Shown: positions 1-64,000 of the stretch, one piece after another
Layout of the letters: each line of letters opens with the position of its first letter
Numbering within the stretch: position 1 is the first letter of the stretch
Assembly (NCBI GenBank): GCA_012932295.1
Contig: JAAONU010000008.1
Coordinates: 35,764,949 to 35,828,948, forward strand
Reading direction: 5' to 3'
DNA length: 64,000 nt
From: Cyclina sinensis
Lineage: Eukaryota > Mollusca > Bivalvia > Venerida > Veneridae
Translations under genes and position numbers: made by a program
Notes under the pieces: model-generated
Seen by the model: the letters and a program-made list of their open reading frames with translations, nothing else
Told to the model about the DNA's origin: nothing
Databases searched by the model: none

Positions 1-420
1 AGATAGTTGTGGTTCTTGTACACTGCATTTCCTTTCACTGTGGTTGACCATTGTATGAAGTTGCATTGAATTCCAACCATTAGTTTTCAAGTTATGCTCC
101 AGACAAAATACAATAACTCTGCAAATACTGAAGAAGGAGTTATGGCCCTTGTACACTGCACTTTCTGTCATTGTGCTCGACCATTGTATGAAGTTGCACT
201 TAATTCCAAGCATTACTTTTCAAGTTATGCTCCGGACAAGGATAAGAATGCAATAAGGGCGGTAACTCTGATGAAAAGCAATGAAGCTCAAAATGTAGAA
301 AATATGCACACTGAACTGCAGTTGTTACTGATCATATATCGTATGTGTGAATTCTGGCCGATATTTACCCAGTGGTGTCAGAGTTGTCCAGACAGAATAC
401 AAACAGCAAAAGGTTAATAT
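1..420. repeat. Tandem repeat, about 135-bp unit, same family as 51340-51830
   Basis: Two to three degenerate units are visible. The phrase 'ttgtacactgca' recurs at about 16 and 150, each time followed by 'ccattgtatgaagttgca' and then 'caagttatgctcc'. The reverse complement of the same phrases forms the array near 51.4-51.8 kb, so this is a dispersed family present in both orientations. Open frames across it are chance frames in repeat DNA. Confidence 0.7.
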
Positions 421-553
421 GTCTGTCCCATAAGGTGGGAGACATAATGATCTTAAACATATTGAGCATCAGGGCTCAAGAAAACCCAAAATTTGCTGGT
501 TTTGACCAAATTTCAGCTTCCTGGATTGATTTTTTTATGTCCAATACTTCTTA

Positions 554-2200
554 AACAAGAGAGCCATGATGGCCCTGGATCACTCACCCGAGTACTAAGC
601 AAACGTAAAAAAAAAACAGTATTACATTTTCTAACTGAAGATTTGTGAGTGCCTGCAAACCAAATATCTAAAATATTAGTCAATAAATAAAGGCTCTATG
701 ACAGAAAGTAGAAAAATATATTATAAGCTGGGGTGATCTTGACCTTGACCCAGTTACCTCAAACCCCACCTTAGGCTAGAGGTCCATGCAAGGATCCTAC
801 ATACCAAATTTCAAAGATATTAGTCTATAGATGAAGTCTTTATAAGGTAAAGTTGATAAATCTATTTTCAGCCTCTGTGACCTTAACCCCAATTTAATGA
901 AAAAGGTTCAGGTGTCTTTATACGAAATATTTAAAATATCAATCGATAAATATAGGCTCTATGACAAAAAGTAGAAAAATCTATTTTAGCCTAAGTGACC
1001 TTGACTTTGTGACCTAAAACACATACCTAAGGGTAGAGATTCTTGCATTTTACCTACATATCAAATATCTTAGATACCAGTTGATAAATGAAGAGTGCAA
1101 AAACCTATTTTTAGCCTTTGTGACCTTGACCTTTATCTAAGTGAATGGCAGAGATTCATACATGGTTCCTTTATACCAAATATCTAAGATATCAGTCAAT
1201 AAATTAAGGCTCTATGATAATAATTCGAAGTCTATTTTAAGCTGCGGGCAGGTCCAATTTTGACCTAGGGGCAAAGATTTGAACAAAGTTGGCAGATGTC
1301 TACCAGGTCATGTAATACATCAAATATCTTAACATAAGGCATTGTGGATACTGAAGGGGAAACTTTTTTGCCATGCAAGTCTTTACAAAAATCAAGTGAC
1401 ACCTGGGACTGGGTCAATTTTGACCACAAGAGTATCATTTGAACAAATGTTGTAGAGGAATTCTAGATGATGATCCATGCAGAACATCGAAGCACTAAGC
1501 CTTCTGGTTTCATAGAAGAAGATTTCCCTATATAAGCCTTTATTAAATCAAGTGACCCCTGGGGAGGAGCCATTTATGACCCCAGGGGCATAATCTTTGT
1601 AGAGAATCTCTAGGTGAACCCATATGCCAAATATCAAATCCCAAAGCATAGTAGTTTCAGACAAGAAGATTTCTGAAGTTTTTCCTATGTATGCCTCTAC
1701 ATAAACAACTGACCCCTGGGAAAGGGTCAATTTTGACTCCGGTCAATTATCTGAACAATCTTGGTAGCGGTCTACTAGACAATACTTTGTGCAAAATTTT
1801 AGGGCCTGGCTTGTGGTTTCATGAAGAAGATTCCTTAAGATTTTCCTACACATTTCTATGTAAAACATGTGACCCTTAGGGCATGGCCAATTTTAACACC
1901 AGGGATATAATTTGAATAAATTTGGTAGAGCACCTCTAGATAATTCACCACGCAAAATATCTAAGCTCTAGGTCTTGTGCTTTCAGACAAGCCATTTTTT
2001 TTTGTTGCCATGTTAACCAGAGTTCTACATGGAATGAAATTATATGAACAATTTTGATAGAACTTCATGCTAGGAATATTCCTGTCAAGTTTCATCAATA
2101 TTGGCCCAGTGGAGATGTCGTTTGAAGAAAAATGTGAACGGACATACGATGTACGATAGATGCTGGACGATGGGCTATCTTAACAGCTCATCTGCACTCT
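554..2200 (-). repeat. Dispersed repeat block with degenerate internal tandem units
   Basis: The block begins with 'agccatgatggccctg', the reverse complement of the right end of the blocks at 17.8-20.0, 21.9-22.7 and 36.7-41.5 kb. It continues as degenerate units of the type 'ccaaatatctaagatatcag...gaccttgacc' (700-1240), then units containing 'gggtcaattttgaccccagg' (1380-1920). It ends near 2190 in a short 'gaacggacatacgatgtacg' stretch typical of the family. No coding signal is seen. Confidence 0.65.
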
Positions 2201-2308
2201 ATGGGTCTTGGACTGATTGAGATTTGAAAATATCCGAAGCTCAGCTGGGAATGTTTCTGTATTTGTTATTTATAGTTAAACTGATTATTGCCCAAGTTTG
2301 GTACTTAC

Positions 2309-2450
2309 TCATTATACCCAGTAAGGAGCAGGGCCACACTCTGCCACTGGTTCTGGGTAACTAACTTGTGAACAACTCTTGTCCACACCCCATCGGATTG
2401 TACCCCATCTGGTATCATCAATCTAGTGTTTAATAATCTCTCCAGACTAT
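2309..2450 (-). CDS. TRANK1: TRANK1-like coding exon 4
   Basis: Acceptor 'cttcttgtag' and donor 'gtaagt' bound a 142-nt exon with an open frame reading SLERLLNTRLMIPDGVQSDG and then WTRVVHKLVTQNQWQSVALL. The entry phase matches exon 3. It ends two bases into a codon, so the gene continues further left. Confidence 0.7.
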
Positions 2451-5400
2451 CTACAAGAAGATGCAACAAAACTTAAGTCACTGTTTTCACTTGGGTTTTT
2501 TTTTGTTCATTGCATGCATATACGGTATATGTAAATTTCAGCAACTTAATAAAAATTCAGGTGTTTCTTACCTATTTCAAGAGAATATGATAGTTTCAGA
2601 TTTCAGTATAACTGTATAAAGAAAATCAACATGAATTTTCTGATTGGAAAAATCTTCACCCATAATAACTTTTAAATGATACGAGAGTCAGAGTAAACGA
2701 TTGATCAACAAACTGATTAATCTGTGTAACAATACTTCACATAATGAATTAGTTGAAATTAACTTTAACCTGCTGGAACCGAAAGTGATTGGCCTTTGCC
2801 ACCAGTATACAGCCAGGCCAGCCTGCACATCCGTGCAGTCTGACCAGGCTCTGTACTGTTGGTAGCTAAATTTTTGTATTTTGATATTGAAATCCCTTAA
2901 ACTTTGAATGAAGTATTCCAAATTCAAAGCTGGACAAATCCATTACAAAAATTCAGCAGGTTCAGGGTTAAAGGGTCACACCCGGCAAATGATGAATGAT
3001 ATACTGCACGGTTACATATTTACTTTCAGCTCATTCATTGTACATGTAAGATAAAATCTAGTTGATAATATAAGGAAGAATATGTATTCAATAATGATTC
3101 TGTATAGCATATATTCACTGAAAGAGGAAATAAACATTTGCAATAAATCACTAACCACTGAATAACTGTATAACACTTCACTAAATATAGACTAACAGCA
3201 TTTAATGCAAACAATTTAACAATTAGAGTTTTTTGACTCATACTTTAATAAGGCACAATATCATTCTAATTTTACAGATTGTGAAGGAGATGAAAAACTC
3301 TATGGGTATGTCTTTGTAATGCACAAAAAAATCTACATGTATGCCAGAGATTCAAATAGTAGATGGTTGTGTATAGGTCTATCAGTAGGCACTCTGAGAG
3401 AATTTTCCAACTGAATTTCAAATAAAAACTGTCCTGTTGCACTTTGATTTCTCTCTGTAACAAAGGAAAATGTTTCAATGCACAAAAAATTATAAAAATG
3501 ATTACCACTTATCGGAGCCTTTGGTACTAGGGTACAGATTTCTGCAAGGAAGTCAACAACGTCATGTTCTTCCCCCTCTCCAATCATAGCCCGTCTCAAT
3601 CCCTCTATAAGGTGAGGCATAGCTCTTTCTATACCTTTGTATCCACCTTTGACTGCCTGGCTGGCCCTCCAATACCCCTAAAATAAACATCATGTCCAAC
3701 ACTCTGTTCATGTTATACTGAGCAAATTCTCCACTCCAGGTGAATTCAGAAAAAGGGACCAGTATGGATTCTTTCAGACAGCCTGAGAGGTAAAATAAAA
3801 TTTTCCAGAGTCTTTTTATCCATAAAACAAATAACATAATAATGAAAAAGACCTTTACCTTGACCCTGAAAAGGTAATTAACTGTAACAACTTCACAGAA
3901 TCACAATTTTGCCACCTAGGACAATATCTAGTTTCCTGTTCCAGATACGTGGTAACACCACTGTTAATCTCACCTTTATGAATGAAGGACATTGTTGGAT
4001 GGCAGCAAGGGCATCATTTTCAGCCTCTTTATATAATCTCATCTTTAAAAAGACCAGTGACCTGTTACATAAAAGTTTGTGGCGCTCCTCTACCATATGA
4101 GGCATCCCTGGGAACACATCCAGCCCCATCAGGGCCATTGAGTACATCCACTCCGCCCCCTTCAGGTCATTCTTTTTGAGAGCAATTTCAGCACTTTGCT
4201 TCAGTTGTAGAATCATGTGATAGGTCTGAAGAGCTGTTAATTATAGAAGCAAAATCAATCTTTAACTAGATGAATAAGGACTGATGAATCTCAAAATAAA
4301 CCATGTTTAAATCAAGAGCAGCATTCCACGGAGACCATTTCTAATATCCCCTCCTCTTTTGGCAGGGGAATGAAAATATAGCATCGTAACCAATAGAAAA
4401 TCCTTTTAAAATATTCACTTTTTATTCAGATGATAACAAGCATGTTAATTTTTTTGTTTTTATAAAAATTCATATGTGCCTAAATAGTTGAGCTGACTGG
4501 GAAAAATCCTAACATCTTTGGGATTTTTCATGATAAAATTGGGAATTTTCAACAGTTTCGTGAATTGGGCAGAGGCCTTTATTCAGACTCTATTCAGTGC
4601 AAAAATAAATCACAGAGAACAGAATGTAATTTATCTGCAGCTGTTGCATAAGGAAAACTGAGTTTTTAAGTAAGATGTAGTTACTTATGAGTAATTCATC
4701 CTTCAAAAAAATACTATCCTCTACAATGTTTTGAAGAATGTGGTGACATTAGTGTAACATCAAGTTAGAAAATATATAGGATTTCCTCATCTTTTTTATA
4801 TATCTCTAAATTCATTGTAAACCGGACAAGCTGTCAGACATATTTTGAACATTCCTACCAAGTTTCATTAACTTCTGTTCAGTGGTACTGGCAATGTAGT
4901 CTAAAGCAAAATGATCACACATGACAACTGAGTCTGATCACAGAGGCTCACCATGAGCGAAGGTGAGCTAAAACATCTCGTTTCACCTCCTGTTCTACAA
5001 ATTCCTAAATACAGATTTGACAAAACATGTACCAAACTTTGCAACACACCTTTTGTTCTAAGAATTTTAAGTCAATTCAAACTAGAGATCTGTCCATAGG
5101 ACACTGACGCCCCCACATTCCATTGTATTGTCACAATTAAAGGACATTAAGGAGTCTAAAAATGCCATTTTTGCTTAATCAGGGGGCACAACTCTTTTCG
5201 ATCTCTAATAAAGTTGTGTCGAAATACCCTGGTGTGTAAGTTCACATGTTGACAACTATTTTTAGAAAATTTCAGGGCTCTTGCAGTTAAACATTTGGAG
5301 TTAAATGTGACACAAGTCTGAATAGGCTCTTGTTTGCTTTATCAGGGGGGCATAAGACTGCCGATTTTCAATAAATTTGCATCAAAATACCAAGGTGCTT

Positions 5401-5728
5401 AATTTCACATACAACTATTTTTAGACAGTTTCATGAGCTACTAGACAGTCAGATCTTTGGTGGCCATTTGGTTAGCATTTTTGACTATGAATCAGCAGAT
5501 GATAGTTTGTTCTCTATCAAGACTGTCTTGATATTACCTTAATGGAAACATTAAATTTGACTTTAGTCATTCAGACTATGGTAGTGTTTTACAAGCATGG
5601 CAATCATGGTACTTACGGTCTGGTGGATAGGGAATGCCTAAGTCCCGGCATAATAAGAAATGCTGTCTTTCCTGTTCATTTCTGGGCCGGAACGTCTGCT
5701 GACCTCCACCTCTAGGCCAGTGAGACAT
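2309..5728 (-). CDS. TRANK1: TRANK1-like TPR protein, 5' end of gene (first four coding exons, runs off left edge)
   Basis: Four minus-strand exons join in frame through GT-AG introns: 5617-5728, 3974-4233, 3506-3677 and 2309-2450. The conceptual product starts MSHWPRGGGQQTFRPRNEQE. It has a TPR pair at about residues 43-140, including the phrase 'LLCNRSLVFLKMRLYKEAEN' followed by a DALAAI...P...K helix pair. After it come a helical stretch ending 'VVDFLAEICTLVP' and the segment 'WTRVVHKLVTQNQWQSVALL'. From knowledge of the family, this order (TPR, then DFL, then a VW...LL...W...LLL segment) matches the N-terminus of TRANK1, whose ankyrin repeats and UvrD-like helicase region would lie left of the window. 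No further exon was recognised in 1-2300. The start is the first ATG after an in-frame splice acceptor ('tttttttag', about 5749), which implies a non-coding upstream exon. The family assignment rests on recalled resemblance and was not searched. Confidence 0.65.
2763..2973. mobile_element. Short inverted-repeat element (MITE) in TRANK1-like intron 3
   Basis: The left end reads 'ctttaacctgctgg' and the right end 'cagcaggttcagggttaaa', an imperfect terminal inverted repeat. The middle is a long imperfect palindrome around 2805-2863, with arms containing 'cagcctgcac' and 'gtgcagtctg'. The sequence style matches a short repeat widespread in bivalve genomes (recalled, not searched). Confidence 0.55.
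3506..3677 (-). CDS. TRANK1: TRANK1-like coding exon 3
   Basis: Acceptor 'ttttag' precedes GYWRASQAVKGGYKGIERAM, completing the TPR unit begun in exon 2. The exon ends VVDFLAEICTLVPKAP. Two overlapping donors ('gtaatc', used here, or 'gtggta' three bases earlier) give the same phase and differ by one codon. Confidence 0.7.
3974..4233 (-). CDS. TRANK1: TRANK1-like coding exon 2 (TPR repeats)
   Basis: Acceptor 'ttaacag' (4234-4240) is chosen over the nearby 'cttcag' because only the former keeps frame with exon 1. The donor is 'gtgaga' at 3973. The 260-nt exon encodes two TPR-like helix pairs ending CPSFIK in phase 0. Confidence 0.75.
4830..5340. repeat. Dispersed repeat fragments in TRANK1-like intron 1
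   Basis: The block contains 'ccaccatgagc'-type and 'ggtgagctaaaa' phrases that end the same repeat family at 41.4 kb, followed by two degenerate units with 'ttagggggcac'-like cores near 5180 and 5345. No coding signal. Confidence 0.4.
5617..5728 (-). CDS. TRANK1: TRANK1-like coding exon 1
   Basis: ATG at 5728-5726, then 37 codons plus one base, with donor 'gtaagt' at 5616-5611. The product ends LGIPYPPD. An acceptor 'tttttttag' lies about 20 bases upstream of the ATG, so the 5' UTR is probably split. A mutated copy of this exon sits at 34037-34146. Confidence 0.65.
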
Positions 5729-6159
5729 GGTCTGTACTGTTTTCAAACCTAAAAAAATAGATATTAAATATTTCTCAGGAAAAGCTAAAGATTTGTTAAC
5801 AGAACAAAAAACATTTTGTCTCCCTACCTTACTGCTATGTGGCAGATAGATTTATTTGTGAATATACATGTCATAATTACAACAAATATCACAGATTGAA
5901 ACGTCACAAAATTACAGCTTCAAAGCACTAATTTTCAGTCACAAATACAGGTATCACAAGTTTCTACTACCCTCATTATTACAAATATAAACTTAAAAGT
6001 ATCACACATTTTGGTTTAACAATTAAGTACAAGAATTTTGAGACATATATTTAACACAGGATAACCCATTAAGTTATTCAACTTATTTCCAATGGGGTCC
6101 TTATGAACTGAAAAGTCAAGATCTCAAAATATTGGCTGGACAAGTTTGAATGTATTATA

Positions 6160-8106
6160 CAGTGGAACTTCTGGAAACCGGACCTTCTAAAATCCAGAAA
6201 CTTCTGAAAACTTAACTATTTTCTTGGAAAATTTCTCCTTCTGTTTTCTATGTAAATCATACTTCTGAAATCTGTCACTTCCGAATTCTGAATTCCAGAC
6301 GATTTTTCCGTAAAATTTAGTTAATATCAATTCAATTTTACTTCCAGTGCAAAAGACAGACAGCAAACCCTGCAGCAAAAATTTCACATCTGTGTCTATT
6401 GTTTACCAATTAGCTGTGATCGCTTTAGAATAACAAATTGTCAATTTATGATCGAAATAAAGCAGAATACTGTATTGTTTCTAATAAGTCCCCTGGGGGC
6501 ATGCATTTTTTCCAAAGTGGGGTGCTAAACAGAACCACTAAATATGCTGTTATTCCGTTTCCAAAAACCAAAAAAATCCGATTTTATTTACCAGGACCTG
6601 TCAAGTAGTCTTTACTCCCATAAAAAACTTTTATAATAAATAATTCAAACTGATTTTAAACTGCACCCACAGTCATTGAAGTTCATATGGTAGTCACCTG
6701 TCACCAAATTTTTATGACATGACCTTGTTGGATTATTGAATTGTCCTCTGCAGTCACATATTAGGTCACATGTCAAAGTTGTGTGTCAGGATTGCTGTGT
6801 ACTTTTAAATGTGATTTCAATTTTATGAATTTCCTTATTTGTTCTGGCTTTTGCTAGATGCGTTGAGGTAAGATTTTCTTTTGGAGAGGGGGGGGGCTAA
6901 TTAGAGGGGGGGACTAATAAGAAACATTACGGTATATTGATAATAAGAGGTGTTTGCTACAAGCAACTTTAAGGATTAAATTGTAATGGGATGTCTTAAA
7001 AAGCATGATTAATTAGCAAACATTGGCCAATGTGTTGGTTCTTGTAATCGGCGACCTTTTTTCAAACTTAAAATTTCAAAGGCGGTTGGTGAAAACAGCA
7101 AAACTGAGCAAATAAAAAGGTCTTAAAATTATCGCTTTTTATGAAATTTTCAACAATTGCATTTGCACATAATATTATATTCAGTACACGCCAGGGGGAA
7201 CTCTCATTTTCCTCGAGGTTGTCGCCAACTACCCAATCCACTGCATTTCAAGGATCCCCACTGCGGACATGGTCACCAAATATCTGCGAACTTTTTCACA
7301 GGTAATTATTCATATCGAGGCTCACACAGTTCCTGATGACATGCATTTCGGCGAATTTTACGCTTTAAAAATATCTATTAAATATATAAAACTCTCATTC
7401 TGATGCATTTGTTTATGAATGCTCCTATTTGTTAATGCAAAGAATGACCATTCAAAGCAATTGCTTCTCGAAACAGCAGACCATATATTCAGATAATAAA
7501 TTGACCGGTTTCCAATTGAGAAGTGTTAAAACTGCTTTCTTATTTAGAGAAAACAGACCCTGCTCTGACATCTGTATCGTCTAGGCGCTTGGCAAAAATT
7601 ATTTATCGATTTTGCTTAATTTATAATAACAAGCGTTTAAAAAATTCAACAATGAAAGTAAACAATAAACGTACACAGCAAATGTGTTTGAAATTTGGTT
7701 TTAATTTTACCAAAAGTCACATAATTGGTAGAAGTAAACTACACAGTTTCATTACAGTCGTTATTCGTTTCATTAAATGTTCAGCTAATCCAGGTGATTT
7801 ATGACCCTAATTTAATTTCGCACTGGTTGTGAAATATCACGGAGATATTTTGTGAAGTCGCAGCGGATATTTCTTTTTCCTTGTCTGTGCAAAAAAGTGG
7901 GAAATGTTGAAAATTTTGCAATATGTTTCCCATGTTACAAACGCTGTTACGCTAAACAATACTGACTGCATTCACTATTATAAAGAACCACTGTTGTTTG
8001 GCACCTGTACTTGTCCAGATCATTCGGACTTCTAAATTCCGGAAACTTCCAAAATCCGAACTTTTTGGCCCGTCCCATGGGTGTTCGGTTTTCGGAAGTT
8101 CCACTG
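6160..8106. mobile_element. Non-autonomous pogo/Tigger-like DNA transposon
   Basis: The ends are inverted: the left begins CAGTGGAACTTC and the right ends GAAGTTCCACTG. Further in, the arms share 'AAACCG' and the 'cttccaaaatccg' type phrase. Each end is flanked by TA (6158-6159 and 8107-8108), the target duplication expected for Tc1/mariner-pogo elements. The CAGTG start is typical of Tigger/pogo. At 1947 bp with no recognisable transposase, it is probably a non-autonomous derivative. It is absent from copy B. Confidence 0.75.
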
Positions 8107-8539
8107 TACTGCAAAGATAGACAACTCTAACTAATTAACTATTCTAGTATGTATTTGGGTTACACTTCTTCACCAATTGTGAAAGTTCTTTGGCAGATTA
8201 GCAAAACAATTTATTATCACAAAGAGAGCTGAGTACATGTAAATGACACATATGTCACAGAACAAACACTGTACATATGTGTAAAAACCTGATATAAGGT
8301 AAAACATGATTTTTCTGGACATTCAGTTTCCCACTGACTCAAAGAAAATCCCAGCATTTTTAAAAACCTTCAATCATTTGCATTTATGTAAAACTGTAAA
8401 TTTATGTAAAATATGAACCTAAAACAAGATGGGTGCTTAGCTGAACACTTGTGTCACCCTCGGATACTTTGTTAGAAAAACTTAAAAGGTAAAGAAGAGC
8501 CTGCTGAAAAAGACAGCGTGCTAGTCCAAGTAGAACAAG

Positions 8540-9460
8540 AGCACTGCTGGGCGGAGCATTATATGCCCGAAGGATGTTTTTTCTAATTATGATGCATTTG
8601 TGATATAAGGGAGGAAACCTTAGACTTTAAACATAAATGATTTGCTTTAAATTTTGAATTTTTTTACCTTTGACCTACTGAATCCAATAGGGGTCATTCA
8701 CTCAATATGTGCAACCATTATATGAATTTTGAAGTCTCTATGACAATTGGTTGTCGGGTTACAGAGTGTAAATGATTGTAAACATTTAGGTCTCTGTAAC
8801 TCTGACCTTTGACACACTGATCTCAAAATGTATAGGGGTCATCCATGTGTGCAATCGTGATATAAAGTTTGAAGTCTCTAAAACAAATGATTGTCAAGTT
8901 ACAATATGGAAACAGTTTTCAATACTATGATCACTGTGACCTTGACCTTTGATCTACTAACCCCAAAATCAATAGGGGTCATTCACTCAATGTGTGCAAC
9001 CATTACATGAATTTTGAAGTCTCTAAGACAAAAGGTTGTCAAGTTACAGAGTGTAAATGATTCTAAACATTTAGTTCACTTTGACATACTGACCCCAAAA
9101 TCAATAGGGGTCATTCACTCAGTGTGTGCAACCTTTATATGAATTCTGAAGTCTCTATGAAAAATTGTTGTCGATTTACAGAGTGTAAATGATTATAAAC
9201 ATTTAGGTCTCTGTGACCCTGACCTTTGACATACTGATCCCAAAATGTTTACAGGTCATCCACTCAATGTGTGCAATCATGATATAAAGTTTGAAGTCTC
9301 GATAACAAACGATTGTCAATTTACATGGCAGAAATGGTTTTCAATGTTAAGGTCACTGTGACATTGACCTTTGATCTACTGACCCCAAAATCAATAGGGT
9401 TCATTCACTCAATGTGTGCAACCATTACTTTAATTTCCAAGTCTTGAGAAACCATAAAGC
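8540..9460. repeat. Tandem repeat, about six units of 135-145 bp
   Basis: The phrase 'aataggggtcattcactca' or a close variant recurs at about 8690, 8835, 8970, 9103, 9250 and 9395. Each is followed by 'tgtgcaaccattatatgaat' and 'gaagtctct'-type phrases. The array carries repeated 'gaccttgacc' and 'gacctttgac' motifs. No coding signal. Confidence 0.8.
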
Positions 9461-9568
9461 TGCTAAAAAGTTGACACTTCATCTGAGACAAGGAAGCCAG
9501 ACTGTTTAAGTAACAAGCATGTCATATGGTGTTTACATACCCTTTTGTAAATGTCTCATAGTGATAAT

Positions 9569-10449
9569 CATACCTGCTATAATTTTTCTGGCCATTTCCG
9601 CGATTTTGATATTGAATTTCCGGGATTTGAGCTGATTTTCCGGGACATACAACAATTCATATACTTTCAATGCCCTACCGTTGGTAGTACACAAAATTGG
9701 ACAGGATTCCGTTTTTAGCGGGAAAAGCCGTGCACGTGTTTCAAATAAACATCAGTACCATCAGTTTCATACCTTTTATTTTAGTTGCAAGAAAATAGTA
9801 ATTGTGTAGCAGTAATCATAAAATAATAACTGTGTACCATTAATTAATTAACATCATAGATTTGTAAACTTAAATTCAAGTTGAATCACGGGCGTTTGAT
9901 GACAGCATCATCTATGCTTCATATTATAAGTATCAGCGCGATTTGATCGAACATTACAATATTCATCACGAATACCTTTTAAACTTACCTTTACTTTGTC
10001 GGACCAATATGTGAAAAACTCAGTTTAATTTTAAGCAGCATCTCTACTGGTACCAAATTCTGACGACAGCAAACAAACCACTAACAAGTTAATTATTTAA
10101 AAATCATAGTCTTTGTCAGCAAGGTCAATGCGCATTTGCATTAAATTTAATTTTAAGTACAGCATCTCTATTAACACCAATTACCGCTGGCGACAGTCTT
10201 TGAAAGGGGCAGATATCTTACAAATTAATTAATGCACCGCAAGTCAATAAATCGATAGCCGATATCGGTCATTTGTTAACTGGTTATCAATGAAACGTGG
10301 TGTATTTGCCGAATTGGAACATATTACTATAACAAATAATTAAAGAATTAGCGGCGTGTCAAAAATTTGACTGGCCTATTCAAAGGTATGCGCATTTTTC
10401 ATGTTTTCCAGGACAATCCTGGACGATCCGGGATGTATGGCAGGTATGG
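9569..10449. mobile_element. Terminal-inverted-repeat element, possibly MULE-like
   Basis: The left end is CATACCTGC and the right end GCAGGTATG, a perfect 9-bp inverted pair with weaker similarity further in ('ttccgggat' and 'atccgggat' types). AGTGATAAT (9560-9568) and ACTGATAAT (10450-10458) form a one-mismatch 9-bp flanking repeat, the size expected for Mutator-like elements. It is about 880 bp long with no transposase and is absent from copy B. Confidence 0.55.
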
Positions 10450-10459
10450 ACTGATAATT

Positions 10460-11350
10460 ATCTTTGATTATAAATATGCCATTTCCTGATCAGATTATAG
10501 ATTAATTACTCAAGTGTCAACTTAATTTCAAATCCAAAATCTATGTTATTCTAAGAATATTTTCTATATATGTCACAAATAAAATTTGTAGTTAGTTAGA
10601 ATTTAGATTTGAAAAAGTAAGAGATGTTCCTCACTAAATAACTGTTACTTTATCCACTCAGCTCAAACTCAACTCAAACGATTTTACAATCGAAATACCT
10701 CGGGCAACATCAATAAGTCACCTAAGAAATAAAATAGTAGGCGCCATATTGAACTATTTTATAATACGAATGGTGTCTGCTAAATTGAAAACATTTCTTA
10801 AAGCCTTTACCTGTATATGCATTGAATTAAAATTTATTTTCATTGTTTGTAATGCATAAGACAAACACTGCTTGAATTCTGCCATGTTTGTTTATATTTT
10901 TTATTACATCCGGGGCAAATTACCATTTGGTGTATTCATACACTTACATACGAGGTCTTTATACGAAGTTGTCGGAAAAGGCCGAGTTGTTACGACTGAT
11001 AATTTTATTTGCATAAAACAAATAACAAGTTTATAGCCATACCAAATAACCAGTTCAGTGATACTGAATAGACGTGCATGTATAAATAATTTAAAGAAGA
11101 GCACTGTAAAGAATTGATCTAAATTAACTTATTTCTTAAACATTCTCTGAAATAAGTTTTGTTGCATTTTTTCTATTAAAAAAGAAAACAACTCATGTAA
11201 TTAGGAGACTCATAATTTTGTTGCAAAATAAATATATTTGGACAAATTTATGATAGTTGCATTTGATGTAGATGACAAAAGATTTCTAAATTTCGTAAGC
11301 ATAGGCCATTGACAATAATAATTCTTTAAGTATTTGTGTCTTAGTTCTCT
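10460..11350. other. No gene recognised
   Basis: AT-rich sequence with frequent stops in all frames. Open frames such as that near 10904-11104 have no recognisable motif. It has no counterpart in copy B. Confidence 0.5.
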
Positions 11351-11353
11351 ATA

Positions 11354-12153
11354 CAGTGGGACCCCGTTATAGTGCTTAGTTGGGGTCCAAGGTTTCAGAC
11401 TGCGATATAAACGGGGTTCCGATATATAACGCGCCTACCGAGATCGTATAGTTGACCTGTTGAATTTGCTAGTATTACCCCACCCACCTATTTAACATGT
11501 AACTGTATCATTGTTAAAGTTAAAACATTCAAAAGAACCAAATTTGTTTGTAAACCACTGAAGATACATTTTGTATAGAGAAAAATATTATTTGGTAAAA
11601 TATTACCTACTTTGTTTAAAAACACAGATAAAAATCGCGTAAGAAAAATGTAAACATAAGCAATTCCCGGAAAAACCGCGGCATAAGCGTTACGAAAGTA
11701 AAACTGTGAAAATCGGTAAGTTACAATGTGTAACACTGCACGTAACTCAAGGTACCTATTTTGATGTGTCTACCCATCGTTCCTGTTTTCTCTGCTCTCG
11801 GCTTGTGTTAGTTACTCAGTTCATCGATGTTTGCCCGTCAGAGCTTCAAATTTTAGGTTTTCATAACAGTTTGATACCTCACTGATCATTGATCAAAACT
11901 AACAAAGGAAGCAGATTAACACCAGACTTTGCATGCTTTTCACACTTTTCCCACCCTAGAGCGTCCTAATTACGTAGTTAATTGTACTTCGCTGACACAT
12001 TAAACAAGCGTTGTTATGGATACAGCATGTAAGATATGCATGTAAAATAATTATGGTCAGTGAAAAATAGGTATGTTTTTTTTTTTGTTTTTTTTTGGGA
12101 GCCATGACCCTTGAGCGTTATACTGAGGTTACCGTTATTACGGGGTCCAAGTG
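11354..12153. mobile_element. Second pogo/Tigger-like non-autonomous transposon
   Basis: The left end is CAGTGGGACCCCGTTATAG. The right end, reverse-complemented, reads CACTTGGACCCCGTAATAAC. TA flanks both ends (11352-11353 and 12154-12155). The 800-bp element lacks a transposase. A different TIR sequence separates it from the element at 6160-8106. Confidence 0.7.
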
Positions 12154-12429
12154 TATTTGGGGCAAAATAACAGTAAATGATATTCATTCTCTAATATATT
12201 CATGTTGCATGATGAACAGACCCTTTGATCTCGTGGCACATTAGTTTATCCTCTGGTTTCTATATTAAGTCTATGTCACATTCTGAAGCGGGCTATAGCA
12301 ATTTTACTTCCAAATACCGTTCTTTTTCAAAAACATGCTTGAACAAACTATATATTCCTAAATATCTAGAATTAACAACATCTGAATACGATCTTTGAAG
12401 AAATTTATCAATTATTCATTGTTTAATCT

Positions 12430-14870
12430 CTGAAAAAGGTATTTATATATTTATATCAGGTTGTTGCATCCAGACATAGAGGAACCCATGTTCTTGCAAA
12501 ATGATTCTTATTTGAAAAGCCCAGTTACCATCGTATGCATTACCTAGCTCGCAATCATTTTTCAGCATCATGTAAACCTTTTTCTGAAGTGACAATTCAT
12601 CTTGTTCTAATATTTTCATGCAGTACATGTATTTAATCATGTTAATCTTACGCATAACGGACATAGGTATTCTAGAAAGTTCTCTGTAGAGTGCATTTAA
12701 GTTTGTGGATGTTTTTTAACCTAACATACGGCGGAGAAATTTCGAGTGCACATGTTCAATATCATTGGCAGGGTGCATACCCATATTTCAGATCCGAAGT
12801 GTAAAATCGAAGATACCAAGGAATCAAACAGCCTAAATTTCTGATAAATTGGCAGTTCTATGTTATTTAATATTGTAAAGAGATTGTGTAGCCTATAGCC
12901 AGCATGCTGCATGATATTTTTCCGTGTGCGATACCAATTACCATATTTAAATAGCGTTAAACCAAGATACTTAAAAGAATAAACTACTTCCATTACTTCA
13001 TTATTTATATTAAAATTAAATAAAGTATGTCTTCCCTTTTCAAATATCATGGCCTTTGTTTTTCTGTGTTTATTTTTAAGCCCCAGGCTGCGCAATAAGT
13101 TTCTATATCGTTTAAGATAGATTGAAGTGTTTCTGGTGACGTTGCGAAAATGGCCTGGTCTTTGGCATGCAGTAGTATAAATAATTTAAGTTTATTTACA
13201 GTAAAAATTCCATCAAGATCTACATTTATATTTTCAACTATATTGTTAATCGAGAGCATGAACAAAAGTGGCGAACTTGGATCACCTTGTTTTAAACCGA
13301 TGTTTGAGTAAAAAAAGCCTGAAAATTGGGTGTTATACCTTACACATGCACTACTGTGTACATTGCTTCGATTGCTTTAACCATTTTACAGCTAACATTT
13401 TCAGTCAAAAGTTTATGCATTAGATTGGACTTATCAATTTTATCGAATGCTTTCTTGTAATGGATAAATATGGTGTACAGTTTTTGACCAGAGTTAAGGG
13501 TCTTTGATGTAACAGAGTGAATTATAAACATTCAATCCATTATAGATTTCTTTTTCTGAAACCCAAATTGACCTGGTAATAATTTATCATATTTTTACTC
13601 CAATCTGTAATACGGTTGAGCAGTAACTGGGTATAAATTTTAGCTACAATATTTATCAAATTTATAGCACGGTAATTTCATGCATCGTTAACATCGCCTT
13701 TTTTAAAAATGGGTGTTATTATTCCATCACCCCACGATGTAGGGTACTCATCACTACTATAAACTATGTTGTAGAGTGCAAGTAAAAACGGCTAAATATA
13801 GTCATATGATGCCTTAAAAACCTCAATGGGCAAATTATCAATTCCCGGGTTTTTTTTGTTATTTTGAGAGAAAACCCCTGAACATATTTCGCTTTGGTAA
13901 TGTCCTTGTCCAAGTCCTGACAAAGTATATTTTGCGTGGTCTGGCTGGTCATTATTATTTAAAGGAATTTCACCAGATTCTTGAAATGGTCATACAAATT
14001 ATCAGTAGTTAACGTGTCTGCATTCCGAGACGTCTTCTTTAAACCCTTTTTTATTTTTTTCCAAATATTTCTTGGTTCCCTTTTTGCTAAATCATTAATA
14101 TTTTGGCCTTCCCTTATCCTGAAATTATGTTTAGCCTTTCTCTTTTATTATATAGTGTCCTACTGCATACGAAATTTTGCCGAGATTTAACATTGCTATT
14201 TATATTAAATAAATTTCGCGCTGCTTTAAATTCCTTTTTGAATTGTAACAACTTTGATCAAACCATTTCTTATTTTATTTATAATTATGGTTTTGTGCTT
14301 TACGAGTGACAACCCTTCCATAGATATCGAAAGTAGTTCTATACATAATATCAGTAAATTCATTAACCATTCATAGACTGGCTCCCTCGACGCTTGATTG
14401 GCTAAACGGTTTAAATCGTTATGAATATTCATGAGCTGCGCATGAAACTTGTCTAATTTACTATCCTCCCAAACTATTTTTGTGTAACTATCATCGTATT
14501 CAAGTGCACTGGGCATCTGCCTACTATCACATGATTTTCTAAACAAGCTAAACAAAAGCGGATTATGGTCAGAGTGTTCATTTTGTTCTAAAATCTCAAA
14601 ATTTGACAGTGTACCGAAGTCAATGAAATTAAGTAATAAATAATCAACATTACTTTTACCATTTACAGAACAAAAAGTATATTGGCTCTTTCCATTATCA
14701 TTTAACAAATGGCCATTACAAAGAAGTAATTCTGTAATTTGACAAGTATCTAATATTATTATAAATCACCTCCCATTATAATCTAACACCTGATCTCTGT
14801 TTACATGCAGTGGTCTGTCACATGTATTTACTATAGACAAATCATTATCAATAAACCGTAAAAATCCCAT
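12430..14870 (-). pseudogene. Degenerate 5'-truncated LINE (endonuclease and reverse transcriptase remnants)
   Basis: Minus-strand frames, in order from right to left, give an APE-type endonuclease tail (14230-14870: 'GKSNVDYLLL', then 'SDHNPLLFSLF'), a reverse-transcriptase middle ('YKKAFDKI' at about 13340-13530), and a C-terminal part (12721-13265: 'WGLKINTEK', 'SFKYLGLTL', 'ILHFGSEIW'), plus a terminal fragment at 12443-12664. The catalytic YADD/FADD position reads 'HAKDQAIFA', so the active site is lost. Frameshifts and stops separate the pieces. The order fits a non-LTR retrotransposon of the CR1/Jockey/RTE kind; the clade cannot be fixed by eye. It was probably truncated on insertion, since the endonuclease N-terminus is missing. 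Confidence 0.8.
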
Positions 14871-14879
14871 TTATAACCT

Positions 14880-16150
14880 GGGCTTTTATTAGAATCATGG
14901 ATCATTCGAAAGTTGGGGATGGGCATTAACTGGAGACACATAATCACAAGACAGACCGATTTTCAAAGCAGGGCTTTATATGAAGGTATGTTTTAACTGA
15001 AAAATATAAAACCAGTGTATTTTTTAATTCAAATGAACAACATTTCCAAATAAATACCATAGTAGCTCAATATAAAGATACTCATTTCCTCATTCAAATG
15101 TGACAAGTCCAACTTTAAATGTTTTAATGAAACAGACTCAAAACAATCAGGTAAATATGTTAATAAATGTACCTGAAATAATTCAAATGTAAGTTTTATC
15201 TAGCAAAGTGTAATTGACCAGTAATTCAACATGTCTTGTAAATAACAAAATATTCACAACATTTTAACACAAACCTTCTTCCTGGACATTTAAACGTGAT
15301 TCCTTACGCAGTTTAATTTTCCAAGTTTTTATATGATTAATATTTCACACCACTACTATAGTACAGTGTGCAGCTTTACTGACCAAATACTCTCTTTTAT
15401 ACACTGACGGTATTATCTTTTCACTTTTGATAATTTTTTTCGGAAAAAAAAAAAAACTGGTTGTTTGTCAAAACGACATTATTTTTCCTAAACTGAATTG
15501 ATCGATATTTTCTGAAAAAAAATTAATAAACTTCGTCGACCGTCAAATTAGTTTTGATTAAACATACCTAGAAAACCTCAAAAATAGACGCATACGTCAT
15601 CCTTAACTGGGCTGTTTATATTTTCGAAAAATGCATTTATAAAAAGCTACTTTCGTTTTGAATACCCCGACTTCTTTATCCCGCCATTGTCATTTTAACT
15701 GTTTCCGGTTATGCATGAATAAAATCCACCATCCGTTTAGAACGTGGAGTCGTGGGAATAAACCGTGATAACTATTAGACGGCTCTGGTTGTAGTACTGC
15801 AGTTCATAAGAGCACACTTTTCACCTTAAAATAAAAGCATTATTAGAAATGTTAACACTGGAATTTTAATATATGTAACTATTCAAATAACCCAACTTTT
15901 TTTCTCAAATAATATTGGGATTACCTAAAATATTCTTAATTCAACGGGAATATGGTCAATACTGTCCTTGAAAATTAAAGAAGGCTAAAGGAAGTTGCCT
16001 ACACACGAGGCCCATAGTCATTGCTTCAGTGTCATAAACAAAATTTCTTTGTTCAAACAACAAAAAGTGATGTTTGTGAATATATATGATTAATTTCATG
16101 TAGAAGTGTCATGTAAGAATATTTTCTGATCAAGAATTAGAAAATTTACA
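14880..16150. other. Non-coding, partly duplicated in copy B
   Basis: The block 14990-15370 matches 34850-35170 closely. No open frame of note and no splice-bounded exon was seen. The stretch at 15640-15800 is more GC-rich than its surroundings but has no identified function. Confidence 0.45.
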
Positions 16151-16161
16151 CTTTGTGTGAC

Positions 16162-16197
16162 CAGGGCTTTAATTTACAAATGTAAATTAAAGCCCTG
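16162..16197. mobile_element. 36-bp perfect palindromic insertion with 7-bp target duplication
   Basis: Two 17-base arms (CAGGGCTTTAATTTACA and its exact complement) are separated by 'aa'. GTGTGAC flanks it on both sides (16155-16161 and 16198-16204). The empty site in copy B at about 34616 reads 'gtgtgaattag' once. CAGGG ends with 7-8 bp duplications suggest a hAT-like element reduced to its two ends. Confidence 0.7.
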
Positions 16198-16679
16198 GTG
16201 TGACTTACTCACTGTATGCTAATTTCTCTGTTAAGTTCTAATTGCATCAATACACTTCTGTTCTGTAAACTCAGTCAGTCTCGAAACAGATTTATGGGTA
16301 AAATACTGGAAACTCTATAAAGAATATAAATATTTTTTACAAGAACGGTTATAGACCTATTCATTGACCGTTACAATCTTGATCTGGGTTGTTATTGTGG
16401 TTTCAAAGTTTAACTTAATCATATGATAGGTCAAATCTTGATTTACGTCATTATCTTAATCAACTATATTTTTATCGTTTTGGTGATACCAAATGAATTG
16501 TCAAATATCAAAATGTAACCGACATCTCAATATAAATGACCTTTATCATTTTTTTTATCTTTGAAACGAAACATGGGCGTATTTACATTGTTTTTTCATT
16601 TTTTTATCTAAAAAAATCCACCTGGTGCATGATCAACGATAAGCAATATTAATTAATTTACACTATCTATTTACCAAAT

Positions 16680-16945
16680 GACCGACACACACTTGCGAGT
16701 TGGGTTATTTTCGCTTGTGGAAGATATAGTGCAAGGTACAGAAAGCATCCCATTTCAGTGACACTCCTGGTTCTTTAACATGCTCAGTGTAGAGCACCGA
16801 TACATGAGACCGCAGTTTAATGTCTTATCCTGACAGACAATTAATTGTGTTAGTGGGCAACGGGGTATCGAGCTCGCGACTCCTGGATTTTCAGTCCAGA
16901 ACGTTACATGAGTCATCGGTCCGCCCCGATTACATTTACTCCCTT
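16680..16945 (-). mobile_element. tRNA-derived SINE
   Basis: Read on the minus strand, the head resembles a tRNA: 'ggggcggaccgatgactca' (D-arm/A-box region), an anticodon-like stem 'ctggactgaaaatccag', then 'gcgagctcgatacccc' as a decayed T-arm/B-box. The tail runs left towards 16680. The head is retained in copy B at 35868-35935, so the SINE is older than the duplication. The stems are too decayed for a tRNA gene. Confidence 0.6.
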
Positions 16946-17780
16946 AACAACTCGATATACGAAGATGTACAAGGTTAGCTTTTCGAAAAAGGGCCGTTTA
17001 GTACTTTGTTTTATAAGAGAAAGCATATGAAAAGCATTATAGCTTGGTATTTTAATTCATGTAATGTAAGAACATATCATAAACAAGAAAATTGAAAAGA
17101 CTCGAGTTGTCAAGAAATGCATAACAGAAGATTAATTCCAACAGCAGAAATATAATAATCGTATTTCCATTGTTTCAAAATATTCTGTTCATGTTCAGAA
17201 GCGTTCTCTTTGGATTTATCTGAAAACAATTTAACATAGTTAAGACAATTTAAGTAACTTGCAAAACCTTTATAATACAACTGCAGCAATTTTGTTAGTT
17301 AGTGCACTGGAAAAAGTGGTGATTGAATAGGATGCTTTTCATAGAAAAATAACATGTCTCAAAATTTATCGTGTAGCGCAACTTTAATTTGATACTAACC
17401 GCTTGAAAACCAAATCAGGCATTACCGAACTGAACCCGGACATATTGCACGCTCAAAACAAATTGCCGTTTTCGCAGTACTTAGGGCTAATTACAATGCC
17501 TTTATATATGACAATGTTGCACAAAAACATGTCTCTCTTTTTCTGTGTGTTCTGTCCGTATTGAGCGTAACAACACATTTACAAACACGCTTTGTTGTTA
17601 CGCCGTGTGAATTTACCGGGATATAATTGGAGAATTTTACAGACACCAGCCTATGTACGATTGTGTAGCAAATTGCCAGGGCTACATCACCAAAATATAT
17701 GTGGAATATGTAACTCTAAGCTGTAGCATTTCAATTTTTTGCTTTTCTGTTATATGCAAAACTCTTTTACACTTTTTTGT
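16946..17780. other. Non-coding sequence conserved between duplicates
   Basis: It matches 35936-36690 nearly base for base over long stretches, apart from a deletion in copy B near 36240 relative to 17240-17395. No exon was recognised. Confidence 0.5.
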
Positions 17781-17781
17781 T

Positions 17782-20010
17782 TAGCTCACCTGAGCACATA
17801 GTGCTCATGATGAGCTTTTAGGGTCGATAGCTTTTCGGTGTCCGTCGTCACTCGGCATCCGTCGTCAACAATTATTTCAAGGGAGATCTTCTCTGAAACC
17901 ACTAGGCCAAATTTGATGAAAGTTGCTCATGAAACTCTACCAAATTGATGGGGCATTTGAGCTAAAACTAGATTTTAAAAGTGAAAACTTCAAGAATCTA
18001 CTCCGAATCCACAAGGCCACGAGCTAAGATATTTAGTATTTAGCATCGTCTAATGGACCTCTACAAGTTTTTTCAAATCATGGCCCAGGGTCAAAATTGA
18101 CCACATCCCAGGAGGTACATGATTTCAAATAGGCTTATATAGTAAAAACTTTCAAAAATATTTTCTGAAACCGAAAGGCCTAGGGCTAAGATATTTGGTA
18201 TGCAGCGTTGTCTAGTGGACCTCTATCATGACTGTTCAAATCATGGCCCTGGGTTCTAAATTTGCCCAGCTCCAGCTGCAACATGATTTTACATATGGGG
18301 AAAACTTAAAAATCTTCTTGTCTGAAACTACTGTGCCATAGGGTTTGATATTTGTTATACAAGTTCACCTAGAGCTCCTCTACAAATGTTATTCAAATTA
18401 TACCCCATGGGGTCATTATTGGCCCCGCTCCAGGGGTCTCTTGATTTAGGTTATACAGGGAAAACTTTGGAGATCTTCCTAAATTAAAACACAAGGCCTA
18501 GGGCTAAAATATTTTGCGTGAAACATCATCTGGAGGTCCTCTACCTATATTTTTAAATTATGCTCCTTTTTAAAGACCTGCATAGGAGACAGTTTAAAAA
18601 TCTTCTTGGCCTAGTGTTGAGATATTTGATGTGTGACATGGCTTAGTAGATATCTACAAATTTATTCAAATCTTTGTACTGGGGTCAAAATTGGTAGAGT
18701 TCCACCAAGGCTGAAAATAAGACTTTCCAATTTGTATAATAGAGCCTCTATTAATTGACAGATATATTAGATATTTGGTATATAGGCACCTTAAATAAAT
18801 CTCTGCCATTCAATGGGTCAAAGTCAAAGTCACCGAGGCTAAAGATACATTTTCATACTATTCCCAATAGAGTCTTCATTTATTGACCGATATCTTAGAT
18901 ATGTGTTGGTAACTTGCAAGGACTCTACTCTGGAATCGAGTTTGAGATCATTGGGGTCAATTTCAAGTTCATTGAGGCTAAAAATATATTTTTCTTCTTT
19001 TTGTCATAGAACCTTTACTTATTGACTGACATTTTAGATATTTTGTATATAGACACCTTTCATGAACCTCTACCAGTAACTAAGGCAAAGATCACCGAGG
19101 CACCGAGGCTAAAATAGTTTTTTTTCTATTTAACCTCTTAGAGCCTCCACTTATTGACCTATACCTTTGATATTTGGTTTGTACTTACCTTGAATCAACC
19201 TCTATCCTTAGGTGTGGTTTGAGGCCACTGGGCCAAGGCCAAGGTCACCGAGGCTAATAATAGATTATTCTACTTTCTGTCATAGAACCTTTATTTATTG
19301 ACTGACGATTTATGTATTTGGTTTGTGGGCACCTTCCATGAACATCTACCATTCACTGCCGTCAAGGTAAATTCACCAAGGTTAAAATAGATTTTACTAC
19401 TTTTCGTTATGGAGCCTTCATTTATTGACCTATCTCTTAGATATTTGGTATGTAGGTACTTTGCATCGACCTCTAGTACAGATATGGGTTTGAGGTCACT
19501 GTGGGTCCATGTCAAGGTCACAGAGGTTAAACATAGATTCTTTTCTACCTTAGATCATAGTGTTATACTCCCATTAGATTCAGTTTCAACAAAACTTTCA
19601 CAAAATATTTATAAACAATAGATCTTTCTTTTTCTCAATAAACCTGATCCCATCATGAGTCAAAAGAAACATATCGTGTCATGTCTGCATGATAGTGATT
19701 TCACAACTTTGATAATCTTATAAACCACTGGCTGAGTTTTCATTTATTGACAGATATTTTAGATATTTGGTATGTATGTACCGTAGACATCTGCCCTCGA
19801 GTTGGATTTTAGGTCACTACAGTAACCGAGGCTAAAATTCAAAATTGGTCCCACCCCAGGGTTTACTTGGTTTTATATAGACTGATATAGGTAAAACTAT
19901 AAAAAAAATCTTCTTGTCAGAAACCACAAGGCCTGGAGTATAGGTATTTGGTGTGTGAATAAAAGAATTTGCAGTTTTATTTAGGTGATCGATAAAAGGG
20001 CCATCATGTT
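17782..20010 (+). repeat. Dispersed repeat block ('gctcacctgag' to 'gggccatcatg')
   Basis: It starts 'tagctcacctgagcacatag' and has a 'ccgtcgtc'-rich head, then units with 'tctgaaaccacaaggcctag' (17890-18640), then units with 'attgaccgatatcttagat' and 'caaggtcaccgaggctaa' (18700-19560). It ends at 'gggccatcatg'. The same element is in copy B at 36690-38366 and 41450-41560. Confidence 0.75.
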
Positions 20011-21584
20011 TAATTTGTATTTACGTTTCGTCTGCTTTACACGTTACTATTCAGTTATTTTTTCAACAAAGCCCAGAGCTTATGTTTGCACCTTGGTATT
20101 GAGCTTTATTTTCGCTGTACAAAATGTTTGTTTTGAAGGGTGTATGAAGAATTGAGAATATCTTAGTTCTTGCAATTTGTAAAACAGTTTATTAAGTGAG
20201 TTTTAATCCCAAATCCGACATAATGTTCTCAGTTTTGCAAGTTATTAAGATCTTCTTGTAAGCTTTTTTTATTTGGGGTTAAAGTATTTATTCTCAGATA
20301 AATATATGCAGGGGTGGATCCAGGTTTGGATTTCAGGTTGTAGGGGTGGGGGGGGGGGCGCAAAATGTTCGGCCCAATTTGTGTCCGTTTTCTACCTCAG
20401 TTCAACAGTTTTGATTATGCTAGAATATACTGATCTGGCAATTATATCAAATGGGCCTCTGATTATTCAATTCAAACCACTTTTTCGATGGCTTTGTTGT
20501 TTTCTTCTTGTCTAATGTCCTTCCTTACATATTGACAAACAGAATGAGAAAATAATTTGATGTTGTGAACTTTTTCAAATTTATGTTAATCGTATAATCT
20601 TTAATGAGACATATCCTAAAAACAACTCATGTTATAATACTATCGTGTTTTAATTGCTCTTTCTGTATATAAAAATTTAAAGCTGTAAAGATAAACACTA
20701 CTTTCTAAGAAGGTGTTCATTTATTATATGTCGCCACCCTATGGAAGGAGATATCCGCCAGTGTATGCATACTGCTGTATGACAATTGCATATTGCTTTG
20801 TTTAATTCGTTATTATAATCTGCATTTCCCAGTGTCTTTGAGTTTATTTCCTCTGCTTGTTGCCAATATCTTGCAGCTTTTGCAACTCGATGTATGTAAA
20901 TCAAACAATTTTTAATTTAATGTAAAAGGAAAATGCGTATTCGGGTGTTAGTCGATTGTATATAAGTTTGAAATGTTGATGCTTATAAGTCCTTACTACT
21001 TTTGACGTGATTCTTTGTGACTATATATCGTTTAATACACACATAAGCTTTTAAACATCTATTATTTCCTTTCGGTAATTTCGACGTTGAATGTTTGTTT
21101 CAGAAGACTTTTAAAGTACACGATTCAGCCTTGAATTTATGTTTTTTTGCACTCAGTTATGTGTAATGCTTATCAATTTATTAAAACAAACTTTCATATT
21201 CATTTAAAGATACCAGTCAGCACAAAGCAATAGCAAACATGAAACTAACCGAATGCATCTGAAACATGTATTCATATAACGCTGGGAACCATTTTTATCG
21301 GCAGTTTCCGTAAAAAGGTTAATCATGCACGGTGTATTGACAAAAAGATACCAGGCAAACTAGTGCAATCCAAGACGGACAATACAATAGGACACAAAGG
21401 TAAATTGCTTTTTCAAAAGTTTATTTCGTTGAGAAATTTGCACTTTCCGCCCGACATAAGTACTCCAGGCAACTACATTTTCACTGACCGACTATTATTG
21501 AAAAATCCCACTTTTTTCCAAATTTTGATAAATAATTTCTCAAAAATATAATGCTACAATTTTCAGTATATTAGACGTACTGTG

Positions 21585-21665
21585 CAGCCTACCAGGACTC
21601 AAACTCCATACCCTTGGAATACAGTTCCGCTGATCTACTGTCCGAGCTACCCAGCCTCATACAGG
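21585..21665 (-). mobile_element. tRNA-like SINE head inside the 20740-24089 element
   Basis: The minus strand reads 'gggtagctcggacagtagat' (A-box-like) and then 'ggagtttgagtcctgg' (B-box-like) about 40 bases on. Anticodon stem pairing is poor, so a SINE head is favoured over a tRNA gene. Confidence 0.5.
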
Positions 21666-21854
21666 TAATTTCTGAACAGTTCTGAACAGTTCTACACACT
21701 TAAGCATTTTTGTTAAAATCACGCATTTTAATGTTCACTCAAAAACAAAGCTTAATCATAAAACATACAATATGACATTTAAAACATTTTCATGATATTT
21801 TTTATTTTTCAATTAGCTGAAAAAATACTAGAAAATGAAAAAGACTCCTGTTTT

Positions 21855-22702
21855 TAGCTAACCTGAGCCTTCGGCTCATTGTGGGCTATAGTGACCGGTC
21901 TTCGTCGTCCGTCAACAATTTCGTTCAAACGACATCTCCTCTGAAACCTCTGGGCTAAATTTGATGAAACTTGCCTGGGATGTTCCTTGCATAAAGCTCT
22001 ACCAAAGTTGTTTAAAGAATTCAATTCGGTCAAGAATTCTGTTTGCTATGGCAACTTAAAGGAAAAACTTTGAAAATCTTCTTGTCTGAAACCACAAGGC
22101 CCTGAGCCTTAAGATTTGGTATGTAGCATTGTTTAGTAGACCTCTATCAAGTTTGTTCAAATGATGCCCCTTGGGTCAAATTTGGCCCCATCCCGGAGGT
22201 CAATTGATTTTACATAGGCTTATATAGTGAAAATTTAAAAATCTTCTTGTCTGAAACCACAAGGCCCTGAGCCTTAAGATTTGGTATATAGCAATGTCGT
22301 GTGGACCTCTACCAAGTTTGTTCAAATTAAGCCCCTGGGGTCAAATTTGGCCCGTACCCGGGGGTCAATGGATTTTACATAGGCTTATATGGTAAAACTT
22401 TAATAATCTTCTTGTCTGAAACAACAAGGCCCCAGGATCTAAGATTTGGTATGTAGCATTGACTTGTGGACCTCTACCAAGTTTGTTCAAATTATGCCCC
22501 TGGGGTCAGATCTGGCCCTGCCCCGGGGCTCAACTTATTTTACATAGGGAAAACTTTGAAAATCTTCTTGTTTAAATAAAATATGAGATCTTTGAATATC
22601 TTCAGTTAGAAAATGTAATGTTGCATCTGATGTTTGCTTAACGGAAGACCCTCAGGCAAAGTACTCAGGTGAGCGATCCAGGGCCATCATGGCCCTCTTG
22701 TT
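21855..22702 (+). repeat. Dispersed repeat, compact member of the 17782-20010 family
   Basis: It starts 'tagctaacctgagccttcgg' and has three units with 'tcttgtctgaaaccacaagg' at about 22080, 22240 and 22410. It ends 'gggccatcatggccctcttg'. Both family ends are present, so this looks like a full-length short member. Confidence 0.75.
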
Positions 22703-24546
22703 ATAAATTTATCTCAGAGTTAAGTCATTCAACCAGTTCCGATTGACATTTTGACTAAATACTCAAATGGTGCCTTTAACTTATAGACATATCTATCTAC
22801 AATCAGGGTCTCTTTTAAAGACCCTGCTACAATGTAGTGGTTGAGGCCACTTCCAACAACCTTGTTGTTACCGACAGTGTTGGAGCTTCATGAAAGCGGT
22901 TGGGGTACAGTTCCCGTGAGAACCCTTAGGTTTATTTTCTCTACTTATATACTTCAACAATATTCTCAGTCATATAGACGCTATGCATAATTTATAATTC
23001 TTTTATATTTTTCCTCCATTCCGTTAAGAAAGGGTGATTTGCCAAGAAAAATGGAAAAGTTTTCTCAAACCTAATCGGTCCACTGACCACATTGTTTTAA
23101 TATAATCCTGTTATACATGAATGTAGTATTTTCATACATGTTTGAAAATGATGTAAGACGTGGCCTTTCTCTGTGAATCTGTCAAGAAAGCTATAATATA
23201 AACAAATAACCAGATTTCTACCTCTAATCTTCATTATTTGACCCACTTTTCCGAGAATTTCAATTGACAATATAAAATTATAAATGACCTCAGGTCAAAA
23301 CTTGCACATATTGTGTAGATGGAGAATTTTACCACTGAAAAAGAAATATTTACTAATTCACTTACTTCGCCATTATTTAGCATTTCATCCAAAATACACG
23401 GGCAAGTAATTACTATTTCACCGTAAAACCACGGAAAACACCGAAGGTCAAATTTGTTCTTCCACAGTTATCTCTTGTGTATAATAATTTGCGCTAGAAT
23501 CTTAAATTCTTTACTGGTTCCCTACGAAGTTAACATTGACATGATGCTTTTAACAACCGATTGACGATTATACTAAGTTTATGCATCATTTTTAAATACC
23601 TCTATTCCTGAAGTTTAAACATATTTTTCTATCGTTCATGTTGTTTATGATTACCTTCTGGAATATTCAATTTCAACAACAGTCATGTGGTAGCAAACAA
23701 GAATGATGTTGAATAAAAAGCTGATACATTCAAATTAAGAAACATAAAAGACTTAAGTAGTTGTTAACTACTTGTCACATTAAATAGCAACAAAGTCAAA
23801 TGAATTTACAAATACATAGTTTTCAGTCTATAATTTTACAGATAAACATCTGAAGATCACAACGGTACAGAAAATGTTAAACCACAGACTCTAAATGTGC
23901 AAATAAGAGTTAGTTGAATATGGGAATGAATTGTAACAATAGCAAGAGGAAACACGAAAAACAAATTACTTATAAGTAGAATATATGCAACTTTAATGAA
24001 GTTGTCAATAAGTAGGACGCATATGAAAGTAAATTACATAAAATTGTAATTTAGCAGTAGAGATACAATGGCGGATATCCCCTTCCATACCACCCACCCA
24101 GAACTGTACAACAACTCCCTATATTATTTATATATATTAGATATATTCAGTGTCCTATCAGCGAACAATACACTCGCTCTTAAAAAGTTGTGTTTTGATA
24201 ATCTACAAACTGTATAGAAATGTCGGCTTTAATATGCTTTTGTATGCACCGTAATATTTTTCATAGATTAAATAGCTGACATCTGATTTAGGCCTTTTTT
24301 TTTGATTCCATAAGTTTTTGATATTACATGTCTGTATTTTAACTACCATTAACAACAAACACTGGAAAACAGAACTGTATTAATGAAGATATTTTTACAA
24401 AATAAAATTTATCGTTAGGTTTTACTACAGTTAACCCTTCATAATTCATCATCCGTGAAATATCTTGGCAATCTCCTTTTTCAATATAATATGTATTTAG
24501 ATAAAACCAATATCAAAACAAGATACTGTAAGGACACGCCCCTTAA

Positions 24547-24571
24547 CGCAAATTCTTGAAGAATCTTCTCT
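24547..24571 (+). promoter_or_regulatory. Heat-shock-element-like promoter motif, gene A
   Basis: 'aattcttgaagaatcttctc' contains TTCnnGAA followed by a further TTC, a gapped HSE-like arrangement about 50 bp upstream of the TATA box. It is identical in copy B near 42731, although flanking bases differ. The function is inferred. Confidence 0.35.
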
Positions 24572-24614
24572 CATTAGAGAGTGTATGCTTTTATTATTAC
24601 TATGTAAACCGCGT

Positions 24615-24623
24615 TATATAAAA
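24615..24623 (+). promoter_or_regulatory. TATA box of gene A
   Basis: TATATAAAA lies about 45 bp upstream of the ATG at 24668. That leaves room for a start site near 24645 and a very short 5' UTR. The copy B equivalent is TATATAAGA at 42791. Confidence 0.6.
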
Positions 24624-24667
24624 ACGTATCGAAGAGAGGTGTTTTCCTTAATATATCATCAGGGAAG

Positions 24668-24808
24668 ATGCATGTAACTCTTACGTTTATACTTTTTACT
24701 TTCTTGGCATTTTCATGCGCCACAGATCTACCAGGGAAGAAAAGTCTACAAGATTATGCGTCACTTTGTCCATTAAATGATATTTGCGGAAAATCTGCTT
24801 CAGTACAG
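24668..24808 (+). CDS. Gene A exon 1 (signal peptide)
   Basis: 47 codons ending at donor 'gtaatt' in phase 0. It encodes the signal peptide and the first two mature cysteines (SLCPLNDICGKS). The start is the first ATG downstream of the TATA box and is conserved in copy B. Confidence 0.75.
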
Positions 24809-27800
24809 GTAATTTCTTTTATTTTTGTTTGAACAGTTTGAAAAGAAGCAATATTTCTTAGAATACTTTTAACGTCGTCTAAAATATTCTGAAGTGGCCT
24901 TTCACAATATGCTATATTTTTAATTTGTTTAGCTTCCTTAATCTACAGGTAGCCAATGTTTTATTTGTTCGAACATTCATTTTGTATTGCTTAATATGTT
25001 TGCTTTGGAATATTACATTTGGTATTCATAATGAATTTCTAAGAGTTCGCCCTTGGTAAAGGTAAGCAGTTATCTATCGAATCTATATCGTGAATATTTT
25101 TTTAAGCATCAAATTTCTTACTTTATTTAGGCAGAAAAATACCTTTTCCCAAAACGGAAAAGAAAAAAGCCTATCTTGTTTCGTACTTCATTTATGTTGT
25201 GAGTAAATAAAACATTAAACTTTCGTATCATATTGTTTCATTTTAATGGTCTAGCTTTTGGTTGAATATTTCATCACTTGCATCAAATAGGTGGTAAAAT
25301 ATTTTGCTTTTTGATAAAGAATATCACACCTTACTTCAGTTAAGCTGTACCAATTGGTTTTTTCCGTTTTGGTACTGAATTGACTACGAGTTTTGAAAAG
25401 AACAGAATCACTGTATACATATTTCTTTTTATTAACATTTCATAATCGTTGATATAAACTATCGATCTGGATATATCAAACTGTCTGTATGGCATCCCTA
25501 TTGGTTAGGTAATAATGCTTTACGGGAAAAATTTCTTATTTCTTTCAATGATCTTACTGAAGTTTTGAAAAAATATTATGCACAATGTGATGTATCGATT
25601 AGGTTGAAAGCGAAATTGTTTGAACTATCAATCAAGAATCATCAGTGTGTGTGTGCGTGTATGTGTGTTGATGCTTTGCTGGTTTGTCAAGTTAATTTGT
25701 TCGTTGTTTCAAAATAATAATGACTTAATAAGTGAGTTAAATAGCCAATTTTTCCAGGATTTTGGATTAAACGATTTTCATCCGTTTTGTTAGATACGTC
25801 ATCTTTTTATTATTACCAAAATCAGAAAGTATAGCTTTTGGCGTTGAATACTGATATCTTATAATACTCTTAATTTTCAATGCCATCTGTCAGCATTAGG
25901 AACGAAGCACAACAGCACACATACACTGTAATATTACATTAATGGTGTTTTCACATTTTTTGTGAGATTGTCTTGATAAAGGACATGAATATTTATCAGT
26001 TATAGCATATGAAATAAAAACAACGTAATATGTTTTATTTAAAAGAAGGAGCAGTGGTCGAAGAGTTTAAGCGCTGGACTCCCGATCCGAAGGTTGCTAG
26101 TTGGAATCCCACCAGGTTGAAAATTGACAGTAACTTTCCGCATTCCTCACTTTCGGCGCGAGTACTGGTTTGAACCCAGGAAGCAGTCATCGAAAGGGAT
26201 TATTATAAGTTTCAAGAACTTGCTTCTCAATCGATGTAAAATAAATAAGTTTAAACTCTAAAACCTATTTGTGAAGATCCAATGTCAAGACACAGCTAGA
26301 GCTTTATAAAAATTTAAGAAGCAATTTTTTATACGGTAATTGGTCGCTTCTCTTGTCGGCAAATAAACATAAACAGGTCCTGCATCAACCCGTTTGGACG
26401 ACGAAGCTGAAAATGACATAGGATGTGTAAAGACTCCTTCGTGACTTAAAACCATAAGAACTCATATATTGTTCGTGTTTTTGAGAGTTTACTCATGCTC
26501 TTTGCAATTATATCCATCGATTGTCGTCATCTTCACACCAAAATTGATACGCCAACACGTCATATGATAGGACTAACACAGATATGATACTTACAACGTA
26601 TTTGACATAGAATATTTCATTTACGGCGCCAAAATATTAGCCAAAGCTAGGGTATTGTTAATAATTAATCATTCTCTACAATTTCACCAAGTTGCAATGC
26701 TGAAATTCTGCTTTTATTGTACTTCACTTCTAAATTATACTAATAACACACTTTTTCATTATAATATCATTACGCTATAGCTTAAGGATCAGAGAGAAAT
26801 TCCAGATAAATAGTCACTTGTGACGAACACAGAAACATTTTAATTAGCTTCTAATGTTCGTTTTAAAGAATAATATAAATGATTGACCGGTTTATTTTAT
26901 CATGTAAGGCGAGGGACACAGTGTATACATGAGAAATAGAAGTAGCTTATTTGTATAAAGGGAACAGAAACAATGTAAAGTGAATAAAGTAGTTGTAAAC
27001 TAACATTCGTTCGGGATGATTGCCTCTTTCTTTCGAAACCCAGTTTCGACTGGTCTATAAACTAGGTAAAATTAGAGAAAAAGTTTGAGGAAGAGAACTG
27101 CGGTTAAGTATACATGTATAGCATTGCTGGCACTCGATATTAAATTCAACCAGCACCGCAACGAGACCATTCAGGGTCGAGTTGATGGGACGAGTAAATA
27201 ACACGCCCTTGTCTGGTGACGTAACCTTTTGCTGGCATATGTTTACTACGGCGATGTACAGATGTGTGCACTTTTAAGCAGTATTCATATCTGAAATTAT
27301 CATTATGAATAACTCTGTTGATTTTTTTATTCATATCAGAGTCTTTCAAATAGCATAATAGCCGAGCAGAAACATTTTCTGAAGAAGTCATCACTTCTGT
27401 AAAGTTCTGAAAGAATAAGATAAACACTATAATCAACATACGAAGTGATGTAAATCGGGGTGTTTCAAATATCCTGTGCAAATATAGAAACACTATTCCA
27501 AATTTGAAGTATCTTTGTTTAGAGTACTCCTGGAATATAATCCAAATGTCCAGAACAACTAAAAAACCATTTTAGTCTTATGCAGTTGCAAAAAATTTAA
27601 AATCTAGCCCAATTAAACAATCAGCAATGAAATATCAAGCTACCTGTATGACAAGATTCTGACAAAATTTACTAAAATATTCAGCAAAACTTGATCAAAT
27701 TCAAGCTTCTCAAAACTACAAAAAAGCAAGAATTCAAATTATAAAAACATGTTTAACACTAAAAATTGTTCAACTTAAAGAAAAAAGATAGACATTTGTT

Positions 27801-30800
27801 ATGAGTTTGTGTCCTAGTCTAAAATTAGCTGCAAAATCAAGATGGTTAGTTAAAAATATATCCGAACAAGAACTGTCACTGTAATATGACTATGGCCCCG
27901 AAGTGGTGCTTTGACCTTTGAGCTGAGAACCAGTCATTGAGGGGTTAAGGTCAAATAAATATAGGTCAGTGGGAAGGTCTTGTCCAAAGGGATGTTGTGT
28001 CCAAGTATGAGGTATATCCACTTCCTATTGTGGATGTTATGGCCAAATGTTAAAGGTTTTGGACAATTGATCTTCAAGGTGAAGGTCATTCAGGGCTCAA
28101 GGTCAAACAAATATAGGTCAGTGGGAAGGTCTTGTCTAAAGGGGGATTGTGTCCAAGTATGAAGTAAATGCACTTATCAATATGGAAGTTATGGTCAATG
28201 TTAAATTATTTTTTTTTAGAATATTCGATCTTCTGGGTAAAGGTCATTTAGGGATCATGGTCAAACAAATATAATTCTTGTCCAAAAAGGTGTTGTGTCC
28301 AAGTATGAATATGAAGTAAACCAACTTATTGATATGGAAGTTACTAAGGTGAAGGTCATTCAGGGCTCAAGGTCAAACAAATATAAGTAAGGAAGAAGGT
28401 CTTGTCCTAAGTGGTGTTGTGTCCAAGTTTGAAGTAAATACATTTACTAATATGGAAGTTATAGACAATGTTAAAGTTTTTGGACAATTGGATCTTCAAG
28501 GTGAAGGTCATTCAGAGGTCAAGTTCAAACAAATATAGGTCAGTGAGAAGGTCTTGCCCAAAGGGGTGTTATGTCAAGTATGAAGTAAATCCACTTACTA
28601 ATAAGGAAGTTATGGCCAATGTTAAAGTTTTCGGACGGACTGACGGACTGACTGACGGACTGACGTTGATTGGAAAAATTATTTTTGCACATTAAATTTA
28701 TCTATATTAAATAATACAACACCGAATTACTTTAAAAAACGCTTACGACACAAACCGTTTTTTTGGAAAAAATCTAATGTAAGTGGTAGATTTTTACCTC
28801 GACACCGCTAAAAGGAAAACACGAAATTAATCGCAAATCAATAAGATAATAACCTTCATACATATATTATGTGAAAATATAATACTAACCTTTCTTTCCA
28901 GTAATTGTTTGATCGATGAAACTAGTTTTTATTAATATATTTTTAATATTTCAACAGCGTGATTCACTTAACAATGGCGGTCGCTTTTTTATGGAGTCAC
29001 GTGATCAGCCGTGACAACATATTTCCCGTTTCCAGACCATGCTATTTTAAAGATCCTGTTTATATGCTCAGCGGTAATGACGAATGCAGATAAAAGATAT
29101 AAGCTGGTAACCTGAATTACTTTTGTTGAAAAGACACTCGATTGTCTTACATATTTCGGGGTTTGGCCGAGGTGAGCGTCGTTTGTCGCTGTAAAATTAG
29201 TCTGACGTGTATCTGTTTTCATGATTCTGATACTAGAAAAACTGATTAAACATCAAAACAGAAATGCATCAAAAAGATTTGTAATGTTTTCTTTAGACCT
29301 ATGTACCTTATTTTAGGGGCATGAAACCAAAAACAATTTAATTTTTGGCCCAACCGTGAATTAACTACTGTGTAATATTACAATACTGCAGTGAAGTTAT
29401 TGAACAGCAATCATTTGAAAACAAGGTCTACCGTTACTAGATATTACTACTATATATAACAAAAATGGTTCACAAAATTAAGTTTCTTATCGTCATAAAA
29501 TACATCAAAATGTTCAGGTCTCTTATCTGATTTGCAAACCATAGCAACTTTTCAGGTAATATTTACAGAAACAATCCATTTGAATCAATACATTTGAGTT
29601 TGTTCAATAAAATTTGTAAACCGTCAGTTTAGTATGACACAGCACAGCATCGTCAGCAAATTGTCACGGTCTAGTGCTCAACTTCCTATAATTGTATAAA
29701 TACAACCCATGACAACTGCGTCAGAGAATCAATTCTTTGGCTCAGTGTTACAGTGTTGGCATGTCACGTGCGAGATCGGAGTTCGATTCCCGCTCTGGGT
29801 TATGTATTCTAAGATGTTTTGCATCTTTCTGTTGCAGACTTTCATGTTCGTAATTCATGTTAGTAAGATGGGGTCTTGTCTGGAATGACTCCTCCTGCAC
29901 TTAGTTGTAAAAATTAAAATAAAAAAGATAAAATCTTTCAAGATTTCTGTCTGGTCCTCTGATCTAAAATACACCACTCGTCATCATAAATGATAACTTT
30001 CTCAAGAGGGGAAGTGTTACGGTCTAGTGCAAACCTTCCTATAATTGTATTAATACAACCCCTGACACATGCGTCAGGGAATCGATTCTTTGACTCAGTG
30101 TTAGAGCGCTGGCCTGTCACGCGGGAGATTGGAGTTCGATTCCCGCTCTAGGTTGTGTATTCTAAGATGCATTGCATCTTTCTGTTACGGACTTCCATGT
30201 TCGTAAGAAAATAATATCATAAATATTTGAAATTCATTTTAATGTAACTGTATTGGCTTCATCATTATATAAAAAGTCGTGCATGCCGTTAATAAAAAAA
30301 TGAATAGCAAGGGGGGATAACGTTTCCACTTTCTTAACCCCCTTGAAGTTGCCAAAGTAGTTAGTTAGATTACCATTTAGGTGAAAAAAGCAGGGAATAA
30401 AAACTCCTGAGATTTTTTTTCTTTTTTTTTTTTAAAGTGAAACATTGTGGCACGTATACCATCGTTATGATTAGAAACGTAAAATCCGTCGAATATTAAA
30501 ATAATAACACAGTCAAATAAAAATATTAATAATTATTGTCTTTAAGGAAATTAAGCTGGAATTCATCCTTTTTAATTACGTGTATTTGAAAAAATGAAAT
30601 AAGGCAAAACAAGGATGGAAAAGATAGCAAGATTACGGACCTAAATACAAGTATTTCAATACAAATACTTAGTGCCAAACAGGATTTTTTTATACCGCAA
30701 AGTTGTGAGTTCAATATAATGATACTTCCAAGCATATATATTTTTCAAATAAGAAGACATAAATATTAATAATCTTGTTAAATGACATGCTTAAAGTTAA

Positions 30801-33166
30801 TCCAGATCAATAAAAAAAATCTTTAAATTAGCTATTTTTATCATTTTATTGTATATAACTTGAAAAACTATTCCTTTGTTTTTATACATTATTACATATT
30901 GATTGTTTTGTAAAAAAATAATTGCAATGTACACATTTCTTCACAAAAATTAAATTTGATTTCAAATAAGACATCTGGTCAAACTATTGTATCAACTATA
31001 GGAGTCCTGATATGAGTAATTTCTTTTAAGTAAAGATTTGCCAACGTTTTTTTACAATAAAAGCATAATAGGTTATGACAGGAAAACAATAAAAATAAAG
31101 AAGTAAAATAAAATATAAAAATGTCCGATTTCGAAATTGTTTATTACTGTTTTATAACAAAATCAAAATGAAAATGCTATTTTCAGAATTATAATCACAC
31201 AGAGTTGAGCTCATGTTGCCAGAAATGTTCCTGTCATTTGGGATGCACAGCTGTCGGAACGTGTTGCCCTGGCGTAAAATACATCGCACAAGAAGACACA
31301 AAGTACCTTTCATCACTTTTTATATGCAGTAACCTTAAGGAAGTGCTAAATTCTCCTAGAAATGTAACCCCATATAGTGAACCTGGTGAGCAATATCGTA
31401 TCATCCACAGATGTCCTGACCTGAATTCGTCAGATGCTTTTCCTAGGTGTGAACACCCAAAATTACTAGAAGATTATGTTGTTGTATCTGATACAGAAAA
31501 CAGCAATATCTTTAAAAACAAGCACTGTGCAGCGTGTCATAATGTAGAAAATTATGTTCTATGGCCTCTACGTATCACGTCATGCCTAGAATTGATGACA
31601 AGATCCTTTGAATCTGCCAAAGAAAGAGAGTCTTACATCTTACAAAACTGTATCCTTGATGCAAATCCTCCTGAGTCATTCGAAGTAGGGATAGCTACTT
31701 GTTATAGCGATACAAGGGTCATTCGAAAATGTAATGTATCTGGGAAATGGGATGCTTATGAAAAAGTGCTTGAGGAGGCATGCCTTGAGGAAAGAGAAAA
31801 CCAAAACACATTTTTCAAAGGAGAATACTCTGTACCTTCCAGTACATACGCCATTTATTCGAATGTTTACTGTTACCTTTGTAATATGAAGAAAAATGAA
31901 CACAACGGGGTTAAGCATAAGACGTGCGAAAATATTTCTAACGATGCTGGTAAAAGCCTGTTTTTACACTTTTCGGCTCTTTTGGACTTAAAAAGACTTA
32001 CGACTGACAAGCAGCTCAACAAAAATTACCGTTGTTCTTCAAGCGACGACTGGGACTATTTCAGCGTAGGTATTTTCAGTTTTGTATGCGTCAACACATT
32101 TGTAAAACAAATATATGTTTTGGTCTTAAAGTTTAAAAAAAGGGATAAAATTAAAATTTCCTTTCAGACTTTGCAAATAGAGTCACTCCGCCAAAGCAAA
32201 GGCGTACTCTTACGATTTTAAACAAGAAATAAATTAAAAATGATAGACAAGTGACAAGTAGAACAGCTTGATGAAGATTGTTTTCCATTGAACGTCAAAA
32301 TGAAATAACTCAGAGAGTATTTCTGTCTTCAACGTGCTATTTATAGTCTGACCTGAATGAAGGTGTTCTTTAAAATTGGCGGTGATTTAAAAACATATTT
32401 ATAATACTATCATGTATACTTTCAGAATATGTGTAGACCATTGCTGTGTTCAGTCGGTGAGGCACCAGTTTATGGTAGCTGTGAGAGTTTCGTGCTATCT
32501 ACAACAGGAATTGCTGTTAAGATCAATTTTGATCTCGGGTTCTATAAAGGTGACATTGAACAGTTATTGAACTACTGGAATCTTTTTGAGAAAGAAATCG
32601 ACAAACTTGTGATAAGAAAATGCAGGAAATGTACTGTAGCAACATACAAGGTAGAGAGCACATCCCGTCGATATATCAGGCTAATTGTGGAACTTCTTAC
32701 CACAGAAGATTGCTCTGTTACATACTTATTTGAGCGTATAAAGTGGCTTGCCTTGAGTGGTACACTCCACATTAGGTTAAGTGATATGAACAACATTTTA
32801 CACGTTTATTTGACTGTATCATTCGAACAATGGGTAAATATGACATATGTATACAGTGTTTCACAATCGAACAGATGTGACAAAATTATTGAGTTAGAGC
32901 GTAGCCATTTGCAAAACTGTCCGAGGTTTCTGATTCCACAGCAAGATTTGTTTGCAGTCACTGATTTAAGCAATTTGACACTCAGTGCGCAGCAAGATTT
33001 TGAGATTGTAAGAAGCAAGGGAAGTGAAATGATATCAATTTGTAAAGAAACATATTTTCAAATACAGTGGTCCGTTAACAATGCAGAAGCCAGGAGTCAG
33101 TGTTTTTCGACTGTAAGCAGCATTGCGTTCATTTTCGTGTATGAATATTGGTCGGGTATGCTCTGA
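24668..33166 (+). CDS. Secreted somatomedin-B-like cysteine-rich glycoprotein, copy A (three exons, 586 aa)
   Basis: Exons 24668-24808, 31187-32065 and 32426-33166 join in phase 0. Residues 1-18 are a signal peptide (MHVTLTFILFTFLAFSCA). Residues 61-74 fit the somatomedin-B spacing C-x-C-x3-C-x5-CC (CSCHLGCTAVGTCC). Two related cysteine motifs follow: 'FKNKHCAACHNVENYVLW' at about 156-173 and 'YSNVYCYLCN' at about 271-280. Exon 3 opens with CRPLLCSVGEAPVYGSC. Several N-glycosylation sequons (NHT, NVT, NSS, NVS, NMT, NLT) are present. There is no membrane helix and no GPI-type tail, and the stop is followed by AATAAA at about 33199. This domain order resembles the N-terminal region of expanded molluscan adhesion/Mth-like GPCRs, truncated before any seven-helix domain, so a secreted ectodomain or decoy is inferred. 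The ligand is unknown. Confidence 0.75.
26044..26260 (+). mobile_element. tRNA-derived SINE in gene A intron 1
   Basis: The head reads 'gcagtggtcgaagagtttaa' (A-box region), an anticodon-like arm 'ctggactcccgatccgaagg' and 'gttggaatccc' (B-box region), followed by an unrelated tail ending 'aaataaataag'. Copy B runs straight from 'ttttgtttaaaa' to 'cctattgg' near 43863, so the insertion followed the duplication. 'taaaa' flanks both sides. Confidence 0.7.
27146..27493 (-). CDS. Hypothetical secreted-like ORF within gene A intron 1
   Basis: A 115-codon minus-strand frame. Near its N-terminus is a hydrophobic stretch (MLIIVFILFFQNF at about residues 19-31), preceded by a basic segment, that could act as a signal or anchor. 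The remainder has three cysteines and a basic stretch (HRRSKHMPAKGYVTRQGR) and ends DPEWSRCGAG. No family is recognised. The matching part of copy B (44750-44830) covers only the C-terminal third and is disrupted, and the remaining two thirds lack a counterpart there. It may be a chance frame; no promoter or splice signals were identified. Confidence 0.25.
   Translation of the reverse strand: MFLYLHRIFETPRFTSLRMLIIVFILFFQNFTEVMTSSENVSARLLCYLKDSDMNKKINRVIHNDNFRYEYCLKVHTSVHRRSKHMPAKGYVTRQGRVIYSSHQLDPEWSRCGAG
27890..28672 (+). repeat. Tandem repeat, about 170-190-bp unit, ending in a (GGACTGAC)n run
   Basis: The phrase 'aaggtcaaacaaatatagg' or a variant recurs at about 27948, 28100, 28256, 28370 and 28522. 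It alternates with 'aaggtcttgtccaaaggg' and 'gtccaagtatgaagtaaa'. The array ends in 'ggacggactgacggactgac' at about 28633-28663. It is absent from copy B. Confidence 0.75.
29620..30420 (-). pseudogene. LINE reverse-transcriptase fragment, copy A, split by an insertion
   Basis: Minus-strand pieces correspond to the copy B fragment at 45340-45581. 30208-30420 encodes the remains of the 'KGVKQGETLSP' motif, and 29620-29662 encodes 'FADDAVLCHT', the catalytic FADD region. The 545-bp element at 29663-30207 sits immediately before the FADD codons. Confidence 0.65.
29663..30207 (+). mobile_element. Miniature element with direct terminal repeats carrying a tRNA-Asp-like core
   Basis: About 190-bp direct repeats lie at both ends (29663-29852 and 30017-30206), separated by about 165 bp. 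Each repeat holds a tRNA-Asp-like stretch; the right one includes 'gcctgtcacgcgggaga', matching the tRNA-Asp anticodon arm, and 'gttcgattcccgct' as a B-box. The empty site is in copy B near 45377. Either a SINE dimer or a TRIM-like element with a Pol III promoter in its repeats would fit. Confidence 0.6.
31187..32065 (+). CDS. Gene A exon 2 (SMB-like and cysteine-rich region)
   Basis: Acceptor 'ctattttcag', 293 codons, donor 'gtaggt'. The coding frame begins with NYNHTELSSCC at 31187. A frame reading on past the donor ends in a stop near 32221, but that tail is intron sequence and is not similar to any protein pattern. Confidence 0.8.
32426..33166 (+). CDS. Gene A exon 3 (C-terminal domain, stop)
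   Basis: Acceptor 'tactttcag', then 246 codons and TGA. It begins with the C-x4-C...G-x-C motif and continues as a mixed alpha/beta-looking domain of about 230 residues with sequons NMT and NLT. The last residues are SGML. Confidence 0.8.
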   Translation, partial: NMCRPLLCSVGEAPVYGSCESFVLSTTGIAVKINFDLGFYKGDIEQLLNYWNLFEKEIDKLVIRKCRKCTVATYKVESTSRRYIRLIVELLTTEDCSVTYLFERIKWLALSGTLHIRLSDMNNILHVYLTVSFEQWVNMTYVYSVSQSNRCDKIIELERSHLQNCPRFLIPQQDLFAVTDLSNLTLSAQQDFEIVRSKGSEMISICKETYFQIQWSVNNAEARSQCFSTVSSIAFIFVYEYWSGML

Positions 33167-33197
33167 CTTAGAATTTTACAAACCTTTCACAAAAAGA

Positions 33198-33208
33198 AAA
33201 TAAATAAA
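33198..33208 (+). terminator. Poly(A) signal of gene A
   Basis: 'aaataaataaa' contains overlapping AATAAA hexamers about 32 bases after the stop. Copy B has the variant 'aatataaag' at the same place. Confidence 0.5.
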
Positions 33209-34036
33209 AGAGTAGTTGTTGAAGAAATTTTAAGAGTCGCTTTTTTCATTTAGTCGGTTTGTCTTTACATGAACAGGACAAAAATGGTAGAGAATAAAAT
33301 ACACTGTAAATAATATGAAATAGAACAAAAGTATTTACTCGTTTTAATGTTAAGCAATACCAAGCATCTTTATTGTATGATCTCATATGTTATCATATAT
33401 GATAAACATAATCCAATACCTAAGCATTTGTTAAAAAATTGAAAAGTAGTGAATAATGTTTGCAATAGCATCACTCAAGGTTTTAACAATTAAAAAGTGA
33501 ACAATCCCTGTTATGATACTGGACAAACATTTGTCTTAATGTTCCTATTACTTCTGCAACAATTTGTAACACATACAGCTTTACGCCATTGACCATTGGG
33601 TGTCAAATTTATACATATAAAATATCTACCCCATGAGTAAGTTTTTACTGATGAAAGTGTGTAAAACTTACTTTATGATGTGTTTCTGTAAAAAAAACAG
33701 TAATTAATTATTATTATTTATAAACATTTTCTTTCTTATGCATCACTGGCCCATCTGTGAGTCAGTCACTTTAAAGTTTTTATTTTTTGTTGCATTTGCA
33801 ACAAGAGTTCTACATGTAAAGAAATACTTCAAACAATTTGTGTAGTTTCATAGTCCAAAGTTCATAGTCCATTTTAGGGGGCTTTCTGGTTCGCATATTT
33901 GACCAGATGATAGTTTATTCCCTGTCAAGACTGTCCTGATATGACCTTAGGTGTTGATGGGAATGTTAAACTTGAGTTTACTCATTCAGACCATCTAATG
34001 GTTCTGTCTTAAAAGCGTGGTAACGATGGTACTTAC

Positions 34037-34146
34037 GGTCTGGTGGATAGCGGATGCAAGTTCTGGCATAATAAGAACTGCTGTCTTTCATGTTTATTTC
34101 TGGGCTGAAACGTTTGTGGACCTCCACCTCGAGGTCACTGAGACAT
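34037..34146 (-). pseudogene. Dead duplicate of TRANK1-like coding exon 1
   Basis: It aligns with 5617-5728 and keeps the ATG, the donor 'gtaagt' and the upstream acceptor region. Codon 4 (TGG in the parent) is TGA, and a 2-bp deletion falls near the 3' end (110 against 112 nt), so it cannot encode the parent's N-terminus. No copies of exons 2-4 are present here, so only the exon 1 side of the gene was inside the duplicated segment. Confidence 0.85.
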
Positions 34147-35169
34147 CGTCTGTACTGTTTTCAAACCTATAAAAATAGATTTCCAGTATTATCAGGAAAA
34201 AACTAAAGATTTATAAACAGAACCCTACTTTACTGCTGTTTGACAAATATTATTTTTCTTGACATTCAGTTTCCAAACTGACTCAAAGAAAATCCCAGCT
34301 TTTGTATGTGTTTTATTGTCATGGCTGCCTTACACATATAGATTCCTTAATGTGTTACCATACATTTTGCATTGTCAGACTTGTATTTTTATGTTATGTT
34401 ATGTGCTAAACTTTGTTATTTTCTGCCATGTGCCAACTGTCATGTTAGAAACGACATCAAAACAATATAGCATTGACTTTGCAAAACCTATGTGACTCCG
34501 ATATTGGAATCAGACATTGGGCCGATATTAAAAACCATATCGGTCCAATATCGGACCGATTTGAATGCTTGCTGGGTGTATCCTCAGTGGATCAAGAATT
34601 TAAAAATTTTAACTTTGTGTGAATTAGTCACTGTATGTTAATTTCACTGTTAAGTTCAAAGACAAGAAAATAAGGTTGGGATATAGAAATGATTATATGT
34701 TCACATGTTTTATTTTAGAACAAATAAAAAGAATGTCAACTGAATGAATGAACATGACTAGTTTGTTGGTTTCCAATTTTTGTATCCTTTAGCAATTTTG
34801 CTTGTCTAAGGATCCTGGCTGCCAACTTTTATTTTAGACAGGTAGTGAATTTTTTTATTCAAATGAATACAATTTCCAAATAAATACTGTAGTAGCTCAA
34901 TATAAAGTTACTCATTTCCTCATTCAAACTTCAAATGTTTAAATGAAACAGACTCAAACAATCAGGTACATATGGTAATATATGTGCCTGAAAGAATTCA
35001 AAAGCAAGTTTTATCTAGCTAAGTGTAATCGACCAGTAATTCAACATGTCTTGTAAATAACAAAATATTCACAACATTTTAACACAACCCTTATACCCGG
35101 CGATTTTTCTGTGATTCCCTATGCAGTTTAATTTTCCAAGTTTTGATATGATGAATAGTTCACCCCACT

Positions 35170-35960
35170 ACTATAGTTCGGTGTATGTGCATCCGCTCGG
35201 ATCTGTCCGCTGTATATCTTGCTCATTCATTGAAGGATTACAAAATAATTTGGTACAAATGTTCACCTTGATGGAGTTGTGTGTCGCACACAAAACCCAG
35301 GTCCGCCGCTCAAAGGTCAAGGTCACACTTGGGGGTCAGCGCAAAACCCGTGTCCGGAGCGTAACTTCTACATATGTGGAGGGATTTTAATATAACTTGG
35401 GACAAATATTCTTCATAGTAAGGCGGAGTGTCGCGCGAAAAATTCAGGTGTCTGTGGTAAAGGTCAAGGTCACACTTAGGGGTCAAATGTCTAATAACAA
35501 AATAAAACATTCATTTGAGAGTGTAACTTCTCTATACATGGATGGATTTTAATATAACTTAGCACCAATGTTCTCCTTGTTTAGTTGAGTTGTCTCGCGC
35601 AAAATGAAGGTCAAGGTCACAAAAGGTTAAAGGTCAAATAAAAATATTAAAATTTGTTTGTTGGCGCTGTATTTTGCTTATGCTTTAAAGTATTAAGCTT
35701 AGTGGTCAGAGGATTTTGAAATTGTTGAGCCCCCTTGTGGTGAGGTCGACTTGTGGTTTGATGTATATGCGTCCGTCAGTCCGTGTGTTTGTCTATATTT
35801 GTCCGGTCATATCTTACTCATTCTTTGAAGGATTACAAAATAGTTTGATACAAATGTTCACCAAAAGCGGTATCGAGCGACTTCTGGATTTTCAGTCCAG
35901 AACGAAACATGGGTCACCGATCCGCCCCGATTATACATACTCCCTCAACAACTCGATATA
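35170..35960. repeat. Dispersed repeat fragments with 'aaggtcaaggtcacac' units
   Basis: Two to three degenerate units contain 'gattttaatataacttggga' and 'aaggtcaaggtcacacttgg' (35200-35650), followed by a second head at 35715-35870 ('ttgaaggattacaaaatagt') fused to the decayed SINE head at 35868-35935. The block is absent from copy A apart from the SINE. Confidence 0.6.
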
Positions 35961-36689
35961 CGAACATGTACTAGGCTAGCTTTTCGAAAAAAGACCGTTT
36001 AGTTCTTTGTTTTATAAGAGAAAGCACATGAAAAACATTATAACTTGGTATTTTAATTCATGTAATGTAAGAACATATCATAAACAAGAAAAATTGAAAA
36101 GATTCGAGTTGTCAAGAAATGCATAACAGAAAATTAGTTCCAACAGCAGAAATACAATAATTGTATTTCTATTGTTTCAAAATATTCTGTTCATGTTTAG
36201 TAGCGTCCTTCTTGGGTTTATCTGAAAACAATTTAACATACTAACCGCTTGAAAACCAAATCAGGCATTACCGAACTGAACCCGGACATATTGCGCGCTT
36301 AAAAGAAATTGCCGCTTTCGCAGTACTAAGGGCTATTTACAATGCCTTTATATATGAAAATGTTGCACAAAAAATGTCACTCTATTTCTATGTGTTCTGT
36401 CCGTATTTAGCGTAGCGTAGAGTCTACAAACACGATATGTTGTTACGCCGTGTGAATTTACCGGGATATTATTGGAGAATTTTACAGACACCAGCCTATG
36501 TACGATTGTGTAGCAAATTGCCAGTGCTACATCACCAGAATATATGTGGAATATGTATTTGTGATACAAAAGTAGCTCTAAGCTGTAGCATTTCAATTTT
36601 TTGCTTTTTTTGAACGGGGTATGTACTCAACACTAGAAACGCATCAGGTTTTACTAAAGAATTATATGCGAACTCTTTTACACATTTGT

Positions 36690-38366
36690 TAGCTCACCTG
36701 AGCAGCACATATTGCTCATAATGAACTTTTAAGGTCGATGTCTTCTCGGCGTTCGTTGCCCCTTGTCCACAATTACTTCAAGGGATATCTCCTCTGAAAC
36801 ATAAAACAAATTTGATAAAAGTTGCCCATGAAGTTCTATCAAAATTGTGGGCTACAGGAGCATAACTAGATTTTAAAAGTGAAAACTTTAAAAATATTCT
36901 TTTCCGAAACCACAAGGCCTCGAGCTAATATATTCGGCATTTAGCATCGTCTAATGGAACTCTACCAGGTTTGTTAAAATCATGACGCAATGTCCAAATT
37001 GGCCACATCCCAGGGGGTACATGATTTCACATAGGCTTAGACAGGGAAAACTTTAAAAAAATTCTGAAACCACAAGGCCTAGGCCTAAGATATTTTGGTA
37101 TGCAGCATTGTTTAGTGGACCTCTACCAAGTTTGTTCAAATCATGGCCCTGGGATCTAAATTTGCCCCATTCAAATTTTTGTACTGGGGTCAAAATTGGC
37201 CCTGGTCACCGAGGCTTAACAGTAAGACTTTTCAACAGATATCTTATATATTTGGTATATAGACTCCTTGCAGGAATCTTAGCCATTCAACTGGATCAAG
37301 GTCAAAGTCACCGAGGCTAAATAGATTTTATACTATTCCCATTAGAGTCTTCATTTATTGACCAATATCTTAAATAATTGGTATGTTGGTAGCATGCAAG
37401 AACTTCTACTCTTGAATTGGGTTTGAGGTAATTTGGGTCAATTTCGAGTTCACTGAGGCTAAAAATATATTTTCTTATCTTATGTCATATAGCCTTTACT
37501 TATTGACTGACATTTTAGATATTTTTGTATATAGACATCTTTCATGGACCTCTACCATTAACTGGGGCAAAGGTCACCGAGGCACCGAGGCTAAAATAGA
37601 TTTTTTTCTATTTAACATCTTAGAGCATTCATTAATTGACCTATATCTTAGATATTTAATTTGTAGGTACCTTGCATCAACCTCTACACTCGGGTGGGGT
37701 TTGAGGCCAAGGTCACCGAGGCTAATAATAGGTCATTCTACTTTCTGTCATAGAGCCTTTATTTATTAACTGGTGATTTATATTTGGTTTGAGGGCACCT
37801 TCCATGAACTTTTACCATTCAATGCCTTCAAGGTAAATTCACCAAGGTCAAAATAGATTTTTCTACATTCCCTTATGGAGCCTTCATTTCCGTTATGGAC
37901 CTATCTCTTAGATATTTGGCATGTAGGTACCTTGCATCGACCTCTAATACTGATAGGGATTTGAGATCACTGGGGTTCATGTCAAGGTCACAGAGTTTAA
38001 ACATAGATTTTTTTCTTTAGATCATAGTGTTATACTCCTATTAGGTTTAGTTTCAACAAAACTTTCACAATACATTTATAAACAATAGATCTCCTTTCTT
38101 TTTCTCAATAAACCCGATCCCATCATGAGTCAAAAGAAACATATCTTGCCATGTCTGCATGCTAGAGATTTCACAACCTTGATAATCTAAAAAAACACTG
38201 GCTGAGTTTATTGACCGATATTTTAGATATTTGGTATATATGTACCTTAGACATTTGCACTCAAGTTGGATTTTAGATCACTAGGGTAACCGAGGCTAAA
38301 GTTCAAAATTGGTCCCTCCCCAGGGTTCACTTGGTTTTATATAGCCTGGCATAGGTAAAAAACTAT
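36690..38366 (+). repeat. Copy B counterpart of the 17782-20010 repeat
   Basis: It begins 'tagctcacctgagcagcaca' and follows the same order of units as copy A, with small deletions. It is interrupted at about 38367 by a 3.1-kb insertion and resumes at 41446-41560, ending 'gggccattatggccctcttg'. Confidence 0.75.
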
Positions 38367-39727
38367 TAAAACAATAGGGCCATATGGCCCACTTGAGTAT
38401 GACTGCTTTTAGAAATGTTGTTATGGACCTGGTGTATTACCCCAGATGATCCATATTCAAACTTGAGCTAGAAATCGTCGAAACAACCTTTCTGACAAAT
38501 TTCAAGGATATTTGGACCTCTAGAGTTTTAATAGGGTTATTCCATATTTGGGCTCTGTGACCTAATATTTTAACCTAGATAATCCATATTCGAACTTCAG
38601 CTGGAAATGATCAAAGCAACCTTCCTGATTAAATTCCCAGGGTATTTGGACTGAAAAAGTACCCTCTAGAGTGTTTTCAATGTTTTCCATATTTGGGCTC
38701 TGTGACCTAGATTTTGACTTCAGATGACCCATATTCAAACCTGACTTAGAAACCATCAAACATTCATTCTTAGATAAACGGCACAATTACGAATTTTGAC
38801 TGTCCTTCGAAGTGCTTCTACTTAGAAATGCATACAGCTCGTTTAAGGACATACCAAAACAAACAGTTGGTAGGTATGTAAAAACTTAGAAAAAACTTGC
38901 ACTCTGTTTGAAAATATTCTGTTCAGACAGAAGCCTGAATGATACAGAATGAGATAAAATGTTCTGTCCCACTGCACAGTCGGTATGTTTTTTTATATAT
39001 ATTTCGAAATTCACACTTGTTTTTCAATATTTCACCTAACTAAAAGCATTTAAAATAATTAACAAAGGCACGTTTCTTGAAAGAAACGTTATATCGATTT
39101 ACGAAGGTGTTTAAATTCTAGTCTGTGTAATGAAAAGCCACGCAAAAACATACATTGCCTTGTCTCTCAAATCAATTTTGATTGTTAGACTTAAAAGTGA
39201 AAGCCTGTATTAAGGCTACGAAGCATAGAGACTAAAGCAAATTGTGGAATTGATTACTTCTTTAACTCAAGTCAGATATATTTGCAGAAAATTAAGTACT
39301 ATTTTATATGTTTTTAGTGTTTTGAGAGTTTTAATTGTTCCAATAGTTATATATCTTTATTTGCTTTATATGAAGTTAAAAGGTTTTTAATTGCAGTCGA
39401 AAATGTCCTCATTTTTTATATTAAGTTGTTTTCGCTTAAACAAGATAAGAAACGTTACATAGATCACACACTATCTTTGATTGTATCTGTTTCTGTTGTA
39501 TACGCATTAAATCTTTTCCTCGGTAAATATTTTGCGTCAGATACTCGTCAGCAGACCGGTTTAGATGACATCTTGTTTTTATATGGAAAAATATTAGTTG
39601 GAGTGTATGTATATAATGTTAAAGTCACATAGTTATTCTGCTTTAGCATTTTGCTATAAGATTATTAAGTGGTAAGCCATTACAAGTACTTTTGGTGGTA
39701 AGCATGCTGTAACAGTTTGATATTTAA

Positions 39728-39778
39728 GTAGTATTTACATACATGAATACAATAACTAAATTTAAATTTCGTAGGATT
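39728..39778 (+). repeat. 51-bp direct repeat, left copy
   Basis: Identical by eye to 40486-40536, 758 bp away inside the 38761-40744 transposon. It begins 'gtagtatttacatacatgaa' and ends 'ttcgtaggatt'. Confidence 0.75.
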
Positions 39779-40485
39779 ATTCAATATTTTTTTTATGTTT
39801 TTATACTGTAGAGAAGCAGTTTCTGTAGATATTTACAGAGTACAGAAAAAACTGCATAAGATACGTTAAGATACCTTTATACTAAATTATGACAATAAAT
39901 CGTCTCATAAACTGTAAAAAAGTGCATTGTTTAACGGTTGTCTGCCTATAAAATGGATTTCGTTTATTAGCGTATTTTTTCCTTTGATATATTGGTTAAG
40001 CTTTTAAAGTTATTCAAATGTTATAGGACTAATTAATTAATTTGCTAAAATATCGGAAAATATATATTTAAAGGATAAAATTTAATTCTTGACTCCGAAG
40101 TTTCATATGTTTTTCAATTAAAAAAAATATTTATTTGAATATGAATAATAAAAATGAAAAATACATTTAAATAGTTTCAGATGTTGTGTCCAGTAAGGTA
40201 CGTTATGACTTTTCGGTTTAAATAAAGTTCCTTAAATTTCAAGGGCCAACTTATTTTAGAATGAAGCACTTCATTGTTTTTAAACAACTTTCGAATTTAG
40301 TGCGTTTTTCAGGTAGAATGAATGAGTTTTAATAAAGATATAATAATAAGAACGAGCATGAAAATTTAAAGACTGTTTTTTTGTGTATTCACTGTAATTT
40401 GCTCTTGCAGAAAACCAAAAATAATAAGGTGATACTCGAAGCTAAGGATTTTACGTGTTGTTGAATAAGTAACGATTTAGAGCTC

Positions 40486-40536
40486 GTAGTATTTACATAC
40501 ATGAATACAATAACTAAATTTAAATTTCGTAGGATT
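40486..40536 (+). repeat. 51-bp direct repeat, right copy
   Basis: Second copy of the repeat at 39728-39778. Perfect identity inside an older transposon suggests a recent internal duplication. Confidence 0.75.
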
Positions 40537-42790
40537 GGCAATATAACGTATCTTATCGCCCTTTTGGGTGTATATTTTTAAACAGCTGCATCTTTTAAAG
40601 TAAAGCCGGTTTAGGTCCACTGAATGTTGTTTTATATTGTTTAAATGTTGTCAAAATAAAATCAGAAGAAAAACAAGGATTTCTTATCTATCGATTTTTT
40701 ACAACTTGTTTTTTGAAATTGTGCCCTTTATCTTAGAATGAATGCAAAACAACCTTTCTGACACATTCCATGTTATTTGGACTGAAAATGTTACCTCTAG
40801 AGTGTTAACAAGGTTTTTCAATATTTTGGTTTAGTGACCTAGTTTTTTATCCCAGTTGATCTGTATTTAAACTTGACCTAGAAATCATCAAGGCAATCTT
40901 TCTGACAAACTTACAGGATATTTGGACTAAAAGTGTTAACAAGGTTTTTTCCATATTTTGGCTCTGTGACGTAGTTTTTGACCCCAGATGACCCATATTC
41001 AAACTTCTTCTAGAAATTATCAAAACAACCTTCTGACAAATTTCCAGGTTCTTTACTCTGAAAATGTTACCTCTAGAGTGTCAACAAGGTTTTCCCATAT
41101 TTAGGCTCTGTGACCCAGTTTTTGATCTCAGATAACCTTTATTCAAACCTGAGCTAGAAATTATCGAAGCAAACTTTCTGACAAATTTCCAGGATATTTG
41201 GACTGAAAAAGTAGCCTCTAGATTGTTAAAAATGATTTTTCAATTTTTGGACTTTGTTACCTTGTTTTTCATCCCAGGTAACCCATATTTAAACTTCCTC
41301 CGAGCAATTAATGGGACAAACATACTGACTGAGTTTCATGACAATTGAGATACATATTTGACCACTAGAGTGTGGACGTCCGACGGACGAGGGACGACAG
41401 ACGACGGACATTGATCGATCCTAATAGCCTACGGTTCCGGTGAGCTAAAAATCTTCTTGTCAGAAACCAAGGCCTGGAGTTTAGATATTTGATGTGTGAA
41501 TGAAAGAAGTAACAGTTGTATTTAGGTGATCGATTAAAGGGCCATTATGGCCCTCTTGTTTAATTTGTATTTACGTTTCGTTTAAGGAGGCCTACAGTTT
41601 GACCTGCTTTACACGTTACTATTCATGTTATTTTTTCAACAAAGACCTCGTTGGTATTAATCTTTTTGGCTGTACAAACTTTTTTGTCTTGAAGGGTGTA
41701 TGAAGAATTGAAAATATTTTATTTTAAGTGATTTTTAATTCCAAATCCAACATAATGTTCTCATGTTGTAACTTATTTAGATCTTTTTGTAAGCTATTAT
41801 TTTGTGTTAAAGTATATACTGTCAGATAAACATCTGTACCGTCTGTAAATAGACGGACTTGTAATGTGATGTTACCGGAAACATCATTTAAACATGAAGA
41901 AAAGGAGCGATCATGGTGTTTATCTTGAGGCACACTCACTTCTCCGTTTCAAACTTATTTTCATGGCCAAGTTTTAGAAAAAAATTTAGAATAGAAGTTT
42001 GAATTTTACCATTCGACATCTTCGGTATTTAATCTACTTCCTCGATGGCTCTGTTGTTTTCTTCTTAATGTCCTTCAGTACATATTGACAAAAAGAATGA
42101 GAGAATAATTTGATGTTGTAACTTCTTCAAATTCATTTTAATCGTATAACCTTTAATGAGACATATCCTATAAAATAACCCATGTTATAATACTTTCGTA
42201 TTTTAATTGCTCTTTCTGTATATAACAAATTAAAGCTGTAAAGATAAACACTACTTTCTAAGAAGGTTTTCATTTATTATATGTTGCCACCCACCCAGAA
42301 CTGTACAACAACTCCCTATATTATTTTTATATATTAGATATATTCAGTGTCCTATCAGCGAACAATATACTCGCTCTTAAAAAGTTGTGTTTTGATAATC
42401 TACAAACTGTATAGAAATGTCGGCTTTTGTATGCACCGTATTTTTTCCATAAATTAAATAGCTGACATCTGATTTCGGCCTTCTTTTGACTCCATGAGTT
42501 TTTGATATTACATGTCTGTATTTTAACTACCGTTAACCACTCACAATGGAAAACAGAACTGTTCTAATGAAGCAATTTTTACCAAATAATATTTATCGTT
42601 AGGTTTTAATACAGTTAACCCAATTCCTTTCATAATTCGAACTTTCTTGGCAATCTCCTTCTTCAGTATAATATGTTTTTAGATAAAACCAATATCAAAA
42701 CAGAATTATGCAAGGACACACCCCTTTTCGCAAATTCTTGAAGAATCTTCTCTCATTACAGAATGTATGCTTTTATAATGCAAACCGCAT

Positions 42791-42799
42791 TATATAAGA
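42791..42799 (+). promoter_or_regulatory. TATA box of gene B
   Basis: TATATAAGA lies about 45 bp upstream of the ATG at 42844, the same spacing as gene A. The upstream 'attcttgaagaatcttctc' motif near 42732 is also conserved. Confidence 0.6.
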
Positions 42800-42843
42800 A
42801 CGTATCGAAGAGAGGTATTTTCCTCACTATATCATCAGGGAAG

Positions 42844-42984
42844 ATGCATATAACAGTTTTGTTTATACTTTTTACTTTCTTGGCGTTTTCATGCGCCACA
42901 GATCTACCAGATAAGAAAAGTGTACAAGATTACGCGTCACTTTGTCCATTAAGTGATTTCTGTGGGAAGTCTCAAGTTGTACAG
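42844..42984 (+). CDS. Gene B exon 1 (signal peptide)
   Basis: 47 codons, donor 'gtaatt'. Upstream in-frame codons exist, including an ATG at 42763, but the ATG at 42844 is shared with gene A and directly precedes the signal peptide, so it is preferred. Confidence 0.7.
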
Positions 42985-45900
42985 GTAATTTCTTTTCTAT
43001 TATATTTTTGAACAGTTGAACACGGTTAGTTAATGGTCTAGCTTTTAGTTGAATATTTCATCACTTGCATCCAAAAAGGTAGTAAAATATTTTGCTTTTT
43101 GATAAAGAATATCACACCTTACTTCAGTTAAGCTGTAACCATTGGCTTTGTCTGTTTTGGAAATGACCACGCCTTTTGAAAAGAACAGAATCACTGAATG
43201 TATATTTTAGATGTACACTTCTTTTATTAACATTTTATAATAGTTGATTTTAAACTGCCGTGCAGGATATATCAAACTGATTGTCTGTATGGCATCTCTA
43301 TTGGTTAGGTATTAATGTTTTGGGGGACAAATATCTTATTTCTTTCAACGGTCTTACTGAATTTTTAAAATGATATCATGCACTAGGTGATGTTCCTATT
43401 TGACTGAAAGCGAAATTGTTTGAACTATCAATCGAGAATCAACAGTGTGTTGTGTGTGTGTGTGTGTGTGTGTGCGTGTGTGTGTGTGTGCTTTCATGCT
43501 TTGCTTGTTCGTCAAGCTATTTTGTTCGTTTTTTTTTTCAAAATATGAATGACTTAATAGGAGAGGTAAATAGCCGATTTTCCAGATTTTCAATTTGAAC
43601 GATTTTCATCAGTTTTGTTGAATACATCATTTACCAAAATTAGGAAGTATAGCTTTTGAGGTTGAATACTAATATCTTATAATCCTTTTTATATTTAATT
43701 CTATCGAGTCAGCATGATGCATAAAGCACAATAGCACACACTTACAGTAATATTATGATAAATGGTGTTGATGCCTTTTTTATGAGATGAAGTCTTGAAA
43801 AATGATATGATTCATCAGTTATAGCATACGAAATAAAAACAAGATAATATGTTTTGTTTAAAACCTATTGGTATAGATCTAATGACAAGAAACAGTTATA
43901 GCTTTAAGGAAATTTAGAAAGCAATGTTGTTTTTTTATATAAAGTATTTAGTCACTTCTTGTCGGCATATAAACATAAAGAAGTTCTACATCAAACCGTG
44001 TGAACGACGAAGTTGCAAATAACACAGGATGTGTATAGTCTTCTTCGTTTCGCCTAAAAACCATTAGTAAGAACTCATGAATTGTACGTGTTATTGAGAC
44101 TGTACTCCTGCTCTTTGCAATAATATCAACTGATGTTGTTATCTTCAAGCCAAAATTGAAACGCCAACAAGCCATATGATAGGGCTATAACAGATCTAAT
44201 ATTTACAACGTATTTGACATGGAATATTTCATTTACGCAGCCAAAGTATTATCCAAAGCTATGGTATTGTTAATAATTAATTATTCTCTACAATTTCATC
44301 AAGATGCAATGCTGAAATTCTGCTTTTATTATATTTCTCTTCTTAAATATGCTAAAAACACACCTTTTCATTATATCAATTTGCTATGGCTTAGAAAACA
44401 TAGAGAAATTTCAGATGAATAGTCCTGTGATGAACACATAAACATTTTATTATTCTAATGTTCTTTTGAAAAAAAAAATATTGATCGGTTTATTTAATCA
44501 TGTAAAGCGAGGGACTCCGTGTATGCACGAACAACAGAAATAGTTTTCGTGTACAAAGGGAACATAAAAAAATGAGACACTGAATAGAGAAGTTGTTATC
44601 TAACATTCGTTTTGGATGATTGCCTCTTTCTTTCGAAAGGCAGTTTCGACTGGTCGATAAACTAAGTAAAAGTTGACAAAAGGTTGATCAAGAGAGCTAC
44701 GATTAAGAAAATGGCACACGGTATTAGATTTAACCTACACCATAACGAAACGCGTTAGAGTCGAGAGGACGGAGCAGGTAAAATTAAAAAATCAGTTTAA
44801 AACAGGCCCTTGCCTGGTAATTTGTGCGGTGACGGATGCAATAGTAAGGTTTTAGCTGTTAATAAGAATTATTTTTGTTGAAAAGACAATTGGTTATCTT
44901 ACATATTTTGGAATTGGCCGGGATGAACGTCATGTATCTATTTTCATGATTCTGATACTAGAAAAAATGATTAAATTACGAAACAGAAATGCATCAACAA
45001 GATTTTTAATGTTTTCTTCCGACCTACCTACCCACACTATTTTATGGGCATGAAGCCAAAAAGAAACAAGCTAATTTTTGACCCAACCGTGAATTAACCA
45101 CTGTACAATAATATAACATTGCACGGAAGTTATTGCACAGCTAGCTTTTGAAAACAAGGTCTGCTGTTACTAGGTATAACTACTCTTATATAACAAAAAT
45201 GATTCGCAACATTGTTTCTTATCGTCATAAAATTCTTCAAAATGTTCAGGTCTGTTACCTGATTTGCAAATCGTTTTGGTAATATTTACAGACATATTCC
45301 ATTTTAAACAATACATTTGTGTTTGTTCAATAAAATCTAAAAAACTGTCAGTTGAGTATGAAACAGCACAATATCGTCAGCAAACAATAACATACATGTA
45401 AATATTTGACATTCATCTTTCGTAACTGTATCGGCTTCATCATATAAAAAGTTGTGCATGTCGTTAATAAAAAGAATGAAGAGCCGGGGGATAACGTTTC
45501 TCCCTGCTTAACCCCCTTGAAGCTGTCAAAGTAGTCTGTTAGAATACTATTTAGGGAAAATATAGCAGCGAATAAAAGCACCTAAGGTTGTTTTTTTTTC
45601 TTTTTTTTAAGTGAAAGATCGTGGCATGTATACCATCTTTATGAATAGAAACATAAAATTGGTCGAATATTAAAATAGTAACACAGTCAAAAAGTATTTA
45701 ATTAATGTCTTCAAGGAACTTAAGCTGGAATTCAACCGTTGCTAATTACATGTATTTGGAAATATGAAATAAGGCAAACCAAGGATGTAAGTTTACAGAC
45801 CTAAATAGAAATATTTCAATACAAATACTTAATGGCAAACAAGATTTTTATAAACTGCAATGTTGTGAGTTCAACATAATGATACTTCCATGCGTAGATA

Positions 45901-48328
45901 TATTTCAAAGAAGAAAACATAAATATTGAATAATTTTTTGAATGACATGCTTTAAGTTAATTCAGATCAATGAGAACATTCTTTAGATTAAATGTTTTTA
46001 TCATTCTATTGTTTATACAGTATTCGTTTGTGTTTGCATATTATTACATTTTGGTTGTTTCGTAAAAAGATAAAAAAAAATAATTGCAATATACACATTT
46101 CTTCATGAAAATAGAATTTCATTTCAAATGAGACACATGGTCAAACTATTATATCAACCATAAGAGTCCTGACATATGTCATTTCTTTTAAGTACAATTT
46201 TGCAAATGTTTATACAACAAAAGCATAATAAGTTATCAAAGTAAAATAATAAAAATGTATATGTAATATAAAGTATAAAACATGTCTGATTTTAAACTGC
46301 TCGTAACTGTTACAAAACCAAAATGAAAATGCTATTTTCAGAATTATAACCACACAGAGTTGAGCTCGTGTTGCCAGAAATGTTCCTGTCATTTGGGATG
46401 CAGAACTGTCGGAACTTGTTGCCCTGGCGTAAACTATCTCGCACAAGAAAACACAAAATACCTTTCATCACCTTTTATATGCAGTAACCTTCAGGACTTG
46501 CTAAATTCTCCTAGAAATGTAACCCCGTATAGTGAACCTGGTGAGCAATATCGTATCATCCACAGATGTCCTGACCTGAATTCGTCAGATGCATTTCGTA
46601 GGTGTGAAAACCCAAAATTACTAGAAGATTATGTTGTTGTATCTGATAAAGAAAACAGCAATATCTTTAAAAACAAGCACTGTGCAGCGTGTCATAATGT
46701 AGAAAATTTTGTTCTATGGCCTCTACGTATCACGTCATGCCTAGAATTGATGACAAGATCTTTTGATTCTGCCAAAGAAAGAGAGGCATACATCTTACAA
46801 CACTGTAGCCTTGATGCAAATCCTCCTGAGTCATTCGAAGTAGAGATAGCTATTTGTTATAGCGATACAAGGGTCATTCGAGAATGTAATGTATCTGGGA
46901 AATGGGATGTTTATGAAGAAGTTCTTGAGGAGGCATGCCTTGAGGAAAGAGAAAACCAAAACACATTTTTCAAAGGAAAATACTATGTGTCTACCGGTAC
47001 ATACGTCATTTATTCGAATGTTTACTGTTACCTTTGTAATACGAAGAAAAGTGAACACAACGGGGTGACGAAAAAGACGTGCAAAAATATTCTAAACGAT
47101 GTTTTTAAAGGCCTACTTTTTCACTTTTCGGCTCTTTTAGACTTAAAAAAACTTACGACTGACAAGCAGCTCAACAAAAATTACCGTTGTTCTTCAAGCG
47201 ACGACTGGGACTATTTCAGCGTAGGTATTTTCAGTTTTGCATGCGTCAACACATTTGTTAAACAAATATATGTTTTTGTCTTAAAGTTTTTAAAAAAAGG
47301 AATTGAATTAAAATTTCCTTTCAGACTTTGCAAATAGAGTTACTCGGCCAAAGCAAAGGGGTGCTTTCAAGGTTTTTTAAGAAGGCATAAATCTAAAATG
47401 GTAGACGAGTGACTTTAGGAAAGCTTACTGAAGATAAATTTTTCCATTGAACGTCAAAATGAAATAATTCAGAAAGTATGAATGTGTTCAACATGTTATT
47501 TTCAGTTGGCCTGAATGAAGGTGTTCGTTAAAATTGGCGGTGATTTAAAAAAAGAGATATTTATACTATTATCTTTTATACTTTCAGAATGTGTGTAGAC
47601 CATTGCTGTGTTCAGTGGGTGAGGTACCAGTTTATGGTAGCTGTGAGAGTTTCGCGTTATCTACAACAGGATTTGGTGTAAAGATCAATTTTGAGCTCGG
47701 GTTTTATAGAGGTGGCATTGAACAGTTATTAAACTATTGGACTAACTTTGAGAAAAAGGTTGACAAACTTGTGATAACAAAATGCAGAAAGTGCACTGTA
47801 ACGTTATACGAGGTAGAGAGCACATCCCCTCGTCATTTTAGGTTAATTGTGAAACTTTTTACCACAGAATATTGCTCTGTTACATACTTATTTGAGCATA
47901 TAAAGTCGCTTGCCTTGAGTGGTACACTCCACATTAGGTTAAGTAATAGGGACAACATTTTACACATTTATTTGATTGTATCATTCGAACATTGGGTAAA
48001 TATGACATATGTAAACAGTCTTTCACAATCGAACGGTTGTGGAAAATTTCTTGAGCTAGAGCGTAGCCATTTGCAAAACTGTCCGAGGTTTTTGATTCCA
48101 CAGCAAGATTTTTTTGCAGTCACTGATTTAAGCAATTTGACAATCAATGCGCAGCAAGATTTTGAGATTGTAAGAAGCAAGGGGAACGAAATGCTATCAG
48201 TTTGTAAAGAAACATATTTTCAAATACATCGGTCCGTAAACAATGCAGAAACCAGGAGTCGATGTTTTTCCACTGTAAGCAGCATTGGATTCATTTTAGT
48301 GTATGTAAACGGGTCGGATATGCTCTAA
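42844..48328 (+). CDS. Secreted somatomedin-B-like cysteine-rich glycoprotein, copy B (three exons, 586 aa)
   Basis: Exons 42844-42984, 46342-47220 and 47588-48328 have exactly the same lengths and phases as gene A. The signal peptide is MHITVLFILFTFLAFSCA. All cysteines of the SMB-like motif (CSCHLGCRTVGTCC) and of the later C-x2-C motifs are kept. By eye count, identity to gene A is about 81% in exon 1, 86% in exon 2 and 79% in exon 3. Intron 1 is 3357 bp against 6378 bp in gene A, the difference being insertions in A. As in gene A, the protein stops without a membrane helix. The conserved frame, splice sites and cysteines argue that both copies are functional; the role in defence or signalling is unknown. 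Confidence 0.75.
43445..43491 (+). repeat. (GT)n microsatellite in gene B intron 1
   Basis: About 22 GT units with two interruptions. The copy A equivalent near 25645 is shorter and mixed ('gtgtgtgtgcgtgtatgtgtg'), so the array expanded or shrank after duplication. Confidence 0.9.
45340..45581 (-). pseudogene. LINE reverse-transcriptase fragment, copy B
   Basis: The minus strand encodes 'SFKGVKQGETLSP'. After a frameshift it reads 'LFINDMHNFLYDEA' and 'LLFADDIVLFHT', which contains the intact FADD motif of reverse transcriptase. Only about 80 codons survive. The same fragment in copy A (29620-30420) shows that it predates the duplication. Confidence 0.75.
46342..47220 (+). CDS. Gene B exon 2
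   Basis: Acceptor 'ctattttcag', 293 codons, donor 'gtaggt', in phase 0 at both ends. About 40 residue differences from gene A, mostly outside the cysteine motifs. Confidence 0.8.
47588..48328 (+). CDS. Gene B exon 3
   Basis: Acceptor 'tactttcag', 246 codons and TAA. About 52 residue differences from gene A, clustered around the middle of the domain and at the C-terminus. Confidence 0.8.
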   Translation, partial: NVCRPLLCSVGEVPVYGSCESFALSTTGFGVKINFELGFYRGGIEQLLNYWTNFEKKVDKLVITKCRKCTVTLYEVESTSPRHFRLIVKLFTTEYCSVTYLFEHIKSLALSGTLHIRLSNRDNILHIYLIVSFEHWVNMTYVNSLSQSNGCGKFLELERSHLQNCPRFLIPQQDFFAVTDLSNLTINAQQDFEIVRSKGNEMLSVCKETYFQIHRSVNNAETRSRCFSTVSSIGFILVYVNGSDML

Positions 48329-48744
48329 CTTAAAATTTTACAAAACTTTCACAAAAAGAAAATAGATATAATATAAAGAGCAGTTGTTGAAGAAATTTTA
48401 ATAGTCTCATTTATTTCATGTAGTCGGTTTGTCTTTACGTGAACCGGAAACATTTAGTAGAGAATGAAATACACTGTAATGAATATGAACCAAAACAAAA
48501 GTGTGTGCTCGTGTTTCTCTTAAACAAAACCCAACATCCTTATTGCATGATCTCATATGTTGTCATTTTTGAAAAAAATGAAGCAATGTCAGCATTAGCA
48601 TCACTCAAGGTTTGAACACTTGGTAAAATAGTGAAAAATCTCTGTTATGAGACAAAAGTTGTCTAAATTTTACTAATACTTCTGCAATAATTTGTACCAC
48701 ATACAACCATACCTCCTTGGCCATATCGGTGTACAGTGTACCTA

Positions 48745-49340
48745 TGCTGATTTTTTTTTTTTCAGGAAACAATTATGGTGAAGTATTTAAACAACCAGCC
48801 ACCTGCAAAATACAAACAAGAGTTTGATTTACATCAAAAAAGGAATTTCTCAAATTAAAGAAAAAAATATTAGTCATCCTTAATTTATACCAACCGAAAG
48901 TGTGGTCCTGAATGTTAAAAAGTGCAGTTGACTGATTCCTTCGAAAAGCGAACGTAAACAATCTTTTTACCTAAGTATACTTATTGACAGAAAACTCTTA
49001 TGCCACTAAGGAAGGCGGCAAATTGTAAAAACCTTTTATGACCAGAAGATTGTAACATACCGGAGCTTGTGGTGACTAAAAACAATAATTTAAGCGTTGT
49101 AATAAGTTTACTAACGAAATTCATTTTCATAGTATTTTGAAATTTTGCAATTTTGATACAACAAAAACTAACAAATAAAACATAAGCATTGTATCAACAA
49201 ACAGACACCAGAACTTGAGATATTATATAGGTGATAAATAGTTATGTGTTGAATTAAAACAAAATAATTTCTTACATTAAAACATTAGTTCAACTGTAAT
49301 GATAGAAATTCATCAACGGTTGTGCACTGACATTTTTTTA
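48745..49340. other. No gene recognised, right edge of duplication
   Basis: AT-rich sequence with no counterpart in copy A. A 12-base T run near 48752 lies just past the end of homology. No exon-like stretch was seen. Confidence 0.4.
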
Positions 49341-49351
49341 TATAATAGCAA

Positions 49352-49745
49352 CTTCACCTCCCCCGGGGCTACTTTCTAAACTGTTTCTGCCTTGTTCGAG
49401 ATATAATATAAATAACACATGGTGTCGGGGTGATAGCTGATATTGTTCCCCCGAGAACTGGTATATAAGCCCGACGCGCAATTATACCGAAAAATCTGAT
49501 AACTACAATATAAGTTACTTACACAGTCAAAAAATAAATAATCCTTTTCCTTTCCTGCCACAATATGGGGGCGAACTGTCTTTGTACGATCCTGATCAAT
49601 AAAAGCTTAATTTTTACTAAAAATAAAATAATCAGTCCAGGTGAGTGAACTAGTACAGCACTGCGTATGGAGGTATATAGGAGTTATCTGCCCAAGAGTG
49701 ATATAAGAAATATCTCCCTGGGAATATTCTCCGGGAGGGTGATAT
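49352..49745. mobile_element. Possible MITE
   Basis: 'tcacctcccccgg' on the left and 'ccgggagggtga' on the right are near-complementary ends about 390 bp apart. The interior has 'gttcccccgagaactgg' and 'tatataagcccgacgcg', more GC-rich than the surroundings. No clear target duplication. The frame at 49376-49561 has no known motif. Confidence 0.3.
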
Positions 49746-49851
49746 TCGATCAGAACACATTATAAGTCTATGGGAGTTTTACACTGAAATATAAGTGAGG
49801 TATAAATAATTTATTTATCATATGATAAATGTTGTTTTTAATGCAATATAA

Positions 49852-49853
<2 letters not shown>

Positions 49854-49919
<66 letters not shown>
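49854..49919. repeat. (TA)n microsatellite
   Basis: About 33 uninterrupted TA units. The reading frame of alternating I and Y across it is an artefact. Confidence 0.95.
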
Positions 49920-49921
<2 letters not shown>

Positions 49922-50359
49922 CACGTGTAAAATAACGGCCTACTTTTTGCTTCATAACAATTATTTTTATTTATTGTCATTTTGTAAAAGTTGGTATGCA
50001 TTTAGATGTCCTGTTTAAAAGAGATGACTTTCGTGTTCAATATTTCCGACATATTTTGACATTTAATTTGGAACTATTTTCTTTGCGGATGTTTTGTCAG
50101 CTTTTGTCAGTATAGTTCAAATAAATATTGCTAAGATAAGATCAGTTTTACGGTTGTTTTGAGTAGTGATCAGCCAGAGGCTCGCTTAACAATATTTTCC
50201 TGAACTCGTTGAAAAAAAGTTTATTTGAAATGAAAATTCGTATCAGATCCTGTATTCATATACTAAGTAATGCGTATGTTTTTGTCCTTATTGGTATGAC
50301 AGTTATAGTCTAAATAAAAGAACAACACTGATTCATTATTTTCACATATTTATTTACTT

Positions 50360-50500
50360 ATTATAAATGATGACTTTCTCAAGAGGGGATGTGTTAGGGA
50401 ATCGATTCCTTGGCTCAATGGTGAGAGTGTTGGAGTTCGAATCCCACTCTGGGTTGTGTATTCTCAGATACATTGCATCTTTCTGCTACGGACCTGAAAG
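50360..50500 (+). mobile_element. Remnant of the tRNA-Asp-like miniature element
   Basis: It shares 'gactttctcaagagggga', 'gggaatcgattc' and 'gttgtgtattct' with the right half of the element at 29663-30207. A deletion removes the first part of the repeat and most of the anticodon arm. It is a third copy of the family in this window. Confidence 0.7.
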
Positions 50501-50699
50501 CATGAGATAGCAGGACAATCTAATCAAATTCAGTTATGGCAATGCTAAATTACGTCAGCTACAAAAATATTCGCATTTAATATTCAATCTTCAAAACACA
50601 AAGTTGGGAGAATTTATCAGATTATTTTATAAATGACACACTCTTAAGTTTTACAAAAGAGAAAAACTACTAAGAATAGGACAGAATGATGCTATTGAT

Positions 50700-50792
50700 T
50701 TTTTGTGGGTATCGTAAATTATACCATAGTCAGATGACAATTCCATATCACGAGACGAATTGCTATGACATAATCTACGATACCCACAAAAA
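50700..50792 (+). ncRNA. 92-nt hairpin, miRNA-precursor-like or MITE remnant
   Basis: A 17-base perfect outer arm (50700-50716, containing 'tgtgggtatcgta') pairs with 50776-50792. After a one-base mismatch the stem continues as 'attat' with 'ataat' and 'atag' with 'ctat', leaving a loop of about 33 bases. The size and shape fit a pri-miRNA hairpin. The family is unknown and expression cannot be judged. Confidence 0.3.
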
Positions 50793-51339
50793 CATCAATA
50801 CAAATATGATATATATATCGTTTACTTATTGTTTTTCTTTTGCGAATAAATATGTCTTTTTTTATTTAAACTTATGTTTTAAAGGTATATTTTTCTTTTA
50901 TCCGTTTATGCAAATAATTGTACTTTCTCTATTTACATCTGTTTCATCATTATGACTAGTTCGAGAGATACAGTGGCGTTTAAAAATATCAGCTATTTTA
51001 GTCACTAACGGTATATTCCTAAAAAATTATAGAATTCAGTGAGTTATATTATTCAGTGCAGTTTAATTTAAATGAATTTATGATACAGCCCAATAGAGTC
51101 CAAAATCCTGAAGAAATATCGCTTTAAAATATACACAACATCAAAGTAAAGGAATGTAAACTGTGTTGATTTTTGTCGTTGAAAAGAAGCTATGCATATG
51201 CATATTTTACGTGGCCCGAACGGGATTCCGTGCACTAGTATCATAAATCTGATAAAAATGTTATCGAAATCTGTAAGTATAATAAATCAATTTGAAGACC
51301 GATAAATTTTGTACAACTTTATTATACCCCGAAACGACC

Positions 51340-51830
51340 GGTGGTCGGTCAGTTGCAATTTCCTTGTCCGGCGTATAACTTAAAAACGACTGCTTGGAAT
51401 TCAGTGCAACTTCATACAATGATCAAGCACTATGAGTGGAAGTGCAGTATTTAAGAATCATAACTTTATCTTCACTTTTTGCAGAGTTATTTCCCTTTGT
51501 TGGTTTTCGTTGTCTGGAGCATAACTTGAAAACTACTGGTTGGAATTCAGTGCAACTTCATACAATGGTCAAGCACAACAAGTGGAAGTGCAGTATACAA
51601 GACCTTAAACTCTTTTTCCACTATTTGCACAGTTATTGCCCTTTGTTGGTTTTCCTTGTCTGGAGCATAACTTGAAAACTACGGTTTGGACTTCAGTGCA
51701 ACTTCATACAAGAGAGCACAATGACTGGAAATGCATTGTACAAGAACCACAACTATCTTTAACTGCCCACAACCATAACTCTATTTCAGTTTTTTTACAA
51801 AGTATTCTGTTAGTAATAACGTCCTCAGTT
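51340..51830 (+). repeat. Tandem repeat, about 145-bp unit, three copies
   Basis: 'ttggaattcagtgcaactt' or a variant occurs at 51394, 51540 and 51685. Each copy has 'ggagcataacttgaaaacta' upstream and a 'tttgttggttttccttgtc' type phrase. It is the same family as 1-420, inverted. Confidence 0.85.
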
Positions 51831-51879
51831 TCGAAGCAGTCTTGCTTGGGTATAAATCACATTTAGTGATAGCTCTAGT

Positions 51880-54540
51880 ATGTGATTGTTCAATGAACAA
51901 CACAATCTGATTAAAATTAACTCTTAAATATCGCTTTGCTATTAGGATCTGAATGTTCCCAAAAGAAGGTCATATTCTCATGACCTTTCAATCACCCAAT
52001 AAGTACCTAGCTTTCAAGTTTTTGAGGGTGAAACAGTTTCTATTTTTAATAATTTGAAAAATCTATATTTAACTGGGATCCCAAAGTTAATTAAAGAAAT
52101 CTTGTAAAAGTTTGAGAAAATTGTATGTGTGGGAAAATTTTCAGTAGCTTTTGACATTTGATAGATACTGCATGTATGCCAAAATAAACAGGCCCGTTTA
52201 TTTGAATATTTTTATCAGCATGCTCGTCGGAGAATTCATTTATCTTTTAAGACACAAAATATTTTCAAAATATTCAAGATAATTTAAACATGCTATAGAA
52301 GTTTTACACTAAACATTAACACAACGTGTGTACAAGTAAACCATAAAGACGCGCAATAAGATAAGGCTGGGATATAAATAACAAAACTGGAAATCCAGAT
52401 AATCAAGAAGATAGAACAGAATGGGTCGTCTTCAGATCTTAGCGTAGTTAGACTGTGTACTTTGTCAGGTTGATGAAGAAAATTAAGTTTTCAGACACAT
52501 TTGCTCTAAAACCAGAAAAAAAGATGTTAAGAGTAGCAAACAATAGCTAAATGTTGTTTCTCGCTTTCTAAATTATCCTGGCACGTAATTACTTTACTTT
52601 GGCTATCATTTCCTTCTACTGTATGTGGCAGATATTGATGCAGTGATAAGATTTATCTTATACTAACCTTATCCGTCTCGGAGCTGGGCTGCGTAATAAT
52701 AAACAAGTTAAGATAACAACAAATAAGTAAATTAAAATAGCAATGTGTTTCATTTGTTTGTAGGATTGCTTGTCGATGTAGCATATAGTAGCAGATTTAT
52801 TTTGAGAACAGCAAACGGAATAATATCTTAATAAAACATCTCATAAATCTATGTTTTAAGATGATAGCTTGAATGGCTCCTACATATAAGCTATGTCCTA
52901 GGCTAACAAGAGGCTTTTTTTTACATCTGCAGTTTCAGTACGGCATAGGTACATGATATGCTAATCCGTGTTGTGCTTTTGTCAGAATCGATCTTTTAAA
53001 CAAGTTGTTTTTTTCACAGACAGTGGTGAAGCATACAAACTTGTTTTTATGTTTTGAAATATTAATAAATCGTACGATTTATATCATAGGACAAAATTTA
53101 TAAATTGACAGCAACATGTTCCAGTCCGCTAGCGTCTTCTGTTGTGTATTGATTGCAAAACTATAGATATAGTTTTTTAAAGTTTTTTTTATCTCAGAGT
53201 TTACTTTGTATCTTCAGAAAATTGATTTGAGATGGAGGAAATTTATCTGTTGAATGCAAGTTTTAGATTGACTCACAAATTATAGAATTCATTTATTCTC
53301 CACGGTTATGTCTTTGTACAAAGTCAAAAGTAATTTAAGTTTTAAACTAAAAGTTGATACAATAACTATAAAAATGCTGTCAGCACGAAGATTTATATAG
53401 CTAACTTGTGAATGTCTTAAGAGTCTGAATGCTTGATTAAATAATTGGTTTTAATTGGTATATTTAAAGAAACAGTGTTGACACCCTGTAGGAAAATTAA
53501 ATCCATGTGTAGTGTAACAGATCTGTTTTCATCGATTTGCAAATTAGCTTTTACACTGATTAACCCAGCTTCTAAAAACAATAACTGTAATGTCAAATAA
53601 TATTGTCCTCTATAATACAGTAGAAGAGTATTTAGTCTTTTGTGACTGGTCTTTTAAGAATATTTATTTTCCCAACAAGGTTTGGAAGGTATGTTTCATT
53701 TTTACATAAGAGTGGTCTTTTGACACTAATAATGTAAGTTATCAGGGTTTATAGTTAGTAAAGAACTCTAAGATCCTCTAATTGGTGGATAACTCTTCAT
53801 TCAGCTCACTCAAGGACAAAAGCCTATCAGTTTCTGACATTTATTCCCAAAACTAAAGATTAAATGCAAAATGATATTAACAGTCAGCTGATATAAAATT
53901 GTTGTAATTCCAGTCTTCAAAACACTGGCTAATCTCTTGTGCACTTCATGTTTATTGCCGAAGAAATTCTGGCAAACTGAAACCAAGCATAATTGTGGGT
54001 GATCTATTTATCAAAGAACCTCCCTTAGCTTCCCTGAAATAAGGCATGTTAACAAATAAATAAACAGCATGCCTGAGCTTACTTGAGTAATATACAGTAC
54101 TAACAGATGAGTTAGAATCTACCCAGTCTGATCCCAGTGATTCTTAAGCATTAATAAATTACGTTCTCTCTGGAAATGCACCAGCATAAGTAGTATGACA
54201 GTCTAAAAATGGCAAATACTTTGAAAGGTATTATCCTGTAGTTTTGGTACATGTTACTTCCATCAGTATTGATAAAGATATTGGTTTTCCTGCCAAAGGA
54301 AAAAAGAAAAGAAGTCGGTATCTTTAAAACATTTGTTCTGGTTTTAACATTACGAGAGAATAATGCAGACTTATGTTAACAAGAGTATAAAGTCTGGTTA
54401 GGCAATCAGAATTGAAGTTTTATATTGCTTGACATTCATATTTGTATTTTTGTTATCGACATGCGTGAAAATAGATTAGATTATGTTTTTTGTTATAGAA
54501 ATGAATTTTCATTCATTGATAGCACACCTTTATCTATGTA
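51880..54540. other. No gene recognised
   Basis: AT-rich sequence without open frames of interest, repeats related to the other families, or convincing splice-bounded exons on either strand. Confidence 0.45.
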
Positions 54541-54920
54541 ATTCAGTGACGAAGACCATCGAAGCCGGAATCAGATGTGCCTCCGAACGCTGAAATAATT
54601 ACAGTTGTATATACCTAAATGACAAATATTTTAAAATGTAATGATAATCGTGAATCTTAGTGTTACACTTTCATTGCGTACTTTCATCATTTAAGTACTT
54701 AAGAAGTTTACTATTTAAGTAGACTAATAAATAGGAAAGCATAATGCCATAGAAAGTGTGTTTCATTAATTTTGTATAACTGACTATAACTTGAATAAAA
54801 AATTGAAAATACCATATAGCAATCTGCCAAGGAATGAGTCAGAACCCTATAAAAAGTCACCAAATTTGAATGATGTGGTTATAAGTCCTCATGTCATTTC
54901 CAGTTTATGAATTTGTGTCA

Positions 54921-55005
54921 TCACTTCTCCCCTGTCAGTCCGCAGCCCTCGTACACCTTTAGGTCATGACCTTCTTCAAATGAGGCTGGGTGTCGAATTG
55001 CTGCT
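54921..55005 (-). CDS. Candidate terminal exon, minus strand
   Basis: A minus-strand acceptor 'ttattttcag' (55006 and above) is followed by a frame reading IRHPASFEEGHDLKVYEGCG and ending in TGA at 54921. A different phase, required if it follows the exon at 55209-55267, reads QQFDTQPHLKKVMT and stops at 54959. The composition is protein-like in the first frame, but the phases do not agree, so the gene model is open. No family is recognised. Confidence 0.3.
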
Positions 55006-55208
55006 CTGAAAATAAACAGTATCCTTTCAGGCATAAGACATTGGAAAAAAATCACCATACATTTGAAAAATAAAAAAAGAAACATTTTGGTTTAATCAGA
55101 CATTCCAAAAAGGGCAAGAAAATAACATGCTTGAAAATTATTAGAAAATAAATTGTAAACATATATCATCATAAAGAATTAAAATGTTTTGCCAGTTCAA
55201 ATCATTAC

Positions 55209-55267
55209 CGTTGTGCAAATTGAATTGAGTGTTTCCATCACAGTCCATTTTTATGATGTCTTTGGTT
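55209..55267 (-). CDS. Candidate internal exon, minus strand
   Basis: Acceptor 'caattcaattgcag' and donor 'gtaatg' bound 59 nt with one open frame, TKDIIKMDCDGNTQFNLHN. The other two frames have stops. No family is recognised, and no upstream exon was found with confidence. Confidence 0.3.
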
Positions 55268-55942
55268 CTGCAATTGAATTGACTGAGCCCTTAATGTAAG
55301 CATATTTTCTGAAAAATGTTGTTACTTCAAACATAAGTCATATGCGTTATGTAAATATCGTTTTTTTTCAATATTTTTAGAGCAATATTATGCATTGAAG
55401 TCAAGGTATTATTACCTTATAAATCAAATTTGTATCTTATTCTGTCAGGGTATTTATCAGGTAAACAGAAGGAAGCACCAGAATGCCTGGTGGAAGAGAT
55501 AAGTATTATATTTCATTTCAATGCGCAAAGAAAATTACTGCCTCTTATTCATTAAAAAAGACTGTTTTACATCATTTAATATCGTATCTTCTTTTGTCAG
55601 TTTAATGCAGAAAATTTTGTTTTAAATCTATTTTGGTTTCTTTGCAGTTTCAGCAGACGTTCAGTTGACTCTGATGCTATATATTAAAATGCTGACCAAT
55701 AAACTGTGCATGTGACCAGGATTAAAAATGATTAGAAATTTGCATCTTTTTTGTAATAGTTTATGTGTCTCTTTCCTGCTTTCTTCACCACCTCTTGCTG
55801 TCAAAAACATTAATCAGATCTAAGACATCCAAGAAATGTATTTTATTTGATCATGTATTTCTACTTATTTGATCTACAATTTTACCATAACTGACACCAG
55901 CAGTAAGAAATAGTTCGTTAAAAACTCATAAAGTAAGCATAT

Positions 55943-56036
55943 ATGTGTCAAAAATTTAGTTTAGCAGCTGATAGCGATGAAGACAAATTCCTAGAGAGTA
56001 TTCAGGCTGAAATGTCGTTGTTAGATTTCATTCTAG
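55943..56036 (+). CDS. Candidate exon or exon relic, plus strand
   Basis: After a possible acceptor 'aaaatttag', the frame reads LAADSDEDKFLESIQAEM, an acidic helical stretch with protein-like codon use. No good donor follows. From about 56040 the sequence is a dispersed repeat, so the exon may have been cut by that insertion. Confidence 0.2.
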
Positions 56037-56039
56037 CTT

Positions 56040-57010
56040 TTTTTTATGCCACCGCAGCATCTGTGATGCGGTGGCATACAGCAATTTCAACCAAACTTGG
56101 CAGGATTGTTTCTTGGGTAAAGGACTTTCAAAGTTGTTCAAGGAATTGGATTCTGCTCAGAAATCTGCTTGCCATGGCAACCAAAACAAATATTAGAAAA
56201 CAAATCTTTTTATCCAGGACCACAAGACCTAGAGCTTTGATATTTGCTTGAGACATTACCTAGTAGATCTCTAACAAGTTCGTTCAAATCATGGTCCCTG
56301 GGCTCAAACTGACCTCGCCCCAGGGGCACATAATTTAATATAGAGACATATATGGAAAACTTTAAAAATCTTCTTCTTCTTCAGAACTACAAGGCCTATA
56401 GCTTTGATATTTTGCATGAAGCATTACCTAATTGACCTGTACCAAGTTTGTTCAAATCATGACCCCCTGGGTCCAATTGGCGCCACCCTGGGGGCACAGT
56501 TTTATATAAAGTTATAATAGTGTAAAGTTAAGAAAATCTCCTTATCGAGAACCACATGGCCTAGAACTTAGATATTTTGTATGAAGCATTCCCTGGTAGA
56601 CCTTTACCAAGTTTGTTCAAAGCATGATCCCCGGGTCCAAATTGGCTCAGTTCCGGGGATCAATAGGTCAAACTTTTAAACCTTTTTAACGTCATTGATA
56701 TTTAAGCTATAACCTTCATATTTGAGCATATGAGTGATATGAACTTTGTTTATTATTTGACATGTTGATATGTGACCTTAAACCCAATTTCACATGATCA
56801 TTCAGGTCAAAGGTCAAATTTTTAAGCCTTCATAACTTTATCATTGTTTAAGCTAAATATATTGGAAGTGATGTACATATGAACACTTGTTATTCATTTG
56901 ACATGCAAATGACCCTGACCCATATTTAGTATTGACCAGGGTTAAATTTTCAAGTTTTCATCACTTATCATTTGTTTATGCAATGACCTTTATATTTTAT
57001 CATTAGATAC
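56040..57010 (+). repeat. Dispersed repeat block with a head hairpin
   Basis: It starts with a hairpin ('atgccaccgca' at 56046, complementary to 'tgcggtggcat' ending 56077). Three units with 'accaagtttgttcaaatcat' and 'aagacctagagctttgatat' type phrases follow (56130-56650), then shorter 'tttgacatg' units to about 57010. It is related to the 17782-20010 family in its unit sequences but has a different head. Confidence 0.7.
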
Positions 57011-57019
57011 ATATGATAA

Positions 57020-57957
57020 TTGAGTTTTGTTTCACTTGCTGAAATATTTACCTTGTGTTTTATTTGACATTGATCATTGTTATGGGATGTATACAAGAAT
57101 TTGTTCCTATTAATAGTTCGTGCTACACAATGCAGTGGCATAGCATTTTTCACAAATGCAACCTTTTGTTATTTAGTTATGCATATGGTCTATTTTTTTA
57201 CCTTATCTTGTGTTTGGAGACTGTTCCTTTTATAAGATATATTTAATTTCATCATAAAAAACGGGTTCCTTGCAATTAGTTTAAAAGCGGATGTTTTATT
57301 ATTTATAACAAAATATATCATATTTGCAGTTTACGTAGGCTACCGGAACAACCATATTTTCGCTTGTTAGATCATCTGCATCTTCAAGCATCATATGTAA
57401 CCTTTCATATTTTTGATAATAATTATCATATAAACTCCAATGATTAACTCTGAAATGAAGTAATATAAACTATTTATAGATTTAGTTACGTATATTTTTA
57501 AACATAATTACTGCAATAATTTAATTTCTGTGTATAAGAGTTTTACTAACGGCAAAAGGTACTTTACCCTTATATTTACGGTTAAGTAGTATAATTAATA
57601 AAGAGTAAAGAATTTTGCATATTTATACCGTTATTTTGGTTGTCTATATCAGAATTCAGTACTACATTCAACTTTCTCCAACTATTGTTGCTTCGCTATT
57701 ATTATCAAGAACTGTTTTTTAAAGTATTTCAAAGTATTCAGGATGGTCTTTGTTTGGACTACAGGTTTATTTTGGCGTAATTTTCTTCATTTTTTTTTCT
57801 AATTTTAGTATTTGTATACGACCGTTTATAATTTCTTTGTGTTCAATACCATTGTGCTAAAGACTGTTGTTCAACAGTATTCCTTTAACTTTACTGTTAC
57901 TATTTTCTCAACCAATAAATATATCGTTTTTTCCATTCATTTGTCCTTACCTTTAAA

Positions 57958-57995
<38 letters not shown>

Positions 57996-58870
57996 TATGT
58001 TTCCTGAATTAGACACATATCATATTTCTTTCATTAACTAATATTCAAAAGTATTGACTCGTTTCTCTCTTAATGAAAAAAACTTTTCATTAGAAGTTTA
58101 TATTTTATATTCTTTTTGAGTATTTATTTGTTTCAGATTAATTTGTGTGTAACGACGTATCAGTTTTATTCTTCGATTCTTTTAATAAATGGTTTTGATG
58201 TGGCGGGAGTTCAAACAAAGTACTGAGAATTAAAGAAAGTAACATAGAGAAGCTTAAAGATGACGGTGTTGAATGAAGAAATTATACGGAAAGAACAAGA
58301 TACGAGGCAATGGGAGCCGCGTAATATTTATCTAAAAGTGGCATTTCGTGCACATATTTACATTCGAGATTTAGTTTAAACATTATTGTTTTAGCTCGAT
58401 TGTGAAGAAAGCTTGCAACATATATAAATCACTCTCGAGTCCGCCTCCTGGAACTAGGCAGTACTGAGTCATACGAAATAAACATGGAGAAATGAAAAAA
58501 AAATCAATAACATTTGATTTGAACAGGTTTCTATCTGATTTTGTATCCTTTATAATATGTCCAAAAGCGTGCATTCCATGTTTTTAAGTCCGATTAAATA
58601 TACTTTATAAAAAACAACAACAAAACAACAACAACAAAACAAAACAGAACAGGTTTTAGAAAAAAAGTATAGTTCATAATACAATAAGTTAACTAATGGA
58701 ATATGATAAGGGGATTAGAATAAAAAAGGAAAATACTGAACATGACATAATGCTGAAATAACTGAACATCAAGACAAATGATAGAATATTGCAATACAAA
58801 AAGAACTAAACAGATGTGTGAGACTTCGATTGAGATACATCCGATGAAATGTTTTTTTGATTATCAAATC
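57020..58870. other. No gene recognised; poly-T and (CAA)n runs
   Basis: AT-rich. It contains a 32-base T run (57960-57991) and an 'aacaacaacaaaacaacaac' type tract (58613-58650). Open frames are short and rich in F, L and I from AT bias. Confidence 0.5.
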
Positions 58871-58876
58871 TCTGTC

Positions 58877-59142
58877 CAAGGGGTCGGACCTAAATCATGT
58901 AGCTCGGTGCTTTAAGCGAGTATAACGTGTAGTCTATGACCAATGTCGTCAGTTTTCGCGTAAATATTCAGGAATTGGGATAAATTATCAACAGCTATGG
59001 GGATTTTCTTGGAATATTTGTATAATTTATACCACTAGTACCTAGACATATATGTATGCTAACTGTAGCTGCTATTTGACAGAAGAAGAAATTTTTGACA
59101 AAAAGTTATTGGAGGGATGCCAACAAAGGTGTCCCATTTTTT
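58877..59142 (+). repeat. Left inverted arm
   Basis: Pairs with 61357-61623. It ends inward at 'ggtgtcccattttt'. Mismatches and small indels between the arms are visible, so the insertion is not recent. Confidence 0.8.
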
Positions 59143-61356
59143 GTGTGATTCTGCGATAATTTGCTTACTTTTTTCAGTTTTTCAGCTTGACCAACACTTT
59201 TGCGCCACTAAAATGATATGTTAAGTAAACAGGAACAGAATTAAACATTTATAACCAGTTAGAAACATTCATAATGCATCCATGTTCAATCTTTTTAACT
59301 TTAAGACAATAAACGTGTAGTTTGAGTCACTTTAAGTAATCTCGGTTCTTTCATAACTACACACCGTATTCTAATACATAGAATATCTTTTTGTCACTAG
59401 CATATTGGTTAAATTTAACAGTTATCTTGTAGTATAATCATACTGAAATCCAGTGTTTGTCCAATTTAAAGGCATTACATTAACTAGACATTGTGATTTT
59501 ATAAAGTGATAGCAATTGAATGTCTTTTGATACAACCGAAGTTAACGTTCAATATATGTATTCGTCCAAGATTATTTTTACATACAGCTAAACAAATGTT
59601 AACAATAAAACAATTCTTACTGTTGGGAGTCGAAGCAATAATTTAATATCATAATCAGAATTTGTTTGATATCCAGAAAGAATTAAAAGATTAAAAAGAT
59701 TAGAATTATTCAACACAAATTCACCTTGGAACTGTAGATGCCGGAATGACAAACTCTATACTCTGTAACTTGGGGCAACAGCTTATAAATAAAATATCAT
59801 AGCAAAAAAGCATTATGACATATATTTACAAGCTATTCATACATATCATACATGAGAAGTAAATAGATCCTCCAAAGCTAACTTATACGTTTTTTTACAA
59901 ACTTGAATTAAATCTCGGATGTATTAAGATACCTGACGGCTTGGAGATAACGGAGGTAGTTAAACATTTTACCTATAGCAGACTATTTAATTTTCATCCC
60001 CTTTTCAAGTTTCATTAGTAAAGACTAATCACGACTTGCAGGAAATACCTTAAAACCACAATTATTAGCAACCTAATTCAATATATTGCAAAACGGCAGT
60101 TTAAGCAAGGCGGTGATATTTATCAGCCAGGTCTTTTTTTATAAAGGATTTCCATTTCATCTTTATCCTTAGACAACATTGTGTTTTTAAAACTACAAAT
60201 AAATACGAAAACATACATGTAATTTCTCATCCAGTTATTTCAGTCATCAAAAGCTGTTCTGAATGGACTACATGACCCTTTTGAAATTATGCATTGTAAT
60301 GTAGACAAATTCTTCGTAAAAATTGTTATCATGTAAACATTTGAACCAACTAATTATGCAAGTACATTTGACATCAAAAATGTTCTTCTGTTTTTGTTTT
60401 TTTTTTTGCTTACAGAGAGATGATAATGTTGTCATAGAACTTTATGTTCATTATTTCATCTAAGGTTAGTGACAGTCTAGTCAAAGGGGAAGAACTATTG
60501 ACTGATATGATAGTGGAAGAAGTAAGATAATATTTTTCAAACTCCATTAAAAACTACAAATGTTTTAAGAAAGTTAACTTGTCTTATCTGCGTGTATCTC
60601 TAATTTGTTTCCTTTTAACTGAAATAATGGTAAGATGCAAATGAACATTGGATACGACATCCAAGAATAAATGTCGCATAGATATTTTGTTGAGTCCAGG
60701 GATTCAACCATTCACCTTTGAATGACTATGGAGCTTAGCACATTGGCAGTTTTTATATGTACCAGTTTATTTAACTGTGTGGCACATGCTGTATGTATGT
60801 TGACAATTTGTTTTCGCACAACTTAGAAAGTCCTTTTTGATTTTATAAAATAAATATATAATGTTTGCATGTATGTTATATCTACAAAATTGTCAATTTT
60901 TTAAAAAAATAAAATCTACAGACATGTGATCAAGTCAAAACCTTTCATAGTTTAGAATGTGCGTCTAATGTTGTATTTGTATCTGTTGAAAAGCACCACA
61001 TAATCCTCCAGCCTTAAAATCGCAAGTGCACAAATTAATAGCAACATCGATTGAATCATAATAGCATAAATAAGGAAATACTTTGGTTTTCTACCAGATA
61101 CATAAAGTAAATTAATTATACAAACAGAACTCTTTGTAAAATTTGTCAACATGCTTATTTTGAAAAACTTAACTTAAACATCAATAAAGAACCGAGGTTA
61201 CACAATATGGCCTTATAGTGACTAAAACTACACATTTATTGTCTTAAAGTTAAAACAAATCGACCATAATATATAATATATGTTCGTTACTGGTTGTAAA
61301 TGTTTAATTGTGTGCCTGTTTACTAAAAATATTGTTTCAATGGCACAGAATGGTTT

Positions 61357-61623
61357 GACAAATGGGACACCTTTGTCGGCATCCCTTCAATAACTTTTTT
61401 GTATCACTTTTCTTCTTCTGTCAAATAGCAGCTACAGTTAGCATATATGTATGGCTAGGTACTGGTCGTATACAATATACAAATATTCCAAGAAAATCCC
61501 CATAGCTGTTGATAATTTATCCCAATTCCTGAATATTTACGCGAAAACTGATGACATTAGTCATAGACTACACATTTTTCTCGCTTAAAGCACCGAGCTA
61601 CATGATTTAGGTCTTACCCCTTG
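61357..61623 (-). repeat. Right inverted arm
   Basis: Reverse complement of 58877-59142, starting inward at 'aaatgggacacctttg'. Confidence 0.8.
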
Positions 61624-61799
61624 CTGTAAGTAAACAGCACAGAGTGACATAGCTGTCAAAGATAAGGCTGCAATAATATTCTTGAACATCAAATGCGATT
61701 TAGCGTTAATTATTTTTCAATAACCTCACTTCTTGCACAATTAACAGGATTTTTTTGAACGCAGAATAATTCTAGCGAACTTGAAGTGGCATTAAACGG

Positions 61800-62480
61800 G
61801 AATATGCATTTTAGACAAGTCAACATTGTCGTTTAACATATTAATACAAAGCCTTGAGAAGTTCACTTGTTCTTTTAACATAATAAGACATTATGTTTAC
61901 AATATCACATGGAATTGGGGCATATTCAAACGATACTTGATCAATTTAACATTGCGGTGTAACATAATATAGCAATGTCTTGAAAAATTAACACGAGTTT
62001 TAATATAATAAGATATTAATTTAACAATATCGAATGCCATTTAGACATAATTAAAGTGATATTTGGACATTTTAACACTGCGCTTTAACATAATTATATT
62101 ATATCTTGACAAGTTAACATGTCTTCTGGACATTTTAGAATATTGTTCTAACAAGATAACATTGATAATAGACATATTAAATTGATATTTAGTTAAAATG
62201 TTCTTTAAAATTATCAAACCAAGGTTTGAGCATTTTATATTTACTTTTTACATAGTAGACGTTGTTGAACAATATCACTCAGTACATAGACATGTTCAAA
62301 TTGTTATTGGAAAGTTTAACAGCTCGGTTTAACAGATTATTACAGAGTCTCGACAAGTTCACTTGCCATATTGACAATATAAAACGATGTTTTAACAATA
62401 TAACATTGTCGATAGAGATGTTCAAATGTCAGTTTTGCAAGTCAACATTATGTCTTGACATGTAAACACGCTGAAAAGAG
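61800..62480. repeat. Degenerate satellite, about 120-127-bp unit with a ~21-bp sub-period
   Basis: Similar units start near 61811, 61938, 62065, about 62190 and 62306. Motifs such as 'gacaagttaaca' and 'tttaacataat' recur about every 20 bases within each unit. The frame at 62262-62465 follows the sub-period as a seven-residue pattern and is likely a by-product. Confidence 0.65.
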
Positions 62481-62489
62481 AAGTTCACA

Positions 62490-63920
62490 TGTCCCACTGA
62501 CAAGTTACCATGAAATGCGTGAACAAAAGACAGCTGTGGGGTTCCATAGTCTTCTGTTAGAAATTATTTTCTGATATACAATTTTATAACACTACCTTTG
62601 TATATACGATTTGTGACATTCATTTGTAATTGAACCATAAGTAAAGTCAGACAGTAAAGGCACGACACGATCAGTTTTCAAACAGATAAAACATATAACA
62701 CATATCAGTGTCTAATTAAACAAAACCGTTTTTTTTTATTAATATGCGATGAAACTAATTAGCTTGCATATCTCTATTATACCTCATTCACAGATATCTA
62801 GTGAAAATTAGCGTATCTCTCTCCTTTTCATGAACCGAAAAGATTAGAAATCTGAAACTTTGTTGACACTCAGAAATCTTTTTAATCATTTTCGACACTT
62901 CACTACAATATTAGTCGGTCTCAAAGTGTGAAGGATGTCCAATATATTGTTGTACTGCTTTTTGTGTTGGCCTGTTAATAATATACCAGTTATTTTAGCC
63001 TTTACAAACTCCCCTGGTCAAATGTTTAAGAGTGGTACATTACATCACATTAATTGATTAATTCACAGACTCTTATTTTTGCAGCTCCGACAGGCGTGTT
63101 ACTTCATACATATTAGTTTTTCGGCTCCGGCAGGTATATTGTAACATCGTCTATATAACAGTGATTGGACTGAAAGTATTACGTTTTAGTTGCATCATGT
63201 GCCTTCTAATCATTAACGTGTTAACACATCACTATGACTTTTAACGCATAAAAATATTGACATTTATAAGGCAGTTTAGATAGCATTATATCTATGGTGG
63301 AATATTATATATCTGATTTGTACAGTTTGGTATTTTCCTAGCTCAAGGGAATGATTGTTCTGTGACTTAAGATAATGATGGACAATTTAAAAGTGTTATT
63401 AGTTTTGAATGAATAATTGTTAAAACTGTGAAATATTCCCATAAAAAGATAATTATTTTTTTTGTTCAGTTGGTTAAGACTGGTTTTATCTATTTTGGCA
63501 TAAATACCAAATTAACTGTTTGACCAAGCCTTTGAAAAAAATATGACGCGAGTGATGTCGAGAAACCATGTCATTCGATACTTTCCCATTCTTTGATGAC
63601 ATGAAAATTCATTTCTGTGAAGGATTTTCATCAGATATTAATTATATCAAAATACGGAAACGGTTCATTAGATTTTGAATCATTTTTAGAAGCCATTGTT
63701 GTTACACATTTATTGATTTTATCTTGGAAAAGTGTTCAGATAAATATATTTATTAACGTAAATTCGAAGAACGTGTTCAATGGGATTCACCTATTTATCA
63801 CAGATTAATTACTGTGGCGAAAGGATCATCTTATTAGATATACACTAAATTTAATAAGGTACTTTTAAAGTGATCAGTACAGCGGTAACACTAAAGAAGA
63901 GTTAAACAGATTTCGAGACA
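62490..63920. other. No gene recognised
   Basis: AT-rich flank. The frame at 63617-63808 has no recognisable motif. A possible promoter for the gene at the right edge was not identified with confidence. Confidence 0.4.
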
Positions 63921-63922
63921 AA

Positions 63923-64000
63923 ATGGGACTTGTCTGTTTGTTCGTAGAGCTAACTGCATCAGCTTCACTGCGAGGAGCAAAGGCACTGCCAGAGTATTCG
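63923..64000 (+). CDS. Possible first exon, partial at right edge
   Basis: ATG in the context 'gacaaaatgg', followed by 26 open codons to the window end (MGLVCLFVELTASASLRGAK and on to LPEYS). The last 80 bases are clearly more GC-rich than the preceding AT-rich flank. The N-terminus could be a weak signal peptide (hydrophobic VCLFVEL, then small residues). No family can be named from so little sequence. Confidence 0.3.
   Translation, partial: MGLVCLFVELTASASLRGAKALPEYS

Follow-up and report, generated by a model that had tools for sequence, protein, structure and literature searches.

Tandem genes of the clam Cyclina sinensis encode relatives of Methuselah-like receptor ectodomains without a seven-helix core

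The DNA analyzed here, referred to as the window, is a stretch of 64,000 nucleotides (C17:35764949-35828948) of the Cyclina sinensis assembly, which comprises 902,855,857 bp in 154 contigs. Two tandem paralogues are found on the + strand, gene A at window positions 24668-33166 and gene B at 42844-48328, each composed of three exons with splice sites taken from the genomic sequence alone. In gene A, exon 1 (24668-24808) encodes a signal peptide, assigned by hydropathy, followed by two Cys residues; exon 2 (31187-32065) encodes a core similar to that of somatomedin-B (SMB) domains and two C-x2-C modules; and exon 3 (32426-33166) encodes a C-x4-C..G..C domain, a pre-helix segment (SICKETYF) and a hydrophobic tail that runs to the stop codon. 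The exons of gene B are located at 42844-42984, 46342-47220 and 47588-48328.

Exon lengths are the same in the two genes (141, 879 and 741 bases), and all introns have GT-AG ends and are in phase 0. Both products are 586 residues long, identical at 485 of the 586 residues, and all 34 Cys positions are common to A and B. The 1,761 exon bases align without a single gap opening, as compared to 53+6 in the alignment of introns 1 and 2 (3,625 bases), and the coding sequences are constrained (NG86 dN 0.084, dS 0.153). Because the exons are equal and free of gaps, dN is smaller than dS and all Cys residues match, A and B look like real genes, intact and complete as read. The window contains four stop-to-stop frames of at least 180 amino acids, and all of them correspond to exons 2 and 3 of A and B.

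The similarity between the two loci extends beyond the coding parts, with 86.7% identity over 248 bp upstream, and stops about 400 bp past each stop codon. A putative TATA box is found on the + strand 44 nt 5' of the ATG in each case, TATATAAAA at 24615-24623 for gene A and TATATAAGA at 42791-42799 for gene B. Gene A is followed by a putative polyadenylation signal, AATAAA (33199-33204, + strand), which is absent at the matching place after gene B, where only AATATA is seen (48370).

Elsewhere in the window, repeat units of 126-165 bp are arranged in tandem at 8685-9427, 22064-22548, 40801-41209, 51359-51754, 56202-56646 and 61873-62119. The arrays at 22064 and 56202 have 165-bp units that appear similar to each other and are reminiscent of the old bivalve satellite DNA. 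Two open reading frames on the - strand (12721-13185 and 14226-14765) resemble, by motif, remnants of a LINE-type retroelement; Pfam gave no convincing match for either. A third, also on the - strand (3893-4240), contains a weak TPR-like segment below the Pfam cut-off and may belong to some other, unrelated gene as an exon. Rfam and tRNA scans yielded no result.

The domain content given for both genes in the initial annotation, i.e., a signal peptide, an SMB motif, two C-x2-C modules and a C-x4-C..G..C domain ahead of the stop codon, was confirmed, in products that both have 586 residues and share 34 of 34 Cys residues. The SMB-like core, C-x-C-x3-C-x5-CC, is encoded at 31226-31267 in gene A (residues 61-74) and at 46381-46422 in gene B (both + strand), and when either protein was shuffled 20,000 times, a core of this type arose in 4 of the permutations. 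Its Cys residues 61, 63, 67, 73 and 74 are nearly invariant in an alignment of ten proteins that includes the receptors P0052, P0051 and P0049. The C-x2-C modules of gene A are FKNKHCAACH (Cys 161/164, 31526-31537, + strand) and YSNVYCYLCN (Cys 276/279, 31871-31882, + strand).

The core has the Cys spacing of an SMB domain at the corresponding position, while Pfam does not recognize an SMB domain here. Searches with A, B and pieces of these proteins returned no Pfam family at E up to 10, including Somatomedin_B (PF01033), 7tm_2, Methuselah_N (PF06652) and GPS/GAIN. The PF01033 model also misses receptor L057 and the ectodomains of L056 and L058; among other receptors it matches P0052 (E 1.9e-7), falls just below the cut-off for P0051 and is weaker still for P0049. 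NCBIfam searches with A, B and their pieces gave nothing, the corresponding sequence search of the PDB gave only matches at chance level, and searches of viral, bacterial and phage collections gave no result. Neither A nor the A/B alignment, used as query against a protein database, yielded a close relative of A; since clam proteins are present in this database, it holds no such relative at the sensitivity of the search. A search with the complete 586-residue products, as had been suggested earlier, finds no Pfam family for A or B; the relationship to receptors emerges from searches of the genome and from profiles of single exons (see below).

It had also been stated that neither protein carries a membrane helix. 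Outside the N-terminus no 19-residue hydropathy window exceeds 1.3 in A or B, but the last ~20 residues are moderately hydrophobic, so that the statement was too strong. The tail of A (residues 566-586; 33101-33163, + strand) resembles a GPI signal or a truncated helix 1, and that of B, defined by hydropathy, is encoded at 48263-48325 (+ strand). The best 15-residue windows in these ends reach 1.51 in A and 1.91 in B, i.e., they are at the weak end of the set of related proteins, in which L026 and L040 reach 3.29 and 2.70, respectively. A charged residue is found within the last ten positions, Glu in A and Asp in B. With respect to GPI-type features, both proteins have a signal peptide as judged by hydropathy, and their C-terminal hydrophobicity is limited to these two values. 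Since the C-terminal end could be either a GPI signal or what remains of helix 1, plain secretion, as originally proposed, was not established. When Cys 17 (signal peptide) and Cys 566 (tail) are left out of account, A retains 32 Cys residues, an even number, and in copy D, a further member of the array, Cys 566 is replaced by Arg; both observations fit, weakly, a tail that is removed.

In 21 of 22 last exons of the set, no 15-residue window is more hydrophobic than the best one within the tail (the exception is L042); this sample includes L023, which ends at the edge of its locus before any stop, and leaves out L037. The same holds for four of four further last exons. In all, 31 distinct tails (24+3+4) were read to a stop codon, some of them from broken or partial copies (L002, L004, L017 and L051). 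No tail came from L054, whose frames are short and overlap, or from L044, L046, L049, L055 and L069, which are interrupted. Measured from the pre-helix Cys pair, the tail is 29-45 residues long in 23 of 24 cases and about 40 residues, by eye, in L040, while L063 and L065 have somewhat longer tails. Also by eye, helix 1 of three receptors ends approximately 43-55 residues past the same pair. The 24 tails were collected from frames ending at most 70 residues from the pre-helix pair, for which reason continuations into a seven-helix (7TM) region cannot be counted from them; the absence of a 7TM core is instead drawn from frame listings and 7TM similarity searches. Four relatives, L062 and L068 (C6), L064 (C5) and L066 (C8), end in one strong transmembrane helix followed by a short basic cytoplasmic tail, i.e., they are single-pass forms.

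The similarity to the ectodomains of expanded molluscan Methuselah-like or adhesion-type receptors, noted in the initial annotation as a resemblance, proved to be homology: receptors of the same genome share the ectodomain, an intron position and a related last exon. In all six receptor loci examined (L056-L061), a single open reading frame covers the end of the ectodomain, a pre-helix segment that contains Cys, and the seven-helix region. The 7TM part of L057 is 62% identical to protein P0001 of the clam Mercenaria mercenaria, whose proteins are the nearest named ones, and it matches adhesion GPCRs in the PDB. A profile of A-type exon 2 matches the receptors over 275 columns with P 1.5e-22 (0.24 with reversed receptors), and its comparison with P0052 and P0051 gave E 2.4e-6 over 171 columns that lie outside the SMB core (reversed, 0.1). 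For exon 3 the match is weak and lies at the pre-helix segment, CPRxxL...VCxxxYF (P 4.5e-4; reversed, 0.76; hhalign probability 24-33% over ~60 columns). Exon 2 of the L033 type links to both sides, with P 5.7e-13 against the receptors and 1.6e-23 against the A type, and its exon 3 gave hhalign values of 13.7% over 39 columns and 42% over 21 columns, respectively.

A phase-0 intron precedes the C-x4-C domain in five of five receptors and in six of six receptor-less relatives checked, as judged from splice signals only; the first Cys of the C-x4-C motif is missing in receptors L056 and L059. A tree of exon 2 with 21 rows (16 receptor-less and 5 receptor) requires two changes, and a single origin is not rejected (AU p 0.385, or 0.31 without the long branch L053), i.e., the tree does not distinguish between one and several origins or between loss and gain. 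In the protein database, P0001, P0006, P0047, P0049 and P0051 carry the Pfam assignment PF28443, and this family may be that of the ectodomain of these receptors; the copy of Pfam scanned gave no PF28443 match in P0006, P0047, P0049 or P0051.

A and B had been regarded as a pair, but they belong to a genome-wide set. With protein A as query, at least 77 genomic places match at E<=1, located in an array on C17 and, as more distant relatives, on C4, C11, C18, C19 and other contigs; a receptor ectodomain used as query matches at least 40 places, and the Pfam 7tm_2 family at least 123. Merging the matches of protein A and of the receptor ectodomain, with omission of matches to exon 1 or exon 3 and of two short pieces of exon 2 from loci already included, gave at least 76 distinct exon-2 places. 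Among the matches listed, 27 of these are followed by a 7tm_2 place on the same strand at a distance of up to 12 kb downstream, and the other 49 are not. These counts are lower bounds, the 49 include broken copies and may include places with an overlooked 7TM region, and the division is based on most of the 123 7tm_2 places, with the omission of fragments beside listed ones and of some on C4, C5, C13, C18, C154, C1 and C7.

When receptor 7TM sequences were compared with 54 receptor-less loci and the window (279 kb), and separately with L055 and L062-L069 (35 kb), the best E value was 0.12 in both cases; the receptor loci that served as positives in these searches were found at 9e-47 or better and 5e-12 or better, respectively. 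None of the frames of at least 80-90 residues in the receptor-less loci contains a 7TM region.

Copies are clustered on C17 (35.38-36.09 Mb), C18 (4.93-4.99 Mb), C19 (23.4-23.9 Mb) and C4 (1.57-1.70 Mb). Within the C17 array, copies at G000:C17:35867596-36017612 (L002-L004 and L013-L015) lack the first half of exon 3 or have an interrupted exon 2, and some copies in this region are nearly identical, pointing to recent duplication. The pairwise dN/dS ratios among copies A-D are 0.49-0.59 (NG86) or 0.59-0.72 (ML), i.e., these copies are constrained but fast-evolving, and the ratios do not show positive selection.

SMB domains in receptors of this general type are known from several animals. They have been described in Methuselah-like or adhesion-like receptors of Nematostella, amphioxus and acorn worm (PMC4768249), in planarian PARF1 and Nematostella NvX (PMC3261222), and in an amphioxus expansion (PMC2246102); an expansion of Methuselah-like receptors in octopus (PMC6408891) and an unrelated SMB protein that is raised in infected clam tissue (PMC4769524) have been reported as well. 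The SMB-bearing Methuselah- or Mthl-like receptors (NvX, PARF1, and those of amphioxus and acorn worm) belong to class B and carry the SMB domain near the N-terminus, and the A-type profile aligns with the SMB-bearing P0052. In contrast to these receptors, A and B are without a 7TM region, and Pfam does not detect the SMB-like core in either of them. The module order of A and B is also that of P0001 and P0006 (KNxxCxxC modules, CRPLxC..G and VCxDEYF), uncharacterized 7tm_2 proteins of M. mercenaria, but these are full receptors, to which A is 21 and 23% identical, respectively. Mouse adhesion GPCRs give rise through splicing to soluble and membrane-anchored N-terminal fragments (PMC6667449), which like A and B are ectodomains without a 7TM region; the mouse fragments are, however, splice or cleavage products of a receptor gene, whereas A and B are separate genes for which no 7TM exon was found. 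Among the papers listed in searches of an open-access library, no separate gene family of this kind, without 7TM, is described.

These data lead us to favor, with somewhat more confidence than doubt, a model where A and B, which by homology, intron position, coding constraint and absence of a 7TM region are shown to be paralogues of receptor ectodomains without the seven-helix core, act as GPI-anchored or secreted decoys or co-receptors of SMB-bearing, Methuselah/NvX-like class B receptors. In the receptors, a single exon codes for the membrane-proximal part of the ectodomain together with the 7TM region, while the corresponding exon of the receptor-less set mostly stops inside helix 1 or close to where that helix ends and, in a few members, after one helix with a basic tail. 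According to the model, the 7TM region would have been lost rather than gained, which is the simpler reading because the combination of SMB and 7TM is old, although the tree does not prove it. The remaining hydrophobic C-terminus, positioned at the start of helix 1 and mostly devoid of a cytoplasmic part, may serve in many members as a GPI-attachment signal; in A and B, where it is weakest, it may have decayed to a soluble end, such that these two proteins may be secreted. The ectodomains would bind the ligand of the full receptors and act as decoys or co-receptors at the cell surface or in solution, and the set would have diversified via tandem duplication.

That A and B are fully secreted soluble proteins, e.g., a decoy, a ligand carrier or a shed factor, in which the hydrophobic end is a vestige of helix 1 that does not anchor, is consistent with the lack of a strongly hydrophobic segment beyond the N-terminus and with the charged residue close to each C-terminus. 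We nevertheless consider this unlikely, though a serious contender, because distant relatives keep a hydrophobic end at the corresponding place, stronger in L026 and L040 than in A and B. The copy clusters on C17, C18, C19 and C4, the fairly high dN/dS among copies A-D and the variable C-terminal ends would also be expected of a diversifying recognition repertoire, in immunity or between gametes, which re-uses receptor ectodomains and no longer has the receptor's ligand in common; with dN/dS below 1 in all pairs computed, such a role appears improbable.

A set of degenerate receptor genes on their way to loss would be recognizable by damaged copies, and several are seen, both in the C17 array, where L002-L004, L013-L015, L017 and L020 contain interruptions or are missing one half of exon 3, and elsewhere (L044, L046, L049, L055 and L069). 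Yet A and B are intact, free of indels, with splice sites kept and dN below dS, and the last exon is intact in many relatives located on other contigs, which makes this explanation very improbable for the set; as a reading of A and B, that of pseudogenes was rejected on account of their intact reading frames. Finally, a 7TM region could come from a far-off exon or be joined through an alternative splice from within exon 3, in which a donor-like site is found 31 bases from the start in both copies (32456 and 47618) that outscores the exon 2 donor in a home-made matrix. Splicing of this kind, to a downstream seven-helix exon, was named in the initial annotation as the observation that would speak against its proposal. 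Among the matches listed, C17 has no 7tm_2 place beyond 34.29 Mb and the nearest one lies 1.48 Mb upstream of the window; the window itself shows no 7TM similarity, and the receptors that were read hold their 7TM region in the same frame as the end of the ectodomain. We give this arrangement almost no credence, and a downstream 7TM exon for A and B was rejected for lack of 7TM similarity in the window.

Tentatively, and as a possibility we hold with less than even confidence, the favored model of receptor-less ectodomain paralogues may be extended to a graded kit built on one ectodomain, ranging from 7TM receptors through one-helix forms with a basic tail (L062/L068, L064 and L066) and forms with a GPI-like tail to the nearly soluble A and B. 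The receptor-less genes could then be separately regulated ligand sinks or co-receptors, or a diversifying recognition repertoire.

One practical consequence concerns the counting of receptors, which from ectodomain matches alone would here be inflated nearly threefold (at least 76 places, 27 with a 7TM region among the matches listed). Adhesion-type ectodomains devoid of the receptor core are known as products of splicing or cleavage, and a genome-wide set of separate genes whose ends fall at about one position in helix 1 would represent a different route to decoys or co-receptors. A natural ectodomain that is soluble or GPI-anchored could, in addition, be expressed as bait and would thereby help in the search for ligands of Methuselah-like receptors.
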